Assembly (NCBI GenBank): GCA_017446455.1
Contig: JAFSQV010000028.1
Span: 1-42,490, forward strand
Source: Paludibacteraceae bacterium
Lineage (GTDB): Bacteria; Bacteroidota; Bacteroidia; Bacteroidales; Paludibacteraceae
Direction of reading: 5' to 3'
Length of the DNA stretch: 42,490 bases
Shown here one piece after another: positions 1 to 42,490 of this stretch. The notes under the pieces were generated by a model. That model was not told the origin of the DNA. It made no database searches and saw only the letters and a list, made by a program, of their open reading frames with translations. A program made the translations under genes and the position numbers. Position 1 is the first letter of the stretch; each line of letters opens with the position of its first letter.

Positions 1-1
1 C

Positions 2-280
2 AAGACCGATCCGGAAACGGCCAAACTGCTCATCGACGAACCGAAGAAAGCGCCAAAGCCTGGCACGATTGATGTCGGTAACCTTCGCTTCGCTTGCATG
101 TTGCTCGGTGTAGGTCTTGGAGCAGCCATCGACTGGCTTGCGGATATTAGTACAAAAAGCATCTATTTCTGGCTGATAGTTGCCTTTGGTGTCGGTATAG
201 GAATGTTATGTTCATTCCTCGTAGAATTGCGCTTAGCAAAGAAACAACACCCGACCGAGGATAACTGGAAAGAAGAATAA
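2..280 (+). CDS. Small membrane protein, 3' part only
   Basis: The reading frame is open from the left edge, so the true start lies outside the window; an internal ATG at 98 is not needed as the start. The visible 92 residues have a charged, Lys/Pro-rich stretch, then two hydrophobic segments (about residues 30-47 and 55-75 of the visible part) joined by a short polar turn, then a charged tail ending NWKEE. This is the pattern of small two-helix inner-membrane proteins common in Bacteroidota; it weakly recalls DUF6249-type proteins, but I cannot confirm the family. No function is assigned. The gene is followed by a strong intrinsic terminator, so it is the last gene of its transcript. Confidence 0.6.
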   Translation, partial: KTDPETAKLLIDEPKKAPKPGTIDVGNLRFACMLLGVGLGAAIDWLADISTKSIYFWLIVAFGVGIGMLCSFLVELRLAKKQHPTEDNWKEE

Positions 281-310
281 CGTCCAAAGCTTCATACCGT
301 TTGTTATACC

Positions 311-346
311 AAAACAGGCCCGCTCCAACGGGCTTGTTTTTGTTTT
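311..346. terminator. Bidirectional intrinsic terminator
   Basis: A GC-rich stem (CAGGCCCG, loop CTCCAA, CGGGCTTG, with one G-T wobble) is followed by a T-rich tract. It is preceded by an A-rich stretch, so it can also work on the minus strand. It lies between the convergent ends of the small membrane protein (stop at 280) and the EamA transporter (stop at 468), the expected place for a shared terminator. Confidence 0.8.
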
Positions 347-392
347 CTAAGGATCTTAGTTTGTGGTTGGTATGATCTCGGGATGAGCTGCC

Positions 393-458
393 TTTGAGCA
401 CCCTTTCAGCACCCATTGAGCACCCTTTGGAACCAGGTGGAGACCAGGTGGAGAGGAG
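393..458. repeat. Degenerate 11-bp tandem array
   Basis: Six consecutive 11-base units can be laid out in one phase: TTTGAGCACCC, TTTCAGCACCC, ATTGAGCACCC, then TTTGGAACCAG, GTGGAGACCAG and GTGGAGAGGAG. The first three and the last three form two related subfamilies, and the phase is kept across the change. The array fills the gap between the terminator and the stop codon of the EamA gene. No coding role is visible. Two other 11-bp arrays occur in the window with unrelated unit sequences. Confidence 0.75.
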
Positions 459-467
459 GTGGATACC

Positions 468-1496
468 CTACATCGACCCTATCGCCAAACATATCAGTCC
501 TGCGAGGATGCCAACCATGCAGGCGACTTTCTTCCATGGATCTTCCTCTTTGAGGAAAAGCAATCCATACGCAAAACCGATCACCGCCCCACCTCTTCGT
601 ATCGTACTCACTACCGCTATCAGACTGTCCGGATCCCGCAGCGCCAACATATAGACGTTGTCGCTGATGATGAGAAATAGGCTTATCAAGACGATAACGC
701 CTATTTTTTGTATGGGGTGGAAGGTGTACGATGTAGGGTGGAAGGTGTACGATGTAGGGTGGAAGGTGTACGATGTAGGGTGGAAGGTGGATGGTGTAAA
801 GTGTAAGGTGTAAGGTGTAGGGTGTGCGGTGGACACTTGTTCTTTTTTTGCCTGCAAGGCGCGGACAATAAACCACACCACGAGCATCATCAGCGCCTGG
901 TAGAAGGTATAATAGACCTGCACGGCGTTATGGTCATAACTGCGCATCAGGTACTTGTCGTACAAGCCCGAACACGCCCCGATCAATATCGCCAACGCCA
1001 GCGCCACATAATAGCGGCCCGCCGGAGTATGCCTGGTATTCCGAATAGTCTGTTTATTACGAAACGAGAACACAAACACCGTTCCTATCGCCAGACTCAC
1101 ACCCAGCCATTGCCAGCCGTTGAGACGTTCTCCAAAAAGGAGTAGCGCTCCCACCAAGGTCCACATCGGCCGCGTCGCCTGCATCGGGCTGACGACCGAC
1201 AGCGGCAGGTGCTTCAACGAGATATACGCAAACACCCAACTGCTCAGCACGATCATCGACTTAACGACCACCAACCCGTGCGCCGCGAGATCCAGTTGCG
1301 GCACGTAGAACGGCGTAGCCGTCATCGTCTCCGGACATACCCGCGACAGCACCCACGGCACCGACAACAGCACCGTCGAGATACACACACTCAACGTCAG
1401 CACATCAATCACCCGGTTCTCCCGCAGCGCGATCTTCTTACTGATATCATAGCACCCCAGACAGAGGGCGGAGATGAACGATAAGACAATCCACAT
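468..1496 (-). CDS. EamA/DMT-family transporter with an in-frame repeat insert
   Basis: This is a 342-residue inner-membrane protein of the drug/metabolite transporter (EamA) type. The duplicated layout of about ten hydrophobic helices is visible, with the start MWIVLSFISALCLGCYDISKK and a conserved-looking helix end around residues 115-135 (MQATRPMWTLVGALLLFGE). The substrate is unknown. Between the two halves, about residues 221-260, the chain is replaced by a low-complexity repeat (unit HPTSYTF) encoded by a 7-bp tandem array; it sits in the hydrophilic loop before the helix IQKIGVIVLISLFLI, so the fold can probably tolerate it. A promoter of the Bacteroidota type lies just upstream (1523-1554). 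The gene is divergent from murG. Confidence 0.8.
   Translation of the reverse strand: MWIVLSFISALCLGCYDISKKIALRENRVIDVLTLSVCISTVLLSVPWVLSRVCPETMTATPFYVPQLDLAAHGLVVVKSMIVLSSWVFAYISLKHLPLSVVSPMQATRPMWTLVGALLLFGERLNGWQWLGVSLAIGTVFVFSFRNKQTIRNTRHTPAGRYYVALALAILIGACSGLYDKYLMRSYDHNAVQVYYTFYQALMMLVVWFIVRALQAKKEQVSTAHPTPYTLHFTPSTFHPTSYTFHPTSYTFHPTSYTFHPIQKIGVIVLISLFLIISDNVYMLALRDPDSLIAVVSTIRRGGAVIGFAYGLLFLKEEDPWKKVACMVGILAGLICLAIGSM
717..835. repeat. 17-unit heptamer array inside the EamA gene
   Basis: Seventeen 7-base units follow one another without a break. The first nine are three copies of the 21-base block GTGGAAG-GTGTACG-ATGTAGG, followed by more degenerate GTGNANG units (GTGGATG, GTGTAAA, GTGTAAG, GTGTAGG, GTGTGCG, GTGGACA). 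Since 21 is the first multiple of 7 divisible by 3, the block translates on the minus strand into the 7-residue repeat HPTSYTF. Adding or losing single units would shift the reading frame; adding or losing blocks of three would not. Confidence 0.9.
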
Positions 1497-1522
1497 GTTT
1501 CACTCTTTCACAAAATAGTGCA

Positions 1523-1554
1523 CAAAATTACTGCTTTTTCGCGATATGTGCAAA
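1523..1554 (-). promoter_or_regulatory. Promoter of the EamA gene
   Basis: Read on the minus strand, TTTG (complement of 1551-1554) is followed after 20 bases by TAATTTTG (complement of 1523-1530). This matches the Bacteroidota consensus TTTG, about 19-21 bp, TAnnTTTG. The start codon is at 1496, leaving a leader of roughly 20 bases. The assignment rests on the motif only. Confidence 0.7.
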
Positions 1555-1558
1555 TTTA

Positions 1559-1590
1559 TTTGCATATATCAATATTTTTTTGTACCTTTG
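1559..1590 (+). promoter_or_regulatory. Promoter of the murG operon
   Basis: TTTG at 1559-1562, a 20-base spacer, and TACCTTTG at 1583-1590 match the Bacteroidota consensus exactly. The murG ATG at 1612 follows after about 20 bases. The -33 element lies only four bases from that of the divergent EamA promoter, and the two form the inverted repeat CAAATTTATTTG (1551-1562), so the promoters are likely to compete or to share control. Confidence 0.75.
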
Positions 1591-1611
1591 CCGCGTTTTT
1601 TGAAGACACCT

Positions 1612-2682
1612 ATGCGTTATTTGATTTCCGGAGGGGGAACCGGAGGACATATCTTCCCCGCAGTCAGCATCGCGAACGCGCTGAAGGAACTCGATCCCGA
1701 CGCGCAGATCTTATTCATCGGCGCCCTTGGACGCATGGAGATGGAGCGTGTTCCGCAAGCCGGCTATGAGATCGTCGGCCTGCCCGTCCGCGGCTTCAAC
1801 CGTGCCCAGCCTTGGAAGAACATCTCCGTACTCGCCGACCTCGCGAAATCCATCCGCCAAGTGAAGAAGATCATTCGTGACTTCCGCCCCGACGTAGGTG
1901 TCGGTGTCGGCGGCTACGCCTCCGGTGCAGCAATGTGGGCCGCAGCCCAGATGGGCATACCTATCCTCCTGCAAGAGCAGAACGGCTTTGCCGGGGTGAC
2001 CAATAAGATTCTTAAAAATAAAGCCGCGAAGATCTGCGTAGCCTACGAAGGCATGGAGCGCTTCTTCCCCGCCGACAAGATCATCCTCACCGGCAACCCC
2101 GTAAGGCAGAACCTGACCGAGGGAATTAAAAATGAAAAATTAAAAATTAAAAATTTATTGATTCTCGGCGGCAGTCTGGGTGCCCGGACAATCAATAACG
2201 CCATCAAGGCCGCCCTGCCTACTCTCGCCGCTTCGGACATACATGTCGTGTGGCAGACAGGTAAGATTTATTTCGATTCGTGCAAAGCCGCATGGGAAGC
2301 AGCCGGAAGTCCGGCGAACATCGAGTGTCTGGATTTTCTTTCCGACATGCCCGACCGTTATGCCCAGGCTGACCTCGTGATATCCCGCGCAGGCGCTTCG
2401 TCCATCAGCGAGATATGCCTGCTCGGCAAACCCGCTATCCTCGTGCCTTCGCCCAACGTAGCGGAGGACCATCAGACGCATAACGCCATGGCCCTCGTGC
2501 GGAAAGATGCCGCAGTACTCGTCAAAGATGCAGATGCCGCAGAGCAACTGATCCCTACGGCCCTCGAACTGATACAAGACGATGCGCGTCTCAAGACCCT
2601 GCATACTAACGTCCTCACCCTCGCCCAGCGTGACTCAGCCAAACGTATCGCTGAAGAAGTGATGGCGCTGGCCGCTCGGTAA
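1612..2682 (+). CDS. murG: MurG, lipid II-forming GlcNAc transferase
   Basis: MurG transfers GlcNAc from UDP-GlcNAc to lipid I at the cytoplasmic face of the membrane, giving lipid II for peptidoglycan. The N-terminal GGGTGGHIFPA loop (residues 7-17), the GNPVR segment, the second glycine loop GGSLGAR (about 186-192), and the late RAGASSISE and NVAEDHQTHNA motifs are all present. I chose ATG 1612 rather than the upstream in-frame ATG at 1546 because the promoter -7 box (1583-1590) lies between them and the protein then starts directly with the family sequence MRYLISGGG; the length is 356 residues. A heptamer array (2124-2156) encodes about residues 171-182 (IKNEKLKIKN), just before the second glycine loop. 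It is the first gene of a long plus-strand series, without the usual mur/fts neighbours. Confidence 0.96.
   Translation: MRYLISGGGTGGHIFPAVSIANALKELDPDAQILFIGALGRMEMERVPQAGYEIVGLPVRGFNRAQPWKNISVLADLAKSIRQVKKIIRDFRPDVGVGVGGYASGAAMWAAAQMGIPILLQEQNGFAGVTNKILKNKAAKICVAYEGMERFFPADKIILTGNPVRQNLTEGIKNEKLKIKNLLILGGSLGARTINNAIKAALPTLAASDIHVVWQTGKIYFDSCKAAWEAAGSPANIECLDFLSDMPDRYAQADLVISRAGASSISEICLLGKPAILVPSPNVAEDHQTHNAMALVRKDAAVLVKDADAAEQLIPTALELIQDDARLKTLHTNVLTLAQRDSAKRIAEEVMALAAR
2124..2156. repeat. Heptamer array inside murG
   Basis: The units AATTAAA, AATGAAA, AATTAAA, AATTAAA and a partial AATTT follow each other in a 7-base period. They read in frame as a Lys/Ile/Asn-rich stretch between the two domains of MurG. 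The A/T-only composition contrasts sharply with the GC-rich codons around it. Confidence 0.85.
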
Positions 2683-2762
2683 GTACTCTTCGGAGTAACT
2701 CGCCCCCTGCTCGACGACTCTCGCGGACCCCAACCGCTCGAGACGCCTCCGAGAGAGTACAT
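2683..2762 (+). other. Imperfect inverted repeat after murG
   Basis: The sequence GTACTCTTCGGAG directly after the murG stop can pair with CTCCGAGAGAGTAC at 2749-2762 with one bulge, enclosing a GC-rich loop of about 53 bases. It may form an RNA structure that attenuates or protects the transcript between murG and the next gene. No T-tract follows, so it is not a classical terminator. Nothing else is seen in this gap apart from the heptamer array that follows. Confidence 0.4.
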
Positions 2763-2773
2763 ACCTCGCTAAG

Positions 2774-2801
2774 AAAAATTAAAAATTAAGAATTAAGAAT
2801 T
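2774..2801. repeat. Heptamer array in front of the AsmA-like gene
   Basis: The units are AAAAATT, AAAAATT, AAGAATT and AAGAATT, and the next phase position begins with the start codon ATG (2802). The array therefore forms the whole leader immediately upstream of the start, giving an A-rich leader of the sort that initiates well in Bacteroidota. Its unit resembles the one inside murG. Confidence 0.85.
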
Positions 2802-4421
2802 ATGAAAAAAGGAACGAAAACAACCCTCATCATTTTGGGTTCCATCTTTGCCTTCCTCGGCATCCTCTTCATCGTAGCCGACCTCATGCTCTCCAGCCTC
2901 CTTACCAAAGAGGTCAACAAAGCCCTGACCCAACTGCCGGGCTGCGAGGCCTCTGTCGGCGACATCGACCTGCGTTTCTTCAGCGGCACCGCCGATGTGA
3001 CAGACCTTCACTTCGCCTACCGTGGTGAGCCACTGAGCGAGAAAGATACCGTCGCTCCGGGTTTCATTGCCCACGTGGACCGCATCGCCGTAGGACGTAT
3101 CCTCTACTCCTTGCTATTCGACAAACAGATATACATCACCGACGTGCGTATCGTTCGTCCTTCGATGGAGTTATGGCTCGACGAGAAGCACCCTGAGCTG
3201 TCCTTCCCGCAGTTCAAAGACACCACCCTTCGCCAAGGCGGCGAGTGGCTCAAGCGCGCGGAACTGGACAAACTGCGTATCAAGAACGCCGCTTTCTCGC
3301 TCCATAGCCTATCCTCCAAACTCGACCTGGCAGCAGACACCGTCAACCTCGCCGTGCGTGACCTCGTCTATGACTCGACCTTCCATTATAACGACACCCT
3401 CTATGCTTTCTCGCTCGGCAATGCCCGCGTGCTGATGCCCGACGGCATGATCCGCCTGGAGACCAGCGGCATCGAGCATGCCAACCAAGGCGAGCTGAAG
3501 GTCGGCCGTACCCGTATATGCCACACCATGCCGCGTAAGAAACTCGGCGACATTGTGCGCGAACCCGTCACATGGATGGACATGACGATCGAGAGCGTCA
3601 CCACGGCGCCGCTCAACCCCATCCACAAGGCGATGAACCAAGACTTCAACCTCGACCACCTGACAGCTGTCGTAGCCTCCATGGATATATTCCGCGACGA
3701 GCGTTATGCCCCGAAGGCGCCGTTCGACATGCCGCAGAACATCCTGACCGCCATCCCCGTCGTCTTCAACATCAAGCATGTGGACGCCGGAATTCGCAAG
3801 ATAGACATCGAGTTCGCCAGCACCAACGTCAACTGCGGTCGCCTGGCGCTCCGCGATATCCGCACCGCGGTGGATAATGTGACCAACAAACGCGGCGCAA
3901 CCCTCTACGTAAGCGGTAACTGCCCGATCTCGAAGAACGGACGCGCAGATGCGAAAGTGACCATGACCATGGATAAAGCTTGCCACTGGCTGCTGGACCT
4001 CCATACCACTTCTGTCGAAATCGACTACCTCAACACCTTCGTTCGTCCGCTCGTAGGTATCACCGCCGACTGCCATATCGACACGCTCGACATGCACTAT
4101 ACCGGCGACGACCAGATCGCCAAAGGAACCTTCCGCATGCTCTACCACGGCCTGAAAGTACAGGTACATGAGGAAGATGATATCCCCTATAAGATCGTCA
4201 CCAAGAACGCCAAGGCCTTCACCGCCATCGCTAACACCCTGCTGCCGAAGAGCAACCCCACCGCTGTGGATATCCACCCGCGGGCATATGAGGTAGAGTG
4301 GAAGCGCGACGAGTGGAAACCCTTCCCGCTCTATATGTTCGGTCCGTGTATCGACGGTGTGAAGAAGACCTTCCTGCCGGGACTGTATGTGCATAAGCAG
4401 GTGAAAAACAAGAAGAAATAA
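2802..4421 (+). CDS. AsmA-like membrane-anchored periplasmic protein
   Basis: This 539-residue protein has one N-terminal membrane helix (about residues 7-32) and then a long region of alternating hydrophobic residues, as in AsmA/DUF748-type proteins. These form elongated beta-grooves and are linked to lipid transport or outer-membrane homeostasis. The segment VNKALTQLPGCEASVGDIDLR just after the anchor is the type of opening seen in that group. I see no catalytic motif. The assignment is by overall pattern, so the precise family is uncertain. It lies between murG and an NrnA-like gene, four bases before the latter's start, in what looks like one transcript. Confidence 0.6.
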   Translation: MKKGTKTTLIILGSIFAFLGILFIVADLMLSSLLTKEVNKALTQLPGCEASVGDIDLRFFSGTADVTDLHFAYRGEPLSEKDTVAPGFIAHVDRIAVGRILYSLLFDKQIYITDVRIVRPSMELWLDEKHPELSFPQFKDTTLRQGGEWLKRAELDKLRIKNAAFSLHSLSSKLDLAADTVNLAVRDLVYDSTFHYNDTLYAFSLGNARVLMPDGMIRLETSGIEHANQGELKVGRTRICHTMPRKKLGDIVREPVTWMDMTIESVTTAPLNPIHKAMNQDFNLDHLTAVVASMDIFRDERYAPKAPFDMPQNILTAIPVVFNIKHVDAGIRKIDIEFASTNVNCGRLALRDIRTAVDNVTNKRGATLYVSGNCPISKNGRADAKVTMTMDKACHWLLDLHTTSVEIDYLNTFVRPLVGITADCHIDTLDMHYTGDDQIAKGTFRMLYHGLKVQVHEEDDIPYKIVTKNAKAFTAIANTLLPKSNPTAVDIHPRAYEVEWKRDEWKPFPLYMFGPCIDGVKKTFLPGLYVHKQVKNKKK

Positions 4422-4425
4422 GAGC

Positions 4426-5430
4426 ATGAAAGAACTGCTGCAGCACGCACAACATATCGTTATCTTCACCCACATGGCGCCTGACGGCGATGCCATGGGT
4501 TCGGCCCTCGCACTCTATCACTGGCTCGGCGGCAAACCCGAGGTGATCGTTCCGAACGCTTTTCCGGCTTTCTTCAACTGGATGCCGGGCGCGGACCGGA
4601 TTCATGTGTATGAGAAAGAGAAAGCGGCATGCGATGCACTCATCGCAGCCGCAGACCTCTTTATCTGCACCGACTTCAACGACCCCAAGCGTATCGGACC
4701 CATGGGTGACAAGATGCTCGCAAATCCTTGCCCGAAGATCCTCATCGACCATCATCTCAACCCGACGGACTTCGCCGATGAGGTCCACTCCCACCCCGAA
4801 GCCTCCTCGAGTTGCGAGATCGTCTATAAACTGCTCTTCGGTGATAAATCATCAATCAGCAATCAGCAATCATCAATCAGCAACAAAGTTGCTACTTGCC
4901 TCTACACCGGCCTCATGACCGACACGGGCAATTTCAGTTTTAACTCTACGCGCGCAGAGTTGTACGACATCATCGCCGAACTCTTACGCGCGGGCGTGCA
5001 GAAAGATGCCATCTACGATGCGGTCTTTAACCAGTATTCCGAGCACCGCGTTCGCCTTACCGGCTATGCCCTCTATCGTAAGATGCGTATCTACCCCGAG
5101 CACCACTTGGCGCTCATCACCCTCTCCGCAGACGAGTTGGACCAGTACCATTACCAGGTAGGTGACACCGAAGGACTGGTCAACATGCCGCTCCAGATCA
5201 GCGACGTCTATTACTCCGTCTTCATGCGTGAGGAGCGCGCCAAACCCGGCACACCCAAGTCCCGCATCCGTATCTCCTTCCGTTCGCAGGGAGACCGACC
5301 CGTCAACATATGGGCCAGCGAAGTCTTCCATGGCGGCGGACATGCCAACGCCTCCGGAGGTGAGATATTCGGCACTATCGGCCAAGCAGTACGACTCTTT
5401 GAACAAACATACAAAACATATCTGAAATGA
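4426..5430 (+). CDS. nrnA: DHH/DHHA1 phosphoesterase, NrnA-like
   Basis: NrnA-type enzymes degrade very short oligonucleotides and dephosphorylate 3'-phosphoadenosine 5'-phosphate in the cytoplasm. The metal-binding motifs are clear: DGDAMGS (residues 20-26), DFNDPKRIG (about 83-91), DHHLNP (about 108-113), TDTGNFSFNS (about 165-174), and the DHHA1 glycine motif GGGHANASGG near residue 305. The length of 334 residues is normal. Between the DHH motif and TDTG, about residues 142-153, a heptamer array encodes the Ser/Gln/Asn-rich insert SSISNQQSSISN. The stop overlaps the start of the next gene by ATGA, indicating translational coupling. Confidence 0.9.
   Translation: MKELLQHAQHIVIFTHMAPDGDAMGSALALYHWLGGKPEVIVPNAFPAFFNWMPGADRIHVYEKEKAACDALIAAADLFICTDFNDPKRIGPMGDKMLANPCPKILIDHHLNPTDFADEVHSHPEASSSCEIVYKLLFGDKSSISNQQSSISNKVATCLYTGLMTDTGNFSFNSTRAELYDIIAELLRAGVQKDAIYDAVFNQYSEHRVRLTGYALYRKMRIYPEHHLALITLSADELDQYHYQVGDTEGLVNMPLQISDVYYSVFMREERAKPGTPKSRIRISFRSQGDRPVNIWASEVFHGGGHANASGGEIFGTIGQAVRLFEQTYKTYLK
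4850..4884. repeat. Heptamer array inside the nrnA-like gene
   Basis: There are five units: CATCAAT, CAGCAAT, CAGCAAT, CATCAAT, CAGCAAC. The array reads in frame as a Ser/Asn/Gln-rich insert in a loop between conserved motifs, where it is likely to be tolerated. Confidence 0.88.
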
Positions 5431-7202
5431 AAAAAGTATTTTTAGTTGCAATCGCGGCATTGAGCCTCAACCTCATGGCTCAGGACAAACCGCTTATGAC
5501 CATCAACGGCCAACCCGTCAGTGCAGAGGAGTTCCTCTACATCTATGAGAAAAACAACCAAGCAGGTGCTATCGATCCCAAGACCATGGACGAGTACCTC
5601 GACATGTTCATTAACTTCAAACTCAAAGTGGTAGAAGCCGAATCGCAAGGTATCGACACCACCGAGGCCTTCAAGAAAGAACTCAAAGGCTACCGTGCTC
5701 AGGCTACCCCGAAATACCTGCAGGATGCCGCAGCTATGGACAGCCTCGTAGAGATGAGTTGGCGCCATATGTCCAAAGACCGCCGCGCCGCACACATCGC
5801 CATCCAGTGCCCCGCAACAGCAGACAGTGCACAAACAGCCGAAGCACTCGCGAAGATCAACGAAGCCTATGAGCGTGTCACCATCGGCAAAGAGGTCATC
5901 AAAGGTAAAGGCCGCAAAGCAAAGAAAGTGCGTCAGCCGGTAGAAGCTTTCGCAGACGTAGCCCGCGCCATCAGCACCGACCCCTCTGTACAAGAGACCG
6001 GCGGCGAACTAGGATGGATCACTCCGTTCCGTTATGTATACCCGCTTGAAGAAGCAGTATATGGCACCGAGGTAGGCAAGATCAGTGCGCCTTTCCGCAC
6101 CCAATACGGTTTCCATATCGTACTCATCGAAGAGGAACGCGACCATAAAGAAGTCAAGGCCAGCCATATCATGAAGATGACCCCGCGTGGCGAAGGTGAA
6201 GACTCTATCGTAGCAGCCAAGAAAGCCCTCATCGACTCCATCGCCGCGATCGTCACTCCGGAGAACTTCGGCGAGGTAGCCAAGATCGAATCCGAAGACC
6301 GCGGCAGCAGCGCTCGCGGCGGTGACCTCGGTTGGTTCGGCAAAGGTATGATGGTCAAGCCCTTCGAAGATGCTGCTTTTGCACTCGAGGTAGGCCAGAT
6401 CAGCAAACCCTTCCAGACCATGTACGGATGGCATATCATGTACAAAGAAGGTGAGCGTGGCATCCAACCCCTCGACTCTATCCGCAGCCAGGTAGAGCGC
6501 CAGGTACAACGCGACGAGCGTGCCAAAGAAGCCGATAAGAGTTTTATCCGAAAGACCCGCGCAGAGTACAATCTCCCGGCATCCATGACCGACGAAGAAG
6601 TCAAAGCCTATGCCGATGAGCACCTCGAGGCCAAGTATCCGGAACTGAGAAACCTCGTGCAGGAATACCACGACGGCATCCTGCTCTTCGAAGTATCGCT
6701 CCGTGAGGTATGGGATAAAGCTGCCAAGGACACCGCAGGACTCGAGCAATTCTTCGCTGCCAACAAGAAGAAATACACTTGGGACGCACCCCACTTCAAA
6801 GGATGGTTGCTCCAGTGCAAAGATAAGAACAGCGCCAAAGCGGCTCAAGCCATCATCAAGAGTGCCGATCCGGACTCTGTAAAGAGCTACATCGCGCATC
6901 GCATCAACCAAGACAGCGTCACCTATGTCAAGGCACAGCGCGGTCTGTGGGAACAAGGCAAGAACGCAGCCGTAGATAAATACGGCCTCAAGATCAAGAA
7001 AGCCGAGTTCACCCCCAACGAGCAACTGCCGTATGTCGTTTGTGTAGGTAAGAAACTCAAAGCTCCGGCAACATGGGATGACGAGAAAGGCAAAGTGACG
7101 ACCGACTACCAGGACTTCCTGGAGAAAGCATGGATCGAGAAACTCCGCGCGAAATATCCGGTTGTAATCAACGAAGACGTTTGGCAGAAGATTCGTAAGT
7201 GA
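5427..7202 (+). CDS. Periplasmic parvulin-type peptidyl-prolyl isomerase, SurA/PpiD-like
   Basis: This is a 591-residue exported chaperone-isomerase that probably helps outer-membrane proteins fold. A signal peptide (MKKVFLVAIAALSLNLMA, cut near residue 18) is followed by a SurA-N-like helical region and two parvulin domains. The first spans about residues 115-240 (GGELGWI, then YGFHIVLI); the second about 243-345 (SHIMKM at its start, GGDLGWFG, then YGWHIMY). The C-terminal 230 residues are charged and lack a known motif. The start overlaps the preceding stop by ATGA. The gene is followed closely by a GldG-like gene and a barrel protein, in keeping with envelope biogenesis. Basic insert residues KGKGRKAKKVRQ (about 156-167) interrupt the first domain. 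Confidence 0.88.
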   Translation: MKKVFLVAIAALSLNLMAQDKPLMTINGQPVSAEEFLYIYEKNNQAGAIDPKTMDEYLDMFINFKLKVVEAESQGIDTTEAFKKELKGYRAQATPKYLQDAAAMDSLVEMSWRHMSKDRRAAHIAIQCPATADSAQTAEALAKINEAYERVTIGKEVIKGKGRKAKKVRQPVEAFADVARAISTDPSVQETGGELGWITPFRYVYPLEEAVYGTEVGKISAPFRTQYGFHIVLIEEERDHKEVKASHIMKMTPRGEGEDSIVAAKKALIDSIAAIVTPENFGEVAKIESEDRGSSARGGDLGWFGKGMMVKPFEDAAFALEVGQISKPFQTMYGWHIMYKEGERGIQPLDSIRSQVERQVQRDERAKEADKSFIRKTRAEYNLPASMTDEEVKAYADEHLEAKYPELRNLVQEYHDGILLFEVSLREVWDKAAKDTAGLEQFFAANKKKYTWDAPHFKGWLLQCKDKNSAKAAQAIIKSADPDSVKSYIAHRINQDSVTYVKAQRGLWEQGKNAAVDKYGLKIKKAEFTPNEQLPYVVCVGKKLKAPATWDDEKGKVTTDYQDFLEKAWIEKLRAKYPVVINEDVWQKIRK

Positions 7203-7205
7203 TAG

Positions 7206-8843
7206 ATGCGGAAGTACGCGCCGTACATATTTATCGTAGGTTTGTTCCTCTGTCTATACGGAATGCTATATGAGCGCCCCGTTCGTTGGGATTTGACGGA
7301 CGACAAGCACTATAGTCTGAGTGAGGCCTCCAAGACCCTGCTCCGTGCCACCGATGCGCCTATCGAAGTAACCCTCTTACTCGACGGAGACCTCAACGCA
7401 GGCTTCCGCCGACTCAAGAAAGCCACCGAAGAGACTTGCGCCGAAATGCAAGTTTTCGGCGATGTACGAAGGACAAAGGACAACGGACAAAGAATTTCCT
7501 CTCTTGCCGATTCCCTCGGTCTCTCTCCCATCATCATCCATGAGCGCGAGCAGAACGGTAAGACCGCGCAAACGACCGTCTATCCCTACGCCCTGCTTTC
7601 CTACAAAGGCAAACGGGCGGTAGTGACGCTTCTCAAGAACACCCGCGGCCTCAGCGGCGAAGAGAACCTCAACGCCAGCATCGAGCAACTCGAGTTCGCC
7701 TTCATGGAAGCGCTCCACTTGCTCACGCAGTCCGAGACACCGCGGGTAGCCATCCTCGAAGGACACGGTGAACCCGACGAAGCGCATACCTATGACCTCA
7801 TGTCGGCCCTCAGTAAGTACTTCGCTGTAGACCGCGGAGCCATAGCTTCGGACTCTATCGATGCCCACATCCTCGATGGCTATCAGGCTCTCCTCATCCT
7901 CGCCCCGCAGACCGCCTTTTCCGATGCCGAGCGGTTTATCATCGACCAGTATATCATGCGCGGCGGTGCCGTCCTCTGGGCCCTCAATGGTGTGCAGCTG
8001 AGCGAAGAAGTGCTGCAGAAAGAAGGCTTCACTCCTATCATTCCTCTGGACCTCGGCCTCACCGACCTGCTCTTCCGCTATGGCGTGCGCATCAACCCCG
8101 CCCTCGTGCAGGACGTCCAGTGTCTGCCTATCCCCGTGAATGTGTCCTCCGACGCCGAGCATCCGAACTTCCAACCCATACCTTGGACCTACGCGCCCCT
8201 GCTGCTCACCAGCCAAGGATCGCCCATCACCAAGAATATGGGACAAGTCATGAGTACCTTCGTCAGCCCCATTGACGCCGTAGGCGGAGAAGATGGCATT
8301 GAGAAACGCATCCTCCTGGCTACCAGCACCGCCAGCCGTGTCACCGCGACACCAGGCGAAGTGAACCTGAGCGATATGAATCCCGATATGTCGGAGTTCA
8401 AATACCAATACGTCCCGGTGGCCGTCTCCCTCGAAGGAACCTTCACCAGCGCTTATGCCCACCGCATGGTGCCCGAAGGTGTGTTGACCGACGAACCGAT
8501 TCGTAAGATCGGCGTTCCTACCCGCCAAGTAGTCATCGCCTCCGGAAGCATCGTCATCAACGAGCTCCAGAAGAACCAAGCCCTACCCATGGGCTACGAC
8601 CGCTATAGCGGCATGCAGTTCTCTAACCGCGACATGGTGGTCAATGCCGTACTCTGGCTCACGGATGCTGAAGGACTCATCGCCCTCCGCGAGAAAGACA
8701 TCACCCTGCGCTTACTCAACGACAAGCGCGCACATGACGAACGAATGAGGATCCAACTAATAAGCACCATTAGCCCCGTCGCTATCTTGGCTCTCATCGG
8801 CGGCATAGTGTTTGTTATAAGAAAACGTAGATATGAGAAATAA
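7206..8843 (+). CDS. gldG: GldG-like ABC-associated membrane protein
   Basis: GldG proteins are the auxiliary, periplasm-exposed subunit of a Bacteroidota ABC exporter (GldAFG) needed for gliding in flavobacteria. The family opening is clear: an N-terminal helix followed by RWDLTDDKHYSLSEASK (about residues 28-44) and LLDGDLNAGFRRLKKATEE. A second membrane helix lies at the extreme C-terminus (about 515-538), followed by basic residues. Length 545 is normal. No gldA or gldF is adjacent, so the partner subunits must lie elsewhere or be absent. A heptamer array (7463-7490) encodes residues 86-95 (RRTKDNGQR) in a loop. It starts four bases after the isomerase stop and overlaps the next gene by 11 bases. 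Confidence 0.85.
   Translation: MRKYAPYIFIVGLFLCLYGMLYERPVRWDLTDDKHYSLSEASKTLLRATDAPIEVTLLLDGDLNAGFRRLKKATEETCAEMQVFGDVRRTKDNGQRISSLADSLGLSPIIIHEREQNGKTAQTTVYPYALLSYKGKRAVVTLLKNTRGLSGEENLNASIEQLEFAFMEALHLLTQSETPRVAILEGHGEPDEAHTYDLMSALSKYFAVDRGAIASDSIDAHILDGYQALLILAPQTAFSDAERFIIDQYIMRGGAVLWALNGVQLSEEVLQKEGFTPIIPLDLGLTDLLFRYGVRINPALVQDVQCLPIPVNVSSDAEHPNFQPIPWTYAPLLLTSQGSPITKNMGQVMSTFVSPIDAVGGEDGIEKRILLATSTASRVTATPGEVNLSDMNPDMSEFKYQYVPVAVSLEGTFTSAYAHRMVPEGVLTDEPIRKIGVPTRQVVIASGSIVINELQKNQALPMGYDRYSGMQFSNRDMVVNAVLWLTDAEGLIALREKDITLRLLNDKRAHDERMRIQLISTISPVAILALIGGIVFVIRKRRYEK
7463..7490. repeat. Heptamer array inside the gldG-like gene
   Basis: The units AGGACAA, AGGACAA and CGGACAA follow a degenerate first unit TGTACGA. 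They read in frame as a basic, polar stretch between two conserved beta segments of the GldG-like protein. Confidence 0.75.
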
Positions 8844-10224
8844 AGCATTTATAGTCCTTGCTCTTTGTGCTTTGCTCTTTGTTCCGGCAAAGGCACAGGA
8901 GTTATTGAATTACCCGCTCGACACTATCAACGGGGAAGAGGTATACCGTTATCAAGTGGAACGCGGCATAGGTCTGTATCGCGTCGGAGTCAACTTCGAT
9001 GTACCGCAGTCCGAGATTCTTCGTCTCAACCCGCAACTACGCGAACGCGGACTCCACTTCGGCGAAGTCATCCTCCTGCCGACCAAGCGCCCGGTAGTCA
9101 AGAAGGTGACTCCGGTGGTTCCGGAGACTCCGATTGTTCCCGAGGTTCCGGTTGTTCAGGAAACTCCGAGTACTTCGGTAGACCACTTCACTACCGAAAC
9201 CCTTTCGGTGGCTTCCCTTGCCACAGACTCGCTCGCTGCAGACAGTCTTGTGCCCGACACCCGTCGTGTCGTTGAACTGGCAATCCTCTTGCCTTTCGAG
9301 AGTCGCCAGACCAAACGCAGCACCAACGCAGAGCGTATGATGGAGTTTTACCAAGGCGCACTCCTCGCCATCCACGACCTGCAGAACGACAGCATCCTCT
9401 ACCGTCTACGCGTCTACGACAGCGAGCGGAGCGAACGTCGTGTCGCGGCTCTCTGCGACAGTACGGACTTAGACAGCGTTAAAGCCATCCTTGGCCTCGT
9501 ATATCCCATCCAGATAGAGCGCATGGCCTCTTGGTGCGAGCAACACCAAGTACCGTTGCTCCTGCCCTTCAGCGATGATCTCGAACTGGAGAACTATCCC
9601 TATGTGCTCCAATTCAACTCGACGGACGAGCAGGAAGCGGACAGCCTCTGCGCTTGGCTCAGGCACTGCCATGCCCACTGTGTGGCTGTTGAAGTACGAG
9701 ACGAAGACCTCTCGGCATCCGTCCGTACCCTCCGTAAGCAGATGCGGGTACGAGGTATACCCTGCACCGCCATGGGCTTGCACGATTTAATGATGGACTC
9801 TGTGGCCTATGCCCTCGATCCGGAAAGAGAGAACGTCATCCTATTACACAGCGACCGCTATCAGTTAGTACGTATGGCTATCCCCCATATCGTCAAACTG
9901 CAAGAAGAAGGCTATCGCATCCGCCTCATCAGCCAGTTCAGTTGGACCAAAGAGAATCCGGGTGTCCCGGTCGTATATACCTCGCTATTCTCGAGCAACG
10001 CGAGCCTCGAGGCCTATGATGCACAATGGAGAACCTATTTCTCGGAAGAACATGTATCCGAAGCGCCGCGTTATGACCTGCTTGGCTATGACCTGATGCA
10101 GGCCCTCGTAGCATGGCTCAATGGCGAACAAACCCATACTGGCCTCCAATCATCTATCCGCTGGCAACAAGTGAGACAAGGTGGATACCAAAACGCATGC
10201 GTAGAAGTGAAAGTTGAAAAGTGA
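8833..10224 (+). CDS. LysM plus periplasmic-receptor-fold protein
   Basis: This exported protein of 463 residues has a signal peptide (cut after AKA, about residue 21). A LysM-like module (about 36-75: YQVERGIGLYRVGVNF, then ILRLNP and VILLPTK) probably binds peptidoglycan. A Pro/Val/Glu-rich linker with near repeats (VVPETPIVPEVPVVQETP) leads to a domain at about 137-455 resembling type 1 periplasmic receptors (ABC substrate-binding fold), beginning VELAILLPFES. It is likely to be a cell-wall-attached envelope protein; the ligand, if any, is unknown. The start overlaps gldG by 11 bases. The last residues (VEVKVEK) and the stop codon are made by a heptamer array. Confidence 0.75.
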   Translation: MRNKAFIVLALCALLFVPAKAQELLNYPLDTINGEEVYRYQVERGIGLYRVGVNFDVPQSEILRLNPQLRERGLHFGEVILLPTKRPVVKKVTPVVPETPIVPEVPVVQETPSTSVDHFTTETLSVASLATDSLAADSLVPDTRRVVELAILLPFESRQTKRSTNAERMMEFYQGALLAIHDLQNDSILYRLRVYDSERSERRVAALCDSTDLDSVKAILGLVYPIQIERMASWCEQHQVPLLLPFSDDLELENYPYVLQFNSTDEQEADSLCAWLRHCHAHCVAVEVRDEDLSASVRTLRKQMRVRGIPCTAMGLHDLMMDSVAYALDPERENVILLHSDRYQLVRMAIPHIVKLQEEGYRIRLISQFSWTKENPGVPVVYTSLFSSNASLEAYDAQWRTYFSEEHVSEAPRYDLLGYDLMQALVAWLNGEQTHTGLQSSIRWQQVRQGGYQNACVEVKVEK

Positions 10225-10255
10225 AAAGTGAAAGGTGAAAGATGAAAGGTGAAAG
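10207..10255. repeat. Heptamer array forming the gene junction
   Basis: Seven units: GTGAAAG, TTGAAAA, GTGAAAA, GTGAAAG, GTGAAAG, ATGAAAG, GTGAAAG. Unit 3 contains the TGA stop of the LysM gene (10222-10224). Unit 6 starts with the ATG of the barrel gene (10242). Units 4-5 provide AAAGGTGAAAG-like purine-rich sequence before that ATG. The array thus makes the complete junction between the two genes. Confidence 0.9.
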
Positions 10256-10952
10256 AAACATAGTACAAAGGTTGTTAGGGCTGATGGTCCTTTCCATTTT
10301 CATTTTTCATTTTCTTCCTTCCTATGCCCAACCCCGCTTGCGCGCTCGGGAGTTCTACCTCGGTGTGCACGGTGGTGTGACGGCCAGTTCGGTGCTGTTC
10401 AATCCTACCGTATCGAATATGACGCCGATAACAAACGCCTGTGTGCTCGGCGGCAACGGAGGAATCACCTTCCGTTATGCCGGGCATAAATACTGTGCCT
10501 TCCAGATGGAACTCAACTACGTACATCGTGGCTGGGCGGAGAAAAACGCGGCCGGCGACCATTATGAGCGCAACCTCCATTATGTGAACGTGCCTATCCT
10601 CATGCACCTGAACTTCGGTAGCCGAACCTGCCGCTGGATCTTTAACCTCGGTCCGCAACTCGGCTACTGCGTCAAGGATGAAGGCAACAAAGGAGTCCTC
10701 GTTAACGGTCTTGGACAGACAGAATACCAGCCTATTGACCACCCCTTCTACTGGGGATTAATGGCCGGCACCGGAGTCTCCTTCCCTACCGTCCGCGCTG
10801 GCATCTATGAGATTGAGGCACGCTTCGAATATGCCTTTGGAGGGGTCTTCGGCACTTCCCTTACGGACCACTTCGCCATGGCCAGCCCTATGGACCTGAG
10901 TGTGAACTTCGTATGGATGTGGCCCATCAAAAAGAAAACAAAAATACAATGA
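10242..10952 (+). CDS. Outer-membrane beta-barrel protein, PorT-like
   Basis: This protein of 236 residues has an N-terminal signal peptide (hydrophobic LLGLMVLSIFIFHFLPSYA, cut near residue 30), followed by alternating strands typical of an eight-strand barrel of the OMP_b-brl_2/PorT type: FYLGVHGGVTAS, CAFQMELNYVHRGW, YVNVPILMHLNF, WIFNLGPQLGY, and a last strand ending in aromatic residues (NFVWMWP). The function is probably in the outer membrane, possibly T9SS-linked as PorT is, but that is inference. The start at 10242 lies in the heptamer array; the first seven residues come from it. The next gene starts one base after the stop. Confidence 0.78.
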   Translation: MKGERNIVQRLLGLMVLSIFIFHFLPSYAQPRLRAREFYLGVHGGVTASSVLFNPTVSNMTPITNACVLGGNGGITFRYAGHKYCAFQMELNYVHRGWAEKNAAGDHYERNLHYVNVPILMHLNFGSRTCRWIFNLGPQLGYCVKDEGNKGVLVNGLGQTEYQPIDHPFYWGLMAGTGVSFPTVRAGIYEIEARFEYAFGGVFGTSLTDHFAMASPMDLSVNFVWMWPIKKKTKIQ

Positions 10953-10953
10953 T

Positions 10954-11796
10954 ATGAAAACAAATTATGAAGTGCGTTATGCGTCGAACCCGACGGACGC
11001 AAAGAGTTATGACACTACTCGTCTCCGCAAGGATTTCCTGATTGAGCATGTGTTTGTGAAAAATGAAGTGAACATGGTATACTCCATGTACGACCGCATG
11101 ATTGTCGGCGGTGCAATGCCTGTAGGCGAGACCCTGCTGCTCGAAGCCATCGATCCGCTCAAAGCGCCGTTCTTCCTCACCCGCCGTGAGATAGGTATCT
11201 TCAACGTCGGCGGCAAAGGTCGCGTCATAGCCGGAGACAAAGTGTTCGAACTCGACTATAAAGAAGCACTGTACCTCGGTCGCGGTGACCGCGAGGTGAA
11301 GTTCGAGAGCTTTGACGCTAACAAACCCGCCCTCTTCTATTTCAACTCCACGACAGCACACTGCACCTACCCCGACAAGAAGGTGACGAAAGCCGATGCG
11401 GTGGTAGCCCATATGGGCAGTCTCGAGATGAGCAACGAACGCGACATCAACAAGATGCTCGTCAATCAGGTGCTGCCTACTTGCCAACTGCAAATGGGTA
11501 TGACCGAACTCGCGACAGGTAGCGTATGGAACACCATGCCGGCTCACGTCCACAGCCGCCGCATGGAAGCTTACTTCTATTTCGAGGTACCCGAAGAGCA
11601 AGCCGTTTGCCACTTCATGGGTGAAGTTGAAGAGACCCGCCACATTTGGATGAAAGGCAACCAAGCGGTTCTCTCGCCCGAGTGGTCCATTCACTCTGCC
11701 GCAGCCACCCACAACTACACCTTCATCTGGGGTATGGGCGGCGAGAACCTCGACTACGGAGACCAGGACTTCAGTAAGATAACTGACCTGAAATAG
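10954..11796 (+). CDS. kduI: KduI, 5-keto-4-deoxyuronate isomerase
   Basis: KduI converts 4-deoxy-L-threo-5-hexosulose uronate to 3-deoxy-D-glycero-2,5-hexodiulosonate in polyuronate (pectin-type) breakdown in the cytoplasm. The protein is 280 residues, the family's usual length. Key features are the opening YEVRYASNPTDAKSYDT, the first cupin half with FNVGGKG, and the zinc-site region PAHVHSRRMEAYFYF (about residues 196-210, His and Glu ligands), ending with HNYTFIWGMGGEN. It starts one base after the barrel gene, so it is co-transcribed with envelope genes rather than with a classical polysaccharide utilization locus. The stop codon is TAG. Confidence 0.96.
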   Translation: MKTNYEVRYASNPTDAKSYDTTRLRKDFLIEHVFVKNEVNMVYSMYDRMIVGGAMPVGETLLLEAIDPLKAPFFLTRREIGIFNVGGKGRVIAGDKVFELDYKEALYLGRGDREVKFESFDANKPALFYFNSTTAHCTYPDKKVTKADAVVAHMGSLEMSNERDINKMLVNQVLPTCQLQMGMTELATGSVWNTMPAHVHSRRMEAYFYFEVPEEQAVCHFMGEVEETRHIWMKGNQAVLSPEWSIHSAAATHNYTFIWGMGGENLDYGDQDFSKITDLK

Positions 11797-11807
11797 ACAG
11801 AGTAGCA

Positions 11808-11851
11808 ACCTAGTTTATATGGTCTAGCTATGGTCTAGCTATGGTCTAGCA
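11808..11851. repeat. 11-bp tandem array between kduI and kduD
   Basis: Three near-perfect units ATGGTCTAGCT are preceded by a degenerate unit, ACCTAGTTTAT. Each unit contains the tetramer CTAG. The array takes up most of the 81-base gap; ordinary A-rich leader sequence follows up to the kduD ATG at 11878. No terminator is seen, so kduD is probably in the same transcript. Confidence 0.85.
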
Positions 11852-11877
11852 TAATGAGCAAAAAATAAACGAACAAT

Positions 11878-12681
11878 ATGAAGAACTTATTTTCATTGGA
11901 AGGCAAGAACGCCTGGGTAACAGGTGGTTGCTACGGAATTGGTTTTGCCATCGCAAAAGCTTTCGCGCAAGCCGGTGCGGACCACATCATCTTCAATGCC
12001 CGCAGCCAAGAGGCGATCGATAAAGCCTATGAACTCTACCACGCCGAAGGCATCACCAACGCGCATGGCTATGTATGCGACGTGACCGACGAGAAAGCGG
12101 TCAAAGCCCTCGTGGAGCAAATCCACGCAGAGGTAGGTCCGATTCATATCCTCGTCAACAACGCAGGTATCATCAAGCGTATCCCGATGCACGAAATGAA
12201 GCGTGAAGAGTTCCAGCAGGTGATTGACATTGATCTGGTAGCCCCGTATATCGTCTCTGCAGCTGTGTTGCCGGAGATGATGGAGCGCCGCGAAGGAAAG
12301 ATCATCAATATATGCTCCATGATGTCGGAACTCGGCCGAGAGACGGTTAGCGCCTACGCCGCAGCCAAAGGCGGACTGAAGATGCTGACGCGTAACATCT
12401 GCTCCGAGTACGGCGAGTATAATATCCAGTGCAACGGTCTCGGACCGGGCTACATTGCTACCCCACAGACCGCGCCGCTGCGTGAGCCGCAGCCGGACGG
12501 CAGCAAGCATCCCTTCGATGCGTTCATATGTGCCAAGACTCCTGCCGGCCGTTGGCTGGAAGCTGACGAACTCGGTGCACCTGCCGTCTTCCTCGCTTCG
12601 CACGCTTCGGACGCAGTCAACGGACAAATCCTGTATGTAGATGGCGGTATTCTCGCCTACATCGGCCGTCAGCCGAAGTAA
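11878..12681 (+). CDS. kduD: KduD-like SDR dehydrogenase
   Basis: This is a short-chain dehydrogenase/reductase of 267 residues. KduD reduces the KduI product to 2-keto-3-deoxygluconate with NAD(P)H; the related gluconate 5-dehydrogenase is the main alternative. The Rossmann motif TGGCYGIG (about residues 15-22), NNAG (about 93-96), the catalytic Ser region (ICSMMSELGRE) and YAAAKGG (Tyr/Lys, about 159-165) are all present, with the C-terminal DGGILAYIG. Its place after kduI argues for KduD. The stop overlaps a possible start of the next gene (TAATG). Confidence 0.92.
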   Translation: MKNLFSLEGKNAWVTGGCYGIGFAIAKAFAQAGADHIIFNARSQEAIDKAYELYHAEGITNAHGYVCDVTDEKAVKALVEQIHAEVGPIHILVNNAGIIKRIPMHEMKREEFQQVIDIDLVAPYIVSAAVLPEMMERREGKIINICSMMSELGRETVSAYAAAKGGLKMLTRNICSEYGEYNIQCNGLGPGYIATPQTAPLREPQPDGSKHPFDAFICAKTPAGRWLEADELGAPAVFLASHASDAVNGQILYVDGGILAYIGRQPK

Positions 12682-12695
12682 TGAATGAGAGAAAG

Positions 12696-13538
12696 ATGAA
12701 AAAGTACTTGTTTATCATATTCGCCCTCTTGAGCCTCACCGCGTGTCATAAAGAGGCCGTTCAGCCGAAGGTATTCGGTCGCTATGTACCGGAGCGCAAG
12801 GATGACTTCGCGTGGGAAAACGAGTATGCGGCTTTCCGCATGTACGGACCTGCCCTCAAGGCCGAGAACCCTTCGAACGGCGTGGATCTCTGGCTCAAGG
12901 CTTCGCCGGAACTCATCGTGGATAGTTTCTATTACCGCGAGCATGTCCTCGGTCTGCCGTACCATATCAACTACGGCAAAGGTCTCGACTGTTACAAAGT
13001 CGGTCATACCTGCGGCGCCGGCGGACTCATCGTATTGGCGAACGACACTACCTATATCGGAGGCCCCTATGACCGTTGGACTATCCTCGAGCAAACCCCC
13101 GAGCGCTTCGTCTTCCGTCTGGAATATGACAGCTTGCTCGTAGCCGGACATATCCTCCAAGAGACAATCACCATCACCGCCGAAGCCGGTGAACCGATGA
13201 ACCGCGCAGAGGTGGTACTGACCGGAAGCTACGACGGCGAACTGCTTGTCGGAGGCGGTATATACATGCACGATACAATCGACCACTTCGAGGTGTATGA
13301 AGAATTGGGTACGGTCTATTACGAAGAGGATGCGCTGAGCGACAAGACGGCGGCGCAGATGAACTACGACTTTAACGGCAGCACTTCGCAGGGACGTATT
13401 TACCTCACTGTCCGCACACCCGATGCTACCGTCACCGACATACAGGACGGAAACTTGATAGCTGTAAAGGACTACCAACTCGGCGATACATTGACATATT
13501 TCTTCGGGGCAACCTGGAGTGAATGGAAAGAAAAATAA
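12696..13538 (+). CDS. DUF4861-family lipoprotein
   Basis: This exported protein of about 280 residues is of the DUF4861 type. The signal sequence ends in a lipobox, LTAC (Cys about residue 17), so it is anchored to the membrane by lipid. Family features include VPERKDDFAWENEYAAFRMYG (about residues 32-52), GVDLWLKASPELIVDSFYY, and the segment YHINYGKGLDCYKVGHTCGAGG. DUF4861 proteins occur in polysaccharide utilization loci, often with uronate-related enzymes, which fits the kduI-kduD neighbours; the reaction is not established by this sequence. ATG 12696 follows GAGAGAAAG and gives a normal signal peptide; an earlier ATG at 12681 would add five residues. Confidence 0.8.
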   Translation: MKKYLFIIFALLSLTACHKEAVQPKVFGRYVPERKDDFAWENEYAAFRMYGPALKAENPSNGVDLWLKASPELIVDSFYYREHVLGLPYHINYGKGLDCYKVGHTCGAGGLIVLANDTTYIGGPYDRWTILEQTPERFVFRLEYDSLLVAGHILQETITITAEAGEPMNRAEVVLTGSYDGELLVGGGIYMHDTIDHFEVYEELGTVYYEEDALSDKTAAQMNYDFNGSTSQGRIYLTVRTPDATVTDIQDGNLIAVKDYQLGDTLTYFFGATWSEWKEK

Positions 13539-13547
13539 CACGCAACA

Positions 13548-14543
13548 ATGACGTACTTGATTATTCGATTGGCGACACTTGGAAATGTAGCGATGACAGT
13601 GCCCGTTATTGCTTCCCTCAGCCGTCGCTATCCGAATGATCGATTCATTGTAGCGAGCAAGAAAAAACTCGGGGCGATGTTCGCTTCCATGCCCAACGTG
13701 GTGTTCTGGGAAGTGGACAACCACCTCAACTGGCGCGGAGTATGGCGCCTATGGCGACACTTGCGGCATGAAGCCGATGCCGTCATCGACCTTCAGGATG
13801 TCCTTCGCACGCGGGTCTTTGACCTGTTCATGCTCCTGAGCGGCAAGCATGTCACGCGCATCCGTTATGGTCGCATCCGCAAGCACTTCATCACCGTATG
13901 GGGCATTGGCAGCAGAAACCTTCCTACGGAGTTCGATCGCTATGAAGCAACCTTCCGCAGAGCCGGACTGGAGACCGATAGAGACTTTGAAGCCATCAAG
14001 ATCAACCGCGCCGCAGCACAGACAATCGAAGAACGATTCGGACCCAAAGAAGGACGATGGATTGGACTCGCGCCCTTCGCCAAATCGCGCTCGAACATGC
14101 TGCCCTACCGCGTGACCAAAGACATCATAGAGCGCTTGACGCAAGATCCTGACACACGGGTGTTCCTCTTCGGAGCAGGTGCGGTAGAATGTGAGATGTT
14201 ACGCCAGTGGGCGTCCGTCTTCCCGCGCACCACAAGCGTCGCCGGGCAACTGAAACTGGAAGAAGAACTGGAGCTCATGCGCCAACTTGAGGCGATGATC
14301 TGCATGGATAGTGCGAACCAGCACCTCTCGAGCCTTGTGGGCCTTCGCGCCATCAGTGTATGGTGCGCAACCCACCCGCTGATAGGCTTCGCCGGATGGA
14401 AACAACGCTGCGAAGATATTATCCAGCGCAACGACTTACGATGCCGTCCCTGTACCTGTCACGGCACCAACCATTGTCGGTATGGCAACTACGCCTGCCG
14501 GCAGATTGAAGCAGAAACAATAATACAACAACTATATGAGTAA
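13548..14543 (+). CDS. GT9 heptosyltransferase-like glycosyltransferase
   Basis: This GT-B enzyme of 331 residues resembles ADP-heptose:LPS heptosyltransferases (WaaF/RfaF group). The N-terminal IIRLATLGNVAMTVPVI (about residues 4-20), the mid-segment GLAPFAKSRSNMLPY, GAG and MDSANQHLSSLVG (about 251-263), and a C-terminal Cys-rich tail (CRPCTCHG, NHC, YACR) are as seen in Bacteroidota members of this family. It probably adds a sugar to the LPS core at the inner face of the inner membrane. The donor is not shown. The gene starts nine bases after DUF4861 and overlaps parA by eight bases. Confidence 0.85.
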   Translation: MTYLIIRLATLGNVAMTVPVIASLSRRYPNDRFIVASKKKLGAMFASMPNVVFWEVDNHLNWRGVWRLWRHLRHEADAVIDLQDVLRTRVFDLFMLLSGKHVTRIRYGRIRKHFITVWGIGSRNLPTEFDRYEATFRRAGLETDRDFEAIKINRAAAQTIEERFGPKEGRWIGLAPFAKSRSNMLPYRVTKDIIERLTQDPDTRVFLFGAGAVECEMLRQWASVFPRTTSVAGQLKLEEELELMRQLEAMICMDSANQHLSSLVGLRAISVWCATHPLIGFAGWKQRCEDIIQRNDLRCRPCTCHGTNHCRYGNYACRQIEAETIIQQLYE

Positions 14544-15303
14544 AATTATTTCATTAGCGAACCAAAAAGGAGGCGTCGGAAAAACGACTACTTCTATTAA
14601 CTTGGCAGCCGCCCTGGCTCATCAAGGCAAGCGCGTGTTGCTCATCGACGCCGACCCGCAGGCGAACACTTCGTCGGGTCTCGGAGTTGAGATCAAAGAA
14701 ATGGACAACACCATCTATGAGTGTCTGGTAAACGGCATCAACCCGCACACCGCTATCGTGGCGACTAACACCAAGAACCTGTGGCTCATCCCGAGTCATA
14801 TCGACCTGGTAGGCGCTGAGATAGAGATGTTGAACCTCGAGCACCGCGAGACGCTCCTCAAGCGCGTCCTTGAGCAGATTAGGGATGATTATGACTACAT
14901 CCTCATCGACTGTAGTCCGTCCCTCGGCCTGATCACTGTTAACGCCCTCACGGCCAGCGACAGCGTCATCATCCCGGTACAATGTGAGTTCTTCGCCCTC
15001 GAAGGTATCGCCAAACTGCTGAACACCATCAAGATCATCAAGTCCAAACTCAACCCGGCCTTGAAGATCGAAGGTTTCCTGTTGACGATGTATGACAACC
15101 GCCTGCGCCTCAGCAATCAGGTATATGAAGAGGTGAAGCGTCACTTCGGCGACCTCGTGTTCAATACCGTCATCGCCCGCAACGTACGCCTCAGCGAAGC
15201 GCCCTCGCACGGTGTCTCCGTCCTGGACTATGACCCGTCGTCGAAGGGTGCGCAGAACTACACCTCCTTAGCCAAAGAACTTATTAAACGACAATCCTTA
15301 TGA
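14536..15303 (+). CDS. parA: ParA/Soj chromosome-partitioning ATPase
   Basis: ParA is a deviant Walker ATPase that moves ParB-bound origins along the nucleoid. The deviant Walker A box KGGVGKTTT (residues 10-18), DADPQANTSSGLG (Walker A' region, about 40-52) and Walker B region YILIDCSPSLGLIT (about 121-134) are complete. Length 255 is typical of chromosomal Soj. It overlaps the upstream GT9 gene by eight bases and the downstream parB by four, so it is tightly coupled to both. Confidence 0.96.
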   Translation: MSKIISLANQKGGVGKTTTSINLAAALAHQGKRVLLIDADPQANTSSGLGVEIKEMDNTIYECLVNGINPHTAIVATNTKNLWLIPSHIDLVGAEIEMLNLEHRETLLKRVLEQIRDDYDYILIDCSPSLGLITVNALTASDSVIIPVQCEFFALEGIAKLLNTIKIIKSKLNPALKIEGFLLTMYDNRLRLSNQVYEEVKRHFGDLVFNTVIARNVRLSEAPSHGVSVLDYDPSSKGAQNYTSLAKELIKRQSL

Positions 15304-16127
15304 AAAAGATGACAGGACTCGGACGAGGCCTCGATGCACTCATCGACACCTCGCATGTAGATACCAACGGCGGCAGCTCTATCTCGGAGATCGAACTCGC
15401 GAAGATTGTAGCGAACCCTGACCAGCCGCGCCGCACCTTCGATGAAGAGGCGCTGCAAGAGTTAGCCGACTCCATCCGCGAGCATGGTGTCATCTCGCCT
15501 ATCACGTTGCGCGACAACGGCGACGACACCTATATGATCATCGCCGGTGAACGTCGTTTTCGCGCAAGTAAGATGGCGGGCTTGGAGCGCATCCCCGCGT
15601 ATATCCGCACCGCCAAAGATGAGCAGGTCATGGAGTGGGCCCTCATCGAGAATATCCAGCGTGAAGACTTGGACGCTATCGAAATAGCCTTGGCTTACCA
15701 ACGCCTCATGGATGACTATAACCTCACGCAGGAGCGTATGTCCGAGCGCGTAGGCAAGAAGCGCGCCACGGTAGCCAACTACCTCCGCCTGCTTAAACTG
15801 CCGGCAGAGATACAAGTCGGTATCAAAGAGCACAAGATCGACATGGGCCATGCTCGCGCCATCCTCGGCACACCTTCGGCAGAACGTCAGTTAGCGCTCT
15901 ACCAGCGTATTCTGCGCGAAGGACTCTCCGTGCGTCAAGTGGAAGCGCTCGCGCAAGAAGGAAAGAAAGAGAAGAAACCCGCCAAACCGACCCTCAACCC
16001 CTACGATGAGTTGCAGAACGAACTGAGCGCCAAACTTGGCCACAACGTGAAGATTCAGGCCGGTAAACTCATTATTCGTTTTGCCGACAACGACGAATTA
16101 GCCGATATTATTGCGAAAATCAGTTGA
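15300..16127 (+). CDS. parB: ParB/Spo0J centromere-binding CTPase
   Basis: ParB binds parS sites and spreads as a CTP-dependent clamp. The N-terminal GLGRGLDALI (ParA-stimulating peptide, residues 6-15), PDQPRRTFDEEAL, the CTP-binding GERRFRASKMAG (about 81-92) and ENIQREDLDAIE (about 117-128), the helix-turn-helix (LTQERMSERVGKKRATVANYLRLL, in parts), and the C-terminal dimer region are all present. The length is 275 residues. It overlaps parA by four bases. I did not see a perfect 16-bp parS palindrome in this window. Confidence 0.96.
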   Translation: MKKMTGLGRGLDALIDTSHVDTNGGSSISEIELAKIVANPDQPRRTFDEEALQELADSIREHGVISPITLRDNGDDTYMIIAGERRFRASKMAGLERIPAYIRTAKDEQVMEWALIENIQREDLDAIEIALAYQRLMDDYNLTQERMSERVGKKRATVANYLRLLKLPAEIQVGIKEHKIDMGHARAILGTPSAERQLALYQRILREGLSVRQVEALAQEGKKEKKPAKPTLNPYDELQNELSAKLGHNVKIQAGKLIIRFADNDELADIIAKIS

Positions 16128-16720
16128 AACGTTGGCTCTACATAGTACTGATGATGCTTCCGCTCTTGGCGCAAGCCCAGCAGCAAAAAGAGGATAGCAC
16201 CTTCTACAAGAAACCCGATGCCATTAAGGCGGTCTGGTTAGGGGTCATATGCCCGGGAGCAGGACAGATATACAACAAATCCTACTGGAAGTTGCCTATC
16301 GTGTATGGCGCCTTCATGGGTTGCGGCTATGCCATCAATTGGACCCAGAACCGCTATTCCAATTACAAAATGGCTTACCTCGACCTCTACAACGATATCC
16401 AAGCAGGTACGGTAAGTGAAGACCCCTCGAAGAGTTACATCGCCGTCATACCTGATGGCTATAACCTGCAGCGCGTAGGCGGGGCGAATACTTGGGTGAA
16501 GACGCTCGACAACCGGCAACAGATCTTCCGGCGCTACCGCGACTACTCGATCTTGGCTGTCGTGATCGTCTACGCCCTGTCTCTCATTGACGCCTATGTA
16601 GATGCCCAATTATTCGATTATGACATATCGCCCGATTTATCCCTCAATATAGAACCGCAGATTTATTATGACTATCAGCACCAACAGAGCGCTGAATTAA
16701 AATTAGCTATACAGTTTTGA
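16124..16720 (+). CDS. DUF5683 membrane protein
   Basis: This 198-residue protein starts with TTG at 16124, overlapping the parB stop as TTGA. The TTG start gives MKRWLYIVLMMLPLLAQAQ, a complete signal peptide, which supports it over the internal ATGs. The family hallmark CPGAGQIYNKSYWKLPIVYGA (about residues 43-63, read in two parts) is followed by a membrane helix and, near residue 145, by a second one (ILAVVIVYALSLIDAYVDA). DUF5683 follows parAB in many Bacteroidota; the function is unknown. Position suggests a link between chromosome partition and cell-wall processes, which is inference only. Confidence 0.85.
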   Translation: MKRWLYIVLMMLPLLAQAQQQKEDSTFYKKPDAIKAVWLGVICPGAGQIYNKSYWKLPIVYGAFMGCGYAINWTQNRYSNYKMAYLDLYNDIQAGTVSEDPSKSYIAVIPDGYNLQRVGGANTWVKTLDNRQQIFRRYRDYSILAVVIVYALSLIDAYVDAQLFDYDISPDLSLNIEPQIYYDYQHQQSAELKLAIQF

Positions 16721-18075
16721 AAAAGATCTTATTCATATTTCTATCCCTCTGCTGCCTCACCGCGATGCAGGCGCAAGAGGTAGTAACGGACAGTATTGCC
16801 AAGGACTCCACGGATGTAGAGTCGCTGGAGTTAGTGCCTATGCAAGTCGCCGACAGTGTGCCTGCTGACACCGTTGTGTTGGCAGATACCATCGTTGAGC
16901 CAATCCCTCCTTTCTATCTCTCGTGGAGTGACAGCGAGCTCTCGGATATCGAGATGCGTTCCTTAGAATGGAGTCTCAGATGGCTCGACACGACGGACTG
17001 CGTCGCCTTGCACGATACGGTCACTCTTCCCGACTCTGTCTATAAGGCGCGTCTGCAAGCCTTGCCTTGCGTCATTGAGTTGCCGTATAACGAACGCGTA
17101 CGGGCCTTCATCTTGCGCTACGTCAAGCATAAGCCTAAGCAAGTAGCACGCCTCATGCGCATGAGCGAGTATTATTTCCCGATTTTCGAGGAAGCCCTCG
17201 CGCGCTATAACCTACCGTATGAACTGCGCTGCGTGCCTATCATCGAGTCGGCCCTCAACCCCATGGCCCGCTCACATGCCGGCGCTGCTGGTCTGTGGCA
17301 GTTCATGCCGGCTACCGGTAAACTGTTCGGATTGGAGATCAACTCGCTCGTGGACGAACGAATGGATGTGATCAAAGCCACCGACGCTGCCTGCCGCTTC
17401 CTCAGCAGCATGTACAATGTCTACCAAGATTGGAACCTCGTCATCGCCGCCTATAACTGCGGCAGTGGCAATGTCAATAAAGCCATCCGTCGTGCCGGTG
17501 GAAAACGCGACTTCTGGTCGATCTACCCGTACTTGCCATTGGAGACCCGCAACTACGTACCTATCTTCATCGCCGCCAACTACGCGATGAACTATGGTCA
17601 AGAGCACGGTATATGCAAGGCGCCGATAGAGAATAAATCCATGATCACTGATACGATTCGCACTACGCAGCGGTTGCACTTGCAACAGGTGAGTGAGAAC
17701 CTCTATATCAGCATGGATGAACTGCGCCGCCTCAACCCGCAGTACTCGCGCGACATCCTCCCCGGTGGCACTCCTTACGCGCTGTGCCTGCCGTCCGACA
17801 AAGTAGGATTGTTTATTGACCAGCAAGACTCTATCATTGCCTACAAAGCAGACAGCCTCATCAACAACCGCCGTGCAGAGATAGACATGGCAAAAGTCAC
17901 TTCTATCAACGGAGCTTATCGTGCCAACGGTGTCACCTATTATAAGATTAAACGAGGCGACACGCTCGGCGGCATTGCGAAGCGCTTCCATTGTACGGTG
18001 AAGCAACTCAAGCAATGGAACAAGCTGAAGAGTGACAACATTCGGGAAGGCCAGAAATTGAAAATCTGCAAGTAA
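16717..18075 (+). CDS. MltD-like lytic transglycosylase with LysM
   Basis: This exported 452-residue murein lytic transglycosylase cleaves glycan strands of peptidoglycan to 1,6-anhydro products. A signal peptide (cut near AMQAQ, residue 20) and an acidic, Asp/Val-rich linker precede the GH23 SLT domain (about residues 155-300), with catalytic Glu in VPIIESALNP, the motif AAGLWQFMPATGK, and YNCGSGNVNKA. A C-terminal LysM (about 407-451: YYKIKRGDTLGGIAKRFHC) binds the wall. The TTG start at 16717 overlaps the previous stop as TTGA, the second such junction in a row. Confidence 0.9.
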   Translation: MKKILFIFLSLCCLTAMQAQEVVTDSIAKDSTDVESLELVPMQVADSVPADTVVLADTIVEPIPPFYLSWSDSELSDIEMRSLEWSLRWLDTTDCVALHDTVTLPDSVYKARLQALPCVIELPYNERVRAFILRYVKHKPKQVARLMRMSEYYFPIFEEALARYNLPYELRCVPIIESALNPMARSHAGAAGLWQFMPATGKLFGLEINSLVDERMDVIKATDAACRFLSSMYNVYQDWNLVIAAYNCGSGNVNKAIRRAGGKRDFWSIYPYLPLETRNYVPIFIAANYAMNYGQEHGICKAPIENKSMITDTIRTTQRLHLQQVSENLYISMDELRRLNPQYSRDILPGGTPYALCLPSDKVGLFIDQQDSIIAYKADSLINNRRAEIDMAKVTSINGAYRANGVTYYKIKRGDTLGGIAKRFHCTVKQLKQWNKLKSDNIREGQKLKICK

Positions 18076-18407
18076 TGGCTGAGATCGAGAAAATATATTA
18101 CTCGCTGCGCGAAACCGAACAGGAGACAGGAGTTCCTGCCACCACGCTGCGGTATTGGGAGAAGCAGTTTGATGAACTCAACCCGCGCAAAGACGGGCAT
18201 GGTAACCGCTACTATACGCGGGCCGATCAAGAAATCATCAAGCGCATCAAATATATCCGCGACGAACTGAAGATCACGCGCATCGAAGCCATCCGCAAAG
18301 AACTCAAAGGCAACCACAAGAAATCCGATGAACGCCAAGCGGCACTGGAAATCCTGCTGCGCGTCAAAGAGGAACTATGTGCAATCCGCAAAATGATTAA
18401 ACAATGA
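18075..18407 (+). CDS. MerR-family transcriptional regulator
   Basis: This DNA-binding protein of 110 residues begins with a MerR winged helix-turn-helix: YYSLRETEQETGVPATTLRYWEKQF, in parts, at about residues 8-32, and the wing RKDGHGNRYYT. A basic linker and a Lys/Arg-rich coiled helix follow; no ligand-binding domain is present. This short type is widespread in Bacteroidota and of unknown target. The gene overlaps the previous stop as TAATG and the next gene by four bases. In many relatives the par operon continues with a relA/spoT gene; here MerR is in that position. Confidence 0.88.
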   Translation: MAEIEKIYYSLRETEQETGVPATTLRYWEKQFDELNPRKDGHGNRYYTRADQEIIKRIKYIRDELKITRIEAIRKELKGNHKKSDERQAALEILLRVKEELCAIRKMIKQ

Positions 18408-20851
18408 AAATAAACTGGAAACAAATCGCACCTTATTTGGTCGCACTGGTCGTTTTTATTGGCTTTGCTGTGCTCTACTGCAGCCCGCTCTTGGAAGGCA
18501 AAGTGCTCTATGCCGGCGATACGATGAACTGGCAAGGTGCTGCCAATGAAGCCCTTGAATACCGTGCCAAAACCGGTGAGACGACCTGGTGGACAAACTC
18601 GATGTTCGGAGGCATGCCTACGTATCAAGTCACCGGTAGTTTACCTTCCGGCCAGTTCCGTAACACTATTACCGAAACGTTACACTTTGGCTTTGCCGGA
18701 AAGATGGAAGCCATAGGTTTAATCTTCGCTTATTTCTTTGGATTCTTCTTGATGCTCATCTGTTTCGGTGTGAATCCATGGCTCAGTATAGTCGGTGGTT
18801 TGGCGCTGGGTCTCAGTAGTTATTTTTTCCTTATCATCCCTGCTGGTCACATGACAAAAGCGACCGCATTAGGGCTGTTAGGACCGATGATTGGTGGGTT
18901 CTATGCCATCATGCGTCGCAAATATTGGTTGGGTATACCATTATTCCTCCTTTACGGTTTTTTGGGCATCACTTCCCATCCGCAGATGAGTTATTACATC
19001 GCCATGCTGATTGGTGTAATGGCTTGTGCAGAGTTGTATATCCATATCCGCGATAAACAATGGAAGGAATTAGGCATATCGGTCGGCATTCTGGTTCTGT
19101 GCTTAGGACTGATCTTAGGTACTAAATGGAGTTGGATGGAGATGAACAACTCCTATCTGAAGCAGACCATGCGTGGCGGGCATAGCGAACTCACTAAGCA
19201 AGCAGAGAATGCCCCCGCAGAAGGTCTTGACATCAAATATGCTACTGATTGGAGTTACGGCAAAGGCGAAACGATGACGCTCCTTATCCCGAACTGGGAA
19301 GGTGGCGCCAGCGGATACAATGTCGGCAAAGACTCAGAACTATGCAAAGCGCTCCGCAAACAGGGTGTCTCGAAGCGCGATGCAGAGCAGTTCTGTGAAC
19401 ATGCACCTACCTATCGAGGCGAGAAGATGTTCACCTCCGGAGCCGTGTATGTCGGTGCAATTATCTGCTTCCTCTTCTTGCTCGGCTTACTCATCGTACC
19501 GGGACCATACAAGTGGGCGCTCCTCTTTGCTACACTCATGTCTATCTTCCTCGCGTGGGGAAAGAACATGATGTGGCTGACGGAGCTGTTCTTCAACTAT
19601 TTCCCGATGTACAATAAGTTCCGCGCCGTAGAGTCCATCCTCGTAGTTGCAGAGATCACCATGCCATTACTCGGTTTCATGGCGCTCCAGCGTATCGTAT
19701 CTGGAGAGATAGAATGGAACAAACTGCGCCCGAACCTCCTAATCGCCGGAGGCATCACCGCCGGTATATGTCTTTTTGCCGCACTCTTTGCCGGTAGTAT
19801 CGATATGACCAGTAGTTACGATGCGCAATGGAAAGGCCAGATGCCGCAGTGGGTTTATGATGCGGTCTTAGACCAGCGCGTAGCAATGCTCAAAGCCGAC
19901 GCTTGGCGTTCGTTACTCTTCGTCCTCTTAGGCTGCGCGCTTATCTATTGGTACGCATGGCAGAAACAGAAAGAAGATAAGCCGACTTGGTCGTACGTCC
20001 TTTATGGAGGTATGCTCGTACTCATTCTCGCGGATATGACTCCGGTTAACAAGCGTTTCTTCAATAACGATAACTTTGTTAAGCAGAAAGAGAGCGATGC
20101 ATTCTTCAAGATGCAACCGTGGGAAGAGGAGATTCTCCAAGATAAGAGTCTCGATTATCGCGTACTGAACCTGAACACCAACACTTTCAACGACGCGCGA
20201 ACCAGTTACCGTCTCAAATCCATCGGTGGCTACTCTGCTGTTAAGTTACGTCGCTACCAAGACCTCATTGATGAGCATATCTCCAAAATGAACTGGAATG
20301 TACTCAACATGCTCAACACCAAATATATCGTCACTCGTCAAGGCGTATACCCCAACCCCGATGCGATGGGCAATGCGTGGTTTGTTAACGAGGTGCTTTT
20401 TGTACCTACGCCCGACGATGAGAGTGCAGCGCTCAATACGCTTGATCTGACTAAGTCCGCGGTTGCGGATGAAAAGTTCCGAGAAATACTCACTTGTGCA
20501 CCGCAGCCGAATGAGAATGATGAGATCGTGTTGACAGAATACAAGCCCAATGCACTCACCTACTACGCTAAGAATGCCAACGACCGCATAGCCGTCTTCT
20601 CAGAGATCTATTATCCGGAGGGATGGCATATCTATGTCGATGGAAAAGAGATTGCACTCGGCCGTGCCAATTACATCCTCCGCGCCGCTGTTATTCCGGC
20701 CGGCGAACATACGATCACAATGCAATTTGTACCGACAGCTCTAATTCTCGATAAATGGAGTTATGCTCTAGCAATCCTTCTGCTGCTTATCACAATAGGC
20801 TGTCTTACGTGGCCATTATGGAAAGGTTGGCTACCGACTAAGGCCAAGTAA
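18404..20851 (+). CDS. YfhO-family membrane protein
   Basis: This polytopic membrane protein of 815 residues belongs to the YfhO family (GT-C-like fold), thought to glycosylate envelope polymers or lipids. It has a first helix at about residues 8-28, the acidic periplasmic loop with YAGDTMNWQG (the early Asp is the GT-C feature), WWTNSMFGGMPTYQ, about twelve further helices, and a C-terminal soluble domain with the motif YYPEGWHIYVDGK (about 728-740), then a last helix. It ends 21 bases inside the convergent GT2 gene. Acceptor and donor are not shown. Confidence 0.88.
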   Translation: MKINWKQIAPYLVALVVFIGFAVLYCSPLLEGKVLYAGDTMNWQGAANEALEYRAKTGETTWWTNSMFGGMPTYQVTGSLPSGQFRNTITETLHFGFAGKMEAIGLIFAYFFGFFLMLICFGVNPWLSIVGGLALGLSSYFFLIIPAGHMTKATALGLLGPMIGGFYAIMRRKYWLGIPLFLLYGFLGITSHPQMSYYIAMLIGVMACAELYIHIRDKQWKELGISVGILVLCLGLILGTKWSWMEMNNSYLKQTMRGGHSELTKQAENAPAEGLDIKYATDWSYGKGETMTLLIPNWEGGASGYNVGKDSELCKALRKQGVSKRDAEQFCEHAPTYRGEKMFTSGAVYVGAIICFLFLLGLLIVPGPYKWALLFATLMSIFLAWGKNMMWLTELFFNYFPMYNKFRAVESILVVAEITMPLLGFMALQRIVSGEIEWNKLRPNLLIAGGITAGICLFAALFAGSIDMTSSYDAQWKGQMPQWVYDAVLDQRVAMLKADAWRSLLFVLLGCALIYWYAWQKQKEDKPTWSYVLYGGMLVLILADMTPVNKRFFNNDNFVKQKESDAFFKMQPWEEEILQDKSLDYRVLNLNTNTFNDARTSYRLKSIGGYSAVKLRRYQDLIDEHISKMNWNVLNMLNTKYIVTRQGVYPNPDAMGNAWFVNEVLFVPTPDDESAALNTLDLTKSAVADEKFREILTCAPQPNENDEIVLTEYKPNALTYYAKNANDRIAVFSEIYYPEGWHIYVDGKEIALGRANYILRAAVIPAGEHTITMQFVPTALILDKWSYALAILLLLITIGCLTWPLWKGWLPTKAK

Positions 20852-21739
20852 ACCGCGCGTCACATTCGCACGGAATTGAATGAGTTTCCATCCTTTAACG
20901 GGGTGGAAACTTATTGTATAGCCGCAAAGTAATACAATTGTTCCGCACCATTTAATGAATTCAGAGAACAAACGTTTATAATATTTTCCCTTACCTATCG
21001 CGAGTGTGCGTTGCCGCTCGCTGATACCTATTTGGGTGGTTAATCGATTGAAGTAGTCAGGCTCTAATTTGGTTTGAGGGATAATATGATGTAGGACCGG
21101 TGTTGGCAGATAGAGAACCTGCATACCCAATGCCTGCATCTTATCGAAGATATCTTTCTCCTCCGATCCCATAAGGTTTCCTCCTTTGCGCCCCAGCGCC
21201 GTATTAAACAAGCCGACTTTATCGAAAACCTCTTTGCGATATGCTGCATTCCCGCCTCCGGGATAACGTCCTTTCGGATACTCGCGCACCTTATCGCCAT
21301 AGTTCATCCACGCTGTCAATAAAGCCTTCGTATAAGGCGTCATCCAACTCGGCTCTTCTGTCTCGTACAACGGCTCTATCGGTCCTCCGCAAGCCATCGT
21401 CTCGGGGTGCATGGCAAACCACTCCGCATAAGTCCGAAGATACCATGTATCTACCAGCGCATCATCGTCAATATAGACTATGACTTCTCCTTTCGCCTCC
21501 TTGATGCCCTTATTCCGCGCAGCAGAGAGTCCCTGCTCCGGTTCTAACACATAGCGGAAGTTCACATCTTTATGCGCTTTAGCAAAAGCCTCGCAGATCT
21601 CTCGCGTATTATCCGTGCAGTTATTATCAACAAGCACGATCTCATATTCGCTTTTAGGCATACCATTCGCAGCAATACTCTCCAATAGATTGCCGATATA
21701 CTTCGCCCTATTGTATGTACAAATAATAACAGTTAGCAT
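20831..21739 (-). CDS. GT2 glycosyltransferase
   Basis: This GT-A transferase of 302 residues uses a nucleotide-sugar to extend a surface glycan on the cytoplasmic side. TVIICTYNRAKYI (residues 3-15), the GLSAARNKGIKEAKGE segment, and the metal-binding DDD in IVYIDDDALVDTWYL (about 87-101) are clear; a C-terminal amphipathic or membrane helix (CGTIVLLCGYTISFH) may anchor it. It is the last gene of the minus-strand glycan operon and overlaps the upstream capsule gene by seven bases. Its 3' end overlaps the YfhO gene on the other strand by 21 bases, leaving no room for a terminator between them. Confidence 0.88.
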   Translation of the reverse strand: MLTVIICTYNRAKYIGNLLESIAANGMPKSEYEIVLVDNNCTDNTREICEAFAKAHKDVNFRYVLEPEQGLSAARNKGIKEAKGEVIVYIDDDALVDTWYLRTYAEWFAMHPETMACGGPIEPLYETEEPSWMTPYTKALLTAWMNYGDKVREYPKGRYPGGGNAAYRKEVFDKVGLFNTALGRKGGNLMGSEEKDIFDKMQALGMQVLYLPTPVLHHIIPQTKLEPDYFNRLTTQIGISERQRTLAIGKGKYYKRLFSEFIKWCGTIVLLCGYTISFHPVKGWKLIQFRANVTRGLLGLSR

Positions 21740-22605
21740 GGCTTATTCCCGTTAATTAAGACATCATAGAATGTGCCATTCTTATTGATATCGATGCCAA
21801 ATTGGTCGAACTTATAGGTCAGTTTATGAATAGAAGATATTCTTTTAATTTCGTCCCATCTATCTTCAGAATACTGCGTAGATAAGTCATGCATTAAAAT
21901 ATCCAAGATTGCACATGGTATATATTGAACTCCTTTCCATAACTCCAGTAACTTTGAAGAAGAATGGACCGCCATTGTCCAGAACAAATGGAAAATGCTA
22001 TATGAGACTAAGTTATTCTCATGTTTCCAATATTCCAAAAGCAATGCCAATTGTGCGCGCAATATTGGATGATTTTTGTCACTTGAGATAAAGCATATCC
22101 CCATCTCGACCTGTCCTTCCGGCTCTCGTTGAAATACAAATAGCGGCGTCTCTGTGACATATTGCGGTATTTCTCCAGTTAATAGGATGGTCGAGTCAAT
22201 CCAAATACCTCCATATCTGTTTAGCAACAACATACGTACAATATCTGTATAATGTGCGTGTGGAATTATGCCTTGTTGATGTTTTTGTTCAATATATATA
22301 GGCACTTCCACATATTTGGATATTGTCTCTTGTGACAAAACTATAACTTTATAGTCGCCCGCATGTTGACGTATCGAATCTAAGCATCTTTGTACAATAA
22401 GAGGTGCATTTTCTTCTCCTTGAAGCCAACACGTCCATATTATTTTCTCTTTGGGACTAATCGCTTCGTCCGATTCTTTTGTGCACGCCGATTTATAGCG
22501 CAGCAAATATTCATATGCTCCATTGCGCGCACATATTGCCATCACATCCTTGTCTTTAGAAAACAAACGATGCTTTATCTTGTATAAAAACGATTTATGC
22601 GTCAT
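21733..22605 (-). CDS. Capsular polysaccharide transferase, Caps_synth-like
   Basis: This 290-residue protein resembles the Caps_synth/glycosyltransferase-sugar-binding (DXD) group. IIWTCWLQGEENAPLIVQRCLDSI (about residues 54-77, read in parts) and the DXD-type region HAHYTDIVRMLLLNRYGGIWIDSTI (about 116-140, with Asp in YTDIVR and in GGIWID) are characteristic. It probably adds a sugar to a capsule or O-chain repeat. The gene is AT-rich compared with the neighbouring housekeeping genes and lies six bases after the next upstream gene of the operon. Confidence 0.82.
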   Translation of the reverse strand: MTHKSFLYKIKHRLFSKDKDVMAICARNGAYEYLLRYKSACTKESDEAISPKEKIIWTCWLQGEENAPLIVQRCLDSIRQHAGDYKVIVLSQETISKYVEVPIYIEQKHQQGIIPHAHYTDIVRMLLLNRYGGIWIDSTILLTGEIPQYVTETPLFVFQREPEGQVEMGICFISSDKNHPILRAQLALLLEYWKHENNLVSYSIFHLFWTMAVHSSSKLLELWKGVQYIPCAILDILMHDLSTQYSEDRWDEIKRISSIHKLTYKFDQFGIDINKNGTFYDVLINGNKPC

Positions 22606-22611
22606 CTATCT

Positions 22612-23685
22612 TTATGCTATTTTCGACATAAACTCATCTATTGTCTTAGGAGCAATCAGCACATCAGGATATGCAGCATATGCCTGTGCCATAATATCCC
22701 CGACTGAGGTACTCATGATGCCCGGACGATGCTCCAGACAATTAAGAAGAGAATAACTGATTATTGGCAAACCCATATACAAGAATGGATTAATTGCCGC
22801 ACCGGAAGCTATCGTAATAAATACCTTATCTCTCATGTCTTGGTTCAGCACGATTAATTCCCATGGTATAAAACTATCTTCATTAGTCTTGTATCCTAAT
22901 TCCTTAAATCGGTTTATCGGGTTTCTTGGATGCACCTTCACCATTATATTTTCTTTGCCAACTTTTCCCGCTATTCGATCTACGATTTCTACATCCGGAA
23001 CTTCTTCTCCTTCTGCATAATAAGATTCCTCAAAGAATATGTACTTTTTATCATAGCTATCTTTACAATGCTTGTAATCAAATAAGATATTAAGCATATT
23101 CATATAGGAGGAATTATGAGCATCAAGTAAAGGTAGTTTACATATCTTATCCTGCGGAAAGTCCCATGTTAGAAATTGAGGATTAAAAAGATACAACGTT
23201 GATAATTTGGCAAGTACTCCTTCATGATCTACATACTTCCTATATAAAGTACTTGGGGAATCGCTTTCTCCATATAATTTTGAATAGGTACCCAATCCTT
23301 CTTCCGCTATATGGATTTTGCATTCTTTGTTTTTCCGCCTTGCTATAGAAATGAGAACTTTTGTGAATATCTGGATATTAGAAAATAATATATCATCATA
23401 GTTTGTACGACCGATTCGAATAGCATACCAATAACTCAAAATTATCCGATTGTAGAAATCTAATCGACGGGATAAAGAGTTACCGCGTTTATAAGACACA
23501 TTATTAATATAATATACTTTTCTGAAGAGTCTACTCTTCTTGGCGTTTTCAACCACTCTCCAACTATCCTTAAACTGATTCGAGATAACGATATCCACCT
23601 CATATCCTTTATAGTATAAAGAAAGGATATGGGCTATTACCACGAATTGGAATGGCGTATTACATATTACAAGTATGCTGTGCAT
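22612..23685 (-). CDS. Sialyltransferase-like GT-B protein (GT52/polysialyltransferase type)
   Basis: This 357-residue protein starts MHSILVICNTPFQFVVIAHI, like GT52 lipooligosaccharide sialyltransferases and polysialyltransferase-like proteins. IHIAEEGLGTYSKLYG (about residues 123-138), IMVKVHPRNP (about 247-256, the HP motif that contacts CMP in this fold) and ITIASGAAINP (about 287-297) support the assignment. Such enzymes use CMP-activated keto sugars, which fits the CMP-sugar synthetase-like gene in the same operon. The exact donor and acceptor are unknown. It overlaps the preceding HAD gene by 26 bases and is strongly AT-rich. Confidence 0.7.
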   Translation of the reverse strand: MHSILVICNTPFQFVVIAHILSLYYKGYEVDIVISNQFKDSWRVVENAKKSRLFRKVYYINNVSYKRGNSLSRRLDFYNRIILSYWYAIRIGRTNYDDILFSNIQIFTKVLISIARRKNKECKIHIAEEGLGTYSKLYGESDSPSTLYRKYVDHEGVLAKLSTLYLFNPQFLTWDFPQDKICKLPLLDAHNSSYMNMLNILFDYKHCKDSYDKKYIFFEESYYAEGEEVPDVEIVDRIAGKVGKENIMVKVHPRNPINRFKELGYKTNEDSFIPWELIVLNQDMRDKVFITIASGAAINPFLYMGLPIISYSLLNCLEHRPGIMSTSVGDIMAQAYAAYPDVLIAPKTIDEFMSKIA

Positions 23686-24169
23686 TTATTATCTTCTCTA
23701 TTATCTCTCTTACTGCGCCATTTCCCGCATTCTTAACAGAGATATAATTAACAATATCTTTTACCTCTTCCACAGCATCATTGGGACAAGCTACGAATCC
23801 GCCAGCCTCTTTGATTGGTTGCATACATTGCAAGTCTAACAAATCATCTCCCACATATGCAACATTCGCTAATGTATACTCCGTTCTATCTAGTTCGGAA
23901 TACTTTTTCAAGACTTGTATTAACGCTTCATATTTATCCATTTTGCCTTGATACAATTCCGTTACACCCATCTCGCTACACCGATTCTCAACTATTCGGC
24001 TATTTCGAGCAGTGATAACAATTGGAATAATATTCGCTTCCGGCAAAAGGCATTTTACTCCATATCCATCCTTAATATCAAAAGCCTTAAATAGTTCACC
24101 GTCTTGCCCCATGTAGATTTTCCCGTCAGTCAGCGTGCCATCTACATCCATTACTAAAAACCGTATCAT
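23660..24169 (-). CDS. KdsC-like HAD phosphatase
   Basis: This 169-residue C0-type HAD phosphatase closely follows the KDO-8-phosphate phosphatase pattern: MDVDGTLTDGKIYMG (residues 7-21, nucleophile Asp 8 and Asp 10), KAFDIKDGYG, VITARNSRIVENR (Thr of motif II), ELYQGKMDKY, and AYVGDDLLDLQCM (motif IV, about 109-121). The C-terminal glycine segment GNGAVRE closes the neighbour's active site in such tetramers. The substrate may be KDO-8-P or a related keto-acid phosphate. A second, different HAD phosphatase lies at 27667. It overlaps the TPP enzyme by four bases. Confidence 0.82.
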   Translation of the reverse strand: MIRFLVMDVDGTLTDGKIYMGQDGELFKAFDIKDGYGVKCLLPEANIIPIVITARNSRIVENRCSEMGVTELYQGKMDKYEALIQVLKKYSELDRTEYTLANVAYVGDDLLDLQCMQPIKEAGGFVACPNDAVEEVKDIVNYISVKNAGNGAVREIIEKIINAQHTCNM

Positions 24170-25771
24170 ATCTCACCCTCCAATAATTGAGTTACTTTCT
24201 CCAACAAATCTTCGGACAAAGCCGGTGCTATCTTACCTGTTTCCCATTTAATCTTCGGTATCAGCAACGTATCTTCCGGCATCAGTATATTAATAAGGCA
24301 CGGCTCATTATCCTTCATCCATCTGGAAAAATCATCCAATGATTGATAAGTATCCAATGTCGCCGCCTTAATACCATAAGCTTTCGCAATTTTCTCAAAA
24401 TCAGGTACAGTATACCCGCTTGACGGAGTCGTCTGTGCATAACGATGTCCATAAGAACCGGACTGGATCTCAGAAATCTTGCCTAACGCTTTATTGTTAA
24501 GAACAATTATCTTTATCGGTAAGTGTTCCCGAACAACAGTCTCCAACTCTTGAATATTCATCTGCAGCCCACCATCTCCTGTTAAACAATATACAAGACC
24601 ATTATTGGTTGATATTGACGCACCTATTGCATAAGGCAAACCGCAGCCCATAGAACCATATCCGCCACCTATCAGAATCCTTCCTTGTTCTCCTTTTAAG
24701 TGCAGAGACTGAGCCGCCCAACATTGATTTTGACCGACATCAACGGCTACAACGGGATTCGGTATCAGCAATGACGATATTTTTGCTATTACATCATTAC
24801 CCAATACATTATCATATGCCTTCAATAGTTTCTTAGCCTGATGACAACGATCGTGCCATTCCGTGTATTGCGGAATTTCTTCTTGCAACAGATTATTCAT
24901 AAACTCCGCTGCATCCATCAAATAATCTTGCTCGTCATCTTTTACGACTCTACTCATCTCATTGGTATCTACATCTACACGAATGAGTTTCGCCTTAGGA
25001 GCAAAATTTTCGCGGATATGACCGATTTGTCTTAAACCAAGACGAGCGCCTACAGATATAATCAAATCGCACTCATCCAAGATCATATTTGCAACGCGAT
25101 TCCCATACGTACCGATAAATCCAATACGTACATCATCCTGGGCCAAGTCCACCGCGTTCATCGTCGTGAGTACAGGGATTTGCGTCTTCTTGGCAAACTG
25201 ATACACTTGCTCCGCTGCTCCTGCAGAACGAACGCCATTACCTACCAGTAATACCGGCTTTTTGTATGTTAAAGGGAAAATCAATTAAAACTCCTCCTTT
25301 CCTACCTATTGTTGCTAATTTATATGCCCTCGACACAATCTCAGGAAACTCCTCTGCACTATTCGGAGTAACGGAAAGTTTCGTGATATGACGCGTCATC
25401 GATACAACATCCATTTCCTGAAAACCATTCTGACGAACACCCGAGAATCCTTTCATCTCATGCGTCGGCACATTGCCACAGATACCCATAACAGGTATTC
25501 CGTCAAACCATGCATCAGCAAGTCCGCCTAACGCATTAACCGCTCCGGGACCGGATGTGGTAAAATACACTCCTAATTTACCGCTTGTACGCGCGTACCC
25601 GTTTGCTGCAAACGAACATCCTTGTTCATTATAACATACGTGAACATTTATCTCATCCTTCCGTGCATACAATGCGTCCATGAACGGTACGATATAACCT
25701 CCGGCATAGCCGAAGACATCTGTCACACCGTTCTTAATAAGAAAATCCACCAAATATTCCGAGCAATTCAT
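24166..25771 (-). pseudogene. Acetolactate synthase-like TPP enzyme, split by a frameshift
   Basis: Two adjacent frames encode one thiamine-diphosphate enzyme of the acetolactate synthase group. The first (25771-25238) holds the PYR domain: DVFGYAGGYIVPFMDAL, the catalytic Glu in YNEQGCSFAANGYAR, and LIDFPFNIQK. The second (25284-24166) holds the central domain (KKPVLLVGNGVRSAG) and the PP domain with the TPP motif GDGGLQMN through VLNNKALGKI. The frame changes at a run of five A (coding strand ACAAAAAGCC). The linker of about 25-35 residues usual between PYR and central domains is missing: the total is about 535 residues against a usual 560-590. That points to a small deletion, not just one extra base. 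As written, no full-length enzyme can be made. Confidence 0.82.
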
Positions 25772-25774
25772 ATC

Positions 25775-26815
25775 TTATTGCTTTTTGTTTTTATACTCTT
25801 CAAACTTCTCATCCAACTGCGAGAAGTCCGTTTTAGAATAGCCAGCCCCATATCTTGTGCGTTGTTGCGGTGTCAGCATTTCTACCACATTATAGATATC
25901 GGTAATCGTGCTATCCGTTGCTTTCTTCAAATGATTCACATTATCTACATGCGAGTGCTTCGTACCGCAGATAAACATCGGCAAATCATAGCCCCAATGG
26001 ATATGATCCAATACCGGTACTATATACTTATCTATCGTTTCAAGCAGTACCGGGATATTATAGTTCGTGCCACAATGTTTATTCAAATAATCCGCTAACA
26101 ATTCCGTCTTCGCATTACCTGCTCCGCGTCCCATGCCAAACAACGAACCATCAATGCAAATCTCTCTTCCTGCCTCTTCTGACAATTCCACCATTCGTTC
26201 TGCCAAAGCACACGAAAGTCCTAAATTGTCATGAGAGTGAAGACCTATCATAATATCTTTATCTAACAACTCATTAAACTGCCGGAAGATAGCAACCAAG
26301 TCCGTCATGTACATTGCTCCGAACGTATCTACGATGGAGAATACTGCCGGTTTTATCTTGTTTACTTTCTCTATCAATGCCGCACGTTCCTCTGCCGTAT
26401 AACTGATACTATCCATCGGATTGAATTGCACACGATATCCCTTCTCCATCGCGGCCTTGCAGAATCGCAACGAAGCCTCTATCTCGTGCTTTGCAAAGGA
26501 AATACGAAGCCATTTAAAAGACTTTCCGTCACACTCATCCAACTCTTCCGGTGTGTAGCGACTATTATCGCAGAATCCCAAATAAGTAGTATTCTTCGCA
26601 TCAGTCGGCAAATACTTTATCACATCCTTCGAATTGTGATAGACGATGCTCTCTCCATTCACCTTGCTTTGCAAAAAGCCTGTCTCCAAATAATCAATGC
26701 CGGCATCTACCAAACCTTGTATGATACCTTTAACAAATTCCGGATCAGAATTTTTGTCAAACAGATATCCGCCATCACGGATCGTGCAATCTACTATATG
26801 TACTTTTGCGCTCAT
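25775..26815 (-). CDS. HMGL-like (DRE-TIM) aldolase
   Basis: This 346-residue TIM-barrel metal aldolase or lyase is related to 4-hydroxy-2-oxovalerate aldolase, HMG-CoA lyase and isopropylmalate synthase. The DRE-type opening VDCTIRDGGYLFD (residues 8-20) gives the metal ligand and catalytic Arg. GLHSHDNLGLS (about 192-202) gives the HxH metal ligands, and FGMGRGAGNAKTELL (about 227-241) is the glycine-rich seal. Family members join or split pyruvate/acyl units and aldehydes or keto acids. The C-terminal third has no CoA-synthase regulatory domain, so an aldolase is more likely. It is three bases upstream of the TPP enzyme and one base downstream of the cytidylyltransferase, so all three are co-transcribed. 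The real substrate is unknown. Confidence 0.82.
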   Translation of the reverse strand: MSAKVHIVDCTIRDGGYLFDKNSDPEFVKGIIQGLVDAGIDYLETGFLQSKVNGESIVYHNSKDVIKYLPTDAKNTTYLGFCDNSRYTPEELDECDGKSFKWLRISFAKHEIEASLRFCKAAMEKGYRVQFNPMDSISYTAEERAALIEKVNKIKPAVFSIVDTFGAMYMTDLVAIFRQFNELLDKDIMIGLHSHDNLGLSCALAERMVELSEEAGREICIDGSLFGMGRGAGNAKTELLADYLNKHCGTNYNIPVLLETIDKYIVPVLDHIHWGYDLPMFICGTKHSHVDNVNHLKKATDSTITDIYNVVEMLTPQQRTRYGAGYSKTDFSQLDEKFEEYKNKKQ

Positions 26816-26816
26816 A

Positions 26817-27476
26817 TTACTTACTTTCTTGCATGTGTTTATAGATAGCCTGAGCTACCATCATATCATACTCCGTATCTATATCCGAACTTTCAACAGG
26901 TTCTACCTCTACCAAACACGGCTTAATACCTACCCTGCGGTTGTACTTCTCGAACACCCACTTCGGAAATACAAACGCACCCGATGTCTCCATATAGATG
27001 GGATCCAAATCTTGCGTTCTCGGGAAATGGTCCGGATCGAAATTCATAGGCTGGCCTTTGCTCCACAAGAACGTCTGAATCTTCTCTACCGTAAATGCCG
27101 AATCATATTCATCGCCATCAACTACACTCGCCACACATCGGTCTATACTCTCGGGAGTTGTAAACGGAGCAGTTGCATGGGATACCACATAATAATCTGC
27201 ATCCACCACCTTCATGAACTCACGGATAATGTCATTGCAGTTACATCCGTTCCCATCCAAATACTCCGGACGTTTCAGGAACTTCACTCCGTCTATCAAA
27301 TACTCTTGAATGCGTTCACTACTGCAATATACATACACCTCATCTACCCGCTTGGTCTTCACAAGCGCCTCTAATATAAACTGAACAAGCGGCTTCCCGT
27401 CATGAAACGGTCGAAGATTCTTTTCCTTTACCCGCTCGCTATTCAGCTTTATAGGCACCATCGCTACTACTTTCAT
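26817..27476 (-). CDS. CMP-sugar synthetase-like cytidylyltransferase (NeuA type)
   Basis: This protein of 219 residues resembles acylneuraminate cytidylyltransferases, which activate a keto-acid sugar with CTP to give a CMP-sugar. The N-terminal loop VPIKLNSERVKEKNLRPF (about residues 7-24) is a variant of the usual ARxxSxRxxxKN. Also present are the sugar-contacting ATAPFTTPESIDRCV (about 100-114) and the C-terminal SSDIDTEYDMMVAQAI (about 197-212, metal-binding Asp). It is at the head of the aldolase-TPP-phosphatase-transferase group. It differs from both KdsB and classical NeuA, so the activated sugar is uncertain. Confidence 0.8.
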   Translation of the reverse strand: MKVVAMVPIKLNSERVKEKNLRPFHDGKPLVQFILEALVKTKRVDEVYVYCSSERIQEYLIDGVKFLKRPEYLDGNGCNCNDIIREFMKVVDADYYVVSHATAPFTTPESIDRCVASVVDGDEYDSAFTVEKIQTFLWSKGQPMNFDPDHFPRTQDLDPIYMETSGAFVFPKWVFEKYNRRVGIKPCLVEVEPVESSDIDTEYDMMVAQAIYKHMQESK

Positions 27477-27513
27477 TATCTTCGCTATTTAGTTTCTTTC
27501 TAAAAATTTGCTC

Positions 27514-27664
27514 TGGCATAAGTGGCAACTTTGGCAAAACTTTTGTCACTTATGCCATTTGTGCCATGTTATTTTTTTGTTTTGTCAGTTTTGTCATTAT
27601 TGTCAGTTTCCTGATTTTATCAGCCTTCGCGCCCTACAAACTGACAAAACTGTCAATACTGACA
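27514..27664. repeat. Set of 9-bp tandem arrays
   Basis: Three short arrays share a 9-base period. At 27514-27567: TGGCATAAG, TGGCAACTT, TGGCAAAAC, TTTTGTCAC, TTATGCCAT, TTGTGCCAT. At 27579-27623: GTTTTGTCA, GTTTTGTCA, TTATTGTCA, GTTTCCTGA, TTTTATCAG. At 27638-27664: AAACTGACA, AAACTGTCA, ATACTGACA. The second and third are largely reverse complements, so a hairpin with arms of about 16 bases (27582-27597 with 27641-27656) can form. They fill the 190-base gap between the HAD phosphatase and the cytidylyltransferase genes. No gene is seen in the gap. Confidence 0.78.
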
Positions 27665-27666
27665 TG

Positions 27667-28167
27667 TTATTTTTTGCTTTGCACTTTTAATATCTCATCC
27701 GCAATCTCGCGTATTGCTCCTTGCCCTCCTGGCGTCTTTAACACCTTGATTCCCTTGATAGCCTTCACTTCCGGCCGTGCGTTCGGCGGACAGCAGGGAT
27801 AGCCTACGGCGCTCAGCAAGTCGATATCATTCACATCATCCCCTACATAACAAACATTCTCTAGACCAATGCCCAATTTCACACATATCTCTTGCGCTGC
27901 TTCCAACTTGGTCAAGCACTTTGGGTTCACCTTACTGCCTACGCCCAAATACAGAAAATCCAACTTCAACTTCTCCGCCCTGGCATTCACGATAAGCGAT
28001 TGCTCCGACGTCAGGATGCCGCACGGAATTCCGGCCTGCCGCAGCAACACCATTCCCATGCCGTCGTACACACAGAATCGCTTCATCTCCTCGCCATTCG
28101 CCGAGTAGTACATTCCCGTGTCCGTCAGACACCCGTCTACGTCTGTCAAAAAGAGTTTTATAATCAT
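27667..28167 (-). CDS. KdsC/KDN-9-phosphatase-like HAD phosphatase
   Basis: This 166-residue C0-type HAD phosphatase has LTDVDGCLTDTGMYYSANGEE (nucleophile Asp 8, about residues 6-26, read in parts), YDGMGMVLLRQAGI, ILTSEQS (motif II), and CYVGDDVNDIDLL (motif IV, about 109-121), ending GGQGAIREI. The MYYSxNGEE and DGMG forms are nearer to phosphatases of nonulosonic (sialic-type) sugars and to phosphatase domains attached to NeuA than to classical KdsC. It is upstream of the CMP-sugar synthetase-like gene, which supports a role in the same pathway; KDO-8-P remains the alternative. An AGAAAGGAAAG leader precedes the ATG. Confidence 0.82.
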   Translation of the reverse strand: MIIKLFLTDVDGCLTDTGMYYSANGEEMKRFCVYDGMGMVLLRQAGIPCGILTSEQSLIVNARAEKLKLDFLYLGVGSKVNPKCLTKLEAAQEICVKLGIGLENVCYVGDDVNDIDLLSAVGYPCCPPNARPEVKAIKGIKVLKTPGGQGAIREIADEILKVQSKK

Positions 28168-28187
28168 AATCTTTCCTTTCTTGGGGT

Positions 28188-28227
28188 CCCCAGAGTAAAC
28201 CGAAGCCTGCGGCTGTTTGCTGTGGGG
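28188..28227. other. Strong imperfect hairpin upstream of the HAD phosphatase gene
   Basis: On the plus strand CCCCA (28188-28192) pairs with TGGGG (28223-28227), AAAC with GTTT, and AGCC with GGCT around a TGC loop, making a nested stem of about 40 bases with small internal loops. It lies in the leader of the phosphatase gene, about 20 bases before its start codon on the minus strand. A 29-codon, Arg/Phe/Leu-rich open frame (28253-28164, minus) runs through it and ends overlapping the phosphatase ATG as ATGA. It could be a dispersed palindromic element, an attenuator, or a leader peptide; the sequence alone does not decide. Confidence 0.5.
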
Positions 28228-28297
28228 AAGCGCAGCGCAAAGCGAAAGTTCATATGAGCGATTTCATCGCGAATCGTACTGAGCTTTAGCGTAAGCT

Positions 28298-28341
28298 GCG
28301 TTAGTTATTAGTTAGATATTCGTTAATTATTCGTTGGATAT
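28298..28341. repeat. 11-bp tandem array downstream of kdsD
   Basis: Four units in one phase: GCGTTAGTTAT, TAGTTAGATAT, TCGTTAATTAT, TCGTTGGATAT. They lie in the 208-base gap between the end of kdsD (28376) and the HAD phosphatase gene. No gene is supported in the gap other than the short open frame described with the hairpin. Confidence 0.8.
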
Positions 28342-28375
28342 TCTCCTGAGGATTGCCTACCCTCGTCCTATGCAT

Positions 28376-29350
28376 CTAATGGTAAAAACGTGTTCCGGGC
28401 AGGCAGGAGAACGAGTCTATAATACCTACTACTTTGTTCTCATCAACCACCACCAAGGTATGTATCGAGTGATGATTCATCGTCTCGCCGGCCTCCACAA
28501 TCTTCGCATTGCTGCTTATCGTCTTCGGGTTCTTACTCATAATATCCGCTACCGGCGTGGCGAAGAAAGCTTGTCCTAACTTCTGCATCGCCCGACGGAT
28601 ATCGCCATCCGTGATAATTCCTACCAACGCTTCGTTTTCCATCACAATACCAACGCCTAATTTTCCATTGGTCACTACCTCAATCGCTTCGCTAAGCGGC
28701 ATATTCGGGCGAACAAACGGCAGGTTCTCTGTGAACATTACCTCTTCTACTTTCGCAAGCAACTTACGTCCCAGATCTCCGCCCGGATGTAACTGCGCGA
28801 AGTCCGTCGGTTGGAAATGTTTCGCCTCCACGAGTGCACACGCCAACGCGTCGCCGAGCGCTAAAGTAGCCGTGGTACTGGCTGTCGGAATGAGATTCAG
28901 CGGATCGGCCTCGCGCTCCACCGCGATACTCAGATGAATATCCGAATATTTGGCTAACAGGCTATCTGCCTTTCCCGTCATGCCGATGATCTTAATCTTC
29001 TTTGCCTGAATCAGCGGCAGGAAGCGCAACAACTCTTCCGTCGCGCCGGAATACGAAATAGCCAACACTAAATCGTTCTCCGTGAGCATACCCAAATCGC
29101 CGTGATAGGCATCCAGCGGATTGAGGAAAAACGCCGGTGTACCCGTACTTGCCAAGGTAGCCGCTATCTTCGATCCGATATGTCCGGACTTCCCCACACC
29201 CGTTACCACAATCTTTCCTTTGCATGCTTGTATAGCCTGCACAGCGCGCACGAAATCCTCTCCCAAACGCGGCACAAGCGCCTCGATGGCCTGCGCCTCG
29301 CATTGCAAACAGTCCGCAGCACGCAATAATATTTGATCTTCTGTCTCCAT
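28376..29350 (-). CDS. kdsD: KdsD/KpsF arabinose-5-phosphate isomerase
   Basis: This cytoplasmic enzyme turns D-ribulose 5-phosphate into D-arabinose 5-phosphate, the first step to KDO. The SIS domain has VVTGVGKSGHIGSKIAATLASTGTPAFF (about residues 48-75, in parts), YHGDLGML, the phosphate loop SYSGATEE, and the TASTTATLALGDALA helix. Two CBS domains follow (about 200-324), with IITDGDIRRAM and a shorter second copy ending VGIIDSFSC. ATG 29350, after AAAAAGGTA, gives 324 residues, the usual size; a GTG at 29374 inside a heptamer array would add eight repeat-encoded residues and is less likely. No kdsA or kdsB is present in the window. Confidence 0.92.
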   Translation of the reverse strand: METEDQILLRAADCLQCEAQAIEALVPRLGEDFVRAVQAIQACKGKIVVTGVGKSGHIGSKIAATLASTGTPAFFLNPLDAYHGDLGMLTENDLVLAISYSGATEELLRFLPLIQAKKIKIIGMTGKADSLLAKYSDIHLSIAVEREADPLNLIPTASTTATLALGDALACALVEAKHFQPTDFAQLHPGGDLGRKLLAKVEEVMFTENLPFVRPNMPLSEAIEVVTNGKLGVGIVMENEALVGIITDGDIRRAMQKLGQAFFATPVADIMSKNPKTISSNAKIVEAGETMNHHSIHTLVVVDENKVVGIIDSFSCLPGTRFYH

Positions 29351-29351
29351 T

Positions 29352-29386
29352 ACCTTTTTCCTTTCACCTTTCACCTTTCACCTTCC
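29352..29386. repeat. Heptamer array at the GT4/kdsD junction
   Basis: Units on the plus strand: ACCTTTT, TCCTTTC, ACCTTTC, ACCTTTC, ACCTTCC. Read on the minus strand, these GAAAGGT units make the last residues (KGER) and the TGA stop of the GT4 gene (29364-29366), and then the purine-rich leader in front of the kdsD ATG at 29350. Confidence 0.88.
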
Positions 29387-30497
29387 AAAACGCACGCGTC
29401 ATGTTCGACCATGCGTATTTCGTTTTCTCCTTCTTTAGATACGCTGTGAAGGCTTTCTGCCGCTTGTTCTCAAAATAATCCTCCAAGTCTTTCGCGATTG
29501 CCTTCGCTTCCGGCGCACAAGCATAACCCATCTTTCCGTCATGCACAATCTCACCTAACCCTCCTACATTCGTCACCAGCATCGGTTTCTCGAAATGGAA
29601 GGCGACCTGTGTCACGCCGCTCTGCGTAGCCGTCTTATACGGTTGTACAATTAGATCCGACGCACCGAAATACTTCCTCAAATCGCCATCGGGAATAAAC
29701 TCATTGCGAACAATCACCCGTTGTTCCAAACCCAACTGCGCTATCTGCGCGCGGTACTTCGCTTCATCCTCATAAAACTCTCCCGCGATAATCAACTGCA
29801 AGTTCGGCAGTTCTTCTTTCACTTCTCCGAAAGCCTCCAGCAACAGGTCCAAACCCTTATACGCGCGCACTAATCCGAAGAACAACATATAGTCCTTGTC
29901 GGCCGGCAGATTCAAAGCTTTGCAGGCTTCTTCTTTCGTCATCCGCTCGCCGTAATGATCGTATATCGGGTGCGGCGAGAAAGTTTTCGGTTTGTTCTTT
30001 TTGTCCAAATGATCTATGTCTTTTACGACGCTGTCCGAAAGCGCCACAAAGCCGTCTTGACTCTTCACAAAATACGGCGCAAACAGTTTATCCAGTATAT
30101 TCGGCTCATGCGGAATCATGTTATGCACCAATGCTATGCATTTCGTCTTGCCGTTCTTGCGCGCCATCTTTGATATGAACCCGTACGCAGGTGCAAAGAA
30201 CGACATCCAGTAGCAGCATATAAGCATATCCGGTGCGGCTTTACGAATCGCTTTCCCCACACGGATCCAGTTCAGCGGATTGCAGGAATTTAATTCCCTG
30301 CGGATGATCAAACCCTTCGGCGCGGCCTCTTCCGTATATTGCGTCTTACCGGGGAAGAGGAATGACGGATATTGCAGCGTAAAAGTCCAAATCTCCACTT
30401 CATGTCCTTCGGACACAAACTGCTTAGCCAAGCGTTCGTTGAACGTAGCTAACCCACCGCGATATGGCCATGATGTTCCTAAAATAACAACCTTCAT
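29364..30497 (-). CDS. GT4 glycosyltransferase
   Basis: This GT-B transferase (about 377 residues) is of the group 1/GT4 type. The N-terminal glycine turn GTSWPYRGGLATFNERLA (about residues 6-23), the receptor segment LVHNMIPHEP, FFGLVRAYKGLDLLLEAF (about 216-233), and the C-terminal nucleotide-sugar motif with the late Glu region (TQSGVTQVAFHFEKPMLVTN and GGLGEIV) are clear. It adds an unknown sugar to LPS or capsule. ATG 30497 gives the normal family opening MKVVILG; a TTG at 30512 lies in repeat sequence and is less likely. Both ends of the gene are set in heptamer arrays. Confidence 0.86.
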   Translation of the reverse strand: MKVVILGTSWPYRGGLATFNERLAKQFVSEGHEVEIWTFTLQYPSFLFPGKTQYTEEAAPKGLIIRRELNSCNPLNWIRVGKAIRKAAPDMLICCYWMSFFAPAYGFISKMARKNGKTKCIALVHNMIPHEPNILDKLFAPYFVKSQDGFVALSDSVVKDIDHLDKKNKPKTFSPHPIYDHYGERMTKEEACKALNLPADKDYMLFFGLVRAYKGLDLLLEAFGEVKEELPNLQLIIAGEFYEDEAKYRAQIAQLGLEQRVIVRNEFIPDGDLRKYFGASDLIVQPYKTATQSGVTQVAFHFEKPMLVTNVGGLGEIVHDGKMGYACAPEAKAIAKDLEDYFENKRQKAFTAYLKKEKTKYAWSNMTRAFWKVKGER

Positions 30498-30523
30498 CCT
30501 TTCAACTTTCAACTTTCACCTTT
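30496..30523. repeat. Heptamer array at the ispD/GT4 junction
   Basis: Plus-strand units ATCCTTT, CAACTTT, CAACTTT, CACCTTT; the first includes most of the GT4 start codon complement (CAT at 30495-30497). On the minus strand the array runs from the stop codon of ispD (TGA at 30516-30518) to the ATG of the GT4 gene, giving GAAAGTT-type leader sequence. It does the same job as the arrays at 10207 and 29352. Confidence 0.85.
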
Positions 30524-31208
30524 CCCCCAGGTCTTCCTTATACGTGATTTTCTTGTTTGCTTCGTCGCCTTCCACAATGCATACTTCCACCTCGGGATTG
30601 TACTTCATCAGGATACCCACATCGTCTGTCGCTTCTATCTTTCCTTTTTCTATCGCACGCATGTAGGCGGGACCTATAACCAGATAGTGGAAAGCTTGCG
30701 GCGTCTGCGCACGCATATAGTCCGTCCGCGACGGAATACTCTCAACTTTCAACTTTAAACTTTCAACTTTATAAAGCGTGTCCGTTACGGGCACTGCTAC
30801 CGTTACTGCCAAATGACTCCTGAGCGCCTCTGCTACACGTCGTAGAATATTCTGCGACACAAACGGACGCGCAGCGTCGTGAAACCAATAGAACGTGTCC
30901 GGATCTTTCTTGTCCTCTTTGAGGAAGAACGAGATGGCGTTCCATGAACTCTCCCAGCGCTCGCTGCCTCCGGCAATGATTCGTTTCACCTTGTGCCACG
31001 AATTGCGCGCCACTATTTCCTCCGCTTCTTTCAACCAATCCGGGTGCATCACGATGACGATCTCGTGAATAGGAATCGCCTGTTCAAACGCATCTACCGA
31101 GTGCTCTAAAATCGAGCGCCCGTCCTGTAAAGGCAACAACTGCTTCGGGGTTTCCCCACCTACTCTGCTACCCGTTCCGCCGGCTAATATGATCGCTATA
31201 TGCTTCAT
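30516..31208 (-). CDS. ispD: IspD-like cytidylyltransferase
   Basis: IspD makes CDP-methylerythritol from MEP and CTP in the non-mevalonate isoprenoid pathway; the related TarI makes CDP-ribitol for surface polymers and is the alternative in a glycan operon. Visible are IILAGGTGSRVGGETPKQLLPL (residues 6-27, in parts, the CTP-binding loop), VMHPDW, IAGGSERWESSWNAI (about 77-91), FHDAARPFVS (about 107-116) and RAQTPQAF (about 164-171). The length of 230 residues includes a heptamer-encoded insert (KVESLKLKVES, about 147-156) just before the TPQAF motif. Its start overlaps thiL by four bases. Confidence 0.88.
   Translation of the reverse strand: MKHIAIILAGGTGSRVGGETPKQLLPLQDGRSILEHSVDAFEQAIPIHEIVIVMHPDWLKEAEEIVARNSWHKVKRIIAGGSERWESSWNAISFFLKEDKKDPDTFYWFHDAARPFVSQNILRRVAEALRSHLAVTVAVPVTDTLYKVESLKLKVESIPSRTDYMRAQTPQAFHYLVIGPAYMRAIEKGKIEATDDVGILMKYNPEVEVCIVEGDEANKKITYKEDLGER
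30742..30769. repeat. Heptamer array inside ispD
   Basis: Plus-strand units TCAACTT, TCAACTT, TAAACTT, TCAACTT. They read in frame on the minus strand as a Lys/Val/Glu/Ser/Leu stretch between the VPVTDTLY strand and the conserved RAQTPQAF region. The unit is almost identical to that at the ispD/GT4 junction 220 bases away, which suggests a common origin or copying between them. Confidence 0.88.
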
Positions 31209-32281
31209 TCTTTAAACGCGTTCCAACCTTGGGCCTTGAGGGCTAACTCTTCTCCGTTTCGGCCAATCAGATTACATCCGTACTCCTGCTTCGTGATATG
31301 ACCGATAATATAGAGATCCTCCATCGGAATGAGTTTCTCATAGTCGTCCAGAGAGCAAGTGAACAGCAACTCATAGTCCTCTCCGCCATTCAAAGCACAG
31401 GTGACGATATTCAGGTTCATCTCCTCGGCTAAAGCCGCAGCCTGGAAATCAATCGGCAACTTATCCTCATACACGCAACATCCTACGCCCGATTGGCTGC
31501 AGATATGCATCAACTCCGACGATAATCCGTCCGAGATATCCATCATCGCCGTCGGCTTTACTCCCACTTTCCGCAGACTCTCCAGTATATCCCTTCTTGC
31601 CTCCGGTTTCAACTGTCTCTCCAGCAGATACTCGCGGCCTTCGAAGGCACTCGGAACACCCTGATTATTCGGAATATTCTGATTACTCAGAGCTATTCGC
31701 TCGCGCTCCAGCAACTGCAAACCCATATAGGCGGTGCCTAAGTTTCCGCTTACGCAAATCAGATCATTCAGCTTCGCGCCGTTGCGATAGACGATATCCT
31801 TCGCCGCAGCGGTTCCCAAACAGGTGATGGAGATGGTCAAACCCGTCATGGACGCGCATGTATCTCCACCTACCAAATCCACGCCGTAGCGTTCGCACGC
31901 CAAGCGAATACCGCTGTATAACTCCTCGATATCTTCTACCGAGAAGCGCTTGCTGATACCCAGACTCACCGTGATCTGCGTCGGGGTGCCGTTCATCGCA
32001 TAGATATCCGAGAAATTCACCACCGCCGCCTTATAACCAAGGTGTTTCAAAGGTACGTATTCCAAATTAAAATGGATCCCTTCCAACAGCATGTCGGTCG
32101 TCATGAGTACACGTAAGTCCTTTGTACTTTGTACTTTGTCACCTTGTACTTTCCCGAAATCCATCACCGCACAATCGTCTCCGACACCTTTCTTCGTGGA
32201 CGGTTGCACGGGTTTCAAATCCTTGGTGAGGTGCTTGATCAAACCAAACTCACCATACTCCGATATTTCTGTTCTAGCCAT
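31205..32281 (-). CDS. thiL: ThiL, thiamine-monophosphate kinase
   Basis: ThiL phosphorylates thiamine monophosphate to thiamine diphosphate with ATP. Of the PurM/SelD fold, it shows GEFGLIKHLT (residues 10-19), the metal site GVGDDCAVMD (about 32-41), TTDMLLEGIHF (about 62-72), NFSDIYAMNGTP (about 87-98), GGDTCAS (about 135-141), MDISDGLSSEL (about 239-249) and NGGEDYELLF (about 291-300). The length is 358 residues. A heptamer array encodes about residues 44-55 (GKVQGDKVQSTKD), in the loop between the first metal site and the TTD motif. A further polar insert near residues 192-205 (SNQNIPNNQG) has an irregular 9-base pattern. First gene of the operon, with its own promoter. Confidence 0.93.
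   Translation of the reverse strand: MARTEISEYGEFGLIKHLTKDLKPVQPSTKKGVGDDCAVMDFGKVQGDKVQSTKDLRVLMTTDMLLEGIHFNLEYVPLKHLGYKAAVVNFSDIYAMNGTPTQITVSLGISKRFSVEDIEELYSGIRLACERYGVDLVGGDTCASMTGLTISITCLGTAAAKDIVYRNGAKLNDLICVSGNLGTAYMGLQLLERERIALSNQNIPNNQGVPSAFEGREYLLERQLKPEARRDILESLRKVGVKPTAMMDISDGLSSELMHICSQSGVGCCVYEDKLPIDFQAAALAEEMNLNIVTCALNGGEDYELLFTCSLDDYEKLIPMEDLYIIGHITKQEYGCNLIGRNGEELALKAQGWNAFKE
32117..32151. repeat. Heptamer array inside thiL
   Basis: Plus-strand units GTCCTTT, GTACTTT, GTACTTT, GTCACCT, TGTACTT. They read in frame on the minus strand as a Lys/Gln/Ser/Asp-rich loop next to the ThiL active site. Units of the same sort (TTGTACT, TTGTACA) recur 9 kb away at 41404. Confidence 0.83.
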
Positions 32282-32301
32282 AATATACCTAATTTAGCGT
32301 A

Positions 32302-32331
32302 CAAAGATACACCAAATAATTGAAAAACAAA
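32302..32331 (-). promoter_or_regulatory. Promoter of the thiL-glycan operon
   Basis: On the minus strand, TTTG (complement of 32328-32331) is followed after 18 bases by TATCTTTG (complement of 32302-32309), matching the Bacteroidota -33/-7 consensus with a slightly short spacer. The thiL ATG at 32281 follows after about 20 bases. It is the only clear promoter I found for the whole minus-strand glycan operon. Confidence 0.6.
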
Positions 32332-32389
32332 AATCGGAAAGTGAAAATTTACGCAAATAGGTACTTTTTTGTAGAAAAATGCGTGCGCA

Positions 32390-32421
32390 CTTGCGTATAT
32401 AAAATATTTTTTGTACTTTTG
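32390..32421 (+). promoter_or_regulatory. Promoter of ruvA-sprA
   Basis: CTTG (32390-32393), a 20-base spacer and TACTTTTG (32414-32421) fit the Bacteroidota promoter pattern, with one mismatch in the -33 element. The ruvA ATG at 32440 follows after 18 bases. This places the start of ruvA at 32440 rather than at the earlier in-frame ATG (32320). Confidence 0.65.
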
Positions 32422-32439
32422 CGGGCTTTTTGTGCACAC

Positions 32440-33045
32440 ATGATTGAATATATCAAAGGAATATTGACGGAATTGAACCCTGCAGAAGCGGTCGTAGAAG
32501 CTGCCGGCGTGGGTTATTCTTTGGCTATCACCTTGCCGACGTACTCGGCGCTGGTGGGTAGCGAAGAGAAAGAAGTGAAACTGTTTGTCACGGAGATTAT
32601 CCGCGAGGACACGCACGAAGTATACGGATTCTACGAGCGTAAGGAGCGCCAGTTGTTCGAGATGCTGATGACCGTCAGCGGCGTCGGCGCGGCTACCGCA
32701 CGTATGATCATGTCGGCCTTCCAAGCCGAAGAACTGCGTATGCTCATCGCCACCGGCAATTCCAAAGCGATGGCGAAAGTGAAAGGTCTTGGACCGAAAA
32801 CAGCGCAACGTATCATCGTGGACCTCAAGGACAAAGTGATCAAACTCGACCTTGGTGGTGATCCGACAGAGATTCCGATGTTAGAGGTTGAAGCCGACAA
32901 TGGTATCAAGACCGAAGCCATCAGCGCCCTCACTATGCTTGGATTTGCTGCTGCAGCCAGCGGAAAAGCCGTGGATAAGATCCTCAAAGCCGAACCTACG
33001 CTGACGGTAGAAGGCGTGATTCGCAAAGCCCTTACGATGTTATAA
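32440..33045 (+). CDS. ruvA: RuvA, Holliday junction DNA-binding subunit
   Basis: RuvA binds Holliday junctions as a tetramer and loads the RuvB motor. The 201-residue protein has the OB-fold start MIEYIKGILTELNPAEAVVEAAGVGY (in parts), FYERKERQLFEMLMTVSGVGAATAR with the first helix-hairpin-helix, the second GLGPKTAQRIIVDLKDK, an acidic linker and the C-terminal RuvB-contacting domain (AISALTMLGFA). The start at 32440 follows the promoter and matches the family; the longer upstream frame runs through the promoter. It is followed after one base by sprA, a gene pair seen in many Bacteroidota. Confidence 0.96.
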   Translation: MIEYIKGILTELNPAEAVVEAAGVGYSLAITLPTYSALVGSEEKEVKLFVTEIIREDTHEVYGFYERKERQLFEMLMTVSGVGAATARMIMSAFQAEELRMLIATGNSKAMAKVKGLGPKTAQRIIVDLKDKVIKLDLGGDPTEIPMLEVEADNGIKTEAISALTMLGFAAAASGKAVDKILKAEPTLTVEGVIRKALTML

Positions 33046-33046
33046 T

Positions 33047-36000
33047 TTGAAGAAATTCCTGCACATAGTACTCCTTTGCACACTGGCCTTCGGGTCCGTG
33101 CAGGTAACGTATGCCCAGAAGACGCTCAAAGAGTTAGTCGCCGAAGAGAAGGCGGCCAAAGAGGCGGAGAAGAAAGCCAAGGCCGAAGAGAAAGCGCGGC
33201 AAGAAGCCGAGAAAAAAGCGCGCGAGGAAGCAAAGGCAAAACGCGATGCGGCGCTTGCGGCCGGCGAAGCCGTTCCTGAAGACGTAGCCGATATCATCAC
33301 CCTCACGGACAGTGCGCTATGGGCGCCGACGAACGTGAAGCAACTCGGTGCGCAGAACTACGGTGAACTGACCCAACCCGTCTCATCCCTTGATCTGAAC
33401 GATCCGGACAATATCACCACCTCCGTGGAGTACCAACCGGAGACAGGTACGTACGTCATCCGCACGCGCATGGGCGATACGGACATCACTACGCCTTACC
33501 TGCTCACGCAAGAGGAATATAACCAGTACGCCGAGCGTCAGATCATGCATAAATACTGGCAGCAGAAAATCGGAGAAGTCGAGCATAATAACGAAACGAA
33601 ATTCGACATCACCGATATGAAGTTCAATATCGGACCTGCCGATAAAGTGTTCGGCCCGGGTGGCGTACAACTCAAGATGCAAGGTTCGGCGGAACTGCTC
33701 TTCGGATTCAAGCATCAGTATATCGCTAACCCGTCTTTGACCGCACGCGCGCGCAACAATAACATCTTCGATTTCGACGAGAAGATCCAAGCGAGCGTAC
33801 AAGGTAAAGTGGGCCAAAAACTCAACTTCAACCTCTCGTACAACACCGAGGCTTCGTTCTCTTTCGACCAACAGAACCTCAAACTCAACTACAAAGGCGA
33901 AGAGGACGATATCATTCAGTCTATCGAAGCCGGTAATGTCACGATGGACTTGCCTTCGTCGCTCATCCGCGGTAGCAAAGCGCTGTTTGGTATCAAGACG
34001 AACCTCAAATTCGGCAAACTGAAAATCCAAGCTCTCATCTCGCAGCAGAACAGCGAATCGCAATCCGTCAGCAGCCAAGGCGGTGCGCAGATGACGCGCT
34101 TCGATATCGCCGGGGATAACTACGACGAGAACCGACATTTCTTCCTTGCCCATTTCTTCCGCGATAACTTCGAGAAAGCGATGGAGACCGTACCTTATGT
34201 AGCGAGCGGAGCACAGATCACGAAAATTGAAGTATGGATCACCAACAAGCGCGGCGCGTACGACCAGGCACGCAACATCGTAGCCTTCGTCGACCTCGGA
34301 GAGAACAGCCGTCACACCCACAACCGCGCATGGGATAAGTCCGCAAACGCCGTTCCTGATAACACCGCCAACACCCTTTATGAGACGGTTAAAACTACGC
34401 CCTTCCGCGATCTGTCGCAGACCACGACGGCATTGGAAGGACTCAACGGCATGCATGGCGGTGAGGACTTCGAGAAGATCGAGTCCGCGCGCTTGCTGAC
34501 CAGCAGCGAATATACGCTCAATGCCTCACTCGGATATATTTCTCTCAAGAGCGCCCTCAACCAAGACGAGGTCCTCGCTGTAGCGTTCGAATATACGTAT
34601 AACGGCCAGGTATACCAAGTGGGTGAGTTCTCCACCGACGGAGGTGAAGAGTTGCGTGCCCCAAATGCTTTGGCTCTTAAAATGCTGAAGTCCAGCGCCA
34701 ATGCGCCCGGCGAGAAGCACCGCGGCACGTGGGACCTCATGATGAAGAATATCTACTCGCTGGGCGCCACAAGTCTCTCGCAAGAGAAATTCGAACTCTA
34801 CGTCACCTACCGTAACGACTCCGTCGGTACGGACATGCAATACTTGGACGAAGGTCCTGTCAATGGTAAGCAGTTGCTTCGCGTGATGAATCTCGACCGT
34901 TTGGATCAGAAGCATAACGCCAGCCCTGATGGACGATTCGACTACCTCGAAGGACTCACCGTCTATTCTTCCTCCGGCCGAATCATCTTCCCGGTGCTGG
35001 AGCCTTTCGGTTCCCACTTGGCGAGTGTGCTGAATAACGATCCGCGCTTGGTAAGCAAATACTGCTTCCCGGAACTCTACGACTCGACGCTGGTAGTCGC
35101 ACAAGAGATGACGGAGAAAAACAAATTCCGCCTCACCGGTAAGTACAAAGGCACCAACAGCAGCGAGATACGTCTCGGCGCGATGAATATCCCGCGCGGA
35201 AGTGTCACCGTCACCGCCGGAGGTGCTACCCTCGTAGAGAATGTCGACTACACCGTGGACTACACCATGGGAACGGTTACCATTCTTAACACCTCCATCC
35301 TGGAGTCCGGCACAAACGTCGATGTCAAACTGGAGAACCAGAGCACTTTCTCCATGCAGCGTAAGTCGCTCTTCGGTGCTCACCTCGAATATGAGTTCTC
35401 TAAAGATCTCGTCATCGGCGGTACCATCATGCACTTGCGCGAGCGTCCGCTCACTACAAAAGTCAACACGGGTTCTGAACCGCTGGCCAACACCATCTGG
35501 GGTGTGAACGGAAGTTGGAAGACCGAGATGCAGTGGCTTACCAATGCCATCGATAAGATCCCATGGATCACGGCGACCGCTCCTTCGACCTTCTCTATCA
35601 ACGCGGAGTTTGCGCACCTCATCCCGGGTCATACGAATGACGTGGGCTCTGTGGGAACCGCCTACATCGATGATTTCGAGAACACCACCACGAACATAGA
35701 CGTCCATTACCCGACCTATTGGTTCTTAGCCTCTACGCCGGCTAAGTTCGCGGAGTCGAGGGCATACGACATCTCGTACAATAAGAACCGTGCTCACATG
35801 GCGTGGTATACTGTCGATCCTATCTTCGGCTATCCGCAAACGAACACGCCTGCGCATATTCGCAACGACTTGGCTGCCCTCAGCGACCACCGTACACGAA
35901 TCGTCTATCAAGACGAGATATATCCGAATCGTCAGGAAGCCAGCAACGTGGACACCAAGTTACCGGTGCTCAACCTCGCCTTCTATCCTGAGGAGCGCGG

Positions 36001-39000
36001 ACAGTATAACATCGCGCCGGATGAGATTGGAGCGGATGGTAAGATGCTCAACCCGAAACAACGCTGGGGCGGTATGATGCGCCGCATGGATAATACGGAT
36101 TTCGAGAAAGCGAACATCGAGTATATCCAGTTCTGGCTGATGGATCCGGCCCTTACCAACCCGGGACACGAACTCGACTACAACGGCGAGATGTACATCA
36201 ACCTCGGTGACATCAGCGAGGACGTGCTCCACGACGGAAAGAAAGCCTTCGAGCATGGTCTGCCTGTCTCGCCGGCGGACCAAGGTCGTGTAGACTCCAC
36301 CATCTGGGGTTACGTTCCGCGTACGACGAGTACAGTAGTTGCCTTTAGCAACGAACCCGGTTCGCGCCCTATGCAAGACGTCGGTCTCAATGGTTTGAAT
36401 GATGAGCAAGAGCACAACTGGCCGGCCTACAAGACCTTTGTGGAAGAACTGACCAAAAAAGTCAATCCGTTTGTACTCGAAAAATGGAAGAATGACGTTT
36501 TCTCGCCGCTCAATGACCCTGCCGGCGATAACTACCATTTCTATCGTGGTACGGACTTCGATGAGCAGGAGGTGAGCATCCTCGACCGTTACAAGCACTT
36601 CAATGGTCCTCAAGGCAACTCCCCCGCAACCGAGCAACAGACGGAGAGTTACGGTACGGCTGCTACCATGCAACCGGATATCGAAGATGTCAACCTCGAT
36701 AACACGCTGAACGAATACGAGAAATACTACCAGTATAAAGTGCTGCTCCGCCCCGACATGTTAGAGGTCGGCAAACAGCATATCACGGAGAAAAAGGTTC
36801 GCGCGGTCACCCTGCGTAACGGCGAAACTGTCAATGTGACTTGGTATCAGTTCAAGATTCCTCTTCGCGGAGACAGCGCTACGGTGGAGAAGATCAACGG
36901 CATCCGCAACTGGAAGTCCATCCGCTTCATGCGTATCTTCCTCACGGGCTTTTCGCATGACACCTATCTGCGTTTCGCGACGATGGATCTCGTTCGCGGC
37001 GAATGGCGTCAGTACACGCGCGACTTAGCGCCGGTAGGCGTTCCTGTCAATACAGGCGCTTCCATTGACGTGCAGGCTGTAAATATCGAAGAAAACAGCA
37101 CTCGTACGCCGATCAACTATGTGCTGCCTCCGGGTGTGAGTCGTCAGACAGACCCGGGACAGGCCCAACTCATTGCGCAGAATGAGCAATCGATGGTGTT
37201 GCGTGTCACCAACCTCAGTCCGCACGATGCCCGCGCGATGTACAAGAACACCGTCTATGATATGCGCCAATACAAGAACCTCCAGATGTTTGTTCATGCG
37301 GAGCAAGTCACTGCCCTTGACCCGAATCTCAAAGACGGCGACCTCTCTTGCTTCATCCGTCTGGGTACGGACCTCAAGAATAACTATTACGAGTACGAGA
37401 TTCCGCTGCACCTCACTGCGCCGGGATTGTACAATAACAACTCCGAAGCGGATCGCCGACTCGTTTGGCCGGATGCGAACATGTTCAACTTCGCGCTCAA
37501 AGTGCTGACGGATGCCAAGCTGGCGCGTAACAAAGCCAAACGGGCAGGAACCGCAGGTGTAAGCAACACCACCCCGTACATCGTATACGACGAAGCATCC
37601 GGTCATCCGCAGAACAAGATTACCGTTTTGGGTAACCCGACACTCGAAGATGTAGCGTCCATCATGATCGGTGTGCGTAACAACGGCCAGCACGACGCTT
37701 CCGGAGAAATCTGGGTCGATGAGTTACGCCTCAGCCAATTCAACGAGCAGGGCGGTGTGGCCGCTATGGCGAATGCAGCATTGGCTATCAGCGATATCGC
37801 GCAAGTGAACGTAGCCGGACGATTGGAGACCGCCGGATACGGATCTATCGAAGCCAACGTGCTCGACCGCAACATGGATAATTTCTACCAGATATCCGTC
37901 AGCGCAGCCATGGAAGCCGGACGACTCTTCCCGGAGAAAGCGAAATTGCAGATTCCGCTCTACGTCTCCTATAGCAAAGAGACTACTACGCCGGACTATG
38001 ACCCGCTCGATACCGACGTGAAGTTAGCGGAGACCCTGAGCACCTATGAGAAGAAATCGGATCGTGACTCCGTCAAAGCTTTGACCACGACGGTACACGA
38101 GTCCACGTCCTTCTCCTTGTCGAACTTCAAAGTGGATATCCACTCCAAGAAACGCGACATGTTCTACGACCCGGCGAACTTCTCGCTCTCGGCTTCGTAC
38201 AACAAGCAAGCGGAGCACTCACCGGAGATGGAGACCAACTACAACACCGACCATAAGGGTTCATTCCAGTATGCGTATAACTTCAATCCCAAGCCTTGGG
38301 AACCGTTCAGCAAAGTAGAGAAAGTGCAGAACGTGAAAGTCCTCAAAGAGATGAATTTCTACTATCTCCCGCAATCCTGGGCCTTCCGCATGAACATGCA
38401 CCGCACCTTCAGCCACATGAAGATGCGCGACCTCGCCGGTTCTTCGGCCCAAGCGATGGATCTGACCTATAGTAAGGACTTCACCTGGGATCGTAACGTG
38501 GATATCAAGTACGACCTGACGAAGAACCTGAAGTTCACCTTCCAATCGGCGATGAACGCCATCATTGATGAAGGAAAATATACACCGGAGATATTAATCG
38601 ATCGCTATTTCGATCCGGAGTTCAACCACGATCATTATGAGGCTTGGCGCGACACCATCCAGCGCTCGCTGGCGCGCTTTGGCCATGCATACGCATACCA
38701 GCAGATCTTCACTGCCAGCTGGAATGTGCCGTTCAACCGCATCCCGTATCTCGACCCGCTCACGGCGAATGCTTCCTATAACGCCAACTATAACTGGAAC
38801 CGCACCGCCTCTTCATCCAATGGTATCAACCGCGGTAACACCATCAGTTCGATGCAATCGTGGCAAGTAGACGGAGGTATCAACTTCGAGACCTGGTACG
38901 GCAAATCCAAATACTGGAAGCAAATGACGCAGCGATATACCGGCCGCAACACCAAACGTAATTTCAAGCCAAAGAACTATACGCAGACCGTAGCGCTCAA

Positions 39001-40636
39001 GAAAGGCGAGCCGCTCGAAGTAACCCACCGTCTGAATACGGAGTTACTCACCGTCAGCGTAGCCGACTCTACCGGCAAAGCGATCCCTGTTTCCTTCCGT
39101 CCGGACGGCAATACCAAAGTGACAATCACACCGAAGGCCGATTGCGCCAACGCGACTATTACTGTTGCCACACGCGACCCGAACGAGCGCACGCCGGCAC
39201 AAATCGCAGGCGATATGTTTGCATACCTCGGTACGATGGTACGTCGTCTGCAAGTTACCTATCGCGAGACGAACTCTATGACCATCCCGGGCTTCGAACC
39301 CGAAGCGGGCTTCATGGGACAATGTAAGGTGAACGGAATCTGGGCACCGGGTTATGACTTCGCCTTCGGTTTCATACCGGCGAATATGATTGAGCGCGCG
39401 AAAGAGAACGGCTGGTTATCCGGCGACACCTCTGTCGTGCAACCCGCCATCCGCGCGCACACCTCGGACTTCGATGTCAAACTGACACTCGAGCCCCTGC
39501 CGGGTCTCAAGATACAACTGAACGGTAAGCGCTATTTCGCGCAATCAAGTTCGATCATCTACTCCTTCGATGACCCGCAAGAGATGGTGACGGGTTCGTT
39601 TAACATCACGCAGTGCGCTATCGGAACGATGTTCGCACCGGTAGGACCGCAAGAAGCTAACTTCGCGAACGCGACGTATGACCGATTCTTGGAGTACCGC
39701 GCGATCCTGCATGCCCGCGTGCAAGACCAATATACCGGTATCACGCTCCCAAGTAAAGGATTCATGAAGGATATACCGGCCGGAACGAAGTACGACCCGA
39801 ACAAGCACGGGCGTGTCAGCTCCACGTCGGCAGACGTCTTAGTGCCTGCCTTCCTCGCTGCATACACGGGCCAGAACCCGCGCACCATCGGCCTTAACCC
39901 CTTCTTGAGTATCCTTAAGATCATACCGAACTGGTCTCTTACGTACGACGGTTTAGGCAAACTGCCGTGGATGAAAGATCACTTCAAATCGGTTACCCTT
40001 ACGCATGCGTATACTTGTAAGTATTCCATCGGTTCCTATGGCTCGTTCTCTACCTGGGTAGGCTGTGAGGATAACAACACGCAAGTCGGTTTTGTCCGTA
40101 ATGTATCTACCGACTCGCCGATGCCTTCGTCTGCATACGACATCAGCAACATCACCCTTACCGAAGCCTTCTCGCCGCTTATCGGCGTGAACCTCACGAT
40201 GAAGAACTCCCTCTCCGTCAAAGCCGAGTACCGCAAACAGCGTAACCTCGCGCTCAACATCACGAGCGTACAATTGACCGAGGGTCATACCGATGAATTC
40301 GTCATCGGAGGCGGTTATACGATTAAGAACCTCAACTTCATCACTAAGAACAAAGACGGCGTACAAAAGAAAGTAAGCAACGACCTCAAGATACAAGTTG
40401 ATCTGTCGTACAAAGACGTGAAGATGCTGCTCCGTAAGATTGACGAAGGAATCACGCAGGCTTCATCCGGTAACAAAGTCTTTGCTATCAAGATCTCGGC
40501 CGACTATGTACTGAGCCAGAAGATCAACCTCCAACTCTTCTACGATCATCAAGGTACCACGCCGCTTATCTCGTCCTCCTACCCCGTTAAGACAGATAAT
40601 ATCGGTCTGAATATCAAACTGATGCTCACGCGCTAA
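33047..40636 (+). CDS. sprA: SprA, type IX secretion translocon
   Basis: SprA is the giant outer-membrane barrel through which T9SS cargo proteins leave the cell. The 2529-residue protein starts with TTG, giving the signal peptide MKKFLHIVLLCTLAFGSVQVTYA. After an unusual Lys/Glu/Ala-rich stretch (about residues 25-75), family features appear: FNIGPADKVFGPGGVQLKMQGSAEL (about 192-216, in parts), the NFNLSYNTEASFSFD strand, QSIEAGNVTMDLPSSLI, TFSINAEFAHLIPG, AYIDDFENT, and late GEIWVDELRLSQF (about 1560-1572). It then continues as a long series of amphipathic strands to the C-terminal NIGLNIKLMLTR. No stop or frameshift interrupts it. Its presence predicts T9SS partners elsewhere in the genome. 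Confidence 0.95.
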   Translation: MKKFLHIVLLCTLAFGSVQVTYAQKTLKELVAEEKAAKEAEKKAKAEEKARQEAEKKAREEAKAKRDAALAAGEAVPEDVADIITLTDSALWAPTNVKQLGAQNYGELTQPVSSLDLNDPDNITTSVEYQPETGTYVIRTRMGDTDITTPYLLTQEEYNQYAERQIMHKYWQQKIGEVEHNNETKFDITDMKFNIGPADKVFGPGGVQLKMQGSAELLFGFKHQYIANPSLTARARNNNIFDFDEKIQASVQGKVGQKLNFNLSYNTEASFSFDQQNLKLNYKGEEDDIIQSIEAGNVTMDLPSSLIRGSKALFGIKTNLKFGKLKIQALISQQNSESQSVSSQGGAQMTRFDIAGDNYDENRHFFLAHFFRDNFEKAMETVPYVASGAQITKIEVWITNKRGAYDQARNIVAFVDLGENSRHTHNRAWDKSANAVPDNTANTLYETVKTTPFRDLSQTTTALEGLNGMHGGEDFEKIESARLLTSSEYTLNASLGYISLKSALNQDEVLAVAFEYTYNGQVYQVGEFSTDGGEELRAPNALALKMLKSSANAPGEKHRGTWDLMMKNIYSLGATSLSQEKFELYVTYRNDSVGTDMQYLDEGPVNGKQLLRVMNLDRLDQKHNASPDGRFDYLEGLTVYSSSGRIIFPVLEPFGSHLASVLNNDPRLVSKYCFPELYDSTLVVAQEMTEKNKFRLTGKYKGTNSSEIRLGAMNIPRGSVTVTAGGATLVENVDYTVDYTMGTVTILNTSILESGTNVDVKLENQSTFSMQRKSLFGAHLEYEFSKDLVIGGTIMHLRERPLTTKVNTGSEPLANTIWGVNGSWKTEMQWLTNAIDKIPWITATAPSTFSINAEFAHLIPGHTNDVGSVGTAYIDDFENTTTNIDVHYPTYWFLASTPAKFAESRAYDISYNKNRAHMAWYTVDPIFGYPQTNTPAHIRNDLAALSDHRTRIVYQDEIYPNRQEASNVDTKLPVLNLAFYPEERGQYNIAPDEIGADGKMLNPKQRWGGMMRRMDNTDFEKANIEYIQFWLMDPALTNPGHELDYNGEMYINLGDISEDVLHDGKKAFEHGLPVSPADQGRVDSTIWGYVPRTTSTVVAFSNEPGSRPMQDVGLNGLNDEQEHNWPAYKTFVEELTKKVNPFVLEKWKNDVFSPLNDPAGDNYHFYRGTDFDEQEVSILDRYKHFNGPQGNSPATEQQTESYGTAATMQPDIEDVNLDNTLNEYEKYYQYKVLLRPDMLEVGKQHITEKKVRAVTLRNGETVNVTWYQFKIPLRGDSATVEKINGIRNWKSIRFMRIFLTGFSHDTYLRFATMDLVRGEWRQYTRDLAPVGVPVNTGASIDVQAVNIEENSTRTPINYVLPPGVSRQTDPGQAQLIAQNEQSMVLRVTNLSPHDARAMYKNTVYDMRQYKNLQMFVHAEQVTALDPNLKDGDLSCFIRLGTDLKNNYYEYEIPLHLTAPGLYNNNSEADRRLVWPDANMFNFALKVLTDAKLARNKAKRAGTAGVSNTTPYIVYDEASGHPQNKITVLGNPTLEDVASIMIGVRNNGQHDASGEIWVDELRLSQFNEQGGVAAMANAALAISDIAQVNVAGRLETAGYGSIEANVLDRNMDNFYQISVSAAMEAGRLFPEKAKLQIPLYVSYSKETTTPDYDPLDTDVKLAETLSTYEKKSDRDSVKALTTTVHESTSFSLSNFKVDIHSKKRDMFYDPANFSLSASYNKQAEHSPEMETNYNTDHKGSFQYAYNFNPKPWEPFSKVEKVQNVKVLKEMNFYYLPQSWAFRMNMHRTFSHMKMRDLAGSSAQAMDLTYSKDFTWDRNVDIKYDLTKNLKFTFQSAMNAIIDEGKYTPEILIDRYFDPEFNHDHYEAWRDTIQRSLARFGHAYAYQQIFTASWNVPFNRIPYLDPLTANASYNANYNWNRTASSSNGINRGNTISSMQSWQVDGGINFETWYGKSKYWKQMTQRYTGRNTKRNFKPKNYTQTVALKKGEPLEVTHRLNTELLTVSVADSTGKAIPVSFRPDGNTKVTITPKADCANATITVATRDPNERTPAQIAGDMFAYLGTMVRRLQVTYRETNSMTIPGFEPEAGFMGQCKVNGIWAPGYDFAFGFIPANMIERAKENGWLSGDTSVVQPAIRAHTSDFDVKLTLEPLPGLKIQLNGKRYFAQSSSIIYSFDDPQEMVTGSFNITQCAIGTMFAPVGPQEANFANATYDRFLEYRAILHARVQDQYTGITLPSKGFMKDIPAGTKYDPNKHGRVSSTSADVLVPAFLAAYTGQNPRTIGLNPFLSILKIIPNWSLTYDGLGKLPWMKDHFKSVTLTHAYTCKYSIGSYGSFSTWVGCEDNNTQVGFVRNVSTDSPMPSSAYDISNITLTEAFSPLIGVNLTMKNSLSVKAEYRKQRNLALNITSVQLTEGHTDEFVIGGGYTIKNLNFITKNKDGVQKKVSNDLKIQVDLSYKDVKMLLRKIDEGITQASSGNKVFAIKISADYVLSQKINLQLFYDHQGTTPLISSSYPVKTDNIGLNIKLMLTR

Positions 40637-40638
40637 TC

Positions 40639-41100
40639 GTGTACAAAGTTGGTATCATAGGACCCGAGTCCAGCGGCAAGAGTACGCTGGCGCGCTATCT
40701 GGCGAAGCGCTATAGCGGCGTGCTTATCCCCGAATATGCCCGCGAATACGTAGAGCAAAAAGGGACTACCGAAGTCACTTTCGATGAACTATGCGCCATA
40801 GCCAAACACCAGATTGAAGAGTTGGAGAATCTCTCCTCTAACCTATATTTCTTCGACACGGAGTTAATCGTGACGAAGGTATGGTTCGACTATGCCTTCG
40901 GGCGTGTACCGAAATGGCTCAACGAAAACATCCACCGTTTTCCGATGGATGTTTACCTATTGACGTACCCGGATATCGCGTGGATTCCTGATCCTGCCCG
41001 CTCCAATGGTTCGGATGCGATTCGTAAAGAACTCTTTGATCGTTACGAAGCGGAGATACAGTCCTTGGATATACCGTATTATATCATTCGCCACGTCTAA
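40639..41100 (+). CDS. NadR-like P-loop kinase
   Basis: This P-loop protein of 153 residues starts with GTG two bases after sprA. The Walker A box GPESSGKST (residues 8-16), EYAREY (about 32-37), FFDTELIVTKVW (about 71-82, Walker B-like Asp) and the lid region PDIAWIPDPARSNG match the ribosylnicotinamide-kinase domain of NadR, which phosphorylates nicotinamide riboside; stand-alone versions are common in Bacteroidota. It ends at IIRHV, roughly 20 residues shorter than most relatives; no matching continuation is seen in other frames. Its stop overlaps that of the convergent PII-like gene. Confidence 0.8.
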   Translation: MYKVGIIGPESSGKSTLARYLAKRYSGVLIPEYAREYVEQKGTTEVTFDELCAIAKHQIEELENLSSNLYFFDTELIVTKVWFDYAFGRVPKWLNENIHRFPMDVYLLTYPDIAWIPDPARSNGSDAIRKELFDRYEAEIQSLDIPYYIIRHV

Positions 41101-41390
41101 ACCGTAGCGACGATATCCCAGACGAACGCGCGTACTCCTACCTCCTCATTACGCAAGTCGAGTTTCTTCACTGCTTCAAGCAGCGGAGCCGTTCGCTCAT
41201 CCTCAACAATGGTAATCACGCAGGAGTTCATCTCGGGCCATGCGTGCGTACCACGGCGGGGCTCGCCGCCGTTGGTACCACGACCCTGTACTTGCTCAAA
41301 GAACGTGAAGCCCTTGATGCCAAGCACATCTAACATATATTCCACACGACCCGTATTGGCCTGGTTAAAAACAATCATTACGGATTTCAT
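41097..41390 (-). CDS. PII-like regulatory protein next to an RND pump
   Basis: This 97-residue protein is of the PII-like ferredoxin fold. MIVFNQANTGRVEYMLDVLGIKGFTFFE (in parts), the T-loop region QGRGTNGGEPRRGTHAWPEMN and the C-terminal VRAFVWDI are typical of small Bacteroidota proteins found beside RND efflux genes. The role is not settled; a trimeric sensor that modulates the pump is plausible by location. Its ATG overlaps the original stop of the RND gene (TGA at 41387-41389), so it was translationally coupled to the pump. Confidence 0.75.
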   Translation of the reverse strand: MKSVMIVFNQANTGRVEYMLDVLGIKGFTFFEQVQGRGTNGGEPRRGTHAWPEMNSCVITIVEDERTAPLLEAVKKLDLRNEEVGVRAFVWDIVATV

Positions 41391-42490
41391 ACTTGTTCCT
41401 CCTTTGTACTTTGTACATTGTCACTTTGTCCCTTTACCTTAATATCCATAAAGATAAATTTCTTGCGTAGCGCTTCCTGCTTGTCGCGGTCGCCGTGGCG
41501 TGACATCACACCGTAGAGGACCGGTACGACATAGAGCGTGAGGAAGGTTGAGACGGTCAGACCGCCGATGACGACGATACCCAGCGGCTGCTACATCTCG
41601 GCACCTTCACCGGAAGAAACTGCCATAGGAATCATACCAAGGATGGTTGTGAACGCCGTCATGAGGACCGGACGGATACGGCTGCGTCCGGACATTTGGA
41701 TAGCCGTGTTCAGTTCGTAGCCGCGCTCACGCATGAGGTTGATATAGTCCACAAGCACGATACCGTTCTTCACCACAATACCCACCAGGAGAACCAGACC
41801 GAGGGCACCGATCATATCCAGTGAACGACCTGTGAGCCAGAGGGCTACGATGACACCCGAGAGGGCAAACGGAATGGAGAACATAATGATTGCCGGCATT
41901 CGGAGAGACTCGAACTGCGATGCCATGACGATATATACCAGCATGATAATCATCAGACCGAGAAGAATCATGTCGGAGAAAGTATCCTGCTGCGTCTCGT
42001 AGTTACCGCCTATATGGGTGGAATAGCCTACAGGAATATCGAGTTGAGGAATAACCTCTGTCTCAATCGCTTTTGCCAGTTCACCGAGGGTGGTATTGTA
42101 CGGCGTAGCCTTGACGGTTACGATACGCTGACGTGCCTTACGCTCGATGGTAGGTGGTGCCCAGTATTCGCCGACCGTTGCCACCTCGGAGAGTTTGACG
42201 GTCTTACCCGTCACCGTAGGGATAGAGAGGTTGAGGATGTCGGAGATCGAGTTGCGGTCTTCCTCCATGAGGCGTACCACGATGTCGTACTCCGAGCCGT
42301 CATCCTTGAGATAGCCGCACGCCATACCTGCCACGCGGTTGCGGAGGTAGGTAGAGATAGTAGCGGAGCTCAGGCCGAGACGCGACGCTTTCTCTTTATC
42401 CACGGTAATCTTGATATCCGGACGGTCGTCCTCACGGGAGATATTCACGTCGCGGGCACCGGGCAGTTGCGAAATCAGTTGGCGGCATTG
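41387..42490 (-). pseudogene. RND efflux pump, 3' part, with in-frame amber codon
   Basis: This is the C-terminal third of an inner-membrane RND (AcrB/CusA-like) pump, open to the right edge. It shows the porter segment ending SREDDRPDIKI, DKEKASRLGLSSATISTYLRN, SQFESLRMPAIIMFSIPFALSG, and the helix pair GLVLLVGIVVKNGIVLVDYINLMRERG. The frame meets TAG at 41591-41593, directly after GEGAEM, where related pumps have Trp (TGG). Beyond it the same frame continues [19 protein letters not shown] and so on, the last membrane helix, to TGA at 41387-41389. A single G-to-A change explains this. The final residues (KGQSDNVQSTKEEQV) come from a heptamer array. As written, the protein lacks its last helix. 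Confidence 0.85.
41404..41431. repeat. Heptamer array in the tail of the RND gene
   Basis: Plus-strand units TTGTACT, TTGTACA, TTGTCAC, TTTGTCC. On the minus strand they encode the last polar residues of the RND reading frame, before its TGA and the overlapping start of the PII-like gene. It is the same class of array as in thiL. Confidence 0.8.

Follow-up and report, generated by a model that had tools for sequence, protein, structure and literature searches.

Blocks of degenerate heptamer repeats in the genome of an uncultured gut bacterium of the Paludibacteraceae, and in its genus, seem to have been copied from place to place, are almost fully changed between sister species and lie in frame within essential enzymes and at gene ends; they therefore have the look of a rapid route to new loops, tails and gene junctions. 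Repeat DNA is here seen to be made into new in-frame parts of essential bacterial enzymes. An excess of heptamers in bacteria has already been reported, its cause being left unsettled in the portions of PMC4679880 and PMC4692102 at hand, and the present genus, with its numerous species, its rapid array turnover and a pair of sisters, can reveal how arrays originate. Tentatively, at slightly less than even confidence, the blocks are attributed here to short-tract copying by template switching, with later reshaping by 7-nt slippage and retention where tolerated. With the same reserve, they may be described as families of short dispersed blocks, mostly of approximately 20-50 bp, with several unit families per genome.

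The window (the whole stretch of 42,490 nucleotides that was analysed) had been predicted to contain at least eleven arrays with an exact period of 7, and all eleven were recovered with Tandem Repeats Finder. A strict self-match scan of the window identified nine of these at period 7 (the arrays at 7463 and 41404 lying under its threshold), along with three arrays of period 11, four of period 14 and three of period 21, none of periods 1-6, 8, 9 or 10, and no period-7 array in ten order-2 Markov control sequences. Period 7 was also found to dominate the 585 kb sampled of this genome (a Paludibacteraceae MAG), with 56 arrays compared to none for periods 3-6, four for period 8, six for period 9 and eleven for period 11, the harmonics at periods 14 and 21 giving 35 and 11. 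The original prediction had named parity with periods 6 and 8 as the outcome that would speak against it, and no such parity was observed. In the sister genome G087 (440 kb), 31 arrays of period 7 were identified, with one each of periods 4 and 6 and five of period 8. A looser scan gave 75 arrays for this genome and 41 for G087 (the sample of 116 arrays used below), and none in three order-3 Markov sequences for each. Period 7 is thus in excess over both neighbouring periods and shuffled sequence, as in heptanucleotide simple sequence repeats. An assembly artefact was rejected because the arrays lie in frame and at the same sites across many separately assembled genomes, with units that differ. 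At the gathering threshold, the window matched no Rfam family of structured RNA.

Seven of the arrays had been placed in frame within proteins, and this was upheld for the interior arrays of EamA, MurG, NrnA, GldG, IspD and ThiL. The EamA-type transporter gene (468-1496, minus strand) carries an in-frame array of period 7/21 (715-831, minus strand) that is absent from the sister, with a length difference of 78 bp. In MurG, an AATTAAA array (2124-2155, plus strand) lies in the linker between NPVRQNL and LLILGGSLGA, where the sister was seen by eye to have an AAAGGTG-type repeat of equal length; 26 bp of the AATTAAA string recur at unrelated loci in three other records. The start of murG is more likely to be at 1612. 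An AATCAGC/AATCATC array lies in frame in the NrnA-like gene (4847-4883, plus strand), at which the sister has a non-repetitive stretch that is 18 bp shorter, and an AAGGACA array lies in frame in GldG (7463-7492, plus strand), the sister having an AAAGGTG array at the same site. On the minus strand, IspD contains an in-frame AAAGTTG array (30738-30770), the sister being 6 bp shorter and without an array, and ThiL contains in frame an ordered element of 33 bp (32120-32152; KVQGDKVQSTKD), corresponding to a 33-bp difference from the sister and to an 11-residue insert compared to the solved ThiL 1vqv. The array assigned to an RND protein did not prove to be interior; this second copy of the 33-bp element (41402-41434, minus strand, 27-bp difference from the sister) lies at the end of the RND-permease region and, on our reading of the alignment, forms a C-terminal tail past an interruption of the RND frame.

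The arrays at 2774, 10207, 29352 and 30496 are situated at gene ends or junctions. An AAAAATT/AAGAATT array (2774-2806, plus strand) runs into the ATG (2802) of a gene for a product of 539 aa, and 28 bp of it recur without a mismatch at C47, also in this genome, as well as in L010, L224 and L250. A GTGAAAG array (10207-10255, plus strand), absent from the sister, contains the stop codon (10224) of a 463-aa gene upstream of a 236-aa gene, and a 28-bp ordered string from it recurs at C20 of the same genome. On the minus strand, an AAAGGTG array not present in the sister (29352-29384) lies at the 3' end of a glycosyltransferase gene, adjoining the start of a KpsF/KdsD-type gene, and an AAAGTTG array (30499-30524) lies over the ispD stop codon, with a 31-bp difference from the compact junction of the sister. 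A TTTTCAT repeat (10291-10314, plus strand) also encodes, on our translation, the hydrophobic core of what is probably a signal peptide (MVLSIFIFHFLPS, start 10284); the sister has unrelated sequence at this place. A match at 8858-8881 was rejected as an array of this class, being near-identical in the sister (one difference).

Arrays turn over faster than the sequence surrounding them. Between this genome and G087 (approximately 94% DNA identity), 3 of 16 arrays were kept at an identity of at least 80%, compared to 274 of 289 random windows, the comparison covering arrays and random windows with anchors (the arrays omitted were chiefly outside shared stretches). The expectation that arrays come and go between close relatives was borne out. 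Of 78 sequences, 15 carry period-7 arrays in the MurG loop, the 16 arrays representing 12 different units (another three of the 81 sequences were dropped, the loop motif not being located in them); in distant MurG homologues the sequence is ordinary and without repeats, contrary to the equal presence of inserts that would have told against the original prediction. Differing units at the same site were also found elsewhere, across up to a dozen genomes. Length differences from the sister were a multiple of three at all ten interior array sites and at 3 of 10 non-interior sites, a count that excludes site gC26:54445 (difference of 18), whose gene class was unchecked. The frame, orientation and place of the arrays fit a selection filter for reading frame and stop codons. 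Some patches may derive from recombination with other species, as at C51:8587, which matches G030 and not the sister. The idea that copies are born already degenerate was dropped, because it is indistinguishable from ageing on the basis of the divergence from the sister and the threshold of detection.

Units differ between loci, as the original prediction states, but they are not independent of one another, being shared within genomes. Array pairs in the locus of one relative had the same unit in 5.2% of cases, compared to 1.3% between relatives and 0.1% for random heptamers, and none of 1000 permutations reached the observed sharing. As the loci of relatives cover only approximately 20 kb each, sharing was re-tested on distant pairs (separated by over 20 kb or lying on different contigs), where the same unit occurred in 3.9% of pairs within this genome or G087 and in 2.0% of pairs between the two (8 of 2000 permutations reaching the observed value). 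A shared unit is two to four times as frequent inside one genome as it is across genomes, and the distant-pair test led to closeness along the DNA being rejected as the explanation for this genome and G087. Across 28 genomes with at least 10 matches, the ratio of ATTGNTG to ATTGNAG ranged from 59:2 to 1:21 (chi-square 323, 27 d.f., a significance that is overstated, overlapping matches having been treated as independent). A simple rule of one dialect per genome was found to be too strong, since the two types give 22 and 16 matches in this genome.

The order of variant copies was also found to be shared. In a pool of 350 arrays, from which duplicate contexts were dropped, 75 pairs of non-orthologous loci had copy order in common (k=26; pairs within one cluster are not independent), compared to 35.2 ± 5.3 pairs expected from permuted copies (0 of 60 permutations reaching 75) and 40.5 pairs with copy order reversed. 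About half of this sharing is explained by units and neighbour structure. Order sharing is clear only in the pool and is weak or absent in single genomes: for this genome alone (W), 4, 11, 19 and 35 of 200 permutations reached the observed value (k=16, 18, 20 and 22, respectively), and for G087 alone sharing was absent (64 to 166 of 200). With their shared units and pooled copy order, the arrays do not behave as the locally grown and mutually independent arrays of heptanucleotide repeats.

The arrays at 32117 and 41404 are two copies of one ordered 33-bp element, the last unit of which is 8 bp. The element is present in 58 of the 101 genomes of the genus, its backward control being found in none. 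All twelve genic copies in this genome have one orientation and nine of the twelve share one frame, and 18 of the 28 loci with a long open frame have that orientation and frame (two of 30 loci, without such a frame, being dropped). The original prediction had inferred a process that makes heptamers rather than the spread of one element. This is half right: the dominance of period 7 stands and the denial of spread does not, since shared units, copy order and the 33-bp element argue that several heptamer families have spread, and not one element or locus-by-locus slippage alone.

A local inverted repeat was identified on the 5' side of the C-poor strand for 33 of 283 arrays and on the other side for 5 of 283; the first set (115 of the 116 arrays, one being without full flanks) gave 20 and 3, and a separate set of 168 gave 13 and 2. 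Random sites gave 0.8% and 0.4%. For period-11 arrays the 5' side gave 0 of 48, and period-8 arrays gave 3 versus 1 of 24, which was not significant. The bias was seen for interior antisense arrays (7 versus 0 of 25), interior sense arrays (4 versus 0 of 20) and 3'-end sense arrays (6 versus 0 of 35), and was absent in the small classes of 3'-end antisense arrays (1 versus 1 of 7) and the remainder (2 versus 2 of 28). A strong inverted repeat was lacking from the 5' side of 250 of the 283 arrays, some nine in ten. These repeats are local sequence, different at each site. The new arm was array-proximal in three readable cases (gC38:25935, C52:12179 and C65:7128) and distal at gC21:10706, and much of the hairpin at C51:8587 is older than the array. 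The one-sidedness of the inverted repeats and the sharing of copy order both favour templated copying of a 3' end over simple slippage.

In copying by template switching, the growing 3' end at a stalled or broken end would sometimes fold back on itself, making or lengthening an inverted repeat, and would then switch to a heptamer block elsewhere in the genome, because the 7-nt periodicity would allow short-overlap pairing in many registers. It would copy 20-50 nt and last rejoin the original site, after which 7-nt slippage steps would grow, shrink and homogenise the block. Selection would retain blocks at the ends of genes (TGA stops being available in one orientation), as in-frame loops and as signal peptides, and repeated copying from a drifting pool could give rise to species-specific unit preferences ('dialects'); the copying enzyme and the step size of 7 are what we infer. 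It is improbable, to a degree that makes the idea speculative, that the genus possesses a dedicated 3'-end extension activity which adds C-poor heptamer blocks to folded-back DNA ends, or copies them there, and inserts them into the chromosome, generating new protein loops, tails, signal peptides and gene junctions throughout the genome, with a heritable species 'dialect' that is alike across dozens of loci.

That the arrays are ordinary heptanucleotide microsatellites, grown in place by polymerase slippage, with the period of 7 coming from the polymerase footprint and arrays visible where tolerated, is considered rather unlikely. Units shared within genomes (distant loci included), variant-copy order common to unrelated loci, the fixed order and 8-bp last unit of the 33-bp element, one-sided inverted repeats and genome dialects all stand against it, even if copy number at C51:8587 differs by 7 bp between species (L228), concerted unit changes at constant length at C51:9611 fit local homogenisation, and order sharing in single genomes is weak or absent. 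Loss of mismatch repair, as assessed from mutS, was rejected, as the gene is full-length in this genome and was matched in 40 of 41 genomes of the genus (38 over the cut-off). In the text at hand of PMC4679880 and PMC4692102, heptanucleotides are reported to be the most abundant class of long repeats in most prokaryote genomes, and Mrazek et al. 2007 is cited for the over-representation of 7-nt repeats and for slippage as the proposed cause, the polymerase footprint accounting in that proposal for the period of 7. The present arrays share this tandem over-representation and differ in their many degenerate units per genome, their abundance in frame in conserved enzymes, their shared copy order and their one-sided inverted repeats.

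Two further heptamer systems are among the closest known. The TAACTGA direct repeats of Beggiatoaceae, cyanobacteria and some Bacteroidetes, unexplained in origin in the sections at hand of PMC4679880, also occur as short arrays over numerous loci, frequently where genes begin, with indels in 7-nt steps between close strains; they are described there as having one unit and being mostly intergenic, whereas many units, gene ends and interiors, and species dialects are found here, and TAACTGA was the unit of none of the 116 arrays. The GGGAATC and GGGGA(T/C)T repeats of Xanthomonas and Nostoc, as presented in the portion at hand of PMC4692102, are likewise degenerate heptamers with variable positions, a strand preference relative to genes and variation in length and sequence between close relatives, but have one G-rich unit type with quadruplex potential and are mainly non-coding, unlike the mostly A/T-rich, C-poor and often coding units described here. 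Apart from the Bacteroidetes section of PMC4679880, in which Paludibacter propionicigenes is one of the organisms named, the literature searches turned up no paper dealing with heptamers either for this genus or for Bacteroidales.

It is unlikely that the blocks are small non-autonomous mobile elements that depend for their movement on a transposase or a REP-type enzyme. What speaks for such elements is the 33-bp element, being dispersed, ordered, often in frame and widespread in the genus. Rickettsia palindromic elements are palindromic, of about 100-150 bp, and lie in frame in unrelated protein genes; the 33-bp element is similarly short, dispersed and in frame in unrelated protein genes, but is of approximately 33 bp and heptad-built, and 13 aligned copies of it showed no palindrome by eye. 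The small dispersed repeats of cyanobacteria are reportedly very small and apparently mobile, some lying near heptamer repeats, and the likeness consists in this size and seeming mobility; we know of no heptad order or coding role among them. By eye, the 13 aligned copies of the 33-bp element showed no constant terminal repeats or target duplications, the other heptamer families showed no fixed ends, and replacement patches are present beside clean insertions at orthologous sites, observations that may speak against transposase-moved elements.

It is more doubtful still that the blocks were spread by selection for function, as modules for regulation or for gene junctions (A-rich regions at translation starts, or suppliers of stops and starts). 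Gene 3' ends are overlapped by 42 of the 116 arrays, with a sense strand that is C-poor on average, and one array of the window runs into a start codon, but 45 of the 116 lie inside genes, unit and presence change between sister species, and several orthologues have compact junctions free of arrays. Least credible is a dedicated templating enzyme (telomerase-like, or a reverse transcriptase of the DRT10 type) adding heptamers to 3' ends. The C-poor strand with an inverted repeat on its 5' side does point to 3'-end extension, but the many units per genome exceed the yield of one RNA template, and templating by reverse transcriptase was rejected as none is conserved in the genus (PF00078 in only 10 of 41 genomes, and none found in this 80%-complete genome). 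DRT10, as described in the portion at hand of PMC12632851, likewise makes short tandem-repeat DNA in bacteria, RNA-templated, but is a defence system with an ncRNA template.

Read on one strand, the 33-bp element gives the hydrophilic stretch xVQGDNVQSTK, and on the opposite strand, in a few genes, a hydrophobic stretch resembling a signal peptide.

The heptamer arrays are specific to a period of seven. The MAG holding the window (contig C79, 42,490 bp) is 1.84 Mb in size and 80% complete, and its closest named relatives by MurG are Paludibacteraceae and Bacteroidales MAGs, chiefly from rumen and gut. All eleven arrays originally reported in the window were recovered with Tandem Repeats Finder; a strict scan detected nine, and ten Markov sequences gave no array. 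The claimed excess of period 7 over its neighbours was borne out in 585 kb of this genome, with 56 arrays against zero for periods 3-6, four for period 8 and 11 for period 11. In 440 kb of the sister species genome (G087), 31 period-7 arrays were found, alongside one each of periods 4 and 6 and five of period 8. The MurG loci of 80 relatives held 115 arrays of period 7, 42 of period 11, 17 of period 8 and six of period 6, with 103 of the 115 originating from 47 loci (L009-L055) and 12 from 33 more distant loci (L056-L088). Looser scan criteria brought the counts to 75 (this genome) and 41 (G087), and three order-3 Markov sequences per genome yielded no array. The period-11 arrays counted in this genome and in the relatives' loci form a second class (with period 22), found in the window at 391-467, 11818-11850 and 28299-28343, the latter two being missing from the sister on comparison. 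At about 39134 of G087 contig C30 lies an array of the heptamer TTAGGGG, whose sequence resembles that of telomeres.

Comparison of the window to G087 (alignment identity about 94%) revealed rapid turnover of the arrays. Sixteen arrays of this genome could be anchored in the sister, and three of them match it at 80% identity or more (one despite a changed consensus unit), compared to 274 of 289 anchored random windows of 32 bp. At four array sites the sister has a heptamer repeat of another kind, recognised by score at GldG and C85:5982 and by visual inspection at MurG and C85:1585; most remaining sites hold none there. At the G087 junction gC21:13559, orthologues are either compact, the start being overlapped by the stop, or carry differing repeats. 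A 31-bp array at C51:9611 is retained in three species, its four copies all changing in concert between ATTGATG/ATTGCTG in this genome and ATTGAAG/ATTGCAG in G087. A TTGCTCT-like repeat at 8858-8881, in a likely signal peptide, is nearly identical in the sister (one difference) and therefore lies outside the fast-changing class.

Inserts in MurG were expected to come and go between homologues, and alignment agreed with this: at score 10, period 7 was found in the loop of 15 of 78 sequences (window included) and period 10 in one, with none of periods 4, 5, 6, 8, 9 or 11. A score of 9 gave 16 arrays built on 12 different units, a dozen of these arrays lying in a 39-nt loop, and the aligned loop of more distant relatives was non-repetitive. 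The loop of L040 carries a period-10 array (TCAAACAACN) where relatives carry period-7 arrays. The MurG array occupies the linker directly preceding LLILGGSLGA, a stretch that is a few residues longer in solved MurG chains, and the ThiL array forms an 11-residue insert relative to 1vqv.

Simple gene calling placed 27 of the 75 arrays of this genome in gene interiors, 28 over 3' ends, five over 5' ends and 15 in intergenic regions (18, 14, three and six, respectively, of the 41 in G087). Reading frame is kept in interior arrays, the length difference to the sister being a multiple of three at 10/10 interior sites (0, 0, 6, 6, 6, 18, 18, 21, 33 and 78) versus 3/10 non-interior sites. Arrays over 3' ends have a sense strand that is on average C-poor (C 6% in this genome, 3% in G087), the C-poor strand being sense in 35 of 42, and TGA or TAA is present in many of those listed. 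In interior arrays (n=45) it is the sense strand in 20 cases and the antisense strand in 25. We infer that array orientation at gene ends is sorted by stop codons.

The original reading favoured a process that makes heptamers over the spread of one element; the second half of this was not supported, given the sharing of units and of copy order. Among 32 relatives with at least two arrays each, represented mostly by loci of ~20 kb in which proximity could matter, the same unit occurred in 19/364 within-genome pairs against 135/10,514 between genomes, a difference reached by 0/1000 permutations. For this genome and G087, units were shared in 130/3370 distant pairs (other contig or more than 20 kb away), 9/225 close pairs and 63/3075 pairs between the two; the difference between distant and between-species pairs was reached by 8/2000 permutations. 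Exact ATTGNTG triplets were found in 61 of 101 genus genomes and ATTGNAG triplets in 39. The ratio of the two, across 28 genomes with at least 10 matches, ranged from 59:2 (G046), 45:2 (G098) and 29:0 (G070) to 7:52 (G080) and 1:21 (G035 and G085), with a chi-square of 323 that is overstated as matches overlap inside arrays. Backward-pattern controls gave matches in some genomes (maximum 26, G086), which hold still other heptamers. Among 350 pooled arrays, 75 pairs judged non-orthologous from 25-nt flanks had a common 26-bp string including internal variants, against 35.2 +/- 5.3 with permuted copies and 40.5 with reversed copy order; inside single genomes this sharing was weak in this genome and absent in G087. 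A 28-bp string of array 2774 recurs exactly on contig C47 of this genome and in the records L010, L224 and L250, and 26 bp of the MurG array at unrelated loci in three other records.

Arrays 32117 and 41404 (2/11) are copies of an ordered 33-bp element, CTTTGTAC-WTTGTAC-WTTGTCM-CYTTGTACWTY, found with at most three mismatches in 58/101 genus genomes (31 matches in this genome, 77 in G075, 65 in G063 and two in G087), the backward control being zero throughout. A looser 22-nt pattern located 14 copies in the fetched part of this genome, 12 of them within predicted genes (two in similar proteins), all 12 in the same orientation and nine in the same frame, which encodes [NDK]VQGDNVQSTK or a near variant. 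Thirty loci were taken from the search, one being a copy already counted; a long open frame was present in 28, of which 18 kept this orientation and frame. In L192, L207 and L218, translation of the opposite strand gives a hydrophobic segment resembling a signal peptide at the start of the gene. In L016, the MurG loop encodes NVQRDNVQRTK.

A minority of arrays have one-sided inverted repeats. With arrays oriented by the C-poor strand and repeats counted at a score of at least 7 ending no more than 4 nt from the array, the first set had 20/115 on the 5' side and 3/115 on the 3' side (random sites, 24/3000). This bias, noticed by eye in these data, was then tested on a separate set, giving 13/168 versus 2/168 (Fisher p = 0.006), with 0.4% at random sites. 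Within the first set, the bias was clear for interior antisense (seven versus zero, n=25), interior sense (four versus zero, n=20) and 3'-end sense arrays (six versus zero, n=35), with no side bias in the small remainder (three versus three, n=35). Period-8 arrays (n=24) gave three versus one, and period-11 arrays of relatives 0/48 on the 5' side and one on the 3' side. The stems are made of local sequence and differ from site to site. At gC38:25935 of G087, the distal arm alone is present in the sister and the array-proximal arm is new, the same reading applying to C52:12179 and C65:7128; at gC21:10706 the differing arm is the distal one, and at C51:8587 the hairpin is largely older than the array. 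The array and hairpin of C51:8587 and L228 are common to the distant species G030 and missing from the sister, a pattern that suggests, from sequence comparison, a short patch recombined between species.

Analogues of the present arrays are the palindromic elements of Rickettsia and the small dispersed repeats of cyanobacteria. Neither loss of MutS as their cause nor a conserved reverse transcriptase as their source was supported. DRT10, described in excerpts of PMC12632851, offers a competing origin for tandem-repeat DNA. We propose that a growing 3' end may fold back and copy itself, then switch onto a heptamer block elsewhere, copying some tens of nucleotides before returning, and that the block would afterwards be reshaped by 7-nt slippage. 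Heptamer repeats as such are already known: TAACTGA (PMC4679880) and GGGAATC (PMC4692102) repeats are, in excerpts of these sources, of a single-unit type and mainly non-coding, and both papers cite a proposal, attributed to Mrazek et al., that ties the period of seven to the polymerase footprint. Relative to the types so described, the present arrays are further marked by a multiplicity of units, insertion into coding sequence, dialects that differ between species, copies kept in order and inverted repeats on one side.

Other features were observed in the window. A GC-rich stretch of ~74 bp 3' of murG (2685-2758) has complementary ends (GTACTC...GAGTAC) and copies of 75-94% identity in this genome (two on C47, one on C15), G087 (two) and L026 (one), with no counterpart at the equivalent site of G087; judged by its sequence, it looks like a separate dispersed element. 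The region upstream of murG (1520-1612) matches many places in related genomes and contains TTTTGTACCTTTGC, which we take to resemble the Bacteroidetes promoter motif; the murG start is probably 1612 rather than 1546. The RND-permease frame at 41435-42448 is broken in this assembly compared to the sister, and one open reading frame of 2529 aa covers 33047-40636, flanked by ruvA and a nadR-like gene.
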